Assembly (NCBI GenBank): GCA_021014325.1
Contig: CM037464.1
Location: 2,883,127-2,947,126 of the forward strand
DNA: 64,000 bases
Reading direction: 5' to 3'
Source: Plazaster borealis
Taxonomy: Eukaryota > Echinodermata > Asteroidea > Forcipulatida > Labidiasteridae
Part shown: in pieces, positions 1 to 64,000 of the stretch
How the letters are laid out: every line of letters begins with the position of its first letter
Position numbering within the stretch: the first letter of the stretch is position 1
Made by a program: the position numbers and the translations under genes
The notes under the pieces: model-generated
What the model was told of the DNA's origin: nothing
The model's input: only the letters and a program-made list of their open reading frames with translations
The model's database searches: none

Positions 1-133
1 CGTATCCGAATTGGCGGCTCCGGCTACGGCTACAGCTGGTTCGCCACGTCATCATGCGTTGAAGTATAGGACGTCGTTAGCAACACCCTTAGCAGCAGTC
101 TTAGCCATAGCTGTAGCCACCAATTCGGATACG
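1..133. repeat. Fold-back (MITE-like) element, family A
   Basis: The two ends are inverted copies: it opens with CGTATCCGAATTGG and closes with CCAATTCGGATACG, with GGCTACGGCTACAG-like sequence inside each arm. The left end is at the window edge and may be cut. A second copy lies at 40105-40218. No coding potential. Confidence 0.75.
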
Positions 134-147
134 GCCTGTTTGTACCT

Positions 148-410
148 GGGCCCAATTTCATAGAGCTACTTTAATGGCTGACTTTGTGCTTACTGCACAG
201 GTTTCCATTTCATAGCGCTGCTAACCGTAAGCACACGAAAAGGCATGCTAACATTTCGGTGCTTACTGTATGAAAATGATTGACGTAACAATGCAAGTCC
301 ATAGCGAACGCGTAAGCTGGCTGCCTAATTTTCTTGCTTACCTGTGAAATACGCTTATGCTTAAGCAAATTTTTCTGCTTACCGTTAAGCAGCGCTATGA
401 AATTGGCCCC
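148..410. repeat. Dispersed inverted-end repeat, family B
   Basis: Opens GGGCCCAATTTCATAGAGCT and closes with its approximate reverse complement (GCGCTATGAAATTGGCCCC). The inside carries repeated GCTTACnnnnAAGC words. Related copies lie at 1261-1440, 17386-17580, 29576-29750 and 45531-45857, and a diverged one near 26480-26620. The short size and inverted ends fit a non-autonomous DNA transposon. Confidence 0.7.
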
Positions 411-521
411 TGATGAAAAGCAACTTATTTACCTTTGCCCCCTCCCCTCCCCCCCCGAAGGACTCTTAGAACAATGCAGTATGTTAATTTCAACATCTGT
501 TTACTTTTTTCATGTTCACAG

Positions 522-1683
522 AACGAAGTACGAATGGAAACATCACACCAACAGCCGCAGCCCACTCCGCCGTCGCGAGTCGCCTACGAAGAAACGCCGA
601 AGCACACGTCGCCACGTCCCGTGGACTACCGCTATGTAAATGGCGCGAGCACCCACGATCCTTACTATGGAAGCATAGCCCCGCATCAACCACACAATAT
701 GATACAGCCTTCCCAACATGCACAGATGTCAAACGGTAGGTTTATTATCATTACAGTGTTTTAACCCAAACCCCAAAACCAATCTTCGTATTGTTTTTGA
801 CCGTAAATCCATCCGATACCATTAGCGACAAGTATACGACACCTATGTGGGTTTTGAGGCATTGCATGGTGAGGTATCAATGTATAATCAGTTTGCGGTA
901 ACACCATGTGTATATCTACTTTGCTGTGTAGATTTTGTTCTTTGAGAATAAATATGCAAGACAAGTTCTCAAAGAACAAAATCTACACAGCAAAGTAGAT
1001 ATACACATGGTGTTACCGCAAACCGAATAAGACGACTATTACTCAGTTCCCAACCTGTGTGGAGGTTGATCTGATTATCAGCCAGGTATCAACCCTTTAC
1101 ACTATCGTCACACCCAGCTACTGTCTGCCCATGGTCAGCCATTTTGGGAGTCAAATTGAATGTAAGACAATGGTGAACACGAAGAGCTGCGCACGTCTCC
1201 TAAAATTGGCACCGACTCCCAAAATGGCACAAACCAAGATTGATTGTGATGATGATGTCAGGGCCTAATTTCGTAAAGCCTGTAAGCACATAAACTTGCT
1301 AAGCACAGAAAAGTCTTGCTTAGCAAAAACAGGTTACCAGCCAAAATTACATGAAGTTTGCAATGTTGTGACTGGTGCCCCTATCATTTTTTGCTTAGCA
1401 AAGACAATTGTCAAGCATGCTCAACAGCTTTATGAAATTGGAAATTTGAGAAAAAAACAAAAACAACTCTTATCTGTTATTTTTCAGACTTAAAACCTAC
1501 TTTTCTTCCACTCATTTTACAGGCCCAACAGACCTAAGTGTTAAAAAGTTGCCTTCAAAAGCTCAGCTGAGCCCAACGGAAATTGCAAACATCCGACAGT
1601 TGATTACAAGCTACCGCGAGTCGGCAGCATTTCTTTACCGTTCAGCTGAGGAGTTAGAACAGATGCTACTGCAGTTGAATTAA
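522..1683 (+). CDS. NOL4: NOL4-like nuclear protein, C-terminal two exons (partial)
   Basis: Two exons in matching phase: 522-735 (acceptor TTCACAG, donor G|GTAGGT, phase 1) and 1523-1683 (acceptor TTTTACAG, stop TAA at 1681). The first encodes a polar Pro/His/Gln-rich stretch ending SQHAQMSNG. The second ends in a compact conserved block containing [21 protein letters not shown] and [10 protein letters not shown]. From memory, this tail closely resembles the extreme C-terminus of vertebrate NOL4/NOL4L ([16 protein letters not shown]), nucleolar/nuclear proteins of poorly known biochemistry. The rest of the gene lies left of the window. Intron 736-1522 holds two repeats. The exon structure is firm; the family name is recognition of one block only. 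Confidence 0.6.
838..1024. repeat. Inverted repeat in the NOL4-like intron, family C
   Basis: About 890-943 and 964-1023 are reverse complements (GTTTGCGGTAACACCATGTG against CACATGGTGTTACCGCAAAC), so the segment can form a long hairpin. Another member lies at 56490-56620 in FBXO intron 2, there as a single arm plus flank. Confidence 0.75.
1261..1440. repeat. Family B repeat copy
   Basis: Starts GGGCCTAATTTCGTAAAGCC and ends GCTTTATGAAATTGG. Diverged copy of the element at 148-410, within the last intron of the NOL4-like gene. Confidence 0.6.
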
Positions 1684-3138
1684 GGAGTTTGTTTTTTTCA
1701 TCAGAGGCACAAGGCAACAAAGCACAAAGGGTCCTGGACGTTTCTCTTTTGACATATTGACACATTTAAAGAGGGATTTTGGCACCGTAACAGATTTTAA
1801 ATTTTTTGTGTTGGCCATTTTTGTCTTATTTTCCTGAAATCCACTGACGTGGATTATTGGGTTTGGCACACAGGTGCTGCACACTAATTAATTTTGCAGA
1901 GGCCATCTTGTCTTGTACCTTGAACCCCAATACCTTTTGATAGTGATGGTGTTTGGATATGGGTGCCGGACTAGATGGCATGAGACGAGACTTTAGTTTT
2001 GATGGTATCGTTTTGTATCTTGATCCTCGTGGCATGCAAAGGTATGGATATTTGATGCATGCGTAGCAGCATAGAGTGGATTGCAAAAAACACACAAGCA
2101 AAAAAGCCACAGCAGCAAGCATCATTTTAAGTTCCAGAGTCATTTTTGATTGTGTTGGAGCAGCACGTTGCGTGATATTTATTTCATTGGTAGACTGTTC
2201 CATATCCACGACGATTCCCCCTTGAGGTGGGCATGTAACTTGTTGCCCAGTGCAGAGACATTGTACAGCACTGTTGGAGGACAGTAAATTTCTCTCAGAC
2301 AAAAACTTCCTTATAAAATTGGAGCCAAGAAATACTAACATTAACCTTCAATATGCACAACTCTTCGGAGTCGGTAGCTGCTTCTGAAACAAAACCAACC
2401 CTCATCAGAGGGATGTAAACAAATAGGAATTGTTCAATTGGTAAAAGAAGAACACAGTAAGCTTGGAATAATGTTGTCTGATAAATGCTAAGCGAATGTG
2501 CCAATTATCAGCTCTCTGAAATTGAGATTCAGGCATGATGGTTTATCACCAGGAGGGACAATGAAAGTTAGAATAAAAAGTCAGGGTTTGGGTTTTTTTT
2601 TAAATTAAAATATGCTCCTGTTTCAGTCTTACAAATTTAAGTTCTAACTCGTAAATTTATTCCTTGTATAAGTTATTAAATATATATATATATATTTATC
2701 TCAAAAGTGTTGCCTTGTTTATTACTTATACCATTATTTGTTTCTTTCTTGCCCGAACATTATAACAATCCAGCAGCATTTAACACAGGTTCTTACACAG
2801 CCACATTTTTGGACAAATGGAGCACAAATGTATGTTAGGAACTAGTTTCTGTAGCGTTTAGAAGAAAGTATTTATTTATGATTATTTAAGGACTTGCTTT
2901 ATCGTTCGAGTGATTTCACGCTATATAAATGCATGTTGAATAATATTTTCACTTTGAAGCACAGTCACAGTATCAGCTGATTTTATTAATAAATGAAAAA
3001 AAATTGTATTGTGTGCTAAACAAAAATATGATTAAGACTCACACATGTGCAATATGATCACTTTGAAGCAGCGGGTTTATATCTAGTTTACATGACAATG
3101 ATTGTGCAAGTCTTGAACATTTAGGGTTCCCACATATA
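1684..3138. other. Probable NOL4-like 3' UTR and intergenic DNA
   Basis: Apart from the antisense frame above I see no gene. It is AT-rich, with a short TA run near 2681-2694 and AATAAA-type hexamers near 2985. I cannot place the cleavage site. Confidence 0.4.
1826..2341 (-). CDS. Possible small membrane-protein exon, antisense to the NOL4-like 3' UTR
   Basis: A 171-codon open frame in otherwise stop-rich sequence. It reads as a Cys-rich stretch (CLCTGQQVTCPP), a polar segment with an NIT N-glycosylation motif, a 20-residue hydrophobic segment (MMLAAVAFLLVCFLQSTLCC), and a basic, Pro-rich tail. That order suggests a single-pass membrane protein. A possible acceptor (CTCCAACAG, near 2262) would make the open part one terminal exon. 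I recognise no family, see no upstream exon, and it overlaps the probable NOL4-like 3' UTR on the other strand. It may be chance. Confidence 0.3.
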   Translation of the reverse strand: MLVFLGSNFIRKFLSERNLLSSNSAVQCLCTGQQVTCPPQGGIVVDMEQSTNEINITQRAAPTQSKMTLELKMMLAAVAFLLVCFLQSTLCCYACIKYPYLCMPRGSRYKTIPSKLKSRLMPSSPAPISKHHHYQKVLGFKVQDKMASAKLISVQHLCAKPNNPRQWISGK

Positions 3139-3535
3139 TTGCTTTAAAGGGCTGTATACGTTTGGTAATGACTCTGAAAATTAATGGCAATACAAACTTA
3201 CTGGGTAAGAAGTACAGCTGCTTAGGATAGTATAATGCATTTTGAGAAACTTTTCACTTAGAAGTACTGCAGTTATGGAAAAAGATATCACTTTTTATCT
3301 CCCAAAATTTGAATCTGAGAAGTGTACCTGACAGTAACGTTTCTCAGATTGTGTATTCCAATTGCAGATTATTCTTCCTGCGTGGACACAGCCGCTCCAG
3401 ATTTTCAGCAATATCCCCCCAAAAAACCTACCGCCTTTTGAAATGAAATTTTCACAGGTTAGTTTTATGGTATATATCTACAACTATAATATAGGATTGA
3501 AACAAACAGTGGGTTCCAATTACCAAACGTATACA
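3139..3535. repeat. Diverged palindromic MITE (family E relative)
   Basis: Begins TTTAAAGGGCTGTATACG with TTTGGTAATGACTC and ends near CAATTACCAAACGTATAC. It carries the outer words of the palindromic family at 40326-40706 but a different centre. Degenerate copy. Confidence 0.55.
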
Positions 3536-3750
3536 ATCTCAGTCACACACTTTATTGGGTCTAAACATTCCAATAATGCATCAGACTTGTACAGGGGTTT
3601 GTGAGTGGTGTAGATGATGTTCACATGAAGTGTCTTTAGATACGGCTGCGGCTAATGGCTTCAACGGTAATACTGAAATATAGACAGAAGCAGCAAGTAA
3701 GCTTCAAGCATAGCCATAGCTAAAGCCAATAAGTTTTTAAATGGCTCAAT

Positions 3751-3930
3751 ATAGACCTTTATCATGGTGCGTCCATCTTGGGTTTCTCCCATTCAACTCA
3801 ATGTAACCAAACAGAGGCTGGAAGGAAAAAAAGTCTGGTTCCTTTTTGTACACTGAATATAGCATTCGTTACTGTTAACTGGATACAGGGAACATGACCA
3901 AGATGGTGGCAGCATGATAGAAGGTCTACA
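3751..3930. repeat. Short MITE-like repeat, family F
   Basis: Reads ATAGACCTTTATCATGG at one end and ATGATAGAAGGTCTA at the other. The same element is inverted at 21332-21501 in PRIM2 intron 8, with shared internal words such as CCAAGATGG and AACAGTAA. Confidence 0.7.
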
Positions 3931-6900
3931 GTCCACATCGCAGGCTCTGAACTTTGTTCTTGAGTTGTCACAGCATGGTGACATGAAAATAATTGATACT
4001 TGAGCTAAAACTGTACAAAGGTCACCTCAGCAAACAGCAGTAAAAACAGCAAACACTTTATGACAACTGTAATGCTGTGGCTACTGCCATGGATATCTTA
4101 CCAGTTGGGTTCCCCGTGCACTCACATTAAAAAAAAGCTGATAACCAATGCATCGAGCAAGGCATTCAGGGAAAGAAAACAAAATGGCGTACACCACTGG
4201 GAACGAGGTTGTGTGGTGAGAGCCTCTAAGTAGGAAAATATCCATTGTACTTCCATTTTATAACTACTCTAGAGCAGCGTGTCCACTTTCTTAGACTTCA
4301 GGTCTCACCCTTAGCTCTATCCCCGCATACATTGTCTAGTGAAACTGCTACAGGCTAGTAAACACCACTTCTCAACTTGCCCTATGGGCTACTAAAAACT
4401 GTGCAACCTACTTGTTTAAAATGCTCATATTTCACGGCTTTTCAGATGTGAATAATACATTTTTAAAATGTATATTTGAGTGTGTGAATATGACATCATT
4501 TGACCAATAAACCGTTTGTGATTGCTACATCAAAAAGATACATGGTTAAAATCTGCGCTACTAAAACTTCCTGGGGGCAAGTAAAACGCACAGTTTACTA
4601 GCCAAAGATGCCACTCTTCCGGATTTACCCGGATTTCCGGTTAAAAAAAAAAATAAACCTCAACTTCCGGGTTTTTTAATAAATCAAGCCTGAATAAAGT
4701 TATAATTGTTTGGCCTCTAAAGCAAGTCCGCTTTGCAACAAGTGTTTTTCACTGAAAGTATTAGTTTATATCGCAAATGTTGTAATTTTCCTCTTTTTAC
4801 GACTCGGTGAGTTGTATGCCTGACTTGAACCTAAGTTCTCGGCGGTGCTACTCTTTTGGGAATTCAATGTTGGCGTCTCTGCAATGATTGCTCTGCGATA
4901 ATTTGTCACAATGGTTACCACTCGCGACATTCATTCAGTGGCTTTCTGCTTTTGTCTAAGAAAATAATAATGTTCAGGTTTTGTTTCGTTACCACAGTGG
5001 CATCTCTGACTAGCCTGGTGGGCTACTTTACAAAAAAGGTTAAGCACATAGCCTGTACTCCATCATCTACTGACTCACTCCTTACTGACCGCTCGGTCTG
5101 TTCATGTACCATAGACTGTGAATTTATGCTAGACCAATGAAGTGGGCTGAGTTTATTTTTCAAAATTATTCATGTGCAAGATAATCCAAACTCACTATAG
5201 CACAATATAATTACATAATGCAAAAACCAAAAACTATATTGTGCCAAAATTTACACCACTACTAATTTATTATTTCATTTGCAACTCCTTGTTAATTGGT
5301 ATAAATAAAAAACGCTCCATACATTCATGCACGGTAAACAAAATTTAAATTATAACTTGCCATAAAAAAATTAATATGTACCAACCAAAGTAAAACAAAT
5401 ACAGCACAGTAATATATACGTTGTTTGAGCTGATGTTCTTTTTAAAATTTATTTACTTGACTTTATTGTTTGATAAGACTGAAATTGTATTTGATTCTTA
5501 AAAGGTAAACACACAATGACCCTTATCGGTCGAGCTGGAACTATCCAGCTCATGACAGATTGGTATATGTGACCTCGTTGAAAATAATTATTGCTTTTAT
5601 GAAAAAGAAAAACAAATCCACAATTGACAGGGATGTGAAGTTTTACAGCAATGGTAAGAAACAAATACTGCCCCAGTCAAGAGCACGGGGCTGTGTAAAT
5701 GGAGTATAAACCTCATATGAAAATTCATTACGCAAATGAAATTTGTGTAATTTTGAGACAAATACTCCTTCAAACTTTCAGTCTTTGTAAGTATCCACTA
5801 GTTGACAGCCAAAGCTTGCTGACAGTGAGGCCAGATTGACTTTGTCATCACTATCAAACCTATAAGGTTGATTTTTTTATTTGATGATCAGCTGTTTGTG
5901 GTTCAGGTCGCTAAAAGTATGGAAGCGAATAACCTTTCAGGCTCCTGGACAATTGGTACCGCTCAAAATGTTCTAATAGAGTTGTCAATTTCTTCATCCA
6001 AAGCAACCTACTCGTCTGTCAAAGACCGCAATTATTTGGTTGTCTATTTATTTATTTATTTATTTACTAGGCCTTCAGCTCCAATGGCAAAGTATAACTT
6101 CTTTGTATAAATGTCACACTTAGATTCTTAAACACACTAAACTCGAGCACTTCTAAATGTAGATGTCCACATATTATAAGAATTTGCAAAGTACATGTAT
6201 AATCCATGTAACTGTAATGTCAGCCATTAATGCAACTCTAGTATATCTGCAACTCAGTACAACACAAGTACATTTAAATTGACTTTAGATTTTCGTTTCA
6301 AAGTTAACATAGTTATACGTTTGATTTCCTTCAGTATTATCCACCATTAGCATTTATCCTTTTATTTAATTTTGCCATAGTTTTCTTTGTTTTGTTTTTC
6401 ATTCTCTGTGCAATACATGTACTTTTTTAGTCTCAGGATTTTGGGTGTCACAGGAAGGAGGTTCAAAAGTATGCATGTTACAGGGCCGGCAGTTTGTGCA
6501 ACAGTTGGTTGGCTGCATTTTCAAGTAAAGTTCCTCGGAACATGTATAATATTTTGTTTCAAGTCTGGAAAATGTAGTCAACCAAAGAGAAAAATTGTTG
6601 TAGCTAAGTAAAAGCACTTTTTAAAAAATATGCCTCTATAGCTACAATGATTAAACATGTAGAATAGACAGTAAATAAAAAGTGTTTTTTAATTTACAAA
6701 AAAAAAATACAAAAAACAAAAACACGGAAAGTACACGAAAAATTGAATATTTTTCTGTAAGTAAGTTACTTGAAAAGATGTAAACATTTGTACAGTTGAT
6801 AATGACTTGAAAAAAAATTTGATACAAGATTTGGTTTTTTTCTGATCACTTTGAAAAATCACGCTAGTTTTAACAAAGGATGATTCACAAAGCACTATTT

Positions 6901-8485
6901 TGTAAAGTAATTTGTATGGTATATTGTAGGGTTGCATGTTTGTTGAACATGACAAAGTTTTAAATTCAAGATTTTTGTAGAAACATTCTCGCCTTACACT
7001 TTAGGTAAGGGGACATAATTTTTCTGGGAAATGTGTTTTATCTCTGGTTTTAATTTGATGTTTTTAAATTTGTGTTGCTGGTTTATTTAACTCCTTCACA
7101 TTGCTTTGTTTTAACAATAACAACAATTAAAATGGATATTTAAGCATTATCCAGGAACAAAACTTCAAAATATCAGTTACACATTATTTTTCAAGGAAAC
7201 CCTCTTGAAATTAATGGGATTTATCAATCAAATTATTTTACTTTATTTTATTTTATAATTTTTGTTTGTTATGACCACCTTTAAGAAACTAACATATTCT
7301 GACAATTAAAATTTGAGGTTTTTTTCGAAACCACGGTTTGGGCTTGTGGGCTTCAGCTTTGCCTCTGTCCACTTGGTTGAAACCCTGTAAGGAAAGCACA
7401 CGTTTTCTAAATACTCTGACGGCGCCTAAGCCCGAGCCCAAGCTAAAACCGTGGTTTCGAAAAGGGCCTATTATAAGTTGTAGAAACCCAAAACAAATAT
7501 ATTTGGGTTTGATGAAGACTCGTTCCAGAGACATTAAGCAACTAATCAACCAATATTTTTTGGGGGAGACACACGGCCCATGGTTTTATGGGTGTGAATT
7601 ATTTCAATCTTTATATGCCAAGTCCAAATAAATGCTATTAAAACTTTTGTTTTGAAATAAACTCATTGGCAACTCAAAGTAGTTCTGTGATTTTTATGTA
7701 AATTTTCATCTTGTTTTGTTTGTTTTAAAAGAGGGTAGTCAATGTTATTTATATAAAGAAATATTTTGTCTCTTTCCCAAATCAACTCTAAAATAGTTCT
7801 CTCATTTTCATTTCCCTCAAATGAAATCTGCTAATTTTTGTTTTGAGTTCAGATAGAGACATATTTGAAATTAGCTTTGCATGTTCTCAACAATTTACAA
7901 TTTTCAATTTTTGAAATTTTGCTATGACTTTGTGGATTTTGTAAAAAAATTAATAAAATTAGTTCAAAATTTAAGCGTCATTTTCAAAGCGTTAAGACAA
8001 GTTCTAGCATTAAAAAAATCGTAAAGACTTATTTTTATTTTTTCGTTCTTGGATGATACAATGGATGTAAATGAGATTTTTAATTACATATTTCAATTTA
8101 TCCTCTTTAAGTAGGTCAAAGTTGTTTCACGTTATTTATTTAATATATTATGCACATTTCTTTCAGAGATTATTTCACTTAATATTAAACTATGGGTTTA
8201 TTATTGTAAGTTCCATGAGATTAAACACACGTTGGTATTGAAACACATTCAAGTATTTAATTGCTGTGCTTTTATTTTTGAATCATCAAACCCTGAACGT
8301 TTAACCAGGGGTGAGAGACAACAAAGAGAGACAAACAAGTATGAAACTATAAATTTTATGAGGTATGTTTCCACCTTTTGGTAACCCAGACCCCTGGGGT
8401 TTATATTACACAGAGCTTTTATGAACAGTGTACTCAGCACTAAAGTAGATCAAAGAGCAGGATTTCTTTTTATGTGGAAAAAATA
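3931..8485. other. Intergenic, no gene recognised
   Basis: Only short open frames with no recognisable motif. 7325-7465 forms an imperfect inverted pair (GAAACCACGGTTTGGGCTTG against CTAAAACCGTGGTTTCGAAA), a small fold-back. 6400-8200 is very AT-rich. No tRNA, rRNA or splice-consistent exon chain was found. Confidence 0.45.
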
Positions 8486-8870
8486 ACTGATTATTATTAT
8501 TATATTTTTTTTAACGAGATATCGCCCAACTCACAAGGCCGGACGGCCACTTCAAGGTGAGGGCTACACTTAACTGATTTTGGGCTGTTGACCCAAATCA
8601 ACTGTCACCAGGGGCACGTTGCCACCTACTCCTGGGGCTGAAACAGGGTTACCCCCTTCAGTCTGTAAGGATGTAGGCATGGCTATCATCTACTATAGGA
8701 GCCTGGCTGGTAGAACAGAATGCACTACCTTCCCAACTTTTACGAAGCAATTATGGTTAAGTGCCTTGCTCAAGGGCACAAGTGTCACGACCGGGATTCG
8801 AACACACACTCTGCTGCTGGCAACACCAGAGCTTGGGTCCGGTGAACTCGACCACTCGGCCACGACACGC
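8486..8870 (-). mobile_element. tRNA-Leu-derived SINE, type 1 tail
   Basis: On the minus strand it starts GTGTCGTGGCCGAGTGG (tRNA A box) followed by GGGTTCGAA-like B box, and ends in an (ATT)n tail at about 8486-8515. The body contains CTACCAGCCAGGCTCC and AGGAGTAGGTGGCAAC. A 3'-shorter copy with the same body is at 52312-52556. The pol III-type head, body and simple-repeat tail fit a full-length SINE. Confidence 0.8.
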
Positions 8871-9315
8871 CAATGGTATATTGTAGCTCTGACCACATCA
8901 TGGTTAATGTGGGTTCGAATCCTCCCCATGCAGATCAGACACTGGCACACACTTAATAACAATCTGCTTCTCTTCATCAAGGTATGAGAGCACGAGATGG
9001 TGTTTTGCTAAACTCCACCCTTAATGCCTGTTGTTTGAGATTGCATGTTCCCAAGAGAGTTGAAGGTATGTTTGACAAATGGGGATTTATGTTTCTGTTT
9101 CGTTTTCACTTTTGTTCAGTCCTCACCACTGCAGCGCAGTTTTTCTCCCTCAAACTTGGTTCAACTTTCTTGGTTGTCTTGCAATTCAAAAAAGGTTCTC
9201 AAATTCAACAAAGAATAGTGATTATAATTTTGTTGTGATATCTACATTTATAAAATAATGGGAAATAAAAATTTGTCAAAAGCTGTCTTCTGTTTTTACC
9301 TTGAGGGGAGAAATT

Positions 9316-12300
9316 TCACGTCTCAAAGCTCAGAATCTGTTTCTGCGAGGTGAAGGGTTGTGAGACGGCGTCTAGGGCTGAAGCATAGTCGGACAGCGGT
9401 ACTAGTTTGTGGTTTGGCGCCCTCAATTGACCAGACTTTCCCCACTGGCAGAGTTGTGTAATCATGTGGTTAGCCTCGACACCTGCAGTTGGAGGAATAA
9501 GATATAATGTAGTCTCTGTAGCTACGGCTGTGGATGGAATGGCATAGAACTGCCGAAGCTGGCTAAGGGTGGTGCTGTATCATTACTGAATATTCATGTT
9601 GTAACTATGAAGTTGATTGGCTACTTACTATTTGCATGCCACCTGGTCATCCAATAACCAACAAGTGTGCTATCAATGAATTTACATGTTAAGACTATGA
9701 AGATGATTGGCTTCTTACTTGTTGCATGTTACTCGAGCCACCTGGTCATCCGATAACCAACAAGCTTGACATCATTGAATATTCATATTTAAGACTATGA
9801 AGATGATTGGCTACTTACTATTTGCATGTTTCTCATGCCACCTGGTCATCCAATAACCAACAAACTTGATATCATTGAATATTAAGGAGCCAGTAGGCAC
9901 TAATACCGGTTGCCTTGACATCCCACCATATGTAACTATTGTTCCACCAGGTCTGTAAAACAAAAAGTTAATTCAACAAAAAAATAATTCAACAATTTTT
10001 ATTTATTTATTGGCAAGACGTAATATTTGGCAGAACAGACAATTTTTTACGGGAAAAATCAAAAATGTGATTTTGCTTTGGAAGAACCACGACTTCCTTT
10101 TATCAAAGTAATTATCCCTGGGGGTGCCTTCTGGCTAACTGCTCATGGTCATTCATTATTGCCCTCCACTGGAGGGCCACAGACCAGGTGGCCAGAAGGA
10201 AACAAACCAATGTGCTATAGTTGCAATTTTATGAACATTGCTTTGGAAGCATTTTTGGTGCAAGGGCCGGGCTCGTAACTATTTCAATCTCAGAAGCACT
10301 TGCACCAACAAAATCTAAGCAGCACTTGCACCAACAATCTTTCTTACATATGAATTTATTTCGTCTTCATTCTTGAAACTTACTCAAGTAATTTGATCAG
10401 GGTTATTGAACTCTTTCCTCCCACAGCATTCAGGGCAAGTTTAGGTCTCGGGATTTCCTGAAATACAAAAAATACATTATTTTTCCATAAAAATTAATTT
10501 TCTGCTTGTACAAAATTACAAAGAGTGAGTAGCAGTCTTTCAAAAAAGAGAGAAGGAAAAGAAAACATTTCTTAAAAGATTTACCTTGAAAATATTAGCA
10601 GCATCTTTTCCTTTCAGTGATTCTTCTGTTACTACAGCAGTTGCACCAAGACTTTCAAGATAGGATTTCAATTTATCGAAATCCGGCCTAAAAAGGGAAA
10701 AAACATATCTTAAAACATTAATCTATTGATTCCAATTGTTGAAACTGCAAATCACTTGCACCATTTTTTAAATTCGCTCCCACCAACCATTCAGTTAAGA
10801 ATGCAACCTACAAAAATTCAGGATTAACTGAACCCCATCAATCAATCAATCTTGCACCATATTCCGCAGGACGTTGGCTCCACGAATTTTCACTCTCCAT
10901 CCTTGCCTATCTTGCACTCTTCGGTGTTCCAGGTAGAAGGTGCTGCTGGCGATGATGTCGTTTTCCCATCTCTTCCTTGGCCTACCCCATCTATTTTTCC
11001 CCTTTACTGTTTCAAGTAGGATGCGTTTTGGGAGTCTGTTGTTTTCCATTCTCACTATGTTGCCAAACCAGGCAAGTTGGATCTTGTAGATGCGCGAGGT
11101 GATTATCTCTGGTGGGTTACCACCAGCTGACACTCTCCTCCACACCTCTTCATTTCGCACCTCGTCTTGCCAGGAGATGTTCAGGGTTTTGTGGAAGCAG
11201 TGCATCTGCAAGGCTTCTAATTTATTTTGGTCTGCCTTCCTGATGGTCCAAGCTGCTGAACCATATAGAAGAACAAGATAAACGAGTGCATTTACATTTA
11301 GCTCATGCTTAAGGTTTTTAATTGACAAAAGCATCCACAAACCTGTCTCTGACGATGTTGAAGGTCTTAAGTCCTCGAGCTGCAGCAATTTGAATAACTG
11401 CTTGGCCAGCTCCGCTATTAGCTGCATTCTGTAGAACACAGTCTCCTACAGGGAGGCAAGAATAAACCTTCAATGTCAAACCCACCTTTGTCAAGTTCCC
11501 TGTGTACTGGATATCAAATTGTCAATGAACTTATGGAACCAGGCTGCTTTTCCCTTTCAGCCTCTGTTTGATTACAGGCCTTTGTCTTAAAATTAAAGTA
11601 GACAAGATGGCTGAAATGTGATAAGGGACAATAAAACACTGAAAGAGCAATACTTCTTCAACATAAAATTAATGACTATAGTGCAGCATATTAACAATAT
11701 GAGTCAGCAGTTAACACTGCACTCTCACATCCACTTTTGATATCACAAAGTTTTCTTTTTTGTTTCTTAGGTTGAGATGGATTTTAAAGGGAAGACAGTT
11801 ATAAATGCTGTTTATTATTATTATAATTATTATTATGATGAAACAAATTATTTACAGAAAACAAGAAAGACCTGGTTGTAACTCCACAAAGTCTGCAAGC
11901 ATACGGTACGCTGTACAAGCATTTACTCTTACTGTGGCTCCAATCATTACTGGTGTGTCTTGTGGAAGTGAGGCTACATGACTTGCAGGACAAACAAGAT
12001 GGCTCCTCCATGTTCCTGTTAACATGAAGAAAAAAATATCAACATTTCAAAAAATATCAAAATAACAAAATTTTCTTTGGAATTTGGCAAATTTATGGCA
12101 TGATTTTAAATGTTACACTACAGGATTATTTGTTTTTGGGTTGAACAAAGAGAAATTGAATAGAGCAGGATTTGAGCCTGGGACCTCTGGATTAAACCTG
12201 TGGTCAGACCAGCCCCTTCCTTCTAAGCCTGCCCCTTCCCCCTTTTGTCACCCTCTTCATTGTTCATCCCTTGCCTTTTCTGTGTGCTTTCTGCCTCACT

Positions 12301-13932
12301 CCCTTTCATCTCTTTCCACTTTACTGCTTTTGTTACACCAGTATAACTGTTTATGTGTGTTGTGTTGTCATTTAGCCTTCAACAAAGATTCTGCTAGGGT
12401 CGCACGTCAGACCAGTAACTACTTTTTTCAGGAGTTATTTGTATTACACTTCTCCAATGATGAATCTTATTTTTAAAAATAATACTAAATAATTAGCCGA
12501 ACTGACCTAAAGTATTCATGGCTGGAATGACCCTGTCTCCAAGTTTGACCTCTGTAACTTGATCTCCGACCTCTATGACCTCTCCAACACCTTCAAATCC
12601 ACCAACAGTCGGTAATGCTGGTTTGATCGGGTACACACCTACACCATACATAATTGATAAACAAAGTGTACAAGAATTTGATTGAGATTTTTTTTAATGT
12701 CAGTATTAATTTATTCTTTCTTGAAAAATTCTGCAATATATATTTCAGGGAAACCTTACTTAAATGAAGTTTGCAACGCCAAGTTGAAATAGAGGTAGAT
12801 ATATCACACATGCAAAACAAAACACTGGGAATTTTAAGTGGAGATAAATTCAAACCTAAACTGACAGATTTAATCAACTTTGAATAATGTTACATTGTAA
12901 TTCAACAAAATTTTGGGGGGAACAATATTGTTGGAATCTCACGAAAATATCTGCATTGAATTGAATGTCATGACTGTGGTGATAAAATGCACCTTGTATT
13001 GTGTTGATATCAGCTGGATTTATTGGAGACGCCAGCATCTTAATCTTCACTGAGCTTGAATCTACAGGTGGAAGATTTGTCTCCTTCAACCTAAAGGTCA
13101 AATTGTACACTGCTATTATAAATCATAAAAATATTAATATATTTGATTTGTAAAATTCCAGCAAAGCAAATTTGTATCCAATCATTTGAGTAATTTTTAT
13201 GTATAATGAGTTTGATAAATTGACAGCTATTTTGCCATCTGGCTTCCAGTTCTACTTTACTTATTAAAATAAAATGAATCTAAGTATAAAAGTAAAGTAT
13301 ATCCATTCAAGTTATAGTTTTTTAGGCATAATTATAATAAATAACATATTTAAAAATATAATATATATATATTAACAACTTTCTGAGTTTACAAGTATAG
13401 CCCACCTTGTTGAGCTGTAATGGCTTTCTTTTAACATCGGTCTCATAACACTCACGGTGAGTGTTGTGAGACCGATGTTAAAAGAGAGCCATTTACAGCT
13501 CAACAAGGTGGGCTAACAAGTTGTGTGAATATCAATTAATTATTCCACAATGATCGAAGCCGGTGTTACTGTTGTTATGAAGATTGAAGTGTATGATTGT
13601 TATAATGGAGGAAGGAAATCCATTTCACACACAGTCTCAGTCTGACTCTTTCAGTTTCACTGCATAATCCACTTTTAAGTTTTAAACATACTGTACTTCT
13701 GTCGTGTTCAGCTGGTGTTGTTTATATTTTTTTTAATAATCCTAAACTGAACTTAAAAAAATACTTACTGTACAACGTTTGATGGATCACCATGTTCAGC
13801 ATACACAAGCGCACGTGCAACTTGAGTATCACTGTAAAGTCTTTTAGTCTCAACTGAACTGAAAAAATGATATAATCTTGGAAATTTCATAATCTTTCGA
13901 GGAAGTCCAACAACTACACAGGGCGCTGACAT
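9316..13932 (-). CDS. MECR: Enoyl-[ACP]/trans-2-enoyl-CoA reductase, mitochondrial
   Basis: Last reductive step of mitochondrial type II fatty acid synthesis: NADPH-dependent reduction of trans-2-enoyl thioesters, feeding lipoate synthesis. Exons, 5' to 3' on -: 13769-13932, 12993-13090, 12507-12638, 11872-12015, 11343-11445, 10585-10687, 10384-10457, 9819-9952, 9316-9482. All phases match, giving 372 residues (human 373). The ATG at 13932 gives an N-terminus rich in Arg/Lys/Ser and lacking acidic residues up to about 38, as expected of a mitochondrial presequence; the open frame upstream has only a GTG. Family features: [15 protein letters not shown], the catalytic-type Tyr in [14 protein letters not shown] (about residue 90), the dinucleotide-binding [16 protein letters not shown] (about 186-201), [10 protein letters not shown], and a C-terminus ending [11 protein letters not shown]. 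It is a zinc-free medium-chain reductase. Intron 5 is largely LINE-derived, and exon 8 is followed by decayed copies of itself. Confidence 0.95.
9591..9890. repeat. Three tandem ~100-bp units copying the MECR exon 8 donor edge
   Basis: The word CCACCTGGTCATCC recurs at 9639, 9738 and 9838 (spacing 99 and 100). The rightmost unit is the true end of MECR exon 8 (translated [13 protein letters not shown], donor A|GTAAGTAG at 9818). The two units to the left lie in intron 8 and keep related coding words and GTAAG donors. The middle one has an in-frame stop after MTRWLE. Confidence 0.85.
10838..11330 (-). mobile_element. 3' end of a non-LTR retrotransposon (reverse transcriptase C-terminus)
   Basis: The translation contains [57 protein letters not shown] and [13 protein letters not shown]. 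These are the hallmark closing motifs of LINE reverse transcriptase ORFs (LLYGSE.W; WFGH..RM; GRPRKRW). The ORF ends naturally and is followed by a short GATT repeat tail (10838-10853), so the 3' end is intact and the 5' end truncated. It fills most of MECR intron 5 and starts within about 15 bp of the exon 5 donor. Confidence 0.85.
13398..13515. repeat. Near-perfect 118-bp hairpin element
   Basis: The halves are reverse complements around CACTCACGGTGAGTG. The ends read TAGCCCACCTTGTTGAGCTG and CAGCTCAACAAGGTGGGCTA. ACAAG occurs just outside both ends, a possible target duplication. It lies in MECR intron 1. Confidence 0.85.
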
Positions 13933-14207
13933 CTTGGATTTTATGTTTGCTCGAGAGAAGTACACTGTTTTCTCCACCGAGGGCCGAGGGGCGTGACAAA
14001 AATCTGGCCAATCAAAAGAGAGTAGTATGAATATTCAATAGCACTTTGACACGGGGCGTCCATCTGAAATCTGGCGCGAATGTTGGTACACACAGACTAC
14101 CTAGGTTGCTGCGGATTGTTGCACGAAACTCCTCCAAACTAGCACAAGTCTGTCTCCTAAATTCAAAGTTTTGGTGTTATTGAGGAGGATACATTCCAAG
14201 CTTTATC
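13933..14207. promoter_or_regulatory. Head-to-head MECR/PRIM2 promoter
   Basis: Only 275 bp separate the two start codons, which are transcribed away from each other. It is more GC-rich than its surroundings. It contains a CCAAT box (CCAATCA, 14008-14014), an E2F-like element (GGCGCGAA, 14073-14080; reverse complement TTCGCGCC) and GCGTGAC (13991-13997), a half CRE. No TATA box is evident. An E2F-type site fits a replication gene such as PRIM2. Sites are by consensus only. Confidence 0.6.
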
Positions 14208-17200
14208 ATGCAGTTCGGTGGAGAGCGAAAAAATGCCTACCAGAGGCAGCAGAGGGCCCGAGGAAAGGCAAGACTCAGCGGGGACCACTCGTCCCAATAC
14301 ACCCACCGATTGCAGTTCTATCGTCTGCCACCTACGGACAACATCTCGCTGAATGAATTCGAAGAGTTTGCCATTTCCAGGGTGAAAGGTAATCCTTTTT
14401 TGACATTTAGCAATATGTTTTTTAAAGGTAATATGTTTATTTGCTTGTTTGTTTAAAGTAAATACATTTTGGCTGCATGATAAAATAGCTATCCTTTTTA
14501 ATTTTAGATTTTATTTGTAATTCTAATTGTATTGTTTTACTTTATCATTTATCACAACAGTCAACAGTGCAATGAAACGAACAACTCGTACAAACCATGG
14601 AGGCTATTCCTTCCTTCATGTACAAAACAACATAAAGGGGCCTGTTTTTATTTAAACATTGAGCACTAATTAATAACAGAAGATTCAAAATGTGTATTAT
14701 GAGCAAGTACTAAAGGTTCTTCAATACTCAACAAAACTTGTGAAAGATCATGAAGATATATTGGGTTCCAAGATATTTATCAGACTCATTCAAAAAAGAC
14801 AACATTTGAACACTTTTTGTTTACTCTCCAGATATTGCATAGTTAGTGAGGTGTTATTATTAATATTATTCAATTGAAAAATACAAGACCGCCGGGTTTG
14901 TCTAGTTGTATTGCAAACATCACTGGCCTAGGCCCTGTGTAAAGTGTAAATTTTGAGCCATAATTAAAAATGATCAGGACTCAAAATTAACACTGGACCG
15001 CAGGCTGGCAGTAGGGCCGGAGCGAGGCCAGTGATTTTTTAGTGTCCAGGTAGCTAGAGGGTATTACAGATACCCCATGTATTTTTGATTTAGTTACACG
15101 ATATCAATTATAATTGATGAGATAAACTTGCTGTTTTGTGTGTTTACAGTTCTACGTCATGTTGAGCAAGCTGGCCAGAGTTACGTAAGAGGGACTGAGA
15201 AGTACAAAGAGTACATGGATAAAGAGTTGAGGCACTTGATGCCACTAGCTGTCAGAAAGGTATACAAGAATTGGGAAAAGTGCTGTGTCTAGCAAGGTTT
15301 AAGCCCGAATTTGGTAAAAGACTGTCAAAATTTGCTGGAAATTTAAAAACTGGGTGTCCCAATTGTTCACTTACATTTACAATACATTTACATGTATACA
15401 GAAAGACGCCCAGAGCCCCATACACCCCTCTGGCTAACACTTTGGTGTCTAGCAGTATACCTGCCATATTTTGTCACTCGTAACAACCACAAACAAAATC
15501 AGAGTAACTATAAATATAAATATGAATAGTAAACTTGCGGGTACAACCATGTGTAAAAGTCTCTTTTGAGGGAGTGTTGGCTCTGAAAAGAGCCGGTTTG
15601 GTCTCGACATTTCAAACAGTATACTCTGCTCGTCTTCAGGAGAATAGTTACTCTTATTCTCCTCACCATGCAAAGCTTCAAACAACAGTTACAAACAAAA
15701 TCCTTGTTAATCCTTGTTAATCTTAGATATTCTGTGCTCATTTCAACAGGATCTGAAAGATGATTTTGAGGAGAGACGGAAGGACCACATTTCTCACTTC
15801 ATTCTTAGGTTGGCTTACTGTAAATCGTAAGTAGTTTCAATTTTATCTTTTGAAATTGTGACCAAAAGCAAATTGATTTTATGTTTAGGGTTACACCTGT
15901 ATTATAAATGTATCAGTGCTATTTCTATTATTTGCTTATAAATTACTTCATCTTTTAAATGTATATACTTTTACAGAATACAATTGCTCATTTGTTCATA
16001 TTTCTCTGTTCAACTGTTTTCATGTGTTCTTTTTCCAGGTTTTCTTCACTTTATTCCTGTACTGTGATGTTTAAAAAATGTGTACATTTAACGGCTTTTT
16101 CTCTTGTCTTTAATTCTTACTTAATATTGTTTTTAGATTTTGATTTTGTTAAAACTTGATTTGATATACAATTCTAACTATAATTTTCATCTGAAATGTA
16201 TACATGTTAAGTTATTTGCAAATCATGACATATATTAGCTGAACACATGTGTAAAATTGTATTCAATATTTATTGAACTCTTCCCTGCCCTTTTCTCCCA
16301 TTTCTAGTTTTTTTTCCTCTTATTCTTTTTTTGTTTACTTGCATATTTTTTTCATTTTCTATGAACTTGTTTATATGATATAAAATGTGTTTTCTGTTCA
16401 GATTTGTTTGTATACAGTAATTTTATGTTTGTTGATATATAAATACAAACAATTTACGTTAAACAATTCCTCCTTTTGAATACAGGCTTGTATTTTGAAA
16501 ATAGATTCAATGAATGACTTGTTTGAAATGAGTTTTATAGTTTTTTCCCAAGAATGATACCACGTTTCAATTAAAGCTTACATAATGATGAAACGTCTTA
16601 TCTGATTTCTGAACTTTCATTTTCAATTTCGTTTGATGTGTTTTGTCCTGACAATTAAAGTCTTCCAAGTTTGATTAATTAAGTAAAAATTATAAAAAAT
16701 AAAAACAATTATGACTGAATTCATTTGTAATTTACAGTGAGGATTTGAGACGCTGGTTCATTTCTCAGGAGATGGATTTGTTCCGTTATCGTTTCTTGAT
16801 GGAAACTGACAAGAGAGAGGTTACACGTTTCTTACAAGAAAATGATTTGCAATTCACACCGGTAAGATCACAGATAACTCCTCAGAATTTTAAGACGACG
16901 AATAACAAATCATATCACCACAGCTAATATGAGTGCGGGATTAAGGTTTAAGCCAGTATCAATGTACATGAACTTGTTTAAAATAAAAGACGTAAAATTG
17001 TTAATGGCCTGATGTTTTGACCCCAGCTTAGTCTTTCTCAAAGCCTTTCTCAAAGGCTTTCTCAAAGGCTTTCTCAAAGGTGTTTTAGCTTTTGAGAAAG
17101 ACTCTGCTAGGGTCGAAACGTCAGACCATGAACTTTTTTTGCATTGATACCAAATGTCAATTTGGTTAGTAAGCAGTTTGCAACAGCTAATTCTACTTTC

Positions 17201-20200
17201 TCATTCAAATAAAAGAAATTTTGAAATAGAAGACGTTGCCCTTTTTTCTTGTCTTTTTTCTTTAGATTCCTGAAGACGAGAAGAAGCAGATAGCTAAGTA
17301 TCTTTGTGCCAGTAGTTTCAGCATGACGATGGCTATGATAGAACACACTGACTTCTACAAGGTATGAGCATTGGTGTTGCTATATGGGCCCAATTACATA
17401 GAGCTGCTTAAGCAGAAAACTTTGCTTAAAAATGTTCTGCTCAGCAAAACTAAGCAGGGTACCAGTCACAGTTGGTACATGTGAAATGGTATTTTGGCTG
17501 GTAACCTTATTCCGGTAAGCACAAATTTTGTTGTGCTGGGCTAGTTTTGTGCTTTGAAGCAGCTCTAAGAAATTGGGCCCTATTACTCGGGTGGGATTTG
17601 CACCCATGACCTTTGCCATTCTAGAGCAGATGTCCTACCACTAGACCACCTAGATTGCCTATGCTAGAGGCAGTTTGAATCCTATATAGGTTTTGAACTG
17701 CCTCCAGCTACCATCAATAGGATTCGAACTGCCTCTAGCTACCGGGCAGTCTCGTTGGTCTAGTGGTAAGACATCTGCTCTAGAATGACAAAGGTTCGAA
17801 TCTCACATGAGTAATATGCCTGTGGATTTTGTCAAAGGACTCGGGAAAGTACTGAGTATACAGTGCTTTACACACATCGGTAGATGGGTAAAACCAAATA
17901 ATATTCTTTATCCCCGATGCAAATTTAATGATCTATTAAAGATTTTCCTTACTTTCAAACTAGATGTAAACAATTGTCCTGGATTAACTCTTCCCTTGTT
18001 TTTCTGTAGGTTCCATTCACCGAAGCTCTTGATCTTGTCCGAGGCAGGAAGGTTTACCTTCATAAGGGTTGGGCTTACGTTCCTCATAATGACTTGGTCT
18101 CCATCATACTCAGTGCCTTCAGGTCTCACCTGTCTCAAGCTCTTGCAGTAAGTTGTACAATATCAATTACTATTGTCAAAGTTTCATTGTCTCCATGCAG
18201 TGTAAATTTCATTTTTTTGTTTGCTCAAACTTTGAATGTTATGTAAGTGCATTGTGAGTATTAAATTTCAAGCAATACTTAAAGAGGAAGGGAAATGTCA
18301 AATTTAATTTTGTGATTTACTCATTTTCTGATAGATAGAGTCCTCATGTAAGTTAGGAAAAAAAATACAAGTCTCTAACCTCACGTTAAAATGGTGTAAA
18401 TTGCCATTGTATTTGATAACCTTCTGGGGCAAAATTTGTCAACATCCCAAATTTCTCAACATCCAAAACATCCGCTTTTATTCTAAGAAAAATGGGTCTG
18501 TACATTTGTGTACAGGGATGTTTTGGTTCTTTAATGGGAGAAGACTCTAGCATGTAAAGTCAGTAAAGCGTTGGTTTGCTAGTCGGCCTCTGGTGGTAAG
18601 GCGTTGGTTTGCTAGTCAGCCTCTGGTGGTAAAACCAGTGAAGTGTTGGTTTGCTAGTCAGCCTCTGGTGGTAAAGTCAGTAAAGCGTTAGCCTTGATCA
18701 AGGCAGTCGCATTTTTCACTCCAAAAAAGACGCCGTAAACACACCCGTATGTGTGTGCGTAAGGTGTGTATCGCATCGCACGACCCACCCGTATACACTG
18801 TGTGTGTATCACGTCGTACGACGCCCGTACACACACTGTGCGCAGGTCATCCGCACTCGTACCACTCTCCGCATGCGGAGGCCGTCAGGCCGACAGCCTT
18901 GACGGGTCTGTAACTTCCGGGTTTAATGTGTTTCTTGATATTTTCGTCCAATATTGGACGAAAATGGGGGGGCTCTCGGATATGCTAGTATGCAGCTCAT
19001 GAATATTTAAATCTTTCGTCAGACCTATTGCAGACAACACAGGATGGGAAGCAAATGAATTATTCATTTTGACGTCCAATCACGAGCTTCTCTCACTATG
19101 ACCTTTGTACCATATCAATATCATGCTTGCTACATGTGATGCGATGTGAGTAGTTACCGACTTAATGGCGTTTTTGTGTAGCATTGTCTCAGCCATTTTT
19201 GACCGGTAATCTGCGAGGCTGGTCAGAGTCAGCTCACAAGTGCTGAACCCGGGCGCGGCCCCTGGAGCTTTTTGCGCTGCACTCAAGTTCCCTCATTGGA
19301 CTACCCTGATCACTCGCCATTCTTTTGGTTATTAATTCTGGAGTTGATGTAGTTTCTGCATCTGTCTTTTCCTGACATGTCCTCTCGAAGTCCGACTCTG
19401 TGCAGCCACACCGTCTTCATACTTTTGAATTGTTCTCAGACAGGGTCTTATAAGAATTTACTGCCAAACAAAAATTGACAGGATACAGCCACACATGATA
19501 CATGTGAAATAGATTTTTAGCTACCCTATTCTAGTGAATGTACTTGGGAAATTTGGTTAGGCAGCTCTTTTTTAGTGGGGCGGCCCAAATGATATAAAAA
19601 GTGCAATGAGCTATATGCCTTCATGATGAAACAATCAATAATGGTAGTTTATTGAGGTCTTTGTTTTGTATATTCTACCTCCAATGAATGCACCAACAAT
19701 GATTAAATCACTGTTTAATGATGCAAGATGGAGACAGTAGATGGTCAATCGGGCCTTACGTCACTACGAAAAATACATCAGAAAGCGTCTTCCTGCTGGA
19801 AAATGGTGTATGTAATGTATGTAACAAATCGATCCACGCAACCTCATTTGTTTAATTCCATGCCCTCATTGTCTCGCTCAGCTGAGGAGAATACGCAACA
19901 TTTTCAGATAGGTATTATTATAACAAAGTATTCCCAAATTCAAACCGGCGCGCCAGTGTAGCCACATCTGGATTCAGCATGCATATTCATAAGAATGAGT
20001 AAACAAGACTTCCGCCACTGACCAATGGGGTCTCGCCTTTCGCGCGCATTATAGTAATGAGTCATCGGCGGGGAGACAGAAACGTCAAGGCGTTGATCGG
20101 TGAGTGGCGCATACAGCTCACACGACCACGCGCGCACCGTATACTGAACACACAGACACCATGCACACAGCTCGGGCGGGTTGGTAGCTCGGGTTGGTAG

Positions 20201-23200
20201 CTCGGGTGTGTAGCGCGGCGCAAATAAAATAAAAATGAAAACAATATAATAAAATTGAGAAAAAACTCCAACGCCTTGATCAAGGCTAGTAAAGCGTTGG
20301 TTTGCTAGTCAGCCTCTGGTGGTAAAACCAGTGAAGTGTTGGTTTGCTAGTCAGCCTCTGGTGGTAAAGTCAGTAAAGCGTTGGTTTGCTAGTCAGCCTC
20401 TGGTGGTAAAACCAGTGAAGTGTTGGTTTGCTAGTCAGCCTCTGGTGGTAAAGTCAGTAAAGCGTTGGTTTGCTAGTCAGCCTCTGGTGGTAAAACCAGT
20501 AAAGTGTTGGTTTGCTAGTCAGCCTCTGGTGGTAAAACCAGTGAAGTGTTGGTTTGCTAGTCGGCCTCTTTACAAGGATGCTGATCCTACCTTTTGTTCC
20601 AAGACTCTTGGAGGTTGGGTACTTTGTTACAGTTCCAAGAAGAAGTGCAAAGCTTGATATTCACTCCTTATCTTGAATGTTTCAGGTGACAGCAAGAAGC
20701 ATTCCTCACCTTGAGGAAGATGATCGTCTACTACCCATGCTCAACAATCTTAGCAAACAGTATCTGGGACAGAACTACAGCAGTGTCAAAGCCAACGCCG
20801 GCAAGATCGAACTTAAAGACATGGACATGGTAAGTTTAAGTTTTCTGAGTTGGTTGCCGGCCAGGTTTTTTTTAAAGTCTTAGGAGTTTAGTTATAGTTA
20901 GTCATAAATGACTACAGTTAAATCTCATTTCTTGAGATCAAATCCTCAACGGTCAAATCTCGAGTCATACCTCAGCCTGACTTTTGGGGGGGGGGGGGGT
21001 TTTCAGTCAAGTTTGCCAGTTGAAAACTTCAAAAGTATTACTTACATCAACTATTTTTTTGTGCAGGTAATAATCCAAGTGTCTGTAACTAATTTTTCTT
21101 TTATTATGTTCCATTCCACAGCATGCAAGGAAGTCATTTCCTCTATGTATGCGTCAACTTCACACTGCGCTACGTGAGAGCCATCACCTTCGTCATCATG
21201 GCCGCATGCAGTACGGTCTATTCCTCAAAGGGATTGGACTGACTCTGGAACAAGCTTTGACATTCTGGAGAAGTGAATTCAGCAAGATTATGGAAATAGA
21301 TAAGGTAATCTTACTGGCCTTACATACCTGTATTATGCTGCTACCATCTTGGTCATGTTCCCTGTATCCAGTAACAGTAATGGATGCTAATATTCATTGT
21401 ACAAAAAGGAACCAGACTATTTTTCCTCCCAGCCTCGGTTTGGTTACATTGAGTTGAATGGGAGAAAATCAAGATGGCCGCACAATGATAAAGGTCTATA
21501 GGCCCCTAGTGGTCCTTGTTTACACAATAACAGAGGTTTTTGCTTTTCAAAAGGCCCCAGACTGAATCTTTCCAGTCTCTGCTAAAATCACTGGCCTCGG
21601 GCATGCGGTCCAGTGTACATTTCGAGCCTTGATTTCTTCTCGGAGACGAAGGTCAATTGAAACGCTTCTCTGTGTTTTACTTACAGTTTGACAAACAGTA
21701 TGCGTACAACGTCCGCCATAGTTACGGTAAAGAAGGCAAGCGTACGGATTATACCCCCTACAGCTGTATGAAGGTCATTATGACCAATGCCCCAGCAACT
21801 GGAGATCACCATGGTAAGAAGCTTTACAACCTTGCATCAATTGATCCTCCAGTGATAGTGACCTGTTTGTGAATTTCGGATCCCGGCCCTTGTTGCTTTG
21901 TAAAGTATTTTGTAATGCTTTTGACAGATGGTGCTGAAAGAAATTAACTTTAATTATTATTATAAGTACTGAGTCACCACTCTTTTGTTCCCATTCATAA
22001 ATACTTTTCCGCTAAAATTTTTTTTAAACTTGTACAAGTTGAGAACAAATTTGAAGGTTTAGCTTCAGCTCGCCTTGACTCTGTCTATCAATGTGGAGGG
22101 CTAAGTGGCTCCTCGCTCAAATTTCAAAATTGCACGCTTAATTTAAAACTATCGCATGCAAGTTTCAAACTTGTGTCAATAAAATATGCAACATCTGATA
22201 GCGCCCTCTTTTGATTTAATTTCCTCGTGTTTAAACACTCCTCACCAAGTTTATCTTGCACGGTTAAACATGTCCACAGGATCTCCTCTCGACCAATCAG
22301 AATGGATAAACTGTCCCAGGCATTTATGAGTTATTGTGATTAGCACTTTGTAGAGATATGATATTGTACTTTTTGTTTTTATAAGGGGGCCATTCCGTCA
22401 TTCAGACAGTAATTTACTGAAGCAGTATTTTACTGAATCATTGATTTACTAAATCATTAATTTTAATTATTGTTATAAGCACTTTGCAGAGATATGATAT
22501 TGTACTTTTCATTTTGATCAGGGTGTCCGTTCCGTCATACAGACAGCAACTTACTGAAGCAACGCCTTGCTTCTTACAAGGTCAATCAAGCAGGAGTTGA
22601 TGAGGTAAGTCAACACAGTAAGGAGAAGCCAGTTTTCTTTTCTCCAGATATTCCATCCCTGCCCCAATCCTCACATTCCAATGAGACACTCTTGGTCCTT
22701 TTGTATATTTTCTGTACCAGTTTCTTCCGCCATAACTGGGGTGCATAATGCAGGCCTGGAATTACACAGAGGCCACAGAGGCAACGGCCTCTGTTGCCCC
22801 TGGTCTTGGCCTTGGTGCCCTTTCAGAAGCTTCCAAAGATTTCCCAATGGAAGTGCCCTTTGCAAAATGAAAAATGACCTTGCCCTCTCAAAGATGAAAT
22901 TCCAGGCCTGGTACCACCAACCAGAGTTTAAAAATTTTCAAGACACCTAATCATTATTTTTGTTTTGAGTCAAGGGAGTTGGTGTTAATTGTCTTAATGT
23001 ATTCATGTCTTGGAAGATGAATAATTGTTATCCTATGATGATACGCACAAGTTCCCTCATCTTACAAATGGTTGAAGAGAAATCTTGTACTGTTAGTGTC
23101 TGAGGGTAAAATTTCATTTGACAAAGTACATGTACAAAAGATGAAATTCGAGGCCTGTAATGTTCGCAGGTTTTATCGTGTGTCACACTTACTTTTTGTA

Positions 23201-26200
23201 CAGTTCGGTCAACATCATTATGCCTGTGTTTTTTTGTTTTGTTTTTGGTTTTTTTCATCTTCTGGTTATTGATGTGGATCTTCTTGTATTTAGGACATTT
23301 TAAAGGTTAATTTGCATATTGTTGAATTACTTACATGTTTATTTATTTTACATTTTTATTTATGTTAATTCTAAATATTTTTAGCGTCATTATATATTTT
23401 TACTTTTTATGGTTTTCTTAAATAGTTATATATTTATTTTATTGAATGTTTTTAATGCTTTCTTATTTCTTGTTTGATGATACCTGTTAGTGGCGGTTAA
23501 CCGCTATTATAGTTATCAATAAATTAATAAAAATAAAATAAAATAAATGCTGTGCGCAGTGTGTAGATTTGGTGTCTACCCAGTAATGGTGACATGTGCT
23601 TGTCACTTGGATTCATGTTGTTAACCACACAACGTAATAACCAAAATACTGAAATTCTAATGCCAAAAGTCTTGAATAATATATGATATGATAATATAAT
23701 TTGTTTTTCTTCTTCTCCAGATCATTGATTTGGTGAACAAATCTCACTATCAAGTTGCCTGCTCGAAATACTTCATGTTAACCCACAATGTAAGTATGCT
23801 GGTAAAAGATGTCTATGCTCAGTCACAAGAGGGCGCTTTTTGGGGGAAAATGTTTCAAAAACTTTTTTAAACAAAGTTGTTATGTAAAAATGAAAAGATT
23901 TGTGCAGCAAATTTTGAGTTTGTCATAGAATATAATATTAACATCTGCTTTGAATTGTGTTGTGTTTATGTTTGTCTGAATATTATGTTGTTGTTTCAGT
24001 GCAAAAATGTTGTATCTCTTAAAATAGCACTTGCGTTACACGCGAGTTTGAAATTGTCATAACATCATATCTCAGCTCGTACTTGTTTTGTAAGTTCATT
24101 CGGGCTATTCTAGTAGAATAGAATAAGCTGGATGAACATACAAAACAAGTACGCACCGAGATACAACGTTTTTCTCATGGAGCCTTTTCGTGCAAGATAC
24201 GATGTTTTGCAAAATTGAGATATGACGTTTTCGCACTGCGCGAATATTTGATCTCGTATAAAGATGAAACTGTTGGGATCGAACAAAAGATGTTTGTGTT
24301 TTTAATTTTAAATTAAATTCAGTTTGACTGTGTTAGCAAGACTGAGCCATGGCATGACAAAAAGAAAAATATTCATCTTTTCTAAAAGCAAATAGTCTTT
24401 TTTAATGAGGTGTTTATGTATCGTTTCTCTTCATTAGAATGCTAAGACTGATGTTAGCATCCAACATCCCAACCAATATTTTGAAGAAAGTATGAAGATT
24501 CTCAGTGGGGACAAAAAGTATGAAGGTAAGTCCGGTGCACTACCGAAAAATCTATGAGAATGGTGGGGAGGATTTTAGTTGAAGTTGATTTTTGCTTTTT
24601 AATAAGTTATGTAAAAGGTTCTTTCCATCGGGCAATCAGGAAAGCTTAGTGGCCATTTTGATGAAAACAAGGGTTGACACCAGCCCATGCCATGACTTTA
24701 ATATTTTTTGTTGTATATTACGCTGAAAGTATCCTTGTGTCAGTCCACCCTCGGGGAAAAATACTTACTAACCCCCACCCCCCCCCCTTCACGGCCACGG
24801 CCCTGCCGGTTTTATCTCCCCTACTGCTCGGTCCTCGGTTTTAAACGGCTGTTAAGACCTCGTCGGCTATTCTTTTATTCCCTTATTTAAACACATTTAA
24901 TATTAACACAAAATAACCCATACAAGCCGTTTCCTTTACATATTTCTGTATTGGATGATTACATTTTTCAACACATTGAACCATGAATTATTTTGTCGGA
25001 AATTCCCAACATTTTCCCCTTATTAATTATTCATTCAGCAAGGCTGTTTAGCACAGAGCCGCAATTCCAAGAACCTTTGTATGAGAATATGTTAATTACC
25101 GAGACAATGTTATAATTTAAAGTGCATCAACCATAACGCGCCTCAACTCTGTCAGCCATCAATAAATAATTGGATGTCCTTGACAGATGAAGACCATACA
25201 ATCTCTCAGACACTGTGGGGTGCTCGGATACTGACGGTTAAAGGCATAGTGTAGTATCGGTAATTGATAGACGGATTGTGTAATGGTTGAATAGCATAAG
25301 TCAATAACAGGACAAACAGACAAAATGTTATTATCTGAAATGAAGAAATCTTTGAAAAAGTTTGGTTTGAAATTGTTGTTCTACTGCCTGGTTAGGCAGT
25401 AGAAAAAAGCATAAATGTAATTTTTAAAAAAATTGGGGTTCTCCCCATGCACAAGCTTGCGTATCGGTCCAACATGCGCGAACTGCGTTGGGTTTTTGTT
25501 TTGGTTTTTCTGTTGATTTCAGCTTAAATTTATAAAAATCATCAAGATAAAACCATTTTTAGAATGCTCCAGATTGCACAGGACTTGGGGCTTTTAAAAC
25601 CAAAATAAACACCAAGTAGAAAACATTCCGAGGACCTCGTTTCAATTCAGCAGCGTGCTTTGGGTCCAGAATGCCCCCTAGTTTTGAAAAATCCTGGGGA
25701 GAACCCTGACAATAAAACGTTCAACCGGAACACTTTAACCTGTCTCTGATGAAAATTATACAAAAGATATTGACAAAATAGGGAGAACGCCAACATTAGG
25801 GCTAGTCAATCCGGTAATGGCAGGTTCAAATCCCGCTCTAGTAACTTTTTCTTTCTTTAAATTAAAACTATTTACAAATTTACCCAGTCAGTTTACCTTG
25901 TGGTTTATTACTTGAAATTTAAACATGAAATTTTACTTGTTTCATGAAAACAAGATATTGAGAAATTTTAATATTTAAAAACGTGAATGACACCTTTAAG
26001 AGTCTGATGGAATTGAAATCAAAGTCACTGTGGTTCATTACATTGTAGAGGAACATAATTGATACATGTGTGCAGTTTCTGCTTGCCCTTGACTTGCTCA
26101 AAGCCCTTGCTTTTCAGTTTAATAAAAGAAAATTAATTATCTGATCGACCATCACAAACACAGTTGAAAAGGATGTTGTGAAGCTGATGATAATGTTAAA

Positions 26201-29200
26201 TAAATTTAGGAGTCAGTTATTTAGTCTGAACATTTGAAATGCATGGTCAATTTGGCAATGTATATTGGAGAATACTTTGTAAGGCAATGTTTTTTATCCC
26301 AGGCATTGTGTTCTTATTTTTAACCTGATTTCCGATTTTGTTTTTCCCCCTCATAAAATCAGTGAGATTTTCATAAAAATGTCCCAGAAAAGTCTATCAT
26401 GTGGGATAGCCCTTGTACTCAAAACATTTTTTTACGTGAACAAAAAAATGTTTCTTCAAATACCAGGATTGGTGTAGTGATCAGACCAAATGTCATGAAG
26501 TTGCTCATAGAAATGTTATTCTGCTTAGCAAATTAGCAGTCAACCAGTCACAAATAATGCATGGTACCTGGTGTCTGCTAAGCAAGTTTTTGATAAGCTT
26601 GTGTGTGTGTTTAGCATCTCTTTAAAATTGACCTCACATCCATTTTATTGTTTTGAAATATTATTAAAAGCTCCGACTATTGACAAAGTTCACTTAGATT
26701 TGCACGAGTGTGTCGTCACGATCAAAGCAGGCCTGTAGCTGTAACATGAAGTTATGAACTCTCACCCAGTTACTGCACGTGTGCGCCCTCCCTCCGTATC
26801 AAATTTATGGAGAGAGCGCGAGCAGGAACTGGGTGAGAGTTCATAATTACATGTACAGCCACAGGCCCAATTTAATCATGACTTCACAGCGCCTTTAGGG
26901 TCACCACAGCTGGGATAAATTTACACTAATTTTAACTGGCAATTTAAAAAGGGATGACTTTTGCATTACATAATGCAAATAAAGACAATGAAAAACTCTT
27001 CCTAAATGTAAAGGCAGCATGTATTTATTCACATCTAAAACTGGGTAAAATTTAAAACATTTCCATTCATTGTACTTCTTAAAAACAAGTTTGCATAAAG
27101 ATCGGTTTTTTTTTACAGTTCTGTATTTCCTCTCACAAAATCGGTCTTTACCAAGCCTGGAATTTCATCTTTGAGAGGGGCAAAGCCATTTTCATTTTGC
27201 AAAGGGCACTTCCATTGGAAAATCTTAAAAGTTTATTGGAAACTTTTGAAGGGGCACAAAGGCCGAGACCAGGGGGCAACAGAGGCCGTGGCCTCCGTGA
27301 ATTTCGAGGTCTGCTTTACAATTCTAATCCATGCACTTACATTCTCGAAGCTTGTATTATGTTTATGAAGTCAGAATTGTTCAGATTCTAAAATATACTG
27401 TGAAACTAGCTGAGCAAGCTGGGAAGGTCTGATGAAATTAGTTTGGCAACAGTGCTCAGTGTGCAAGGCTACCAATCCTAGTACATGGGACCTCTGGCTT
27501 AATGTCCCATTCGAAGGACAAAGCAATTATGGTAAAGCCTCTTGCTCAAGGACACAACAAGTGCCACGACCGGGACTCGAACCCACACTCTGCTGATCAG
27601 AAACACCAGAGCTCGAGTCCGGTGCTCTTAACCACTCTGCCACCACACTAATGGTTCCCATAAGGTAGTAACTCGTTATAAACGGATCTTTGTGACATAA
27701 ACCCCTAGGCAGCATAAACAAATATCACCCGTTCCCCATGGGCAGGCACAAGATCCTGTTCAACTACCTCACTAGTCTTGATTTGCGACGTTCGTTTTGT
27801 TAACGTACAGACGCCGATATCGCAACACTATGACTGGAGAAGAGATTTCTGTATCAAACAAACAGTTTGGAACCAGATTCGTAAACCCAGTCCCTCTGAG
27901 CCAGTCGATGTTGCGCCCTCTACCGGCGACTAATACAAAAACTAGCGCCCCAATCAAGACTACTACCTCACTACACATTGAAGAATTGTTAGCTAAAGTT
28001 TTATGAACTTAAACCCATCCTCCTGTATTCATTGACATAAAAACTAATAAACAATCAGTTAAATACTTTTATGTTTGCATATTTAATTAATACAGGTGAT
28101 CAGTTTACAAATGGAATCCACATTAAGTTAGTGTAATATTTCAATAAACATTAAATTTTCACAACATTTACAACATAAGGTATACATATTTTTTACATTG
28201 TTGCTGCAGTTAGTACATGTGGTAAAATAGCCCTGGTAGGACACCAGTCTCCGTTGCACTGCAATGGAGGTCTCCAACCTGGACTAGTGGTATAATTGCA
28301 TAGATATTAGATAGCTACTGCTATTTGTTAATACAGGCCCGTGAGTGGACCCTTAAAAAAAGAGCTTAAACACTACATGATGTAAGAATGATCGTGGAAC
28401 GTCAAGTGAGCGCGCGTCAAGCATTTACGCTGGTCGAGTTGGGGTACCCCATTGATCCAGTAACTAGGCTTATTTCACATTATTGTAGTTGTACATTACT
28501 GTTGCCAAGCATATATAAGGCCAAAAAGTGAAGAAGAAGAAAAAAAACGAGAGAGAAAAAAAGTGGGGGAAAAAAGAAAAAAAACCGAAAAAACCAAGCA
28601 AAAATAAAAAATCTGGAAAAAAAGGAAGAAGCGGATATCCGTTCTAAAGCGGAGATCTCACAGGCCTGTTAATAGTGTGTTAATTTTGCTAGCTATAAGA
28701 AATGGACAGTTTTCATCTAAAAGAAATTTTGTGGTATAAATCAGGGTTTGCCCTTAATGTTTTTCAATGACTAGCCAGCAGGACCAGTTAGCTCAACGTT
28801 TCAACTAGTCCGCCAAGCAATTTCACAAGTCCATATTACATATTAAATAGGGATGCTTTTCAACACTGAACAAGCCAGCCGGACCACTTGGAGAGAATTG
28901 TGACTGGTCCTGCAGTGTTTTAAGTACATGTAGCATTTGGCCAGCGGACCACTATAAATAGGCACGATATTCCTCCTACTTTATTCTGATTTCTGTTTTT
29001 TTGTTTGCCCTTGGATAAATCAGAAGAACTGTGATTAAATAGCTTGAAAAGTCTATTAAAAAGCCTATACCATGTGTACATGTAGGCAAGCCCTTGTACT
29101 CAATAAAATTGTCCTACTGCCAAAGGACCAAATGTGTTAAGGAAGAACGCTGTAAATAGTAAGTGCATTTTGTAATATAACTTCTGGTCAAGTACTAGCC

Positions 29201-32200
29201 TTCTGTCCAAGGCTCTTACGCAAGCACCCTGCTCTTTTCGGCTCGGTTTTTTGGCATGAAGTTGAAAAACCATGCTTCAACCCAACGGTATACTGTATAT
29301 CAAGTAGGCCTACTGCAGCTGCAGTACCGTGCCAGTATTGTTATGCATGCTACCTGGTGAATTCAAAGCGGGGTGCTTGCGTAAGAGCCTGGGACAAGGC
29401 TAGTCATATACTGGTGCAGCTTGGGAGAGAGGGAGTTGTGTTAACCTTGTCCTTGAAGCATTGAACTCAACTGAACTCAATTGAATTACCAGTTAGGATA
29501 ATGTGCTAATCAAGGAAATGAAATTAACTGCCGTAAATTTTATCTGACCTTGTGAAATTACTGTACCAACAACCTGGGCCAAATTACGCAAAGTAGCTAA
29601 GCACAACAAAATTACGCTTATAAGATTATGGTTACCAGCCAAAATACCACGCCACATGTACAGTTTGTGACTGGTATCCTGCTTATTGTTTCCTAAACAG
29701 AAAATGTTGAGCATTATTTTCCGCTTAAGCAGCTCTATGAAATTTGGACCCTGCTAAATTTGTACCGTACCCGGTAACAGAAGTCAAAATTCCCACACAA
29801 ACTCTTGCAAACTTGGACTCGTGTGTTTTAAACTAGCATTTGGCCAGCAGACCACTGTTAAGGGAGAACGCTGGGAAAGATTTTAGTGAAGCCCCATACT
29901 TTGTGGGCCACAGAATTAGTTTTATAGAATATTCAAAAGATGATCGCTCAATTGCACCCTATCAAAAGATTATATTTGGCTCACTTAAAAGATCCATTTA
30001 GGCAGAATTCCAACAACAAAACTACCGAGGTGCATATTTAAGTCGTTGCCTGCAGTTCCCACGCACAGATCACTATGAACTTTCCGTAATGTCAATAACT
30101 TCTTCAATAATAACCTTTTATTTTGTAAAAGCTGTGCCGATGGTAGGAGATTCTGTCCCCCCCTTACTGCAAATTGTGTTGAAATTTCCTCTGATAGTGC
30201 CCTCTTTTGACTCGGTTTCACACCTATGTTCCGACACCCCTAGACTGTTTTTTCCTATTCCTAACCCAAACCCTAACCCTGACCCTGACCCTAACCCTAA
30301 CCCTGGCATGTTAATTACGAAAGGGTTTTTGGAACATAGGGGTGTCGGAATATAGAGAAGTCACCTTTGACTCAACTTCCTTTAGCCCTTGTTAATTTAC
30401 TGTATGGGGGACACACACCCACACACAATGACAAAATCCCATATGACACCGGCAGTATAGGGACTTGGGAAAAAACTTTTTTCCAATCATACAATTATGT
30501 AATAATAAAACCAACAACCCTGCTCTACAATGATTTCAATGCTAATTAGCTTTGGGAAAAAGTCCTAGAGTAATAAAAACAACAACACTGTGCATAGTAC
30601 ACACACATGCCCAGATAGCAAAAAGTACTAAGCATTCCAAAAAGTGTTTATAATTTTGTTAAGCGAGAGAAAAAAGTATTTATTTTAGTCTGTACAATGT
30701 ACTAACATTTTGAAAGTTTTATTTCAGCATGCTCTGTAATAGTGTCACAAGTAATATCATCATGCTAATTTTTTGAGTTTAAGAAATAACAAGCTTTGAA
30801 GTATTCCAGAAACTAAGCACACATTGAACTGATTTTTGACTACCAGCATTGAGGCAACAGAGGCTCTGTTGCCCCTGGTCATTCCCTTGGTCCCCCTTGA
30901 AATGTTCCAAAAGAAATTTAACATTTCCTCATAGAGGAGAAAACGCCTTGGTGCCCTTGCCCTTTCAAAAGCGAAGCACCAGGCTAACCCGCTTGTTGTA
31001 AAATATGATAATAATGTCGATGTTAGTTCATGTACGTTATGTACATCTGCAAATTTATCAACCTGGTAAAAAAAAAAAAAAAAGTTTGAAATACTCAGCA
31101 CAAAGAAAAGGTCTTAACAGATTAAGTTATCCAGCCTGTTTCTGACTGATTTCAGTAAAATTTTGCTAAGCAGATAACTTACATGTAATAAAGAATCATT
31201 CTCAACTAAGCTGGTTTTATGAAATAATCTGAACACTATTAAAAAGGCTTTTACTATTTCAGTAAATTTTACCATGTACTGCGAATTGTCTAAATTTAAA
31301 CAAACAAATTTTACAGGTACAAAAGAATATCCAAGAATTCAACACAAAGAGACATTAAAATTTTGTGAGTGGGTGTGTTCTTTCCTTTGTCCCTGTACTT
31401 AACATCCTCCCAAAGACCTGGTACACAAAATTCCTTGTGGAACTTTCCCCTGTGGAGACCTAATTGCAGATCTGCTATTGTTCCTATTGTCTTTGGTCTC
31501 CATTCAAATTAAAGCACAGAGTCTCCACAGGGATGCACGAAAGGGAATCTGTGTTCTTTGTGTTCTTGGCAACATAATCCAAATCCTGTTTCAGGTTTTA
31601 TGTTTCATCTTTTTTGTGGCGAGAGGAAAAGGAAGTAGTGTAAACTCTAGTACTGAACAGCACTGAATTGAATCAGAGTTCACAGGTTTTTGTTTTGTTT
31701 TTCAAGTACAAAAAAGCTTTTGGAATGATCAAAAGCAAGATACTTAGGTCACATAATTGCAATAACTTATACTGGACAACAGGTGTTGTCAGTGACGCAT
31801 TATGAATACTAGTATTATCCTACTATTATACTACTATTATTGTAAATCTTTTTTTATTTTTCGATTAGCAAGATGACAGAGTCGTTCCACATGGAAGACA
31901 TCTGACCTTAGTTATTAATAGTGACCAGAAAGGAAATGTTTGAAAGGGTCAGTAAAAAAACGGGCCGACTAGGAATATAAAGAAGATCTAACGGAATACT
32001 GCAGAGAGAGTTATTATCATTTTGCTATCATACATTGAAATACATCAAGTAGCATTGTCTGTAAATTTAGTACGCCTTCCCTAAAAAAGATCCAAGCTCC
32101 CGGTTGACAGTTACAGAGCTGCCAACACTTGCATCTTGCAATCAGGGAGATTGTGTACAACAATCAGGAAGATATTTACAATAACATCAATTATAATAGG

Positions 32201-35200
32201 GAAAAAGATTCCATAATCAAGGAGATTTTCAAATTTGTTCATCAGAACATGGAAAGATTTGTTTATTTTAAGGGAACTTTCTGCAGAATCAGGGCGAGTT
32301 GACAGCTCTGCAAGAATTTTAATTTATAAATTGTGAGCGCACGGCGCTAATTTAAAGTGTCATGTATACTACACATATATCCTGTAAAAAGTGTCTGGAT
32401 ACAAAGTCAACAAAACTAATCAATTTATCCACTAGGTACAGTGTATTTCGTTCAAGCAGAGCGCAATTACTCAGTATGCTGCGACAATTTCCTTAAATTG
32501 GATTTGGATTTGGATTAGTACATAGGTTTACTTACAAGATGTTTGTAGCGCTAAGTAATAAAAGGAAGGAGATAGCACTGTACTGTATGTCATGTATACA
32601 AAAAGGATACAATATTGCAGTTTATTTTAGGAAAGTTGACCATTCTAGTACCAGTACATTTGACTATCTGGGTCTCATAACTGTTTTTAGTTTTAAAGGC
32701 ACTTACATCCTGATCAAAGCAGGCCTGTGGCTGTACATAACCATGTACCTATTCAATTATGAACTCCAACCAAGTGACGGTACTGCAAATATACCTGCAC
32801 TGGCCGTCACATTTAATGGAAAGGGAACCGTCATTATTATATTGTAATGGGACGGCCAACTAACCGAGTTAATACAGTTCATAATTCCATGTACAGCCAC
32901 AAGCTTGCTCCGATCATGACGACAGTCCCACTTTAATAATACTAAATATAAATTTTAAACACTAGTGCAGCATACGTATACATGAAAACTTCTTAGTTAC
33001 TCAGATTAAGAAAATCAACGGTGTAATCCCCTTTATGCGTTCTCATGCAAAGCGTGCAGACCTTGAATTCTTAAGATTAATGTACCGTGACCCTAAAAAT
33101 TGCAGGGGTTTTTTGGGGGTGGAATTTGGTTAACATATTGGTAATAAAATTCCAGGCCCGTATCAAAGATGAAATGTTTGTACAACCACTGTAATAATAG
33201 TTTTACACAAAGGATTGGTTATCCTGAAAGCACAACATGATTTGAAGCCTCTTGTTCCCCGAGTCACAAATAACTACCTGACCATCACTGGTGGATGCAA
33301 TGCCAATGGGTTCGTCAAACTGACCCTTCTCTGCCCCATGTGTGCCGATACTGGAAGCAAACGATCCTGATGGATTGTAGATTTCAACACGATGATTCCC
33401 GCTGCTAGACACGAACAGGTATCCACTGGGATCAATCATGATTCCAGATGGACAGTTCAGCTGACCAGGACTGGTACCCCACTCCCCAAACTGATAAAGG
33501 AATGTCCCCTGGGTACTGAACATGTGGACGCAGTGTTTCCCGGAATCAGTAATGAGAAGTTCACCGCCTGGAGAAACGACGAGATGGGAGGGACAAACAA
33601 AACTGCCCTCAGCATTTCCTTCTTTACCAATCTGTCGAAGGTATTGACCTGTTGGGGAGAATACTTTAACACAACGGTTGCTGGTATCGCAAACAAAGAT
33701 ATTGTCAGAAGAATCACAAGTAACTCCCATTGGCCCATTCAGCTGTGACGCTTGTGATCCCCTGGTACCAAACTGGGAGACAAACTGCCCATTAATGTCC
33801 CAAATTTGGATGCGGTGATTCCACCAGTCGGAGACAATCATCTGATTGCGACTATTGAGACAAATGGATTTGGGGAACTGTAGCTGGCCCTGACCATTGC
33901 CTTGGCTTCCATAAGTCTTGAAGAGCTGACCTGCATCTGTCACAACTGAAACACAGTGATTCCTCTCATCCACAACTGCCATGAGATTGTTTGGGAGAAT
34001 AGCTACTCCAGTAGGTTTCTCAAAAAATGACCCACCAAACCAGCCACTACCAATAATTGCTATCTCTTTCGTGGTGTCCTTCCCGAATTTATGTGACCGT
34101 GATCGTGATCCTATAGTGTCAAACTTGGCCCAATCTTTTTTTCCAGCCATCCCTGTATCTGTACTCATGCTTCGGGAGCGCAGGGCTTCGATGTTTTTGA
34201 CTCTCCGAGGAGGTAGTGGCGGAACAAGTCCTTCAGGGGACACCATAGCTGCACTTTGTGTAGAACTTGTTGTATCAAAGTTGATGGATGCTGGTCTGTT
34301 TCCTCTTGAGCTCTGTTCCTTGATGCGGGACAGTGGTGAGTTTGAATCTCCAGAAGCAGGAGACTGTCTTCCTGAGAAATCTATGGATGCATGCCTGGTG
34401 TAATTGCTCAAGGGTTTCGATGGCAGGCTTGGCTTGACTCCGGGAGGTGCCAGTTTGTCAAGAGATGTACGCTTTGTTAAAGAACGTGTAGCATCACCAG
34501 CAGCAGGGCTTCGAGAAAGGGGCAAGTTGCTACTCGGAGTTGGACAGGGTAAAGAGGTTTTTCTGTGTGATGTTGTGGTTAATACTGGAGAATTTTGTGA
34601 CAGATTACCCTGTGTCATCCTTGTACTTGATGTTGCATCTGATGATAAGAAAGGGTTTCTGTTTGGAACTGCTTCTATTTGTCCACCAACAGGTACAGAA
34701 CTGCTCTCGGACCCTTTTGACACAGAAGGGCTCCCACTCAATGCAAATACGATTCCTGTGTCATCCTGATGACCAGATGTTGCACGTGTGGTACCATCAT
34801 TTTGGACCTGGTTGATCGCGTTTGGTACAAGTTGTGAGCGATTTCTATTTGCAAGTAAAGATGGGGAGCCAGACCTTGAAGAAGCACAAGAACTTGATGG
34901 AGTACCCTCCTCCTGCTGTGACAAATTTGGTGCACTTTTCACATTGGGTAAATTTTGGCTCAGATTTGCGACCGAGATGTTTGTTGTTGAGGAATTTCTA
35001 CTTAGAGATGGAGTTCCTGAGGTGGTTGGGGCTCCGGGAGAAGTCACCGCAGGAATGGAATTTGAGGATGGGCTCTGAAGGTGGAGAATATTTGAGTCTG
35101 TCGATTTGGTTTTATCCATTCCAGTTACTTGCAGGACTCCATAAGAGTTGATACTCACAGCCAACTGAGTACGGTTAGGGTCCGTGAAGGTAATCTCACA

Positions 35201-38200
35201 TAAACGCTCATCAATGGTGAGCGCATACTGTTCAATTTGTTGAGTGTACATTTGACACACGGTCAAGAGTTGGTTATACTGATCTTGTGTCGGTTGCTGA
35301 CTGGTGAGAATGGATTCCCGCATTGAGGCAAATTCCCTCTGAAATTTCTGGAGGTACTGGTGGGCACTGGCCTTCTGCGTCTCAACCATGTTCAGCTCTT
35401 CCTGCCTCATGCCAGCCAGCTGCTTAATCACAGCTTCCTTCCGGATCTGCAAGTCACGAGAACGAGACTCGAAAGCAGCATCAACCTGACTTTTTACCGC
35501 AAGAAATTTCTCGTCGATCGTTTTCTGCTTTGTATCAAAGCTGGATAACTCTCCTGCTTTTTGTTGGAGTCTCCGCGCAAGTTCAGCGATTGCCTTACGC
35601 ACACTGTCCGTGTTGGATCTCACTGGGATTGGTTCCGAAGATGACGAAACTGAAGCTGGTGGGGAAGGACCTGACTTCATGTGGACATCAAGCAAGGCGA
35701 GCATAGTGAAATTATTTGGAAGCTGTTGGGCACCACCAGCAGGACTCTTGTGCTGCTGCCTACACTGTGGACAAGCTATTGAACCCTGTTTATCCAGCTG
35801 GGAAAGACACAGACGACAGAATGTGTGTTGGCAGGGCAACAGTTTTGGCCATCTGTTTGGAGAGTCATACAGTTCCAAACACATTGGACATTCTAAGATT
35901 CTCAGTAATTCTTCAGCCATTTTGTTTGTCACAAACTGTTTTCAATTCACCTGTTTTGACATGGAAACAAAAGAAATACATAAATTTACGCAAAACAAAT
36001 TACACTTGGCAATTAACAATAACATTCATGTATTTGTGATTGTGATCCACATGGTAAGTATTTATCTTTAAAACATTTGGTAGTTCGTGTACAGGGTTTG
36101 TCCGTAAAGGGGCTGTGTCGTCATGATCGAGCGTGTCATGGCCGAGCGGATAAGAACACCGAACTCAAGCTCTGGTGTTTCTGATCAGCAGAGTGTGGGT
36201 TCGAATCCTAGTCGTGACACTTGTGTCCTTAAGCAAGACACTTAACCACATGCTTCGTCCTTCGGATGGGACGTTAAGCCGTAGGTCCCGTGTGTTGTGT
36301 AATGCACGTAAAAGAACCCAGTGCACTTATCGAAAAGAGAAGGGGTTCGCCCCGGTGTTCCTGGTTTGATCGGCAGCATATTGCGCCACAGCACCTTGTA
36401 AACCATTACATGGTGCTATGTAAAGGACTTGGTCTCATACTTCAAAAACGTAGCTCCACAATACCTTGCAGGAAAATAATGAACGTTAAAAGCGCCTTGA
36501 GCGTCACTGAGTGACGGATATGTGCGCTATATAAGAAGCCACTATTACTATTATTATTACTATGATCAAAGAAGGCCTGTTGGTGTACATGGAATTATGA
36601 ACTTTCACCCAGTTACTGCACGCGTGTGCCCTTCCCTGTATAATATCTATGGAGAGCATGCGCGTGTGTGCTGTAACTGGGAGAGAGTTCATATTTCCAT
36701 GCAGCAACAGGCCTGCTTTGATCACGACGACACAGCCCCTTTAACTTTTTCAGTGAAACGGCCAGCAGGACCAGTTAGCTTGTCATCTCACTAGTCCTCC
36801 AGTTTTTGAGGAGATGTGGATGCTTTTTATTATCTGAACTAGTCAGCCAGACCACTTGGAGAGAATTTAGACTGGTCCTCTTGTGTTTTAACTGGATCAT
36901 GGCCAGAGAAGAATGCTGATGTACAGTGTTAGTATATTGAGTGTTGATCAAATGTTCTAAACAGTGTAAGAAAAAAATCAAGCCCCCTTTAACAAAAAAA
37001 TGTGTTAAATTATATTCATATATCTGTCAAATAAAGCTTAAAGGAACGTTACAGAACTGGTAATTAAAATTTTCTTTAAGATCACAGATTTACATAAAAC
37101 TTACACGGTCTAATGATGGTGATAGTATAAAACATCCCTAGAAATATGTCTGTCTGAAATGCCATATTTGATGAGAAATAAATAAAACTAATTCCGATTG
37201 GAGTTTTATCGCTCATGAGCGTTTTATTCATGCATTGAATAACACATGCAAGTGTGTAATCGGTTTTTCACTATTTTCTCGTGACCCAGATGGCCGATCG
37301 ATCTCAAACTTCTACAGGTTTGTCATTTATGTATATGGTGGATTATATAGGGTGCTTACACTGTTTTGTTAGCAAAAACCAATTCTGTAGTGTTCCTTTA
37401 AGACCAGTATTTTCACTTTGCTTGACCGAACATTTACATGAAATATTAACCAACCTGTGAAATTTCAAGCTCAATCAGTCATAAGAGTCACAAGAAAAAT
37501 GTTTTTTAAAAGCCCATCAATGTTTAATTTCACTGTTTTCAAACATCAAATTTCAGACTTTTGAAACAAAAATTAACCGTTTTGTTTATTTATTTAGACA
37601 AATCCAGCATTTCAGGCAAAAACATTTTGAAGATGCTAGTTCCGATTTTTTGCAAATTTTATCCCCAAATTTTGATTTAAATTTTAAAAGATCAAGCTTG
37701 CATTTAAATTGTCAGGCAATGCACAACAAATCTGTGAAATGATAAGTGGTAGTTAAATAAATAAAATAAAAAGTAATTATAATTTTTAAAAATCCATTTA
37801 CAAATGTTTAGGTACATAAATTTCTACTATAAAGTACTAGGAATAATGTACCAACCGAAATATAAATGTTCACAACTTTCAGACTGAATGCATCAGCCAA
37901 ACTACAAAATTTGTACATAAAATTTGTACATAAAAAGGTACTGTAGTCCCCCATATTATTTTGCATTTCTACACAGGTCGTGCTGTATATTTTGTTTCCA
38001 CTTTTGTAACTTTCTTTAGATAAAGATTTTTGAAGTTTTTAAAGGGGTAAAGACAAATTAAGCCATAGAAGACTGGATTTGAAGCCGATCTCCCATTTTG
38101 CTCAAGCAGAGCTGCCAACTTTCCCTGATTCTGCAGAAAGTTCCCTAAAAATATACCAATCTTTCTATGTTCAGAATGAACTCACACATTTGAAAATCTC

Positions 38201-41151
38201 CCTGATTATGGAAATCTTTTCCCTATATTATGTTGAATGCAATTCTAATCTCCCTGATTGTTGTAGAAAACTTCCCCGATTGCAGATGTTTGCAGATGCA
38301 GATGTTGGCAGATGCAGATGTTGGCAGATGCAAATGTTGGCAGATATGCAAATGTTGGCAACTCTGCAGTCTGCAACTACATTTTACATAGGCCTCTTAA
38401 TTATTTGGTCATTCAACATAGGCCTTGCTGTATAAATTTTGTATCGGTTTGCAACTTTCTTTAGGTATAAAAGATGTTATTATATTTGTTAAATGTTGAG
38501 AAAATATAATTAGCTGTTACAAACTGCTTACCAACCAAAAGGACCTACTGGTACATGTCTGGTATAAATGCAAAAAATAGTTAACGGTCTGACATTTCGA
38601 CCCTATCACTAGTATAGATTAGTAAATATAGTAGTACTAAGTTCAGTAGGGGCATAGGGGGTAGCAAGCAGAGTCTTTCTCGAAGGCTAAAAGTACATGA
38701 CAACACAACACACATGTTATACAACTTAGTGTTTTTTAAGTGTTGAAGACAAATTAGGCCAGAGCAGACTATGTGAGACGATCCCATTTCTGCTTTTAAA
38801 CTAAAGTCCCATCCCATTCGAGTGCTCAAGTACTGACCAACTGTCAAAAGAAGCCCATTTAAATTATTCACTTCAGATTCAGATTCAGATTCAGCATCCA
38901 TTCAATTTCATGACGGTGTTATGCTAGAATTTAGAAACAAATACTCGATCGATGCACTGAATAAACCTTGGCGGGGCCATGTCCGGGTTCCTGAGGGAGC
39001 AAGTATTTTAAGAACTACATGTATGTGAAATGTTTCTTCGTGGATAGCTCACTTACCGTCAACGGGGACCACGGAGGGAGGGCGGAATAGAGGCAGGCTA
39101 CTAATCGCTTTCGACGGTTCCAAGGATGCACGATGCACTCGGTCGAGCTAGATAGAATAGATGCTCGGGGAAATGCAATGTGGTCGATCTGAGGAAACGG
39201 TTATAATAATTTGAACCAAACCATCACTGATTCTATGTCCGATCTAGTCTTGGCTTGTAACTATCGGGAAAAGCTCAACTATTTTCAGTCGTCCGTTACT
39301 TAAATTCCCCAATTATATGATAAAAAGTTCACATTATTTCACGATTATTGACTCACTACCGTTGTGTGTGTAAATTCAAAACTAACAACCGCCGCTGTGT
39401 GTATGATCTGCATGCTGCAGCTTCGTCGATCGTGTGTTTTGTACGTACGCAATTAATCTAACGACCCCATGACCTAGCCTGCACGGACTGCTGTGAACGG
39501 ACTGCTTCCGGTTGACCTGGCACGCACAATATCACCACAGAAAAGAATCTACGTCATTGAATAATTACAAGGTCGTCCTTACTCTATGGTCTAATCATGG
39601 GTCCTTTCTCTATGGTCTAATGTGCTGCGCTCTTCAAATTTCTCCCACTGTGTGACAGAGAAATCATGAAGTTCTGTTGTAATTTGAAGCCTGTGTTGTT
39701 TATCGCGTCTGTGTAATTCGTTAAATTTATCACAACGGAAATATAGTATACTGATACACTTAATTTCCTTGAAATCGTTTGTGAATTAGTGGGTGGTAAC
39801 CGTTGGCACCCAATATGACATGACTCATTTGGTCCTCCTTCATGCTCATGGCCATCCATGCGTAACAGATGTATTACATATGATGGTAAAGGGATGGGAC
39901 TTTTGCTTGGCTGCCTACAAAAAAATCATAATTTTAAACATCTCAATCAGTCAGCGGAAATAAACTAGGGCCTACAAATATCAAAATCCTGTAATGTTTC
40001 CGATATAGAAAATAATGTACATGTACATGCGAACAATTATTTTTAAAATTACAGAAGCGTAGCTTGTTGTCAGTTTGGGCTAGGCATGATTCGTGACATA
40101 AAAAGGCCGTATCCGAATTGGTGGCTACGGCTACAGATACGGCTGTTGCTAGGGGTATTCAACGCATGATGACACCCTGATCCAGCCGTAGCCGTAGCCG
40201 TCAATTTCTGAAACGGCCCAAAATATCCAGGGAGAAAGGGTTAACACTACCCTATTATTCATTAACTCACAAAAAAACCTTATTTATAAAAAAAAATGCA
40301 TTAACGAAATTATCAAGAAATGACTTAAAGGCATCGTACACGTTTGGTAATTGTCAAAGACCAGTGTTCTCATTCGGTGTATCCCAACTTATGCATAAAA
40401 TAACAAGCCTGTGAAAATTTGGGCTCAATTGGTCATCGAAGTTGCAAGAAAATGATGAAAGAAAAAACACCCTTGTTGTACAAATTTGTGTGCTCTCAGA
40501 TGTAGGAATAAAAACTTCTTGCAAGAAGTTTTTACTATTTTAGTGAGAAATTACCTCTTTCTCAAAAACTACGTTACTTCAGAGGGAGTCGTTTCTCTGA
40601 ATCTCACAATGTCTTATACTATCAACAGCTCTCTGTTGCTCGTTACCAAGTCAGTTTTTATGCTAATATATATTTTGAGTAATTACCAAACGTGTACATG
40701 CCTTTAAATTGATTCGCACCTGTTATAAAATATATGATTGTAAGCCGTAACTCATTATAAAAATATTAGTGTAATGTTTTTTATGTTACTATTAAATAAA
40801 AAAAACCGTTCATGTGTCGTATATATTTTCTTAATCAAATTAAAAGCTTTATGAAAGATTCTAAATGAAAGGGTCGGAACGTGAGGCCATTTACAATTGT
40901 TCAAATTAAAAAAGCTAAAAAAAGAAGCATACATTTTGTTTTCCCCAGGATCTGGTAGATTTTCGTCCCCACGTCCATCCCTGTCTAACAAGACACCGTC
41001 GCAGAAACCATCAGAACAGCTCCCGCAGAAACAAGAAGATTCAACCAACAAAGCTACCGAGGATCAGTTCGACGACGAATTCAATATGTCCTTTGAAGAA
41101 CTCGAGGCCATGGAGAAAGAGGCCATGGGGAAAGTTGTTTCTGCAGAATAA
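14208..41151 (+). CDS. PRIM2: DNA primase large subunit (p58)
   Basis: Partner of PRIM1 in the pol alpha-primase complex that makes RNA-DNA primers in the nucleus. Coding exons: 14208-14388, 15150-15259, 15750-15826, 16738-16861, 17266-17361, 18010-18147, 20686-20829, 21122-21304, 21687-21813, 22522-22604, 23721-23789, 24438-24525, 40949-41151. All phases agree; 540 residues (human 509). Conserved blocks include [39 protein letters not shown] and [20 protein letters not shown]. The four [4Fe-4S] cysteines are present: C299 (FPLCMRQ), C378 (YSCMK), C395 (GCPFRH), C435 (QVACSK), with the human spacings of 17 and 40 for the last three. The last exon gives an acidic low-complexity tail ([20 protein letters not shown]), like the human C-terminus in character. 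Its link across a 16.4-kb intron rests on matching phase 1 and protein context. Confidence 0.93.
17386..17580. repeat. Family B repeat copy
   Basis: GGGCCCAATTACATAGAGCT to CTAAGAAATTGGGCCC: inverted ends of the family at 148-410, in PRIM2 intron 5. Confidence 0.75.
17581..17820. repeat. Inverted pair of tRNA-like segments
   Basis: Right arm (about 17741-17812, plus) has TGGTCTAGTGGTAAGAC and GGTTCGAATC, matching tRNA A and B boxes. The left arm (about 17585-17655) is its reverse complement (TACCACTAGACCACC). Acceptor stems are not convincing. A similar head is at 56858-56925. Read as tRNA-derived SINE heads, not tRNA genes. Confidence 0.6.
18560..20572. repeat. 42-bp minisatellite, split by an insertion
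   Basis: Units such as GTTTGCTAGTCAGCCTCTGG alternate two spacers (GTAAAGTCAGTAAAGCG and GTAAAACCAGTGAAGTG). About 3 units lie at 18560-18689 and about 7 at 20288-20572. The element at 18690-20287 separates the two blocks. It lies in PRIM2 intron 6. The unit length is a multiple of three, so long open frames run through it; these are a repeat artefact. Confidence 0.9.
18690..20287. mobile_element. 1598-bp non-autonomous TIR transposon (MULE-like?)
   Basis: Begins AGCCTTGATCAAGGC and ends GCCTTGATCAAGGCT; the inverted similarity continues imperfectly for about 30 bp into a T-rich stretch. It is flanked by identical 11-bp AGTAAAGCGTT copies (18679-18689, 20288-20298), and removing it plus one copy restores the minisatellite. 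The interior is GC-richer, with purine/pyrimidine alternation near 18740-18840, and has no recognisable transposase. An 11-bp duplication would suit Mutator-like elements; family unproven. Confidence 0.7.
21332..21501. repeat. Family F repeat, inverted copy
   Basis: Reverse-complement copy of 3751-3930 (ATTATGCTGCTACCATC ... ATGATAAAGGTCTAT), in PRIM2 intron 8. Confidence 0.7.
22327..22440 (+). pseudogene. Decayed tandem copy of PRIM2 exon 10 acceptor and 5' half
   Basis: It matches the true exon 10 region at an offset of 136 bp: GAGATATGATATTGTACTTT occurs at 22353 and 22489, and CCGTCAT..AGACAG.AA follows in both. The copy keeps an AG at 22384-22385 but has a 1-bp deletion and an early in-frame TGA, so it cannot replace the exon. 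Confidence 0.8.
22680..23160. repeat. Dispersed repeat, family G
   Basis: Shares long words with 27150-27320, 30835-31000, 43900-44000 and 44540-44800, e.g. AGGCCTGGAATT, GGCAACAGAGGCC, AGATGAGGGAACTTGTG-type words, and ATCATCATAGGATAACAATT in reverse. In PRIM2 intron 10. Transposon class not identifiable by eye. Confidence 0.65.
26704..26900. repeat. Fold-back MITE, family D
   Basis: Arms GATCAAAGCAGGCCTGTAGC and CACAGGCCCAATTTAATCAT, then ATGAACTCTCACCCAGTT against AACTGGGTGAGAGTTCAT: a long imperfect palindrome. Relatives at 32695-32935 and 36106-36742. Confidence 0.8.
27480..27649 (-). mobile_element. tRNA-Leu-derived SINE, 3'-truncated
   Basis: Minus strand begins GTGTGGTGGCAGAGTGG and includes GTGTGGGTTCGAGTCC (B box). 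It ends soon after the GGGACATTAAGCC-like body word. Same head as 36129-36561. Confidence 0.75.
29576..29750. repeat. Family B repeat copy
   Basis: GGGCCAAATTACGCAAAG at one end and GCTCTATGAAATTTGGACC at the other. Confidence 0.65.
30222..30352. repeat. Telomere-type CCCTAA run between inverted arms
   Basis: About 30259-30305 is a run of CCCTAA and CCCTGA units (TTAGGG on the other strand). It is bracketed by TGTTCCGACACCCCTA (from 30228) and its reverse complement TAGGGGTGTCGGAA (from 30338). An interstitial telomere-like tract inside a small inverted repeat. Confidence 0.75.
32088..32315. repeat. Dispersed MITE-like repeat, family H
   Basis: Ends read CAGAGCTGCCAACACTTGCA and GTTGACAGCTCTGC. 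An inverted relative is at 38100-38370, sharing AATCAGGGAGATT-type and TTCTGCAGAA words. Confidence 0.65.
32695..32935. repeat. Fold-back MITE, family D copy
   Basis: Same arms as 26704-26900 (GATCAAAGCAGGCCTGTGGC and GATCATGACGACAG). Any open frame here is accidental. Confidence 0.75.
33203..35920 (-). CDS. RING/coiled-coil/NHL-repeat E3 ubiquitin ligase (TRIM-NHL family, no B-box)
   Basis: Intronless, 905 codons. The ATG at 35920 (AAAATGG context) is chosen; the open frame reaches 35932 but only with a GTG. Residues 11-53 form a complete C3HC4 RING (C11, C14, C30, H32, C35, C38, C50, C53). About 100-245 is helical and charged, likely coiled coil. About 270-600 is Ser/Thr/Pro/Asn-rich and probably disordered. 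About 616-905 holds six NHL repeats forming a beta-propeller ([65 protein letters not shown]). No B-box Cys/His cluster follows the RING. Probable RING-type ubiquitin ligase whose propeller binds protein or RNA. The nearest architecture I know is nematode NHL-1 or TRIM32; orthology unproven. Nested antisense in PRIM2 intron 12. Confidence 0.93.
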   Translation of the reverse strand: MAEELLRILECPMCLELYDSPNRWPKLLPCQHTFCRLCLSQLDKQGSIACPQCRQQHKSPAGGAQQLPNNFTMLALLDVHMKSGPSPPASVSSSSEPIPVRSNTDSVRKAIAELARRLQQKAGELSSFDTKQKTIDEKFLAVKSQVDAAFESRSRDLQIRKEAVIKQLAGMRQEELNMVETQKASAHQYLQKFQREFASMRESILTSQQPTQDQYNQLLTVCQMYTQQIEQYALTIDERLCEITFTDPNRTQLAVSINSYGVLQVTGMDKTKSTDSNILHLQSPSSNSIPAVTSPGAPTTSGTPSLSRNSSTTNISVANLSQNLPNVKSAPNLSQQEEGTPSSSCASSRSGSPSLLANRNRSQLVPNAINQVQNDGTTRATSGHQDDTGIVFALSGSPSVSKGSESSSVPVGGQIEAVPNRNPFLSSDATSSTRMTQGNLSQNSPVLTTTSHRKTSLPCPTPSSNLPLSRSPAAGDATRSLTKRTSLDKLAPPGVKPSLPSKPLSNYTRHASIDFSGRQSPASGDSNSPLSRIKEQSSRGNRPASINFDTTSSTQSAAMVSPEGLVPPLPPRRVKNIEALRSRSMSTDTGMAGKKDWAKFDTIGSRSRSHKFGKDTTKEIAIIGSGWFGGSFFEKPTGVAILPNNLMAVVDERNHCVSVVTDAGQLFKTYGSQGNGQGQLQFPKSICLNSRNQMIVSDWWNHRIQIWDINGQFVSQFGTRGSQASQLNGPMGVTCDSSDNIFVCDTSNRCVKVFSPTGQYLRQIGKEGNAEGSFVCPSHLVVSPGGELLITDSGKHCVHMFSTQGTFLYQFGEWGTSPGQLNCPSGIMIDPSGYLFVSSSGNHRVEIYNPSGSFASSIGTHGAEKGQFDEPIGIASTSDGQVVICDSGNKRLQIMLCFQDNQSFV
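36106..36742. repeat. Fold-back MITE, family D, interrupted by a SINE
   Basis: Left arm AAAGGGGCTGTGTCGTCATG (from 36106) pairs with right arm CACGACGACACAGCCCCTTT (to 36742). Inner arms ATGAACTTTCACCCAGTTAC and GTAACTGGGAGAGAGTTCAT. The SINE at 36129-36561 splits the left arm. Confidence 0.85.
36129..36561 (+). mobile_element. Full-length tRNA-Leu-derived SINE, type 2 tail
   Basis: The head GTGTCATGGCCGAGCGG ... GGGTTCGAATCC folds as a tRNA: acceptor arms GTGTCAT/GTGACAC and anticodon-loop word CTCAAGC (CAA, Leu). The body has GGACGTTAAGCCGTAGGTCC and the 3' end GCGCTATATAAGAAGCC plus an ATT-rich tail. Flanked by ATGATC at 36123-36128 and 36562-36567, a 6-bp target duplication. A minus-strand copy is at 50381-50807. 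Confidence 0.9.
36743..40104. other. Right part of PRIM2 intron 12
   Basis: No exon seen. 37020-37400 is another diverged palindromic MITE (AAAGGAACGTTACAGAA ... TTCTGTAGTGTTCCTTT). 38100-38370 is an inverted family H copy whose end is expanded into GCAGATGTTGG units (38284-38360). 38580-38700 carries a dispersed word pair (GGTCTGACATTTCGACCC, CAGAGTCTTTCTCGAAGG) also seen near 17080-17130. Confidence 0.55.
40105..40218. repeat. Fold-back element, family A copy
   Basis: GGCCGTATCCGAATTGG at the left and GTCAATTTCTGAAACGGCC at the right; same family as 1-133. Confidence 0.75.
40326..40706. repeat. Palindromic MITE, family E
   Basis: Ends TTAAAGGCATCGTACACG and CGTGTACATGCCTTTAA; centre AACTTCTTGCAAGAAGTT. 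Five good copies in the window: here, 51647-52020, 53556-53929, 54237-54628 and 57029-57396. The shared palindrome contains GACCAGTGTTCTCA, GTGAAAATTTGGGCTCAATT and GAGGGAGTCGTTTC words. Confidence 0.9.
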
Positions 41152-41480
41152 AATTGTAAAATCTGCAGCCACCCGATTGCAGAAGTCATTGGAATGAAAC
41201 AGAATGAGTCTTGGAAACAACGGCTGCTGTGTAAACTTACAGAGGCCATGGGGAAACTTTCAGCAGAATAAATTGCAACATCTGCTGCCACCCGATTGCA
41301 GAAGTCATGTGAATGAAACAGAATGAATCTTGTGGAAAAACGGCTGCTGGGGAAACTTTCACAGGCCATTGGGAACTTTCCGCAGAATAAAACGGCAAAA
41401 TCTGCTGCCACCTAGTGCAGAATACATTGGAATGAAACAGGATGAAACTTGGAATAAACAGCTGCTGGGTAAAACGGCGA
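41119..41480 (+). repeat. Tandem ~121-bp units spanning the PRIM2 stop codon and poly(A) signal
   Basis: GGCCATGGGGAAA recurs at 41121, 41244 and (as GGCCATTGGGAA) 41364, each followed by GCAGAATAAA and a CTGC.GCCACC..A.TGCAGAA word. The first unit is the coding end of PRIM2 ([10 protein letters not shown], stop). The other units are downstream and carry stops. A more diverged fragment continues to about 41700 (GGAATAA..GCTGCTGG.TAAAACGGCG). The AATAAA at 41147-41152 overlaps the stop TAA and is a candidate poly(A) signal, repeated in the later units. Confidence 0.85.
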
Positions 41481-41761
41481 CTCTACCTGACTGGGTGTTG
41501 AAGCCTTGTGACAGGTGTCAAGGAAACGCTGCAGAAGGGTCTTTTTCCCAAACCACGGTTTAATAGGCTCCGTCTCCTGGCTTCGTTTGATGTTGGAAAT
41601 TGTACAAAAAATGTACACTGCTCTAAAACTGATGATGCTAGCCGAGGTTTGGGAAGAGGACCAGAAAGAAACTTGGAATAACCGACTGCTGGATAAAACA
41701 GCGAACCACTTCAATTCAGTGGGTATAGAAAAAAGCCACGGAAAGGGGTGTCAGTGAAAAC

Positions 41762-42817
41762 CCACTACAGAATTAATAAATAATTAATAATCGATCTGTT
41801 TTAATACTGAAGGCATAATATCCATAGGAAGAGGGCCCATGTCAGGAAAACCCCAAAATAATTAAACTTAAGCTGGCGGGGGGGGGGGGGTATGGATACA
41901 ACAAAATGTTACATGAGAATCATGGCAGAGGCCATAAAACTATGCAGGGACGGGATTTGTTAATGTGAAAAGTCATGAAAAATGGTTCGTCACCCTTTAT
42001 TCTAGACCCGAGACCTCCCCATAATGTTACAATTCAAGAGGTTTACAGACACTGTGCATCATCACCAGAAACACAAAACTGTGTTTGGACTTTGGACAGT
42101 GTGGATTTATACTTTCTCCCTTTGGTAATTGATTTACTAATTCTTTTAAGACAATTTGAAGGATCAATGTGATTTTGAGAAAATCCTGCAATCAGGGGGA
42201 AAACCCGAGAAATCACACACCTGAAAAGGGGGTTCATTTGAGAAAACCAATATCTGAGCAAACTTTATAGGCGTTTTATGAACGCTGTCAGAGCTCTCAA
42301 AAAAGAATTACCCAACTTATTTTTCAGTCTTCTCAAAATTGAGACTTCTTATAAAGAAACGGGGATCAATGCAAGTTGCCCGGCACTTGTTTTAAACTTT
42401 GATAAAATAATCCCTTAGACAAATTTCAAAACAGTATTTTTGTTGTTGAGAGCATTAGGGTCATCTTTGAAAATGTTTATCATTGGTGTTTGTATACTAA
42501 ATTATCTTATTATTAAAATAAAATTTTAGTTGATGGAACTAAAATAATATAGTTTTTGTGACTGACAATGTGGTGACATGTGACGGTGTACGTCGACAAA
42601 ATGAATATTCAATATGCAAATCCAGCTCGAGTTCTATTTTACTATGTCTGTATCCGCATTGATAAAAAGGTTCATATTTTTGTATTTTATCAGGCCTTTG
42701 ATATGGCAGTAGCTGTCTTAACCGATTGTTGGTAATGACGTTCATTTTACTCAAAAACATAGTAATACTGTAAGGTCTAGTGAACAGTTGCCTTAATCAC
42801 CGGTGTGACAGGAGATT
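41762..42817. other. Intergenic, PRIM2 to RPS12
   Basis: A poly-G run at 41876-41890 and no gene-like exon chain. Possible distal PRIM2 3' UTR. Nothing else recognised. Confidence 0.4.
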
Positions 42818-43260
42818 GTGGGTGCACCACACTGAAATAAATTCTCATAGCAACCATTGCTAAAATATTTAAAAATACTCAACACATTTTAAAAGTCTCT
42901 CAGCCTCTTGAAAACCAATCGAATATATTTTCGGACAGCTTGGCTTCAGATTTGTTTTCATTTTTTGGTTGGTCAGCCGTTAGGAATTTTTGCTAATTAC
43001 CCCAGAAAAAAACACTCCCGAAAATGTGCTTATTTACCAAACCGACTTGCTGCCAGTTTGCTGCACTTCTTCTCCACTACCCAAACAGGACCAACTTTAA
43101 AGCCTAAATTTATCAAGTCTTCTCAAAAGTCGAAGCACATTGTCATAATTACAATCACACAATATGTTAGTTGCATTAGTTTTATTCAAAAGATGAGGGC
43201 CTACAAATTATGATAATCAGTTTGGCGCATGAATTTTTGCCCATTTTAGTGTGGCGTACT
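42818..43260. repeat. Left member of direct repeats bracketing RPS12
   Basis: Shares order and sequence with 47105-47560: GGGTGCACCACAC, AATATATTTTCGGACA, GGAATTTTTGCTAATTA, CCAAACCGACTTGCTGCCAG, CCTAAATTTATCAAGTCT and GAGGGCCTACAAAT occur in both, in the same orientation. Confidence 0.85.
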
Positions 43261-43652
43261 GTTGCGGCACCCTCACCCTTCATCAAATAGCCCCCTCTTT
43301 TGAACAACTTCCTTCAGCCCGTACTAATCAAAATCCCATTTCAGGTCATGTGCAATTTCAAGATGCGATATCGTTTGGGCTTTTCAATTTCAAGATACAC
43401 TTGTAAAGTTAATATTTTAAGGTTTGTACTAGCACCACCAGTGATATTTAATCTTATTTGGTAACAGCTGGTTTATTCTGCCTCATTCCCCTGCCCCGGT
43501 GGAAATTTACTTCATAAACATTGGTCTTACTAACACAACAGAAACTAAAAGCCTTCAAAATAAAGCACACTGACAACTTCAGATATTTTGCTTCTTTTAC
43601 ATTTGTTTTATTGTTAACCATTTCCCCATGGACGTGAACAATGTTACTTGTG

Positions 43653-43658
43653 TTTATT
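43653..43658 (-). terminator. RPS12 poly(A) signal
   Basis: AATAAA on the minus strand, about 57 bases after the RPS12 stop codon, in the context GAAATGAATAAACAC. A short 3' UTR is typical of ribosomal protein genes. Confidence 0.7.
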
Positions 43659-43714
43659 CATTTCACACAAAGGTGTTTCCAGGAGTGGCATGTTATAGGG
43701 CCGTTGCTGGTAGT

Positions 43715-46700
43715 TTATTTTCCCTTGAAGTAGTCGTTGAGGACATCGACAGCGGCAGATTCCTTACCATAGTCCTGTAAAAACCAAAGAGAGTCTTCTT
43801 AAATTTTTCACTCCAAAAATAGATGTACCTTTCGGTCCCTAATCTAACATACATGTCTTCAAGAAAGTCTTCCAGTAAATGCAAAGTGAACAGTTATCCT
43901 CAGACGCTTTTAAGGGTTCAAGATCAAGATTTCTCATCAACCATTTTGTAAGATGAGGGAACTTGTGTCTATCATCATAGGATAACAATTGCATCTTTCC
44001 AAAATAAAAAATACATGTACCACTACATAATTATAGCAAGATACGTCAGATATTCTGATCCAGCTGGATTTGTGTGCCAAAATGGATTTCATTGGTCAAC
44101 TTTGTGAATTTGGGGGTGCTGATTTCAGCAAAATACAAATTTGTCTTTAACCGTGTCTACAGTCGCCATTTTGAATTTCAAAATGGCCGCCATTTACCAT
44201 AATGTTTGGCTATTTACCTTGACGACCACACAGCTACATGCAACCACCTTCCTGGCTTTTCCTTCTCTGTCGATCTTGCAGAGTCCAGCCCACTCACCAA
44301 GCTTCTTATTGTCGTCAACCTGAAAAAATACCACATCACGTTAGTAAGACAAAGAGGGCATTCAATCTAGTGACACCGTTGCCACTGACAACTGTGAACC
44401 GTTACACAGGCAATTCCTTTCTCTAAAAAGCAACAGGAAAAGAATTGGTTGAACATTCAAACTTTCCCTGAGATTATACAGAATTATCCCTTGACCACGA
44501 GTAAAAAACATACCCAGTGATTGAAATGTTTAACTTTGTTGTCCCCCGGTATTTTTTTTTCCAGGGTTGGAAGGAAAACAAATTTAAATTTTCTTTTGTA
44601 CATGTTGTACTTGTGAAATTTCATCCTCAGACACTTACAGTACAAGATTTCTCTTCAACCATTCGTAAGATGAGGGAACTTGTGTGTATCATCATAGGAT
44701 AACAATTATTCATCTTCCAAGACATAAATACATTAAGACAATTAACACCAACTCCTTTATGACGCAAAACAACTGTGTCTTGACAAATTTTAAACTCTGG
44801 TTGGTGGTATAATCAGCCCCATATAATCAATCAAAGAAAATGTTTGATTTCGGGTGATTGAGATAAAAACTGGAACTCGTTACTCCTTGAGAATTTACCT
44901 TCAGAAGGTTGATGGAGTGTTCAGCACAGAGAGCTTCCACCAATTTCTTGTACATCGCCTCATCGCAGTTGTTAGCGAGGACACACAGATGGGCCTGACG
45001 TCTTAAAAAGAAGTAAACAAATTAGTCGTCAGTCACAAATCATTCGATTTATATCACATTTACCAAAGAATAGAGACAATAGCTGCAAATCTGAACGTTT
45101 TTTTACTGCGTCAGTCTCGAGTCAGTCTTGAATTTTCTACTTCATTGTTGGTGTCTTAAGCCAACATCAGTAGTCTATCAGGCTGAAACATCATTCTCAA
45201 GACATATCAATCGCATGAATCTTCGCTTTTTTTTCCAAATAATAATCTGAAGTAAAGCCGCATCATAATTAAAGAGCAGTTATATTATAGAGGTTCTGCG
45301 AGAAGTTCTGAATTTCTGATTTGTGTTGTTTGTTTTGCTGTCCTCTTCAAACAACGTTCCTGTTAGTGTTATAAAGAGGTAATTTGGCCAGTCCGAGCGA
45401 TCTTGTTATAACAATAGTTGACTGTAAACCGTCTTGGAATCCTCTCATAAGTTTAAAGCATTTTTGCATTATTACTATTAGTAATGAAAAAAACTAAAAA
45501 GAAATCATGTTCGGCCACCCTGAACAATCTGGGCCCAAAGTCATAGAGCTGCTTAACAGCCCATGTTGTGCTTACTGCGTAACTTTCCATTTCATAGCGC
45601 TGCGTTACCATAAGCACACGAAAAGGCATGCTAACCTTCCGGTGCTTACCAGTTACTGTGTTGGGCGCAATCTTTGAAGATGGCCTTTTTAAAATTCGCG
45701 CGGTGTGCCATTTTTTTACTGCGCGAACTTTGTTTCCTTGCATGATTTTAAAATTTGCGCAGGGTAGCTCTGGCGCACTTTTTGAACACAGCGCGATCTT
45801 TGTCGTTTGTTTGCTATAGTTAGCACGAAAATTTGAATTAGCATGAAATTGGCCCCTGATCTGAGGACTAATTTGAACTCTTCTCTGAACTCTTCAGCTG
45901 TACTCAAGTCTAGTGACTGTGAGCTTAGGCAGGGCATGCAGTATTTCTTACTTGTCCAGGGCCTTGGTAGCCTCGTGAAGACCTCTGCCTAACCCATCAT
46001 GAATGAGGGATGTTTTTAGCACTTCTTGTAGGGCAGTGTTCACGTCCATGGGTCCGCTGGCAACGGCAGCAGCCGCTGCAGCAGTGGTTTGATCATCTCT
46101 GTGGGAGTTAGGCAAAATGAAAAACCATTTTAATATTTTGTGAAGCGACAAGGAATAAATCTATATTTCCTCTGAATCTAGCTAGCCTTTCCAGAAGCAG
46201 AACCCCCCCTCACCCCTAAAAAAGTATAAATATTATATGAAATAAAACTAAAAAATGAAAATACAAGTTGATTAAAATAAAGACAAAGTATAAATTTAAA
46301 AGTGATTTGCAATTTCAATATTTGCCGGGTGTGTAAATTATTTGGTCAGCTAACTGAAATGTTGATTTTGGTTTCGTTTCAGTTCAAGTAGAAAAAAATA
46401 GGGCCTAGCGTAAAAATACACAAAAAACTTTTAACATGTTTAAGTTAAGTACTAAACTGTTTTTAAATATAAATTTAAAAGTGATTTGCACTTTCAATAT
46501 TTGCTGGGTGTTCGATAAGGTCAAATATAAATTGTTGACTGGACAACACCTTTCTCATCTGTTTTCGGAGCAGGGTCAGTTATTCTCCCGCCATTCCATG
46601 CAAGGCCATGATGGATCATTTTCATTAATGAAATTTATGCACTACGATTGTCATGGTATCGTCAACTATATTGATAGGGTTCCAGTTGGGGAATTCTAAT

Positions 46701-46852
46701 AAACACTGCAGCTGTCCACAGAGCCGATGGGGAAGCGAAGATTAGGCCACGTTGCGAATTTAGACTACGAATGATGACCGAGTATACCGACTAACAATGG
46801 AGGAAGACCCCAACATTACTAATCACGCTACTCACCCTTCCGCGTCAGACAT
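43715..46852 (-). CDS. RPS12: Small-subunit ribosomal protein eS12
   Basis: Cytosolic 40S subunit protein of the L7Ae/eL30 fold. Coding exons on -: 46836-46852, 45952-46098, 44899-45001, 44218-44319, 43715-43774. Phases match; 142 residues (human 132). Signature blocks: [91 protein letters not shown], and the end LNDYFKGK. The N-terminus is Ala-rich ([15 protein letters not shown]) and longer than in vertebrates. Splicing just after the start codon and a non-coding leader exon are typical of ribosomal protein genes. Intron 2 holds a snoRNA candidate. Confidence 0.96.
45114..45203 (-). ncRNA. Candidate C/D-box snoRNA in RPS12 intron 2
   Basis: On the minus strand: 8-bp terminal stem GTCTTGAG (45196-45203) with CTCGAGAC (45114-45121), one G-U pair. 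C box ATGATGT (45188-45194) lies one base inside the stem, and D box CTGA (45122-45125) directly abuts the 3' stem. Internal CTGA (45178-45181) and TGATGTT (45163-45169) could be D' and C', though the C to D' spacing is only six bases. The D box ends about 120 bases from the intron acceptor. RPS12 is a snoRNA host in vertebrates. I could not match the guide region (GAAAATTCAAGA before D) to an rRNA target. Confidence 0.45.
45531..45857. repeat. Family B repeat copy in RPS12 intron 2
   Basis: GGGCCCAAAGTCATAGAGCTGC at the left in consensus with 148-410, and GCATGAAATTGGCCCC at the right. The central part has repeated TGCGCGAA/TTCGCGC-like words. Confidence 0.7.
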
Positions 46853-47025
46853 GTTTTCGGCGGACGTCCTCGCTGAAAAAATAAAAGCAAAGCCATGTTG
46901 CTTGTTATTTACTCTATCGATATAATTATTTTTTAGGGATGGATGGTTTGAGGAAAATCAAGATTTTCGACTGATTTGGGAGAGCGCACACTTACATCGA
47001 TCACACCACAAGAACAAGCAATTTG
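46853..47025 (-). promoter_or_regulatory. RPS12 leader exon, 5' UTR intron and promoter region
   Basis: A run of T then CAG at 46873 looks like an acceptor, and ATCGAT|GTAAGT at 46995 like a donor. So the start codon lies in exon 2 and a short non-coding exon lies at about 46996-47020. Upstream, pyrimidine-rich CTCTCTC and CTTGTTCTTG are candidates for a terminal oligopyrimidine start. No TATA box seen. Confidence 0.5.
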
Positions 47026-47104
47026 AGAGAGGGCGTTATAATGTAAGAATGGCAACATTATGCCGCAAGAGGGAGCTCTTTCAATTTAATTGGCGCTACT
47101 ACTG

Positions 47105-47560
47105 TATGGGTGCACCACACACTACACAAATACTCAAAAAATACTTTAAAGTCTCCCCACCTCTGAAAACCAATCAAATATATTTTCGGACAACTAAACT
47201 TCAGATTTCTTTTCAATTTTTGGGAGGTCAGCCTTTTGGAATTTTTGCTAATTATTCAAGAAAAAAACAACCCCAAAATAATGGGGTTTTTTCCCAAACC
47301 GACTTGCTGCCAGTTTTCACGAAGCACTCCTACACTTCCCAAGTCAAATAGGACCAACTTTTTAAGCCTAAATTTATCAAGTCTCCTCAAAAGTTGATGC
47401 ACAGAACCCCAAGGTTGTGATAACTTGTCATAATTACACAACCTAATTATTGCATGACCCCCAAAACGTTATAATTAAAGTCAAAAGAAATTGAGGGCCT
47501 ACAAATAATATTATGATAATCAAGGTTTGGCGCACGAATTTTTGCCTTTTGTGTAGTGTA
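47105..47560. repeat. Right member of direct repeats bracketing RPS12
   Basis: Same orientation as 42818-43260, beginning about 85 bp upstream of the RPS12 leader exon. Differences are substitutions and small indels, plus an insertion near 47400-47460. Confidence 0.85.
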
Positions 47561-47570
47561 TGTACCCTAC

Positions 47571-50379
47571 TGAATGGGGGCAGTGAGCCTCCTCTTCATG
47601 TGGGACAGGCGCCCTCCATCCTCCCGTTTGCAATAACATAACCTTTAATAGTGTAGACCTAAAGAAAGCCGGACAAACTTAACTGCATTTCAATAGCTAT
47701 CGAAACCGTTCGACAAGTCAAAACGGCGCAACTTATCGAAACTTCTGCCGGGACGGGGTCAGGAACGGCTCGAGCTCCTCGCCATGGTGCTGAGGTGACC
47801 TAGAAACATAAAATATTCGACACCCCCCCCCTCAAACTTTATGTCTTTTCCCCCACTTGCCTCCCCCAATGAAAATGGCTCAGGTTACGCCACTGGTTTT
47901 GTGCATGCGGTGTAACGAATAATTTTGCTGCCTTGCAGAGTAGCATTGACAAAATTTCCCGCCACATTATGAGTATGGCTAGACTGGTATGATTATAGGG
48001 GTAAAAAAAAACAAGAGGTGTTCCGGGTGGATTGCCCGAACACCTAATGCAATTATTTTATGAAAAGTGTTTTCATCGGGAGAAAAATTGAAAAAGTAAT
48101 AATTTTTCCTGAAATGAATGGTCCCATAGGGCCTACATTAAATATCCCCCATTTTATGTTTGTTTCCACCGCTTGCCTGATTGAAAATAATATCCTCATC
48201 AACTGTTTATAATCAACAACTGCCAAATAAAATGAAATTATTACCAAATCGATGTACAACTAAAAAACAAACAAACAAACAAACACTCCAACAAAAACCA
48301 GAAATTATCAACATAAGGCAAGCTGCATTTATTTTCTTCCAGTCTCTGATGATCCTACATAACACATCTGAGTGAAATCCTCGCTAAAAATACAATAAAC
48401 TACTTGTAGATTAAATGTTCTATGTATAAGGCCTTATCATTAATTGTATTCTAATTCGTGAAAAAAAACCTCATTTGCGATAATATTATATTATTATTAT
48501 TTTGGAAACAGTCTTCGTTTCCCCCTTTGAGGACCGAGTAGAAAAATATCTCGTAAATAAAAAAAAAGTCCACAAACTTTGGTTTTCTATGAACACGTTT
48601 TTGGAGATCATTAATTGATTCGCTATATTTATATTATTCTCATTCGTTTATTTTACCCTGTTTAAGGGGAAGAGTGGGTCTTACTTTAAATATCATGCTT
48701 GGCCCAAAAGAATATTGTTCATTGTGTTGTCAAAATAACCGAGGTGTATTATAAACAATATAATGGCAGAGTTAATAATCTCTTGATATTATTAAACTAC
48801 CAGAACAAGTGCGATGTGCGTAAGCTACCAAGGTGAGGAATAAGTGGCGCTTATTATTAAGTTCATAGTACAATTGTGAGGCACGATGGATGGGTTCAAC
48901 ATCCACCTCAGTGAGGTATGCGGTTGTTTTAAAGACTTGAATCCATGACGTCATAGTCAATGCTTTCAAGATACACCATGGCTCTAAGTCACAACTACCT
49001 GATAACGCACACCTTAAAAGTATAAATCGTAAGAAAGATGAAAACGCACGAGTGTAACACGACATTCGATAGTATGTAAGCAAACTTCGTAAGACTAAAA
49101 CTTTTAAAAGTTTGTTACTAATGCAAAAAAAAAAGTACTTTGAAGATGATTTCCAGCAAGAACTTAGTCCTACTGGCACTCGCACAAAATAATCACCAGA
49201 AACAGTAATCGGGGGAAACAAAATGTGCAGCATGCAGAGGGATTTCATACACAAGGAAACTACCCGGTACAAGCAATATTGAATGCCATAACATAAAAAT
49301 AAAATACACAATACTGCAATACAGAATCACCTTTTCATAATCTTAAGAAACTTGGAATATCAATCTAGGATAACACTCAAGACGACTTATCGTGAGGGGT
49401 TCAAATGTTCAATTTTTTCATCGGTAAAACTACCGTGTTATGAACAAAAAAATATCAAATCAAATTCAATGGTTGGTTATACCATTGGAGGAAGGAAAAA
49501 CAAACTACTACGGCATCGCTAATTGAAATCTTAAGCCAGTGATCTTACCAAGTTACCATTTCATTTTGATATTCAGAAAAGATGTATTATCTGCAGGACA
49601 TACTACCCATTACGAATATTCACGCTTTTAATTTCACAGCAAACGTTTTTTTTAAAGAAGGAAAAAATGCTTTTGATATATATATTTGCATGTTATTAAA
49701 TTCAATATACAGCTTCATTTTTACAATTAACTTAATTAAGGTCGACTACTAAATATATCAACCCCTAACCACCAATAAAGGCTAATAAACATTGATCATA
49801 TACATTTACTTCCTTCAACAAAACATACTGATCAGTAACCATTGCATCATTCATCAGAAATTGTACAAAATCTCTATAAATAATCATATTCTGTACAAAT
49901 GAAAAAATCTTTTCAGTATTTCAAGTCCATAATTATGCTACCATAATTTTGTTATAGTATATTCATGCTATTTACATTTAAAAATACCATTTTATAAAAA
50001 TCCAAGATAATTTTGCATTGATTTGTCATGGAAACAAAGAGAGATTTTGAGACGCACAGTAAGGTGCGACCTGTCCAGTTTCATGAGCACAATGAGCAGA
50101 ATTATCTGCCTAGAAATTACATTTAAATTTACCCATAGCAACAAAACAAAACTGATTTTCTTTATTTAAACAGGATAGTGCACACATTCTATTTTTGTAC
50201 ATCCATAATGGAGACATTTTTTGTTCTTTCCTTTGTCCATGTAGTTAACATCCTCCCCATATACTTTGTGCACAAAGTTCCTTGTGGAGCACCCCAGTCT
50301 TTATAGAATTCCCTTATGGGGACCTTCTGCTTTCCATTTTTTGTTTTGTCCTCGGTCTCTAAAAGGTAGCGAATATTAA
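47571..50379. other. Gene-poor intergenic stretch
   Basis: AT-rich, without a splice-consistent exon chain. An open frame of 179 codons on - at 48772-49311 has no recognisable domain. 50220-50370 repeats the 31376-31500 segment (GTTCTTTCCTTTGTCC, CACAAAGTTCCTTGTGGA). May include distal FBXO 3' UTR. Confidence 0.4.
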
Positions 50380-50380
50380 T

Positions 50381-50807
50381 AATAATAATAATAATAATGG
50401 CTTCTTATATAGCGCACATATCCGTCACTCAGTGACGCTCAAGGCGCTTTTAACGTTCATTATTTTCCTGCAAGGTATTGTGGAGCTACGTTTTGAAGTA
50501 TGAGACCAAGTCCTTTACATAGCGTCATGTAATGGTTTACAAGGTGCTGTGGCGCAATATGCTGCCGATCAAACCAGGAACACCGGGGCAAACCCCTTCT
50601 CTTTTCGAAAAGTGCACTGGGTTCTTTTACGTGCATTACACAACACACGGGACCTACGGCTTAACGTCCCATCCGAAGGACGAAGCATGTGGTTAAGTGT
50701 CTTGCTTAAGGGCACAAGTGTCACGACTGGGATTCGAACCCACACTCTGCTGATCAGAAACACCAGAGCTTGAGTTCGGTGTTCTTATCCGCTCGGCCAC
50801 GACACGC
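50381..50807 (-). mobile_element. Full-length tRNA-Leu-derived SINE, type 2 tail
   Basis: Reverse-oriented sister of 36129-36561: head at 50807 (GTGTCGTGGCCGAGCGG), same body, and an (ATT)n tail at 50381-50398. The two copies agree closely over about 420 bp, suggesting recent activity. Confidence 0.9.
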
Positions 50808-51109
50808 CAACATATTAAAACATATCAAGTTGATTTAGAAACTGAGACGTTTTTACAATATTACAAAGTCTACCTTATCTTGATTCAAAGAGAGTAACCA
50901 CCTGCACCAGCAGGTTTACTTACAATGTCAATGCTATAAAAAGTAGTCACACCAATCATGCTTTACAAACAAAATATTATAAATACTGTTTTTTTCACAC
51001 ATCAGTAACTATAAATATAATGACACAATTTTGGACACAGAGTGACCTTAAGTAAACATTTGCACAGGTGATTCCTAACATTTGATTAAATATCGTTAGT
51101 GCAAATTGC

Positions 51110-51530
51110 ATATACTTAATAATAAAATTACTAGGAATTGATCGGTGAATTTTCCATAACTTTGAAAGAGGTGCGGGAATTGTTGAGGGGGTAGAATCTT
51201 TATTCTGAAGAACTTTAGCATTCGTTTCAAAAACAAAAGAGTCGATGGTTAAAGATTTAAAACTCCCAGCTGGGTTGTCTGATATGGAGTCCAAGAAGGG
51301 TGGTAGGTCCTGGAGAATTTTCCACAGGTTTGAATGAGGTCCAGGAATTGTTGAAGGGGTAAAATATTTATTCTGAAGAAACTTTGGCATCCATTTCAAA
51401 AAACAAAAGAGTCAAGGGTTAAAGAATTAAATCTCCAAGTCGGGCTGTCTAATATGGAGTCCCAGAAGGCTAGCGGGTCCTGAAGAAGATTCCGCAGGTT
51501 TGAAAGAGGTCCAGGAATTGTTGAGGTTTG
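51110..51530 (-). repeat. Three ~169-bp tandem units overlapping the FBXO last exon
   Basis: GAATTGTTGA recurs at 51177, 51345 and 51515 (spacing 168 and 170), each with the preceding GTTTGAA.GAGGTCC word and followed by matching TTTATTCTGAAGAA / AACAAAAGAGTC blocks. The rightmost unit is the C-terminal coding part (PQQFLDLFQTCG); the other two lie in the 3' UTR. Confidence 0.85.
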
Positions 51531-54500
51531 ATGTCAAAATTGATGAGTAGTTCTGGCCTCTCTTTGAGACGTGTATCTCCTTCTGGTAGAAGCTCCTTGC
51601 AGCAGGGGTGACCACCATTCTGACATAAACAACAAACAAGCAAGATTTAAAGGCACTGAACACTTTTGGAAAGTGTCAAAGACCAGTGTTCTCATTTGGT
51701 GTATCCCAACATATGCATAAAATAACAAGCCTGTGAAAATTTGGGCTCAATTGGTCATCGAAGTTGCAAGAAAATGATAAAAGAAAAAACACCCTTGTTG
51801 TACAAATTTGTGTGCTTTCAGATAGAAATAAAAACTTCTTGCAAGAAGTTTTTATTATTTTAGTGAGAAATTACCCCTTTCTCAAAAACTACGTTATTTC
51901 AGAGGGAGTTGTTTCCTACAATGTTTTATACTATCAACAGCTCTCCGTTGCTTGTTACCAAGTAAGTTTTTATGCTAATATTTGTTTTGAGTCATTACCA
52001 AACGTGTACGATACCTTTAAAGCTGATTTGCATGGATGAACTTCAACTCAATGAGGTTTGTGGTGTGCTTTATTTCTTTCAAGTCATTTTATCATGTACT
52101 TGGTTCTGAATACTTTGATAATACATCAGGAAATCTATAACCCATACTGGAGATGCTTAGGAACAAACATTATGTTAACCATTTCCCCATTTCCTGATCA
52201 TAGTTCTCTTAGCTTGCAAATAAGCATACAAAAATAATGCAACAATTCAATCGTCAATTCTCAGAAACATTTACAGTTCATAACACAAAATGCAATATCA
52301 CATGTTGTGTTGTGGCCGAGTGGTCTAGTTCACCGGACACAAGCTCTGGTGTTATCAGCAGCAGAGTGTGGGTTCGAATTCCGGTCATGACACTTGTGCC
52401 CTTGAGCAAAGCACTTGACCATAATTGCTTCGTAAAAAGTTGGGAAGGTAGTGCATTCTGCTCTACCAGCCAGGCTCCTAGTGGATGATACCCATGCCTA
52501 CATCCTTACGGACTGAAGGGGGGAACCCTGTCTCAGCCCCAGGAGTAGGTGGCAACAAGAAATATTACAAAAAAAATAAACAAATTAATCACAATATCTT
52601 TCTCACCCTCCAGAAAAGACAGTTACAGTAAGCACATAACTGCAGCAAATCTGCGTAGTCTTCATGCAGTGGATGTCTTTTGTATAGTTTCTTGTACGCT
52701 AATTTCCAATCAGTCTCCACAGGACCTTGTTGACAAACTTCCTGTATCTAAAAAATTATTTGTTTAAAGATCAAAGACTTAGTAAAAATGGCAGGAAAAC
52801 AACAAAGACACAAATGTTTTCAATAACATATAATGTAACAAACCTCCCTTATTAGGGTTATCCCCAGGTTTTTTTCAAAACTGTGGGACATTCTGGACCC
52901 AAACTTTGTAAGTTTGGCCAAAGCACCCTGAATTTAAAATGAGATCCTTGGAATTTCTTTTACTTGGGAGTTTTTCTTTGATTTTAAAAGCTCTACTGTG
53001 CAATCTGGGGCATTCTAATTGGTTTTAACTTTATGATTGGGAATTTGATCTGAAGTCAAAAAATGTGGCTGCATTACTCGCTTATCGGCCTGCAATTTAC
53101 GTGCATAGGCCCGATACACTAACTTGTGCGTGGGGAGAACCCAGCTATTATGAGTGGTGGTGGTTCTGAAATTGTTAATTAACCAAAATGTTTCAGAACC
53201 ATCATAACTCGTTGAGAGATTAATGGAATAAAGTTAGAATTGGCTGGATTTGGGAAGCATCTAAATACCCCAAATAGACCCTGCACATACCCATGTATTA
53301 AGCCCAGTTCATACTCCCTGTGAATGCTTTGTGCGAAGTGAATTTGACGTCACAACTCTGTTTTCGCTGTGAATGTTTCGCAAGAGTTGAGCACAGCTCA
53401 ACGCTTCTGAATTGAAGGAAGTATGAACCAGGCTTTACTTGGGCCATTGGTAACTCATGTAACATCAAGCTTAGACACTTCAGTCATCGGTAATTTGTAC
53501 CCCTATCAAACTTAGACAGTGAGCTATGTGGTATGTCTTCATTACGTTAACCTTGTTAAAGGTATCGTACACGTTTGGTAATGACTCAAAACAAATATTA
53601 GCATAAAAACTTACTTGGTAACAAGCAACGGAGAGCTGTTGATAGTATAAAACATTGTAGGAAACAACTCCCTCTGAAGTAACGTAGTTTTTGAGAAAGA
53701 GGTAATTTCTCACTAAAATAATAAAAACTTCTTGCAAGAAGTTTTTATTCCTATCTGAAAGCACACAAATTTGAACAACATGGGTGTTTTTTCTTTCATC
53801 ATTTTCTTGCAACTTCGATGACTAATTGAGCCCAAATTTTCACAGGTTTGTTATTTTATGCATATGTTGGGATACACCAAGTGAGAACGCTGGTCTTTGA
53901 CAATTTCCAAACGTGTTCAGTGCCTTTAATTTGTCTGTTATACTAGCGTCTTGCCAGAACGAGAATTACCTGACTCGGTGTAAAATGATACCGACACAGA
54001 TCCTTCCATAGGAAATTCTCAGAAGCCACTAAGTACATCTGGTAGTTTGTTTTGCCAGCGTTTACAATATCTCTATGATCGCTCAGATGGTTGAGTACTC
54101 TACTTAAGACTTCATCGGGTAGATCTGTCAGCTTCAACAATCCATCCTCCTCCCTCTGCGATAGGAAAACGAAAGACAACTTTTGTATAAAAAATGAAAA
54201 CAATTTTATCCCAGAAATTTTAAATTAACTTTACAGTTAAAGGCACTGGACACTATTGGTAATTACTCAAAATAATTGTTAGCATAAAAACTTATTGGTA
54301 ACGAGCAATGGAGAGCTGTTGATAGTATTAAACAAATTGTGAGAAACGGCTCCCTCTGAAGTAACAAAGTTTTTGAGAACGAAGTAATTTCTCACTAAAA
54401 TATTTGATTTGATTTCGAGACCTCAGCTGAGGTCTCGAAATCAAGCATCTGAAAGCACACATCTTGGTGCGACAAGGGTGCTTTTTCTTCCATTATTCTC

Positions 54501-57500
54501 TCGCAACTTTGACGACCAATTGAGTTAAAATTTTCACAGGCTTGTTATTTTGTGCGTATGTTGAGATACACCAAGTGAGAAGACTGGTCTTTGACAATTA
54601 GGCTACCAAAGGTGTCCAGTGTCTTTAAAACCTTCTTTCTAATACAGTTGTTTGGTGGTGCAAGCATTTTCAGAAATAAACAAAGCAACTCCAAAATGAT
54701 GAATTCCCTCCCAAACCCCCCCCCCCAAAAAAAAAAACCCCACCATCTTATATCAGAACACTCAACCTGATCATAAATTATCTGGAAACCTCATCAAAGG
54801 CATCATTGTCTGCAATAAATATTTTAAATAGGCATGTTACCTCTCTGACTTGAATGTTATCCAATTTCGCCAACCACCCCTGAAGCATCTTCAAGCGCCC
54901 GCTCCAGGTTGCTTGGCAACCAACGTGAGATGCAAAACTGTTGTTCATAGCAACAATAGCCCCACATAGGATTCTCCTGACTTGCTCCATGTTGTGGTGG
55001 GTCACGCTGACTACATAAAATTAAAATAAAATGAAATCAAAATTGAAAAGAACATTACTGTAATCTGTACAATAAAGTTTGAACTTGAAGACATTTACGA
55101 ATAGTGAAATGTTCTTTCAATCATCTTTTTGGTGAACAGTCTTAAAGAAATTAATCCTTACCAAGGTTAATGATTTCCTCAAGAACATTGAAGAGATCTT
55201 TCTGAGCCAAGCCACTCAGGGAGGAGAAACAAGTAGTTACAATCAATTCTAGAAGCTGGAGAGACAAAGAATAAGAGAATTGTAAGCTTTACCCTCGTAA
55301 ATACACATAGTTGAATCTCCTATAATCTCCTACTGCACCAGCTAAGGCTAGACTGGCAACCAGTCCCACTGCCCCCACCTTCCCCTCACCTCTCCCCCTA
55401 ACCTCACCCTCACATACGTACCCTGCACACATAGTTGAATCTCCTATAATCTCCTACTGCACCAGCTAAGGCTAGACTGGCAACCAGTCCCACTGCCCCC
55501 ACCTTCCCCTCACCTCTCCCCCTAACCTCACCCTCACATACGTACCCTGCACACATAGTTGAATCTCCTATAATCTCCTACTGCACCAGCTAAGGCTAGA
55601 CTGGCAACCAGTCCCACTGCCCCCACCTACCCCTCATCTCTCCCCCAAACCCCACCCTTTCCCTCACCTCTCCCCCACCTCCTCACCCCTCATCACCCCT
55701 GCACACATAGTTGAATCTCCTATAATCTCCTACTGCACCAGCTAAGGCTAGACTGGCAACCAGTCCCACTGCCCCCACCTTCCCCTCACCTCTCCCCCTA
55801 ACCTCACCCTCACATACGTACCCTGCACACATAGTTGAATCTCCTATAATCTCCTACTGCACCAGCGAGGTCCAACTTACAGATCATCTCCCCAATTGTG
55901 TAATACATCCCTCTCGCCTGGAATACAAAAACGCAATTGTATCAAAATTAAGATGCAAAAATTGACTAGAGCAGGACTTGAACCTGCGACCTCCGGAATA
56001 ACGTGCCGGCGCTCTTCCAATTGAGCTTTCTAGCCCTACTATTGGTCCAAGGGGGTGCCAAGTCAGAATTGACAAAATAAGGAGACTGCCAACATTAGGG
56101 CTAGATAGCTCAGTCAGTTTCCCTTAATTTATTACTCAAATTAACCCCCACTTCAATGAAAGAAAACCAGTGTCAACAAGAAAATGTAAACATATGATGA
56201 CTATATCTTTTGCATTTTTGAAAAATCTTTAATCTAACACTGTCAATTATTAACATCACTGACATTATCCAATACAACAAAATAAAGAAATACAAATTAA
56301 TGAGAAAAACAAAAAAAATACATTTTTACTTACCCCAGCCGATCTTGGAATTAATACAAATGAAGTCTGTGGCTTGTCTGAAAAAAAGAAGAAGCTTTTA
56401 TGATCTTATATGAAACAAATAGAAATAAATTGACCTTTTCAGAATTAAGTAGTCTCCCGAATTCCAAAATCTACTACGCGGCAGTAGAACAAATAGCAAG
56501 ACAAGTTCTCAAAGAGCAAAATCTACACTATATACAGCAAAGAAGACATATACACATGTAGTGTTACCGCAAATTGTATACCTCGACATGCAATGCCTCA
56601 AAACTCACATGAATTGGCCTCATAACAATTTGAATCACTTGGTTTTTGTTTTAGTCACTAAATCAAAAGAGATACAAGAAGATTCAATTTTTCAGAAAAA
56701 CTTTTAATTATGATTGACTGATCATTCAGATGGGATTATTATTTTTTTTGCTATTACCTTTTTACCAAGTTTCTAACGAACCACTTAAATCGTTGCGGTA
56801 CCCACTGCTAAAACATAGGATTCAAACTGCCTCTAGCCACCGGGCTAGTTCGGTGGTCTAGTGGTAAGACGTCTGCTCTAGCAATGCAAAGGTCGTGGGT
56901 TCGAATCCCAACAAAGCGATTTGCATGTGGATTTTTTTCACAGAACTCGGAAGAGTACCGAGTATACTAGTACTAGTGCTTAATACAAATCTGTGTAAGG
57001 GTAAAAAACTAATTATATATAACCACAGTTAAATGTATTGTACACGTTTGGTAATGACTCAAAACAAATATTAGCATGAAAACTTACTTGGTAACAAGCA
57101 ACGGAGAGCTGTTGATAGCATAAAACATTGTAGGAAACGACTCCCTCGGAAGTAACGTAGTTTTTGAGAAAGAGGTAATTTCTCACAATAAAAACTTCTT
57201 GCAAGAAGTTTTTATTCCTATCTGAAAGCACACAAATTTGTACAACAAGGGTGTTTTATCTTTTATCATTTTCTTGCAACTTCGATGACCAATTGAGCCC
57301 AAATTTTCACAGGCTTGTTATTTTATGCATATGTTGGGATACACCAAGTGAGAACGCTGGTCTTTGACAATTTCCAAACGTGTTCAGTGCCTTTAAACCT
57401 TTGTTTATAATTGACTGTAAACCTCCGAGCATTTTTAATCAAGTATGTGGCTTGACTTACCAATCTCTTGATATTCATTGTGCATACTTTCACTTTCAAT

Positions 57501-60500
57501 CTCTAACCACTTCTTGACTGCATCACAACTTTGGCTTGGTGCCAAATCCACATCTCCATTAACTATCCCTCGATCCTTTTGATGACGATCACTGCACCCC
57601 TCATCTGAAGAATCCTTGCTGCATGAACTGTGGAATCTGGAATAGTAAATTTAACAGATATGATTGTTTAGTTAGGCCAAAACAAACATTGTTTGTTTGT
57701 CCATAGAGGGTCCTTAAAAAGTAGGGTCGGTCAGTTGATTTTTTATTATTTTAATATGGATATTGTAAACTTTTTGGAATCAAAAATATTAAGTCCAAAC
57801 ACAAAACACAACACTTTCACTGTATTTTTAACTATTTTATTAACTGTCTTTGAATAGTATTTTACTACTAACAACTGTTCAACTAACAAGATGTTATGTT
57901 GTTGATGTTGAGATGAATGCTTTACCGGAGCTACCAGCTGATGAGTGATGCGGAGCACTTCCGCAGTACTGAAATTTCACCAGAATAAAAAGTCAGGAAT
58001 GTATTAACACCTTGGATTGGTAAACTGCTTAATGTAGTTAAATAAATACAAAATATAAAAAATTAAAAATCGGTCAAGACACAAATGACGGTCGGTTGGA
58101 CGAGGACAAACAATCTTTGTTGGGGGGCCTTAGTGCTCAGTACTGCTGATATATAACTACCAAGAATAACACTCTACACAATAACAGTTTATATCTACTC
58201 TCTTGTGAATGTGAAAGTATAGCCTGGGAAATGACCCGCAGCTGCAACTGCAACTGACACTTGCCGTCAGGCTAGGTTGTGAGGCTAATTCAGGCTATTT
58301 CACTCTGGCGTAACAGCTACATAATCAACACCCGTGGGACCCTAATTACAACACTTCATATTAAAACGTTGCTCTTTATACTGTTATGGCTGAGAAAATG
58401 CCATTTTCCAACCTCCCAATTCAAATAAAAAGAAAGGGGTTTTTTCAATTCAATTTAATTACACATTTATTTCAATATGTCTATGAAAATTAGCGACAAC
58501 TACATATACATGTAATGACTGAGTAAAGCAGAAATATAAATAAGTATCAATCAGCAGGTAGAGTATAGAGAATATCCAAGACAAGTGGAAAGAAAATGTA
58601 AGCAGGCAACAAATTAGAACAATTAATTAAACATCCCGATAAGTTTGGTTTATCATTGATGTTAAATTGTTTTTAATTTTTTATTATCTACTTCAACATT
58701 GCAACATCCTAGTGTATTCCTATTTCAAATATATGTCACTTTTTTGCTATTCCCTCAATTACAATGGCAAGGAATAAATATTTGCTTGTTTGATTATCAC
58801 TCAATACTTATTTTTTAATCTCATGAGGGAATTTAGAATATGTCCTGCCAGGTTTTGAGGACTTCTTGGGACTTCTGTCACCTACATGTAAACATATGGT
58901 TTTATTCTTTCAGTTTTATAATTTTTGTTTGTTCAAAGAGACAACAATTTCTTCAGAAAGATTAAAATCAAAGTCTTAAATTGTTTTTACAATTTTAAAT
59001 GTGTGTGTGTGTCGGGGGGGGGGGGTAAATGCAGTCTCATTGTCAGCTGTTCTAAAATCTTAGGTAATATACCAATGTTATTTAAAAATTACGGGGCAGG
59101 AAATGTGTAATAAAAAATTAAAAAAACTTTGCACGCCTCAAAAAAATAATGTGTACAGGTACATGTAAACTCATTTTTGCACCAGTGACTGCTTCCTCTG
59201 TGCATTCAGTCAACACCGAGGAATAAAACATACAAAATGTAAATACAATACAACGGGCTGGCTACATCAATACTGCACTGACTGGAGCTCCAACGTCCAA
59301 GGCTTGTTTACAAAATCCCTCCCCTTTCATGACCATATATGGTCATGTGTTTACCATACAAGGTGAACCCATGGGACAGCATGAATATGCATTTTTGCTC
59401 CATGCAGCAGAGGCATTGTGTGCAGTTGTTATTCAACCTTTCATGACCATATATGGTCATGTGTTTACCATACAAGGTGAACCCATGGGACAGCATGAAT
59501 ATGCATTTTTGCTCCATGCAGCAGAGGCATTGTGTGCAGTTGTTATTCAACAAAATCATTGTGTATTAGGGGGGGGGGACACGACTCACAGGTAGGGGTC
59601 GGTCATCAGCATATCTACTATACAAGCTCCTTATTTGGTCAACAACCTTACTCACTGTAAACTCTAATTGTTGAGCCCATTGGACTTACTATCCAAAGCC
59701 AATTCCCTTTATTTTTTTTAAAGAATATATACAGTCATTTAAGAATTCATTGAAAAAGTTGGATCAGAGAACTACTATGTTGCAAACGAAAATTATCATT
59801 CTTTTTTTCGTTTTTTAACTTAATTGTTCTAAGAGAGGTCGAGTGTCATTTTCTTTTAAATGGTTAACTGCCCCCTCCATGAATAGGTTTACCTACCTAC
59901 TACTTGTATCCTGAACAAAATTATGAGGGTTTTATCCTTACAGGTGTTTGAATAAAAAGAAATTCAGCACAAACTTAAGAAAAATAATGCAGAGCTTTAA
60001 CATTCAGAAACAAAAAATCATTAGTCAGTTTACAGATGCAACAATGTTATCAATAAAACAAACAACAACAAAATGCAAAATGCAACTTTAGTTGAGATTT
60101 TAGTTTTTTTGTCAAAATATCATTTTTTAAATTTTTTATTTCCTTCCTCTATCTATGATGACAGTAAAAATTATGTTTCATGTGTCATTGTCATAGGCCA
60201 TATCACAGGAGGCAATTTACAGCCAACCAGATCCAGGCATGAATAAAGGGGATCATCTACATAAATTTTAATTTTTTTATAATTTTAATGTTGGATTGTA
60301 AGACATTGTTGTTAGAACTGCTGTGTTTCTTTTGTAATACAGATGAATTTGGTAATGCCTTTATTTTGCCAATCAAAAATTACCTCGCTTGACAAGACTG
60401 GGCACTAGAGCTGATGTCATGATGCTTAAGAATACTATGCAAATACAAATTTAAGCAACCTATGTCAACTGACATGTGTGTCATCTCCTCCTATCAGTAT

Positions 60501-61907
60501 GAGCTCTACTGTGAGGAATGGAATGACCATATATGGTCATGTGAGGCTTCTTATAAATCAAACAGGTTGAACAGCCCCCCCCCCCATCCATAGCATTATT
60601 GGTGGTGGGGGGGGGGAGCACATGAATATTTATTTAAATCCAATTTGAACTATCATTTGTGGATCATGATGCATATAGTTAAAACTAAAATGGAAACAAA
60701 TTTGAGAAAAAAAATGCACTGTGAATATAAATTCTTATTATCCAACCTGAGTGTGAGAAGCCTTGCCGTTCAATCCACTTCTCCTGTCACTTCACCAACC
60801 CTGTTAGTTAACCTAATCCTCCCATCATTTTGTCACAATCACTCACCAACCCCAGCATTATTACACCCCCCCTCTCCTCCGTCCGACCACTCACTGCATC
60901 ATATATACAAACTATTTTTGGAAAACATGTTTTATTGTTTAACATTCCAATAACATTTCATCTCAAAATAAAGTTAATTAATTCCCTCTATTTATTGAAG
61001 TTTTTTTCCCAACAGATCTTCTACTATCATTTTTATGATACAGAGTTCGGGCGGAGGAAGCGGGCAGAGGAGGAGGTGGGCAGGGGAGGGGGTCACCAAC
61101 CCCAGCATCATAACTATGAACCCCCATCCCTCCCTCTGCAGCTGGCAGGGGGTAGGTGGTGCAGGTTTGGATGATGCTGGGGTTGGTTGAATCCCCCCTC
61201 CAACCTCCTCCGCCCCACCGCTGCATAAAACAAAATTTGTTTTAAATAGTAAAATTAGACAATAACAGGTGAATACAGATGAATGCTGCTAGTGCAGGAG
61301 ACCGGATTAGTGAAACTCTGTCATATCACTGCGCCAACCCTCACCCTGTCAGTCGACCGCCCCATCCCATCATACAAACACAACACAATCGCTCATCAAC
61401 CCCAGCATCATCAAAACCCCCCTCCTACATCGCCCGACAACTACTATGATCATAAAAATGACTTCTTTTTTTTGACAAGATCGCGCTCAAAGTCCAAACA
61501 TTATTCAAACATATAACATTAGAAGACTTAGAATACTTCTTATTTTCCACAACATGCAAAGCTTCAAACATCACTTGAATAACATTAGAGTCGTTTCCCT
61601 CTATTTATTAAAGGTGTTTTCCCAACATAGCTTGGAGACCTCCATGCTTCTACGAAATTTTATTTTATTCCTCCATGCTTCTACCCTCTGCCAGTCACCC
61701 CCCCCCCCCCCCGATGCAAACATAACTTTTTTGCAGAGCGGCCGCCTAGTTCGACACTCCGTCCGTGGTTTTTACTTACCGTTCACGGGCAATTCTCTTG
61801 ATATGTCTGTGTAGATTCTCTCGCAAGGCGACCAATTTCTTCCACCCTGACGCGGTCTTAACCCACTCATTACCCGAGGACTGACCATCAACTCCGTAAT
61901 AAGGCAT
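51470..61907 (-). CDS. FBXO25/32: F-box protein of the FBXO25/FBXO32 (atrogin-1) family
   Basis: Substrate receptor of an SCF (Skp1-Cul1-Rbx1) ubiquitin ligase; FBXO32 acts in muscle protein turnover and FBXO25 in the nucleus. Exons on -: 61780-61907, 57461-57636, 56334-56377, 55822-55917, 55162-55255, 54841-55010, 53970-54155, 52607-52747, 51470-51619. Phases match; 394 residues (human 367/355). The start MPYYGVDGQSSGNEWVKTAS mirrors human [54 protein letters not shown] and SSLSGLAQKDLFNVLEEII follow. The F-box is at about 244-290 (LTDLPDEVLSRVLNHLSD ... FLWKDLC). The C-terminus has YADLLQLCAYCNCLFW, GHPC and PQQFLDLFQ. It is a single pre-duplication-type gene, so I do not choose between the two vertebrate paralogues. 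Exon 8 uses acceptor TTTTTTAG (52748), which best fits the family. Confidence 0.93.
51647..52020. repeat. Family E palindromic MITE copy, in FBXO last intron
   Basis: Ends TTAAAGGCACTGAACAC and CGATACCTTTAA; centre AACTTCTTGCAAGAAGTT. Only about 30 bp from the acceptor of the last exon. Confidence 0.85.
52312..52556 (+). mobile_element. tRNA-Leu-derived SINE, type 1 body, 3'-truncated
   Basis: GTTGTGGCCGAGTGGTC head and GGGTTCGAATTCC B box, then the CTACCAGCCAGGCTCC and AGGAGTAGGTGGCAAC body shared with 8486-8870. It stops 50 bp from the end of FBXO exon 8. Confidence 0.8.
53556..53929. repeat. Family E palindromic MITE copy
   Basis: TTAAAGGTATCGTACACG to GTGTTCAGTGCCTTTAA, in FBXO intron 7, ending about 40 bp from the F-box exon. 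Confidence 0.85.
54237..54628. repeat. Family E palindromic MITE copy, variant centre
   Basis: Same outer arms (GGCACTGGACAC, GTGTCCAGTGTC) but a different centre, TTTCGAGACCTCAGCTGAGG with its mirror CCTCAGCTGAGGTCTCGAAA. Two centre types therefore coexist. Confidence 0.85.
55304..55880 (-). repeat. Five tandem copies of the FBXO exon 4 donor edge (124-bp unit)
   Basis: CACATAGTTGAATCTCC recurs at 55304, 55428, 55552, 55704 and 55828 (spacing 124, 124, 152, 124). The copy at 55828 is the real exon 4 end (translated [14 protein letters not shown], donor AGG|GTACGTATG). The others lie in intron 4. Those at 55428 and 55552 keep the identical donor; those at 55704 and 55304 have lost it. About 50 bp of each unit is exon-derived; the rest is C-rich intron on the plus strand. 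Confidence 0.92.
55964..56035 (-). tRNA. tRNA-like cloverleaf (SINE head or tRNA pseudogene)
   Basis: 72 nt: acceptor GGCTAGA/TCTAGTC, D arm GCTC...GAGC, anticodon stem CCGGC/TCCGG with a closing mismatch, T arm GCAGG TTCAAGT CCTGC. The anticodon loop ACGTTAT lacks the universal U33 but reads GTT (Asn-like) centrally. Related fragments at 25790-25850 and 56095-56125 share AACATTAGGGCTAG, so it is probably repeat-derived. Confidence 0.4.
56490..56620. repeat. Family C repeat copy
   Basis: AAGACAAGTTCTCAAAGA and GTGTTACCGCAAA as at 960-1023, followed by GCAATGCCTCAAAACTCACA, which matches the reverse complement of about 848-871. In FBXO intron 2. Confidence 0.7.
56858..56925 (+). repeat. tRNA-like SINE head
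   Basis: GGTGGTCTAGTGGTAAGACG (A box) and GTGGGTTCGAATCCC (B box), but no pairing acceptor stem. Same family as 17741-17812; both are preceded by GCCTCTAGC.ACCGGGC. Confidence 0.6.
57029..57396. repeat. Family E palindromic MITE copy
   Basis: TTAAATGTATTGTACACG to GTGTTCAGTGCCTTTAA with centre AACTTCTTGCAAGAAGTT, in FBXO intron 2, 65 bp from exon 2. Confidence 0.85.
59333..59342. promoter_or_regulatory. CArG box (SRF-type) 1 in FBXO intron 1
   Basis: CCATATATGG matches CC(A/T)6GG exactly and sits at the centre of a perfect 20-bp palindrome (CATGACCATATATGGTCATG). Confidence 0.5.
59447..59456. promoter_or_regulatory. CArG box 2 in FBXO intron 1
   Basis: Identical palindrome in the second tandem copy. 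Confidence 0.5.
60527..60536. promoter_or_regulatory. CArG box 3 in FBXO intron 1
   Basis: The core and inner palindrome ATGACCATATATGGTCAT recur about 1.1 kb away in unrelated flanking sequence, next to CTTCTTATAAATC. Confidence 0.5.
60735..61640. repeat. Diverged direct repeats in FBXO intron 1
   Basis: CCAACCCCAGCAT recurs near 60845, 61093 and 61396. TCCCTCTATTTATT followed by TTTTCCCAACA recurs at about 60980 and 61595. Interval about 550-620 bp; origin unknown. Confidence 0.55.
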
Positions 61908-62045
61908 ATTTGGCTAATTTCGGCGAAAAACACTCTTCGAAGTTCTCACATCTGCTGATTGCGTATCACTATTTTCTCTTCTGCCGTTTTCTTGCCAAAA
62001 AACTGGCGCAGATGGGTTTTGTTGTGGTCACGTGTAGGAATGATT
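61908..62045 (-). promoter_or_regulatory. FBXO promoter region
   Basis: Immediately upstream of the start codon: an E-box CACGTG (62029-62034, in GGTCACGTGT) and ACTGGCGCAG (62002-62011). No clear TATA. Assigned by position and consensus only. Confidence 0.4.
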
Positions 62046-62599
62046 CATTATAAATGATGGGGGTGTTCAACTGAAGAGTATGCCGATTGGCTAAACTGCT
62101 TCGAGGTCATCCTGTTAACTCTGTGGGTCAGCCCTAAAAATAACCGCGACGTCACTGTATTGAGAGACCATTGTGTGTTGATCAGCTGCAACAGCATGCT
62201 TGACATGATATAAACAAACATGATAAAAGCCATGATAATAAAGTGATATGATAAGCATCGAGAAGATACTGTGCAGGGTCGGTCGTGTCATATGACCACA
62301 CAGAGACAGATCATGTGATTTGTATAAAAAAGTGAAATAGTCTGGTCACCCGGCATGCCTTAATTCTAACCACTAAAAGTAGAATATTATGTCACGGGGG
62401 ACCATGCACGCACAAGTAAGGTCTCTTTTTGGGTACCAGACTGAAGCTACCCGCGGATTGGGCCAGATTTTCCATCCGCGGATTCGGGGGTTGGCCAGCC
62501 GCGTATTCAGGAAAATTAGAATCCATGCGGTAAAAGGTGGTGAAATTTCTGTTTTGCAATTTTTTTCAAATTTAACGAATTTTTTATTAATCCTGCTTT
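62046..62599. other. Upstream of FBXO, nothing recognised
   Basis: No gene or repeat family recognised. CCGCGGAT appears twice (62451, 62477), and CACGTG-free AT-rich DNA surrounds it. Confidence 0.4.
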
Positions 62600-63275
62600 A
62601 TCGGTAATTTTTTTTCAAAATTCAGGGAAAACATATCACTGGGCATACTCGAGGGAAGAATTAGACTGTTTAGCAACCTAATTAGTGAGTAGTTAGCCGC
62701 CACAATTAAGAACTCGTCAATCAGACCATTTATACACAACTGTTGGAAAACTTGCAGTCGCCCAAAAGTAAATGTACCCTTCATGTTGCAAATTGTTTTA
62801 AAATTTTGTTCTATAATCTGATAAACCACACCACTGGGCACACTTAATTTTGGAGGTGATTAAATCCGATCACTAATTAATACCTAATTAGCCGCTAGAA
62901 TACACGCCATTTTCTATCACACCTTAGGGTATGGTATACTAATTGTACACAAGACTCTATTAATGAATGTACTCGCCGTAAAGTAAATGTACCCTTTATG
63001 TTGCATAAAATACAAAATTTTATTCCATAATCTGATAGACCACACCACTGGCCTCACTTAATTTTGGAGGTGATTAAATCCGATCACTAATACCTAATTA
63101 GCCGCTAGAATACACGTCATTTTCTATAACACGTTAGCGGTATGGTTATGTACACAATACTTACTATTATGAATGTACTCGCCGTAAAGTAAATGTACCC
63201 TTCATCTTGCATAAAATATGAAATTTTATTCAATAATCTGATAGACCACACCACTGGGCACACTTAATTTAAATA
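62600..63275. repeat. Three-copy ~210-bp tandem repeat
   Basis: AAGTAAATGTACCCTT recurs at 62766, 62981 and 63187 (spacing 215 and 206), with ATCTGATA.ACCACACCACTGG, GGTGATTAAATCCGATCAC and TTAGCCGCTAGAATACACG between. A degenerate fourth start lies at 62600-62700. Confidence 0.85.
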
Positions 63276-63561
63276 CTATTATTTTACTCATTTCGTAAAA
63301 ACTATGGCATTTCAAGCAAAACTGTTTCAAGGGAAGTTTTCTACCATTACCATCTTTATATACCATGTGAGTTATGTGCAAATCTGTGAGCATTTATATT
63401 TTCATACTTACCAATGTTGTACACACCCTTTAAATCTTTGTTTAAGTAAATGTATGCAATTTTAAGATTACAATAACATGCACTATTTATTTTACTTTTA
63501 TTTATTTAATCTTGATTACTGAATTCAGAAAAGTTGCTAGATCAAGGATGACTAATTTCTC

Positions 63562-64000
63562 AAAAGGGGAAGAATGTGACGAGTGTATGAAGTACCCCCC
63601 GAGTTCATTTGCGCTTACTTTGATGACGTAGCATACTAGTGACGTATTGTTTACTTGTGGTGTAGCTTATTTTATTGTACAGCGCCCTCGCAGCAAAATA
63701 CAATCCTTTGTTATTTTTCGCGGGTTTTGCTATTATATTCTGTACGAAGACCCGATGACATCTTGATTTTCTGCTCTTGAGTTTATGCGTTGTTTTTCAA
63801 GTTATCACTTTATTCTGTACTCGTATTCTTTGTTCATCATGTAAGTATAATTAAGATTAATCTCAGTTAGATTGATGGATACATGATCATGCATTTAGTT
63901 GTATCATAGAAGGAATAATTTGATAGTTCCGATTCCGAAGTATATCATCCCATTAAAAATGTTTGTGCCTAACGGCTACCGTTCCTATAGATTCAAACAT
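63562..64000 (+). mobile_element. Possible 3' LTR start with polypurine tract
   Basis: AAAAGGGGAAGAA (63562-63574) directly precedes TGTGACGAG (63575), the arrangement of a polypurine tract and LTR 5' end in gypsy-like elements. No pol/gag coding lies upstream in the window and the LTR 3' end is not visible. Alternatively a chance match or a non-autonomous element. Confidence 0.35.

Follow-up and report, generated by a model that had tools for sequence, protein, structure and literature searches.

Local duplications crossing five coding edges in three sea-star genes, probably neutral in origin

Introduction

Are exon edges preferred targets of local tandem duplication, or do such duplications fall in many places and survive where one whole exon is left? 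The window analysed here, a single stretch of 64 kb, raises this question with five duplicated exon edges, which a first-pass annotation assigned to four genes, regarded as more than chance would provide, and tentatively attributed to boundary-biased duplication or to tolerance of decoy sites. The gene products are those of an asteriid-like sea star, with 85–92% protein identity to Asterias. All five arrays are real and each has exactly one coding edge inside, and the genes that carry them number three rather than four: MECR (− strand), PRIM2 (+ strand), and a FBXO25/32-like gene (− strand; hereafter FBXO). The striking count of five in one window may persist or dissolve, according to whether one counts edges or arrays.

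Results

An unbiased scan of the window returned 12 local-repeat loci scoring at least 20, of which five contain a coding edge and seven do not. Six dinucleotide-preserving shuffles gave no loci scoring at least 18, and array similarity is thus far above chance. TRF marks 5.2% of the window and lists arrays A, C, D, and E, whose in-tandem units longer than about 10 bp place them in the minisatellite or tandem repeat class. The head-to-tail units of these four arrays contain the edges at 9819, 41151, 51470, and 55822, which makes them boundary-crossing tandem duplications. Array B is absent from the TRF listing as a 136-bp array. PMC11090083 gives 13.95% as the TRF-marked share of an Asterias amurensis assembly, obtained with settings other than those behind the 5.2% of our window. 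The features of the five arrays, followed by three TRF loci without a coding edge for comparison, are as follows.

9819–9952, − strand: MECR exon 8 (coding model)
9784–9883, − strand: authentic copy of array A, from the final 65 bp of MECR exon 8 through the donor into the intron
9581–9783, − strand: array A, two decoy copies with a GTAAG donor in each, in the intron preceding the last MECR exon
22467–22561, + strand: authentic copy of array B, from the end of the intron through the acceptor into the first 40 bp of PRIM2 exon 10
22331–22424, + strand: array B, decoy copy with AG at the acceptor place, upstream in the same intron
41120–41239, + strand: authentic copy of array C, in which the final 32 bp of PRIM2 coding sequence, with the stop (41151), precede 3′ flank
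41240–41480, + strand: pair of decoys in array C, 3′ of the stop
41662–41704, + strand: additional partial copy belonging to array C (43 bp, 84%)
51355–51524, − strand: authentic copy of array D, in which the final 55 bp of FBXO coding sequence, with the stop (51470), precede 3′ flank with AATAAA
51135–51354, − strand: a full decoy and a partial one in array D, 3′ of the stop
55743–55866, − strand: authentic copy of array E, from the final 45 bp of FBXO exon 4 through the donor into the intron
55303–55742, − strand: four decoys of array E, which occupy most of the intron up to exon 5
20288–20569, no strand: 42-bp unit, 6.7 copies, in a PRIM2 intron
59323–59551, no strand: perfect 114-bp tandem pair (array F), in FBXO intron 1
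62758–63270, no strand: unit of about 206 bp, 2.4 copies, upstream of FBXO

Array A (9581–9883, −) consists of three copies of about 100 bp with the MECR exon 8 donor edge (9819) inside, just as the first-pass annotation described it. Array B (22331–22561, +) has the two copies reported at the PRIM2 exon 10 acceptor edge (22522), but they do not form the reported tandem: a 95-bp similarity at an offset of 136 makes it a spaced duplicate. At the PRIM2 stop, array C (41118–41473, +) contains approximately three copies of 119 bp and a later partial copy, in agreement with the three units of about 121 bp noted before. Array D (51144–51524, −) has the reported unit of about 169 bp with the FBXO stop inside, in 2.2 copies rather than three, the third being partial. 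The units had been said to copy, among other sites, a stop with its AATAAA; the stops are indeed copied, and AATAAA is present in two copies of array D (51372 and 51204), but in array C it lies at 41147, overlaps the stop codon, and is therefore not evidently a poly(A) signal.

Array E (55303–55866, −; unit 124 bp; FBXO exon 4 donor edge at 55822) comprises by alignment the five copies counted earlier, the last of which is partial and one of which is lengthened to 152. Two decoys match the authentic copy exactly, a third carries a mutated donor and has gained 28 bp, and the last is cut before the donor. Upstream of one acceptor, the 45-bp exon end with its donor occurs in three identical versions, one authentic and two decoy. 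The identical 124-bp copies indicate that array E is recent. It is strongly G-rich on the coding strand, and the 54–56 kb bin has a GC skew of −0.298 on the plus strand. Elsewhere in the window, Pfam gave no match for the ORF spanning array F or for two left-hand ORFs. Rfam at the gathering score found two tRNAs and nothing else in the window, and at a lax threshold it gave two matches in the RPS12 stretch, both far under their gathering scores.

The coding models match sea-star proteins across the array edges (FBXO by alignment, MECR and PRIM2 by eye), with the PRIM2 end two residues longer than in A. rubens by eye. The genes keep intact reading frames beside the decoys, and most decoy sites have scores near those of the real ones. 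Four of the six decoy donor copies score 7.4–9.5, compared with 9.0 and 9.5 for the authentic sites, and the site is lost in the other two; these donors are too few to test constraint. The decoy acceptor of array B scores 9.9 vs. 9.2 for the authentic PRIM2 exon 10 acceptor. Tolerance of decoy sites, as proposed earlier, would fit intact frames beside such well-scoring sites. Predicted use of each of the five tested decoys (two MECR donors, two FBXO donors, and the PRIM2 acceptor) leads to a premature stop 92–979 nt before the last junction. In the FBXO copies, a pyrimidine tract before the exon-like part was not evident by eye. On these two grounds, we rejected the idea that the decoy copies serve as extra coding sequence.

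Coding damage is present among the decoys of arrays A, B, and D, in the form of a stop, gaps, and a lost stop codon. The exon parts of the decoys drift. Between the authentic copy and the first decoy, divergence in arrays A to D is approximately 3–28% per part. Some decoys retain an older coding state that is present in relatives and lost from the working exon, clearly in array D, at one codon in array C, and weakly in array A. Between copies, similarity in the intron or flank half of an array is much the same as in its exon half; therefore, nothing singles out the exon side, and boundary arrays are detectable anyway. Prolonged detectability of boundary arrays through exon-half conservation was rejected for the same reason.

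Counted by edge, 5 of 74 coding edges (6.8%) lie inside repeat loci, which cover 6.5% of the window (P 0.53). Circular shift predicts 4.8, and the TRF list alone contains 3 of 74 edges (P 0.75). Edge-wise counting thus gives the base rate. Counted by array, the result depends on the null. For the 12 loci, P is 0.13–0.24 by span or circular shift, and span-based tests on a looser 17-locus scan give 0.19–0.30, whereas unit length gives 0.013–0.024. Exclusion of whole-exon and within-exon placements changes the two 12-locus ranges to 0.024–0.046 and 0.007–0.015, in that order. Under the unit-length or exclusion nulls, the five observed loci compare with 1.4–2.1 expected (P 0.007–0.046), and for hand-listed arrays the unit-length P falls to 0.0005. 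Overall, P ranges from 0.0005 to 0.54 by choice of null and list, and the TRF-only list gives 0.75. All of these tests are post hoc, on one 64-kb window picked for the pattern; no rate can be derived from a single such window, and a sample of this size does not suffice to show a preference for exon ends. The earlier claim of more arrays at edges than chance allows is not confirmed, as seven of the 12 loci have no coding edge and edge-wise counts match the base rate, and the boundary-biased duplication offered to explain it is reduced to a possible process. Of the coding bases, 3.1% fall in the loci, compared with 6.9% of non-coding bases, a deficit that a selection filter predicts.

Discussion

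We consider it likely that these arrays arose by neutral local tandem duplication and passed a filter that keeps one exon whole and leaves the spare piece outside it. Ordinary duplication of segments of approximately 100–170 bp, in a tandem-repeat-rich lineage, would affect several places, some of them across exon edges. Selection would retain the duplications that leave one complete exon, placing the spare exon end in an intron or 3′ flank, where it would become a decaying fossil whose donor, acceptor, or stop is a decoy. Copy number may have risen afterwards through slippage or unequal exchange, most recently in array E. Splicing would choose the site adjoining the complete exon, the use of a decoy leading to premature stops. 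The repeats lying off the edges (7 of 12 loci, including the perfect 114-bp intron pair) count for neutrality, as do the edge-wise base rate, the deficit of coding bases in the loci, the comparable similarity of exon and non-exon halves, the damage and older states in the decoys, and the TRF share of the A. amurensis assembly; the array-wise excess under the unit-length and exclusion nulls and the good preservation of most decoy donors count against it.

That excess speaks for boundary-biased duplication or retention, in which features of the edge such as base composition change, repair, or transcription favour tandem duplication or its survival. The strong G-richness of array E on its coding strand and the GC skew around it point in the same direction, but the edge-wise base rate, the span tests on both the 12 and the 17 loci, and the post hoc choice of the window make such a bias unlikely. 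The broader proposition that asteriid short tandem duplication preferentially captures exon edges, and continuously stocks introns and gene ends with decoy sites (donors, acceptors, and stops) that preserve earlier exon sequence and serve as starting material for new introns or alternative ends, is distinctly unlikely. The same well-kept decoy scores, together with the premature stops predicted for all five tested sites, could be read as a sign that copied donors, acceptor, or gene ends regulate output, for example through unproductive splicing. Two of six donor copies have lost the site, however, exon parts drift, and array E is too young to show conservation, so that a functional role appears rather improbable.

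Copies assembled from mis-joined haplotypes or reads would account for the identity seen in arrays E and F, yet one E copy has its own 28-bp gain, arrays A to D have diverged, and the decoys of D and C keep states of relatives that the working exon lacks. Judged by their sequences, the divergent arrays are not assembly errors, the retained older states being clear in D, limited to one codon in C, and weak in A. We rejected the view that all arrays are errors, and consider an artefact very improbable. Neutral duplication with selection for one whole exon remains our preferred explanation.

A boundary bias, if real, would be a mutational route feeding intron gain and alternative ends. Even without it, the loci are natural tests of duplicated splice sites, and FBXO array E would allow a direct test of how the donor adjoining the complete exon is chosen. 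The decoys are also fossils of exon sequence, in which states lost from the working exon are kept. Among the matches listed, mostly outside subscription journals, we recognised no survey of tandem units at exon edges, and the comparisons below are with individual systems.

In potato RdRp, a tandem duplication crossing an intron–exon boundary is known (PMC4974935). As in our window, it spans one exon edge and copies splice signals beside the original gene structure; it differs in that a new intron was made there, while none is evident here, where a single exon is retained in the coding models and the copies fall within an intron or 3′ flank. ATP2A1 (Hellsten 2011, as described in PMC4974935) is likewise a case in which local duplication yields spare splice signals, although the model there is duplication of an exonic AGGT segment, and our units cross exon/intron or stop/3′-flank edges. 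In Lipomyces stwintrons, duplicated 5′ donor elements have been proposed at the start of one intron (PMC7138796). Its authors describe duplications of 4–7 nt that lead to nested introns, whereas the units here are 100–124 bp and include exon sequence, and no nested intron is evident. Intron 1 of earthworm metallothionein contains a tandem array within a working gene, and its authors discuss a minisatellite without a role in protein function (PMC12783039). Arrays A, B, and E differ from it in that the unit includes an exon end.

Arrays at coding exon edges

The following gene models, each with an intact protein, were obtained in the window:

9316-13932, minus strand, MECR, 9 exons, spliced model
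14208-41151, plus strand, PRIM2, 13 exons, spliced model
33203-35920, minus strand, TRIM-like gene, one exon, inside a PRIM2 intron
43715-46852, minus strand, presumably RPS12, 5 exons, spliced model
51470-61907, minus strand, F-box protein of the FBXO25/32 kind (FBXO), 9 exons, spliced model

The best protein matches of MECR, PRIM2, and FBXO are from sea stars, with 92% (MECR) and 85% (FBXO) identity to Asterias amurensis and 89% identity of PRIM2, modeled without exon 17266-17361, to A. rubens. By these matches the species is asteriid-like. Exon 17266-17361 was recovered with the help of the A. rubens protein, and once it is counted, array B lies at PRIM2 exon 10, as numbered in the first-pass annotation. 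"TRIM" is our own label for the one-exon gene, in whose first 301 residues Pfam identifies RING fingers. The start codons of MECR and PRIM2 are placed head to head with 275 bp between them (13932-14208), suggesting a common promoter region.

Five exon-edge tandem duplications in four genes had been claimed. TRF and self-alignment together bear out all five, so the arrays are real, and they sit in three genes at the following edges:

9819, minus strand, array A, MECR exon 8 donor
22522, plus strand, array B, PRIM2 exon 10 acceptor
41151, plus strand, array C, PRIM2 stop
51470, minus strand, array D, FBXO stop
55822, minus strand, array E, FBXO exon 4 donor

A complete exon is retained in every case, and the spare copies (decoys) are outside it. 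Array E forms the bulk of the FBXO intron between exons 4 and 5. Array B is absent from the TRF list; it is no strict tandem but a 95-bp duplicate, spaced at offset 136. By eye, an insert with inverted-repeat ends (41536-41665) separates the array C copies in the PRIM2 3' flank.

Divergence of the copies

Identity per part between the authentic copy, at the edge of the working exon, and the first decoy is 84-97% in arrays A, C, and D. In array B it is 72% for the exon part and 87% for the intron part; in array E the exon part reaches 98% and the intron part 85%, and another two array E decoys match the authentic copy at 100%. Codons 12 and 14 of array D are Ile and Phe in the authentic exon, Lys and Ser in decoy 1, and Lys and Thr in decoy 2; the relatives have Asn and Ser (A. 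amurensis, P0001) or Lys and Ser (P0002). By eye, the authentic exon of array C has one GTT codon that decoy 1 and the A. rubens protein lack, and it is longer than decoy 2 as well. Array A codon 5 (Val in decoy 1 and A. amurensis, Ile in the authentic exon) is a weak case because Patiria and Acanthaster carry Leu. At the other differing codons of arrays A and D where the relatives are unanimous, the authentic exon has their residue and a decoy departs from it, or the change is silent; array A codon 18 and a few codons where the relatives disagree are uninformative. This pattern is the one expected of unconstrained copies. The array E copies have a Tyr codon in common where P0001 and P0002 have His; array E is therefore younger than that change or homogenized.

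Similarity and position relative to chance

Ungapped self-alignment (offsets 30-500, score at least 20) found 12 loci in the window, and six dinucleotide-preserving shuffles gave none at a score of at least 18. The repeat similarity is not chance. The earlier opinion that such a set would not arise by chance in 64 kb is not confirmed by the edge-wise count: five of the 74 coding edges of the models (6.8%; coding exons from 9.3 kb onward) are inside loci covering 6.5% of the window. At score 18, an edge is inside 6 of 17 loci, the sixth being a spaced repeat (offset 456) reaching edge 23721.

Tests of position at coding edges. The filtered null excludes placements holding a whole exon or inside one exon, as selection would remove them; hand-listed rows give P for span, circular shift (where stated), and unit length.
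Edge-wise, 12 loci: P 0.53; circular shift, mean 4.8 edges, P 0.54
TRF list alone: 5.2% coverage, 3/74 edges inside, P 0.75
Array span: 5/12 observed, 3.0-3.5 expected, P 0.16-0.24
Joint circular shift, 12 loci: P 0.13
Array span, 17 loci: 6 observed, 4.0-4.6 expected, P 0.19-0.30
Unit length: 5/12 observed, 1.6-1.9 expected, P 0.013-0.024
Best offset at least 80 (n=9, 5 with an edge): span P 0.08-0.14, unit P 0.008-0.015
Filtered null, span: 1.8-2.1 expected, P 0.024-0.046
Filtered null, unit length: 1.4-1.6 expected, P 0.007-0.015
Hand-listed without exon 17266-17361, nine arrays: 0.043, circular 0.061, 0.0016
Same, eight arrays (one dropped): 0.040, 0.0012
Same, seven arrays: 0.016, circular 0.010, 0.0009
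Same, six arrays (one dropped): 0.0095, 0.0005
Hand-listed with this exon, nine arrays: 0.048-0.085, 0.0018-0.0036
Same, seven arrays: 0.017-0.032, 0.0009-0.0017

The verdict on an edge excess thus varies with how the question is put. A boundary bias of the duplications is taken as no more than possible, because the window was picked for this pattern and the numbers are small.

Predicted use of decoy splice sites

A donor weight matrix from 32 authentic donors, which gives rough scores because the sites are few and include those scored, scored the MECR donor at 9.0, one of its two decoys at 7.4, and the other likewise at 9.0. The FBXO donor and its two identical decoys scored 9.5 and the third decoy -7.9; the fourth copy is cut off ahead of the donor. 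The PRIM2 acceptor scored 9.2 and its decoy 9.9. If a decoy were used, a stop would precede the last junction by 92 or 182 nt in MECR, by 855 or 979 nt in FBXO, and by 341 nt in PRIM2. RNA with a stop more than 50-55 nt before the last junction is usually marked for decay, and decoy-spliced RNA would therefore be marked.

Other repeats and elements

43925-44016 and 44643-44733, minus strand, snoRNA-like sequences in RPS12 introns
about 22985-23105, plus strand, snoRNA-like sequence in a PRIM2 intron, similar to both
40314-40718, 51637-52032, 53555-53929, 54236-54628, and 57028-57396, dispersed element of ~390 bp
18554-18689 and 20288-20569, two arrays of a shared 42-bp unit within a single PRIM2 intron, separated by 1.7 kb
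59323-59551, perfect 114-bp tandem pair, FBXO intron 1
55963-56035, minus strand, tRNA match (Rfam, 54.6 bits), FBXO intron
56847-56919, plus strand, tRNA match (Rfam, 32.6 bits), FBXO intron

The three snoRNA-like sequences carry ATGATGA, CTGA, and a short terminal stem, motifs that we take to resemble C/D-box snoRNAs; none had an Rfam match at the gathering score, and none of the three folded better than shuffles. The dispersed element has, by eye, inverted-repeat, TTAA-like ends, and none of its five copies holds a coding edge of the models. The 42-bp unit is a multiple of three, with one frame open across 20288-20569. The 114-bp unit is 38 codons long, with both strands offering an open frame, and a Pfam search gave no match. 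It holds the palindrome CATGACCATATATGGTCATG, and most of this palindrome is found again near 60540. The tRNA match at 55963-56035 is 45 bp upstream of FBXO exon 4, near array E.

Proposed process and known relatives

Tandem repeats appear common in this sea-star group, as suggested by the TRF share of 13.95%, under settings other than ours, published for an A. amurensis assembly (PMC11090083); another paper gives 1.00% simple repeats for this species (PMC10625585). An ordinary local process is most likely behind the arrays. Local tandem duplication would strike many places, and duplications inside coding sequence or over whole exons would mostly be lost, as suggested by the share of coding bases in the loci (3.1% vs 6.9% of non-coding bases). 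Single-edge duplications may survive because one exon remains whole, and the spare piece would then decay. We infer this whole scheme from the pattern. Duplicated splice sites in globin RNA were the subject of classical experiments. For Lipomyces, duplication of donor elements over 4-7 nt has been proposed (PMC7138796), and a new intron in potato RdRp is described as having arisen from duplication across an intron-exon boundary (PMC4974935).
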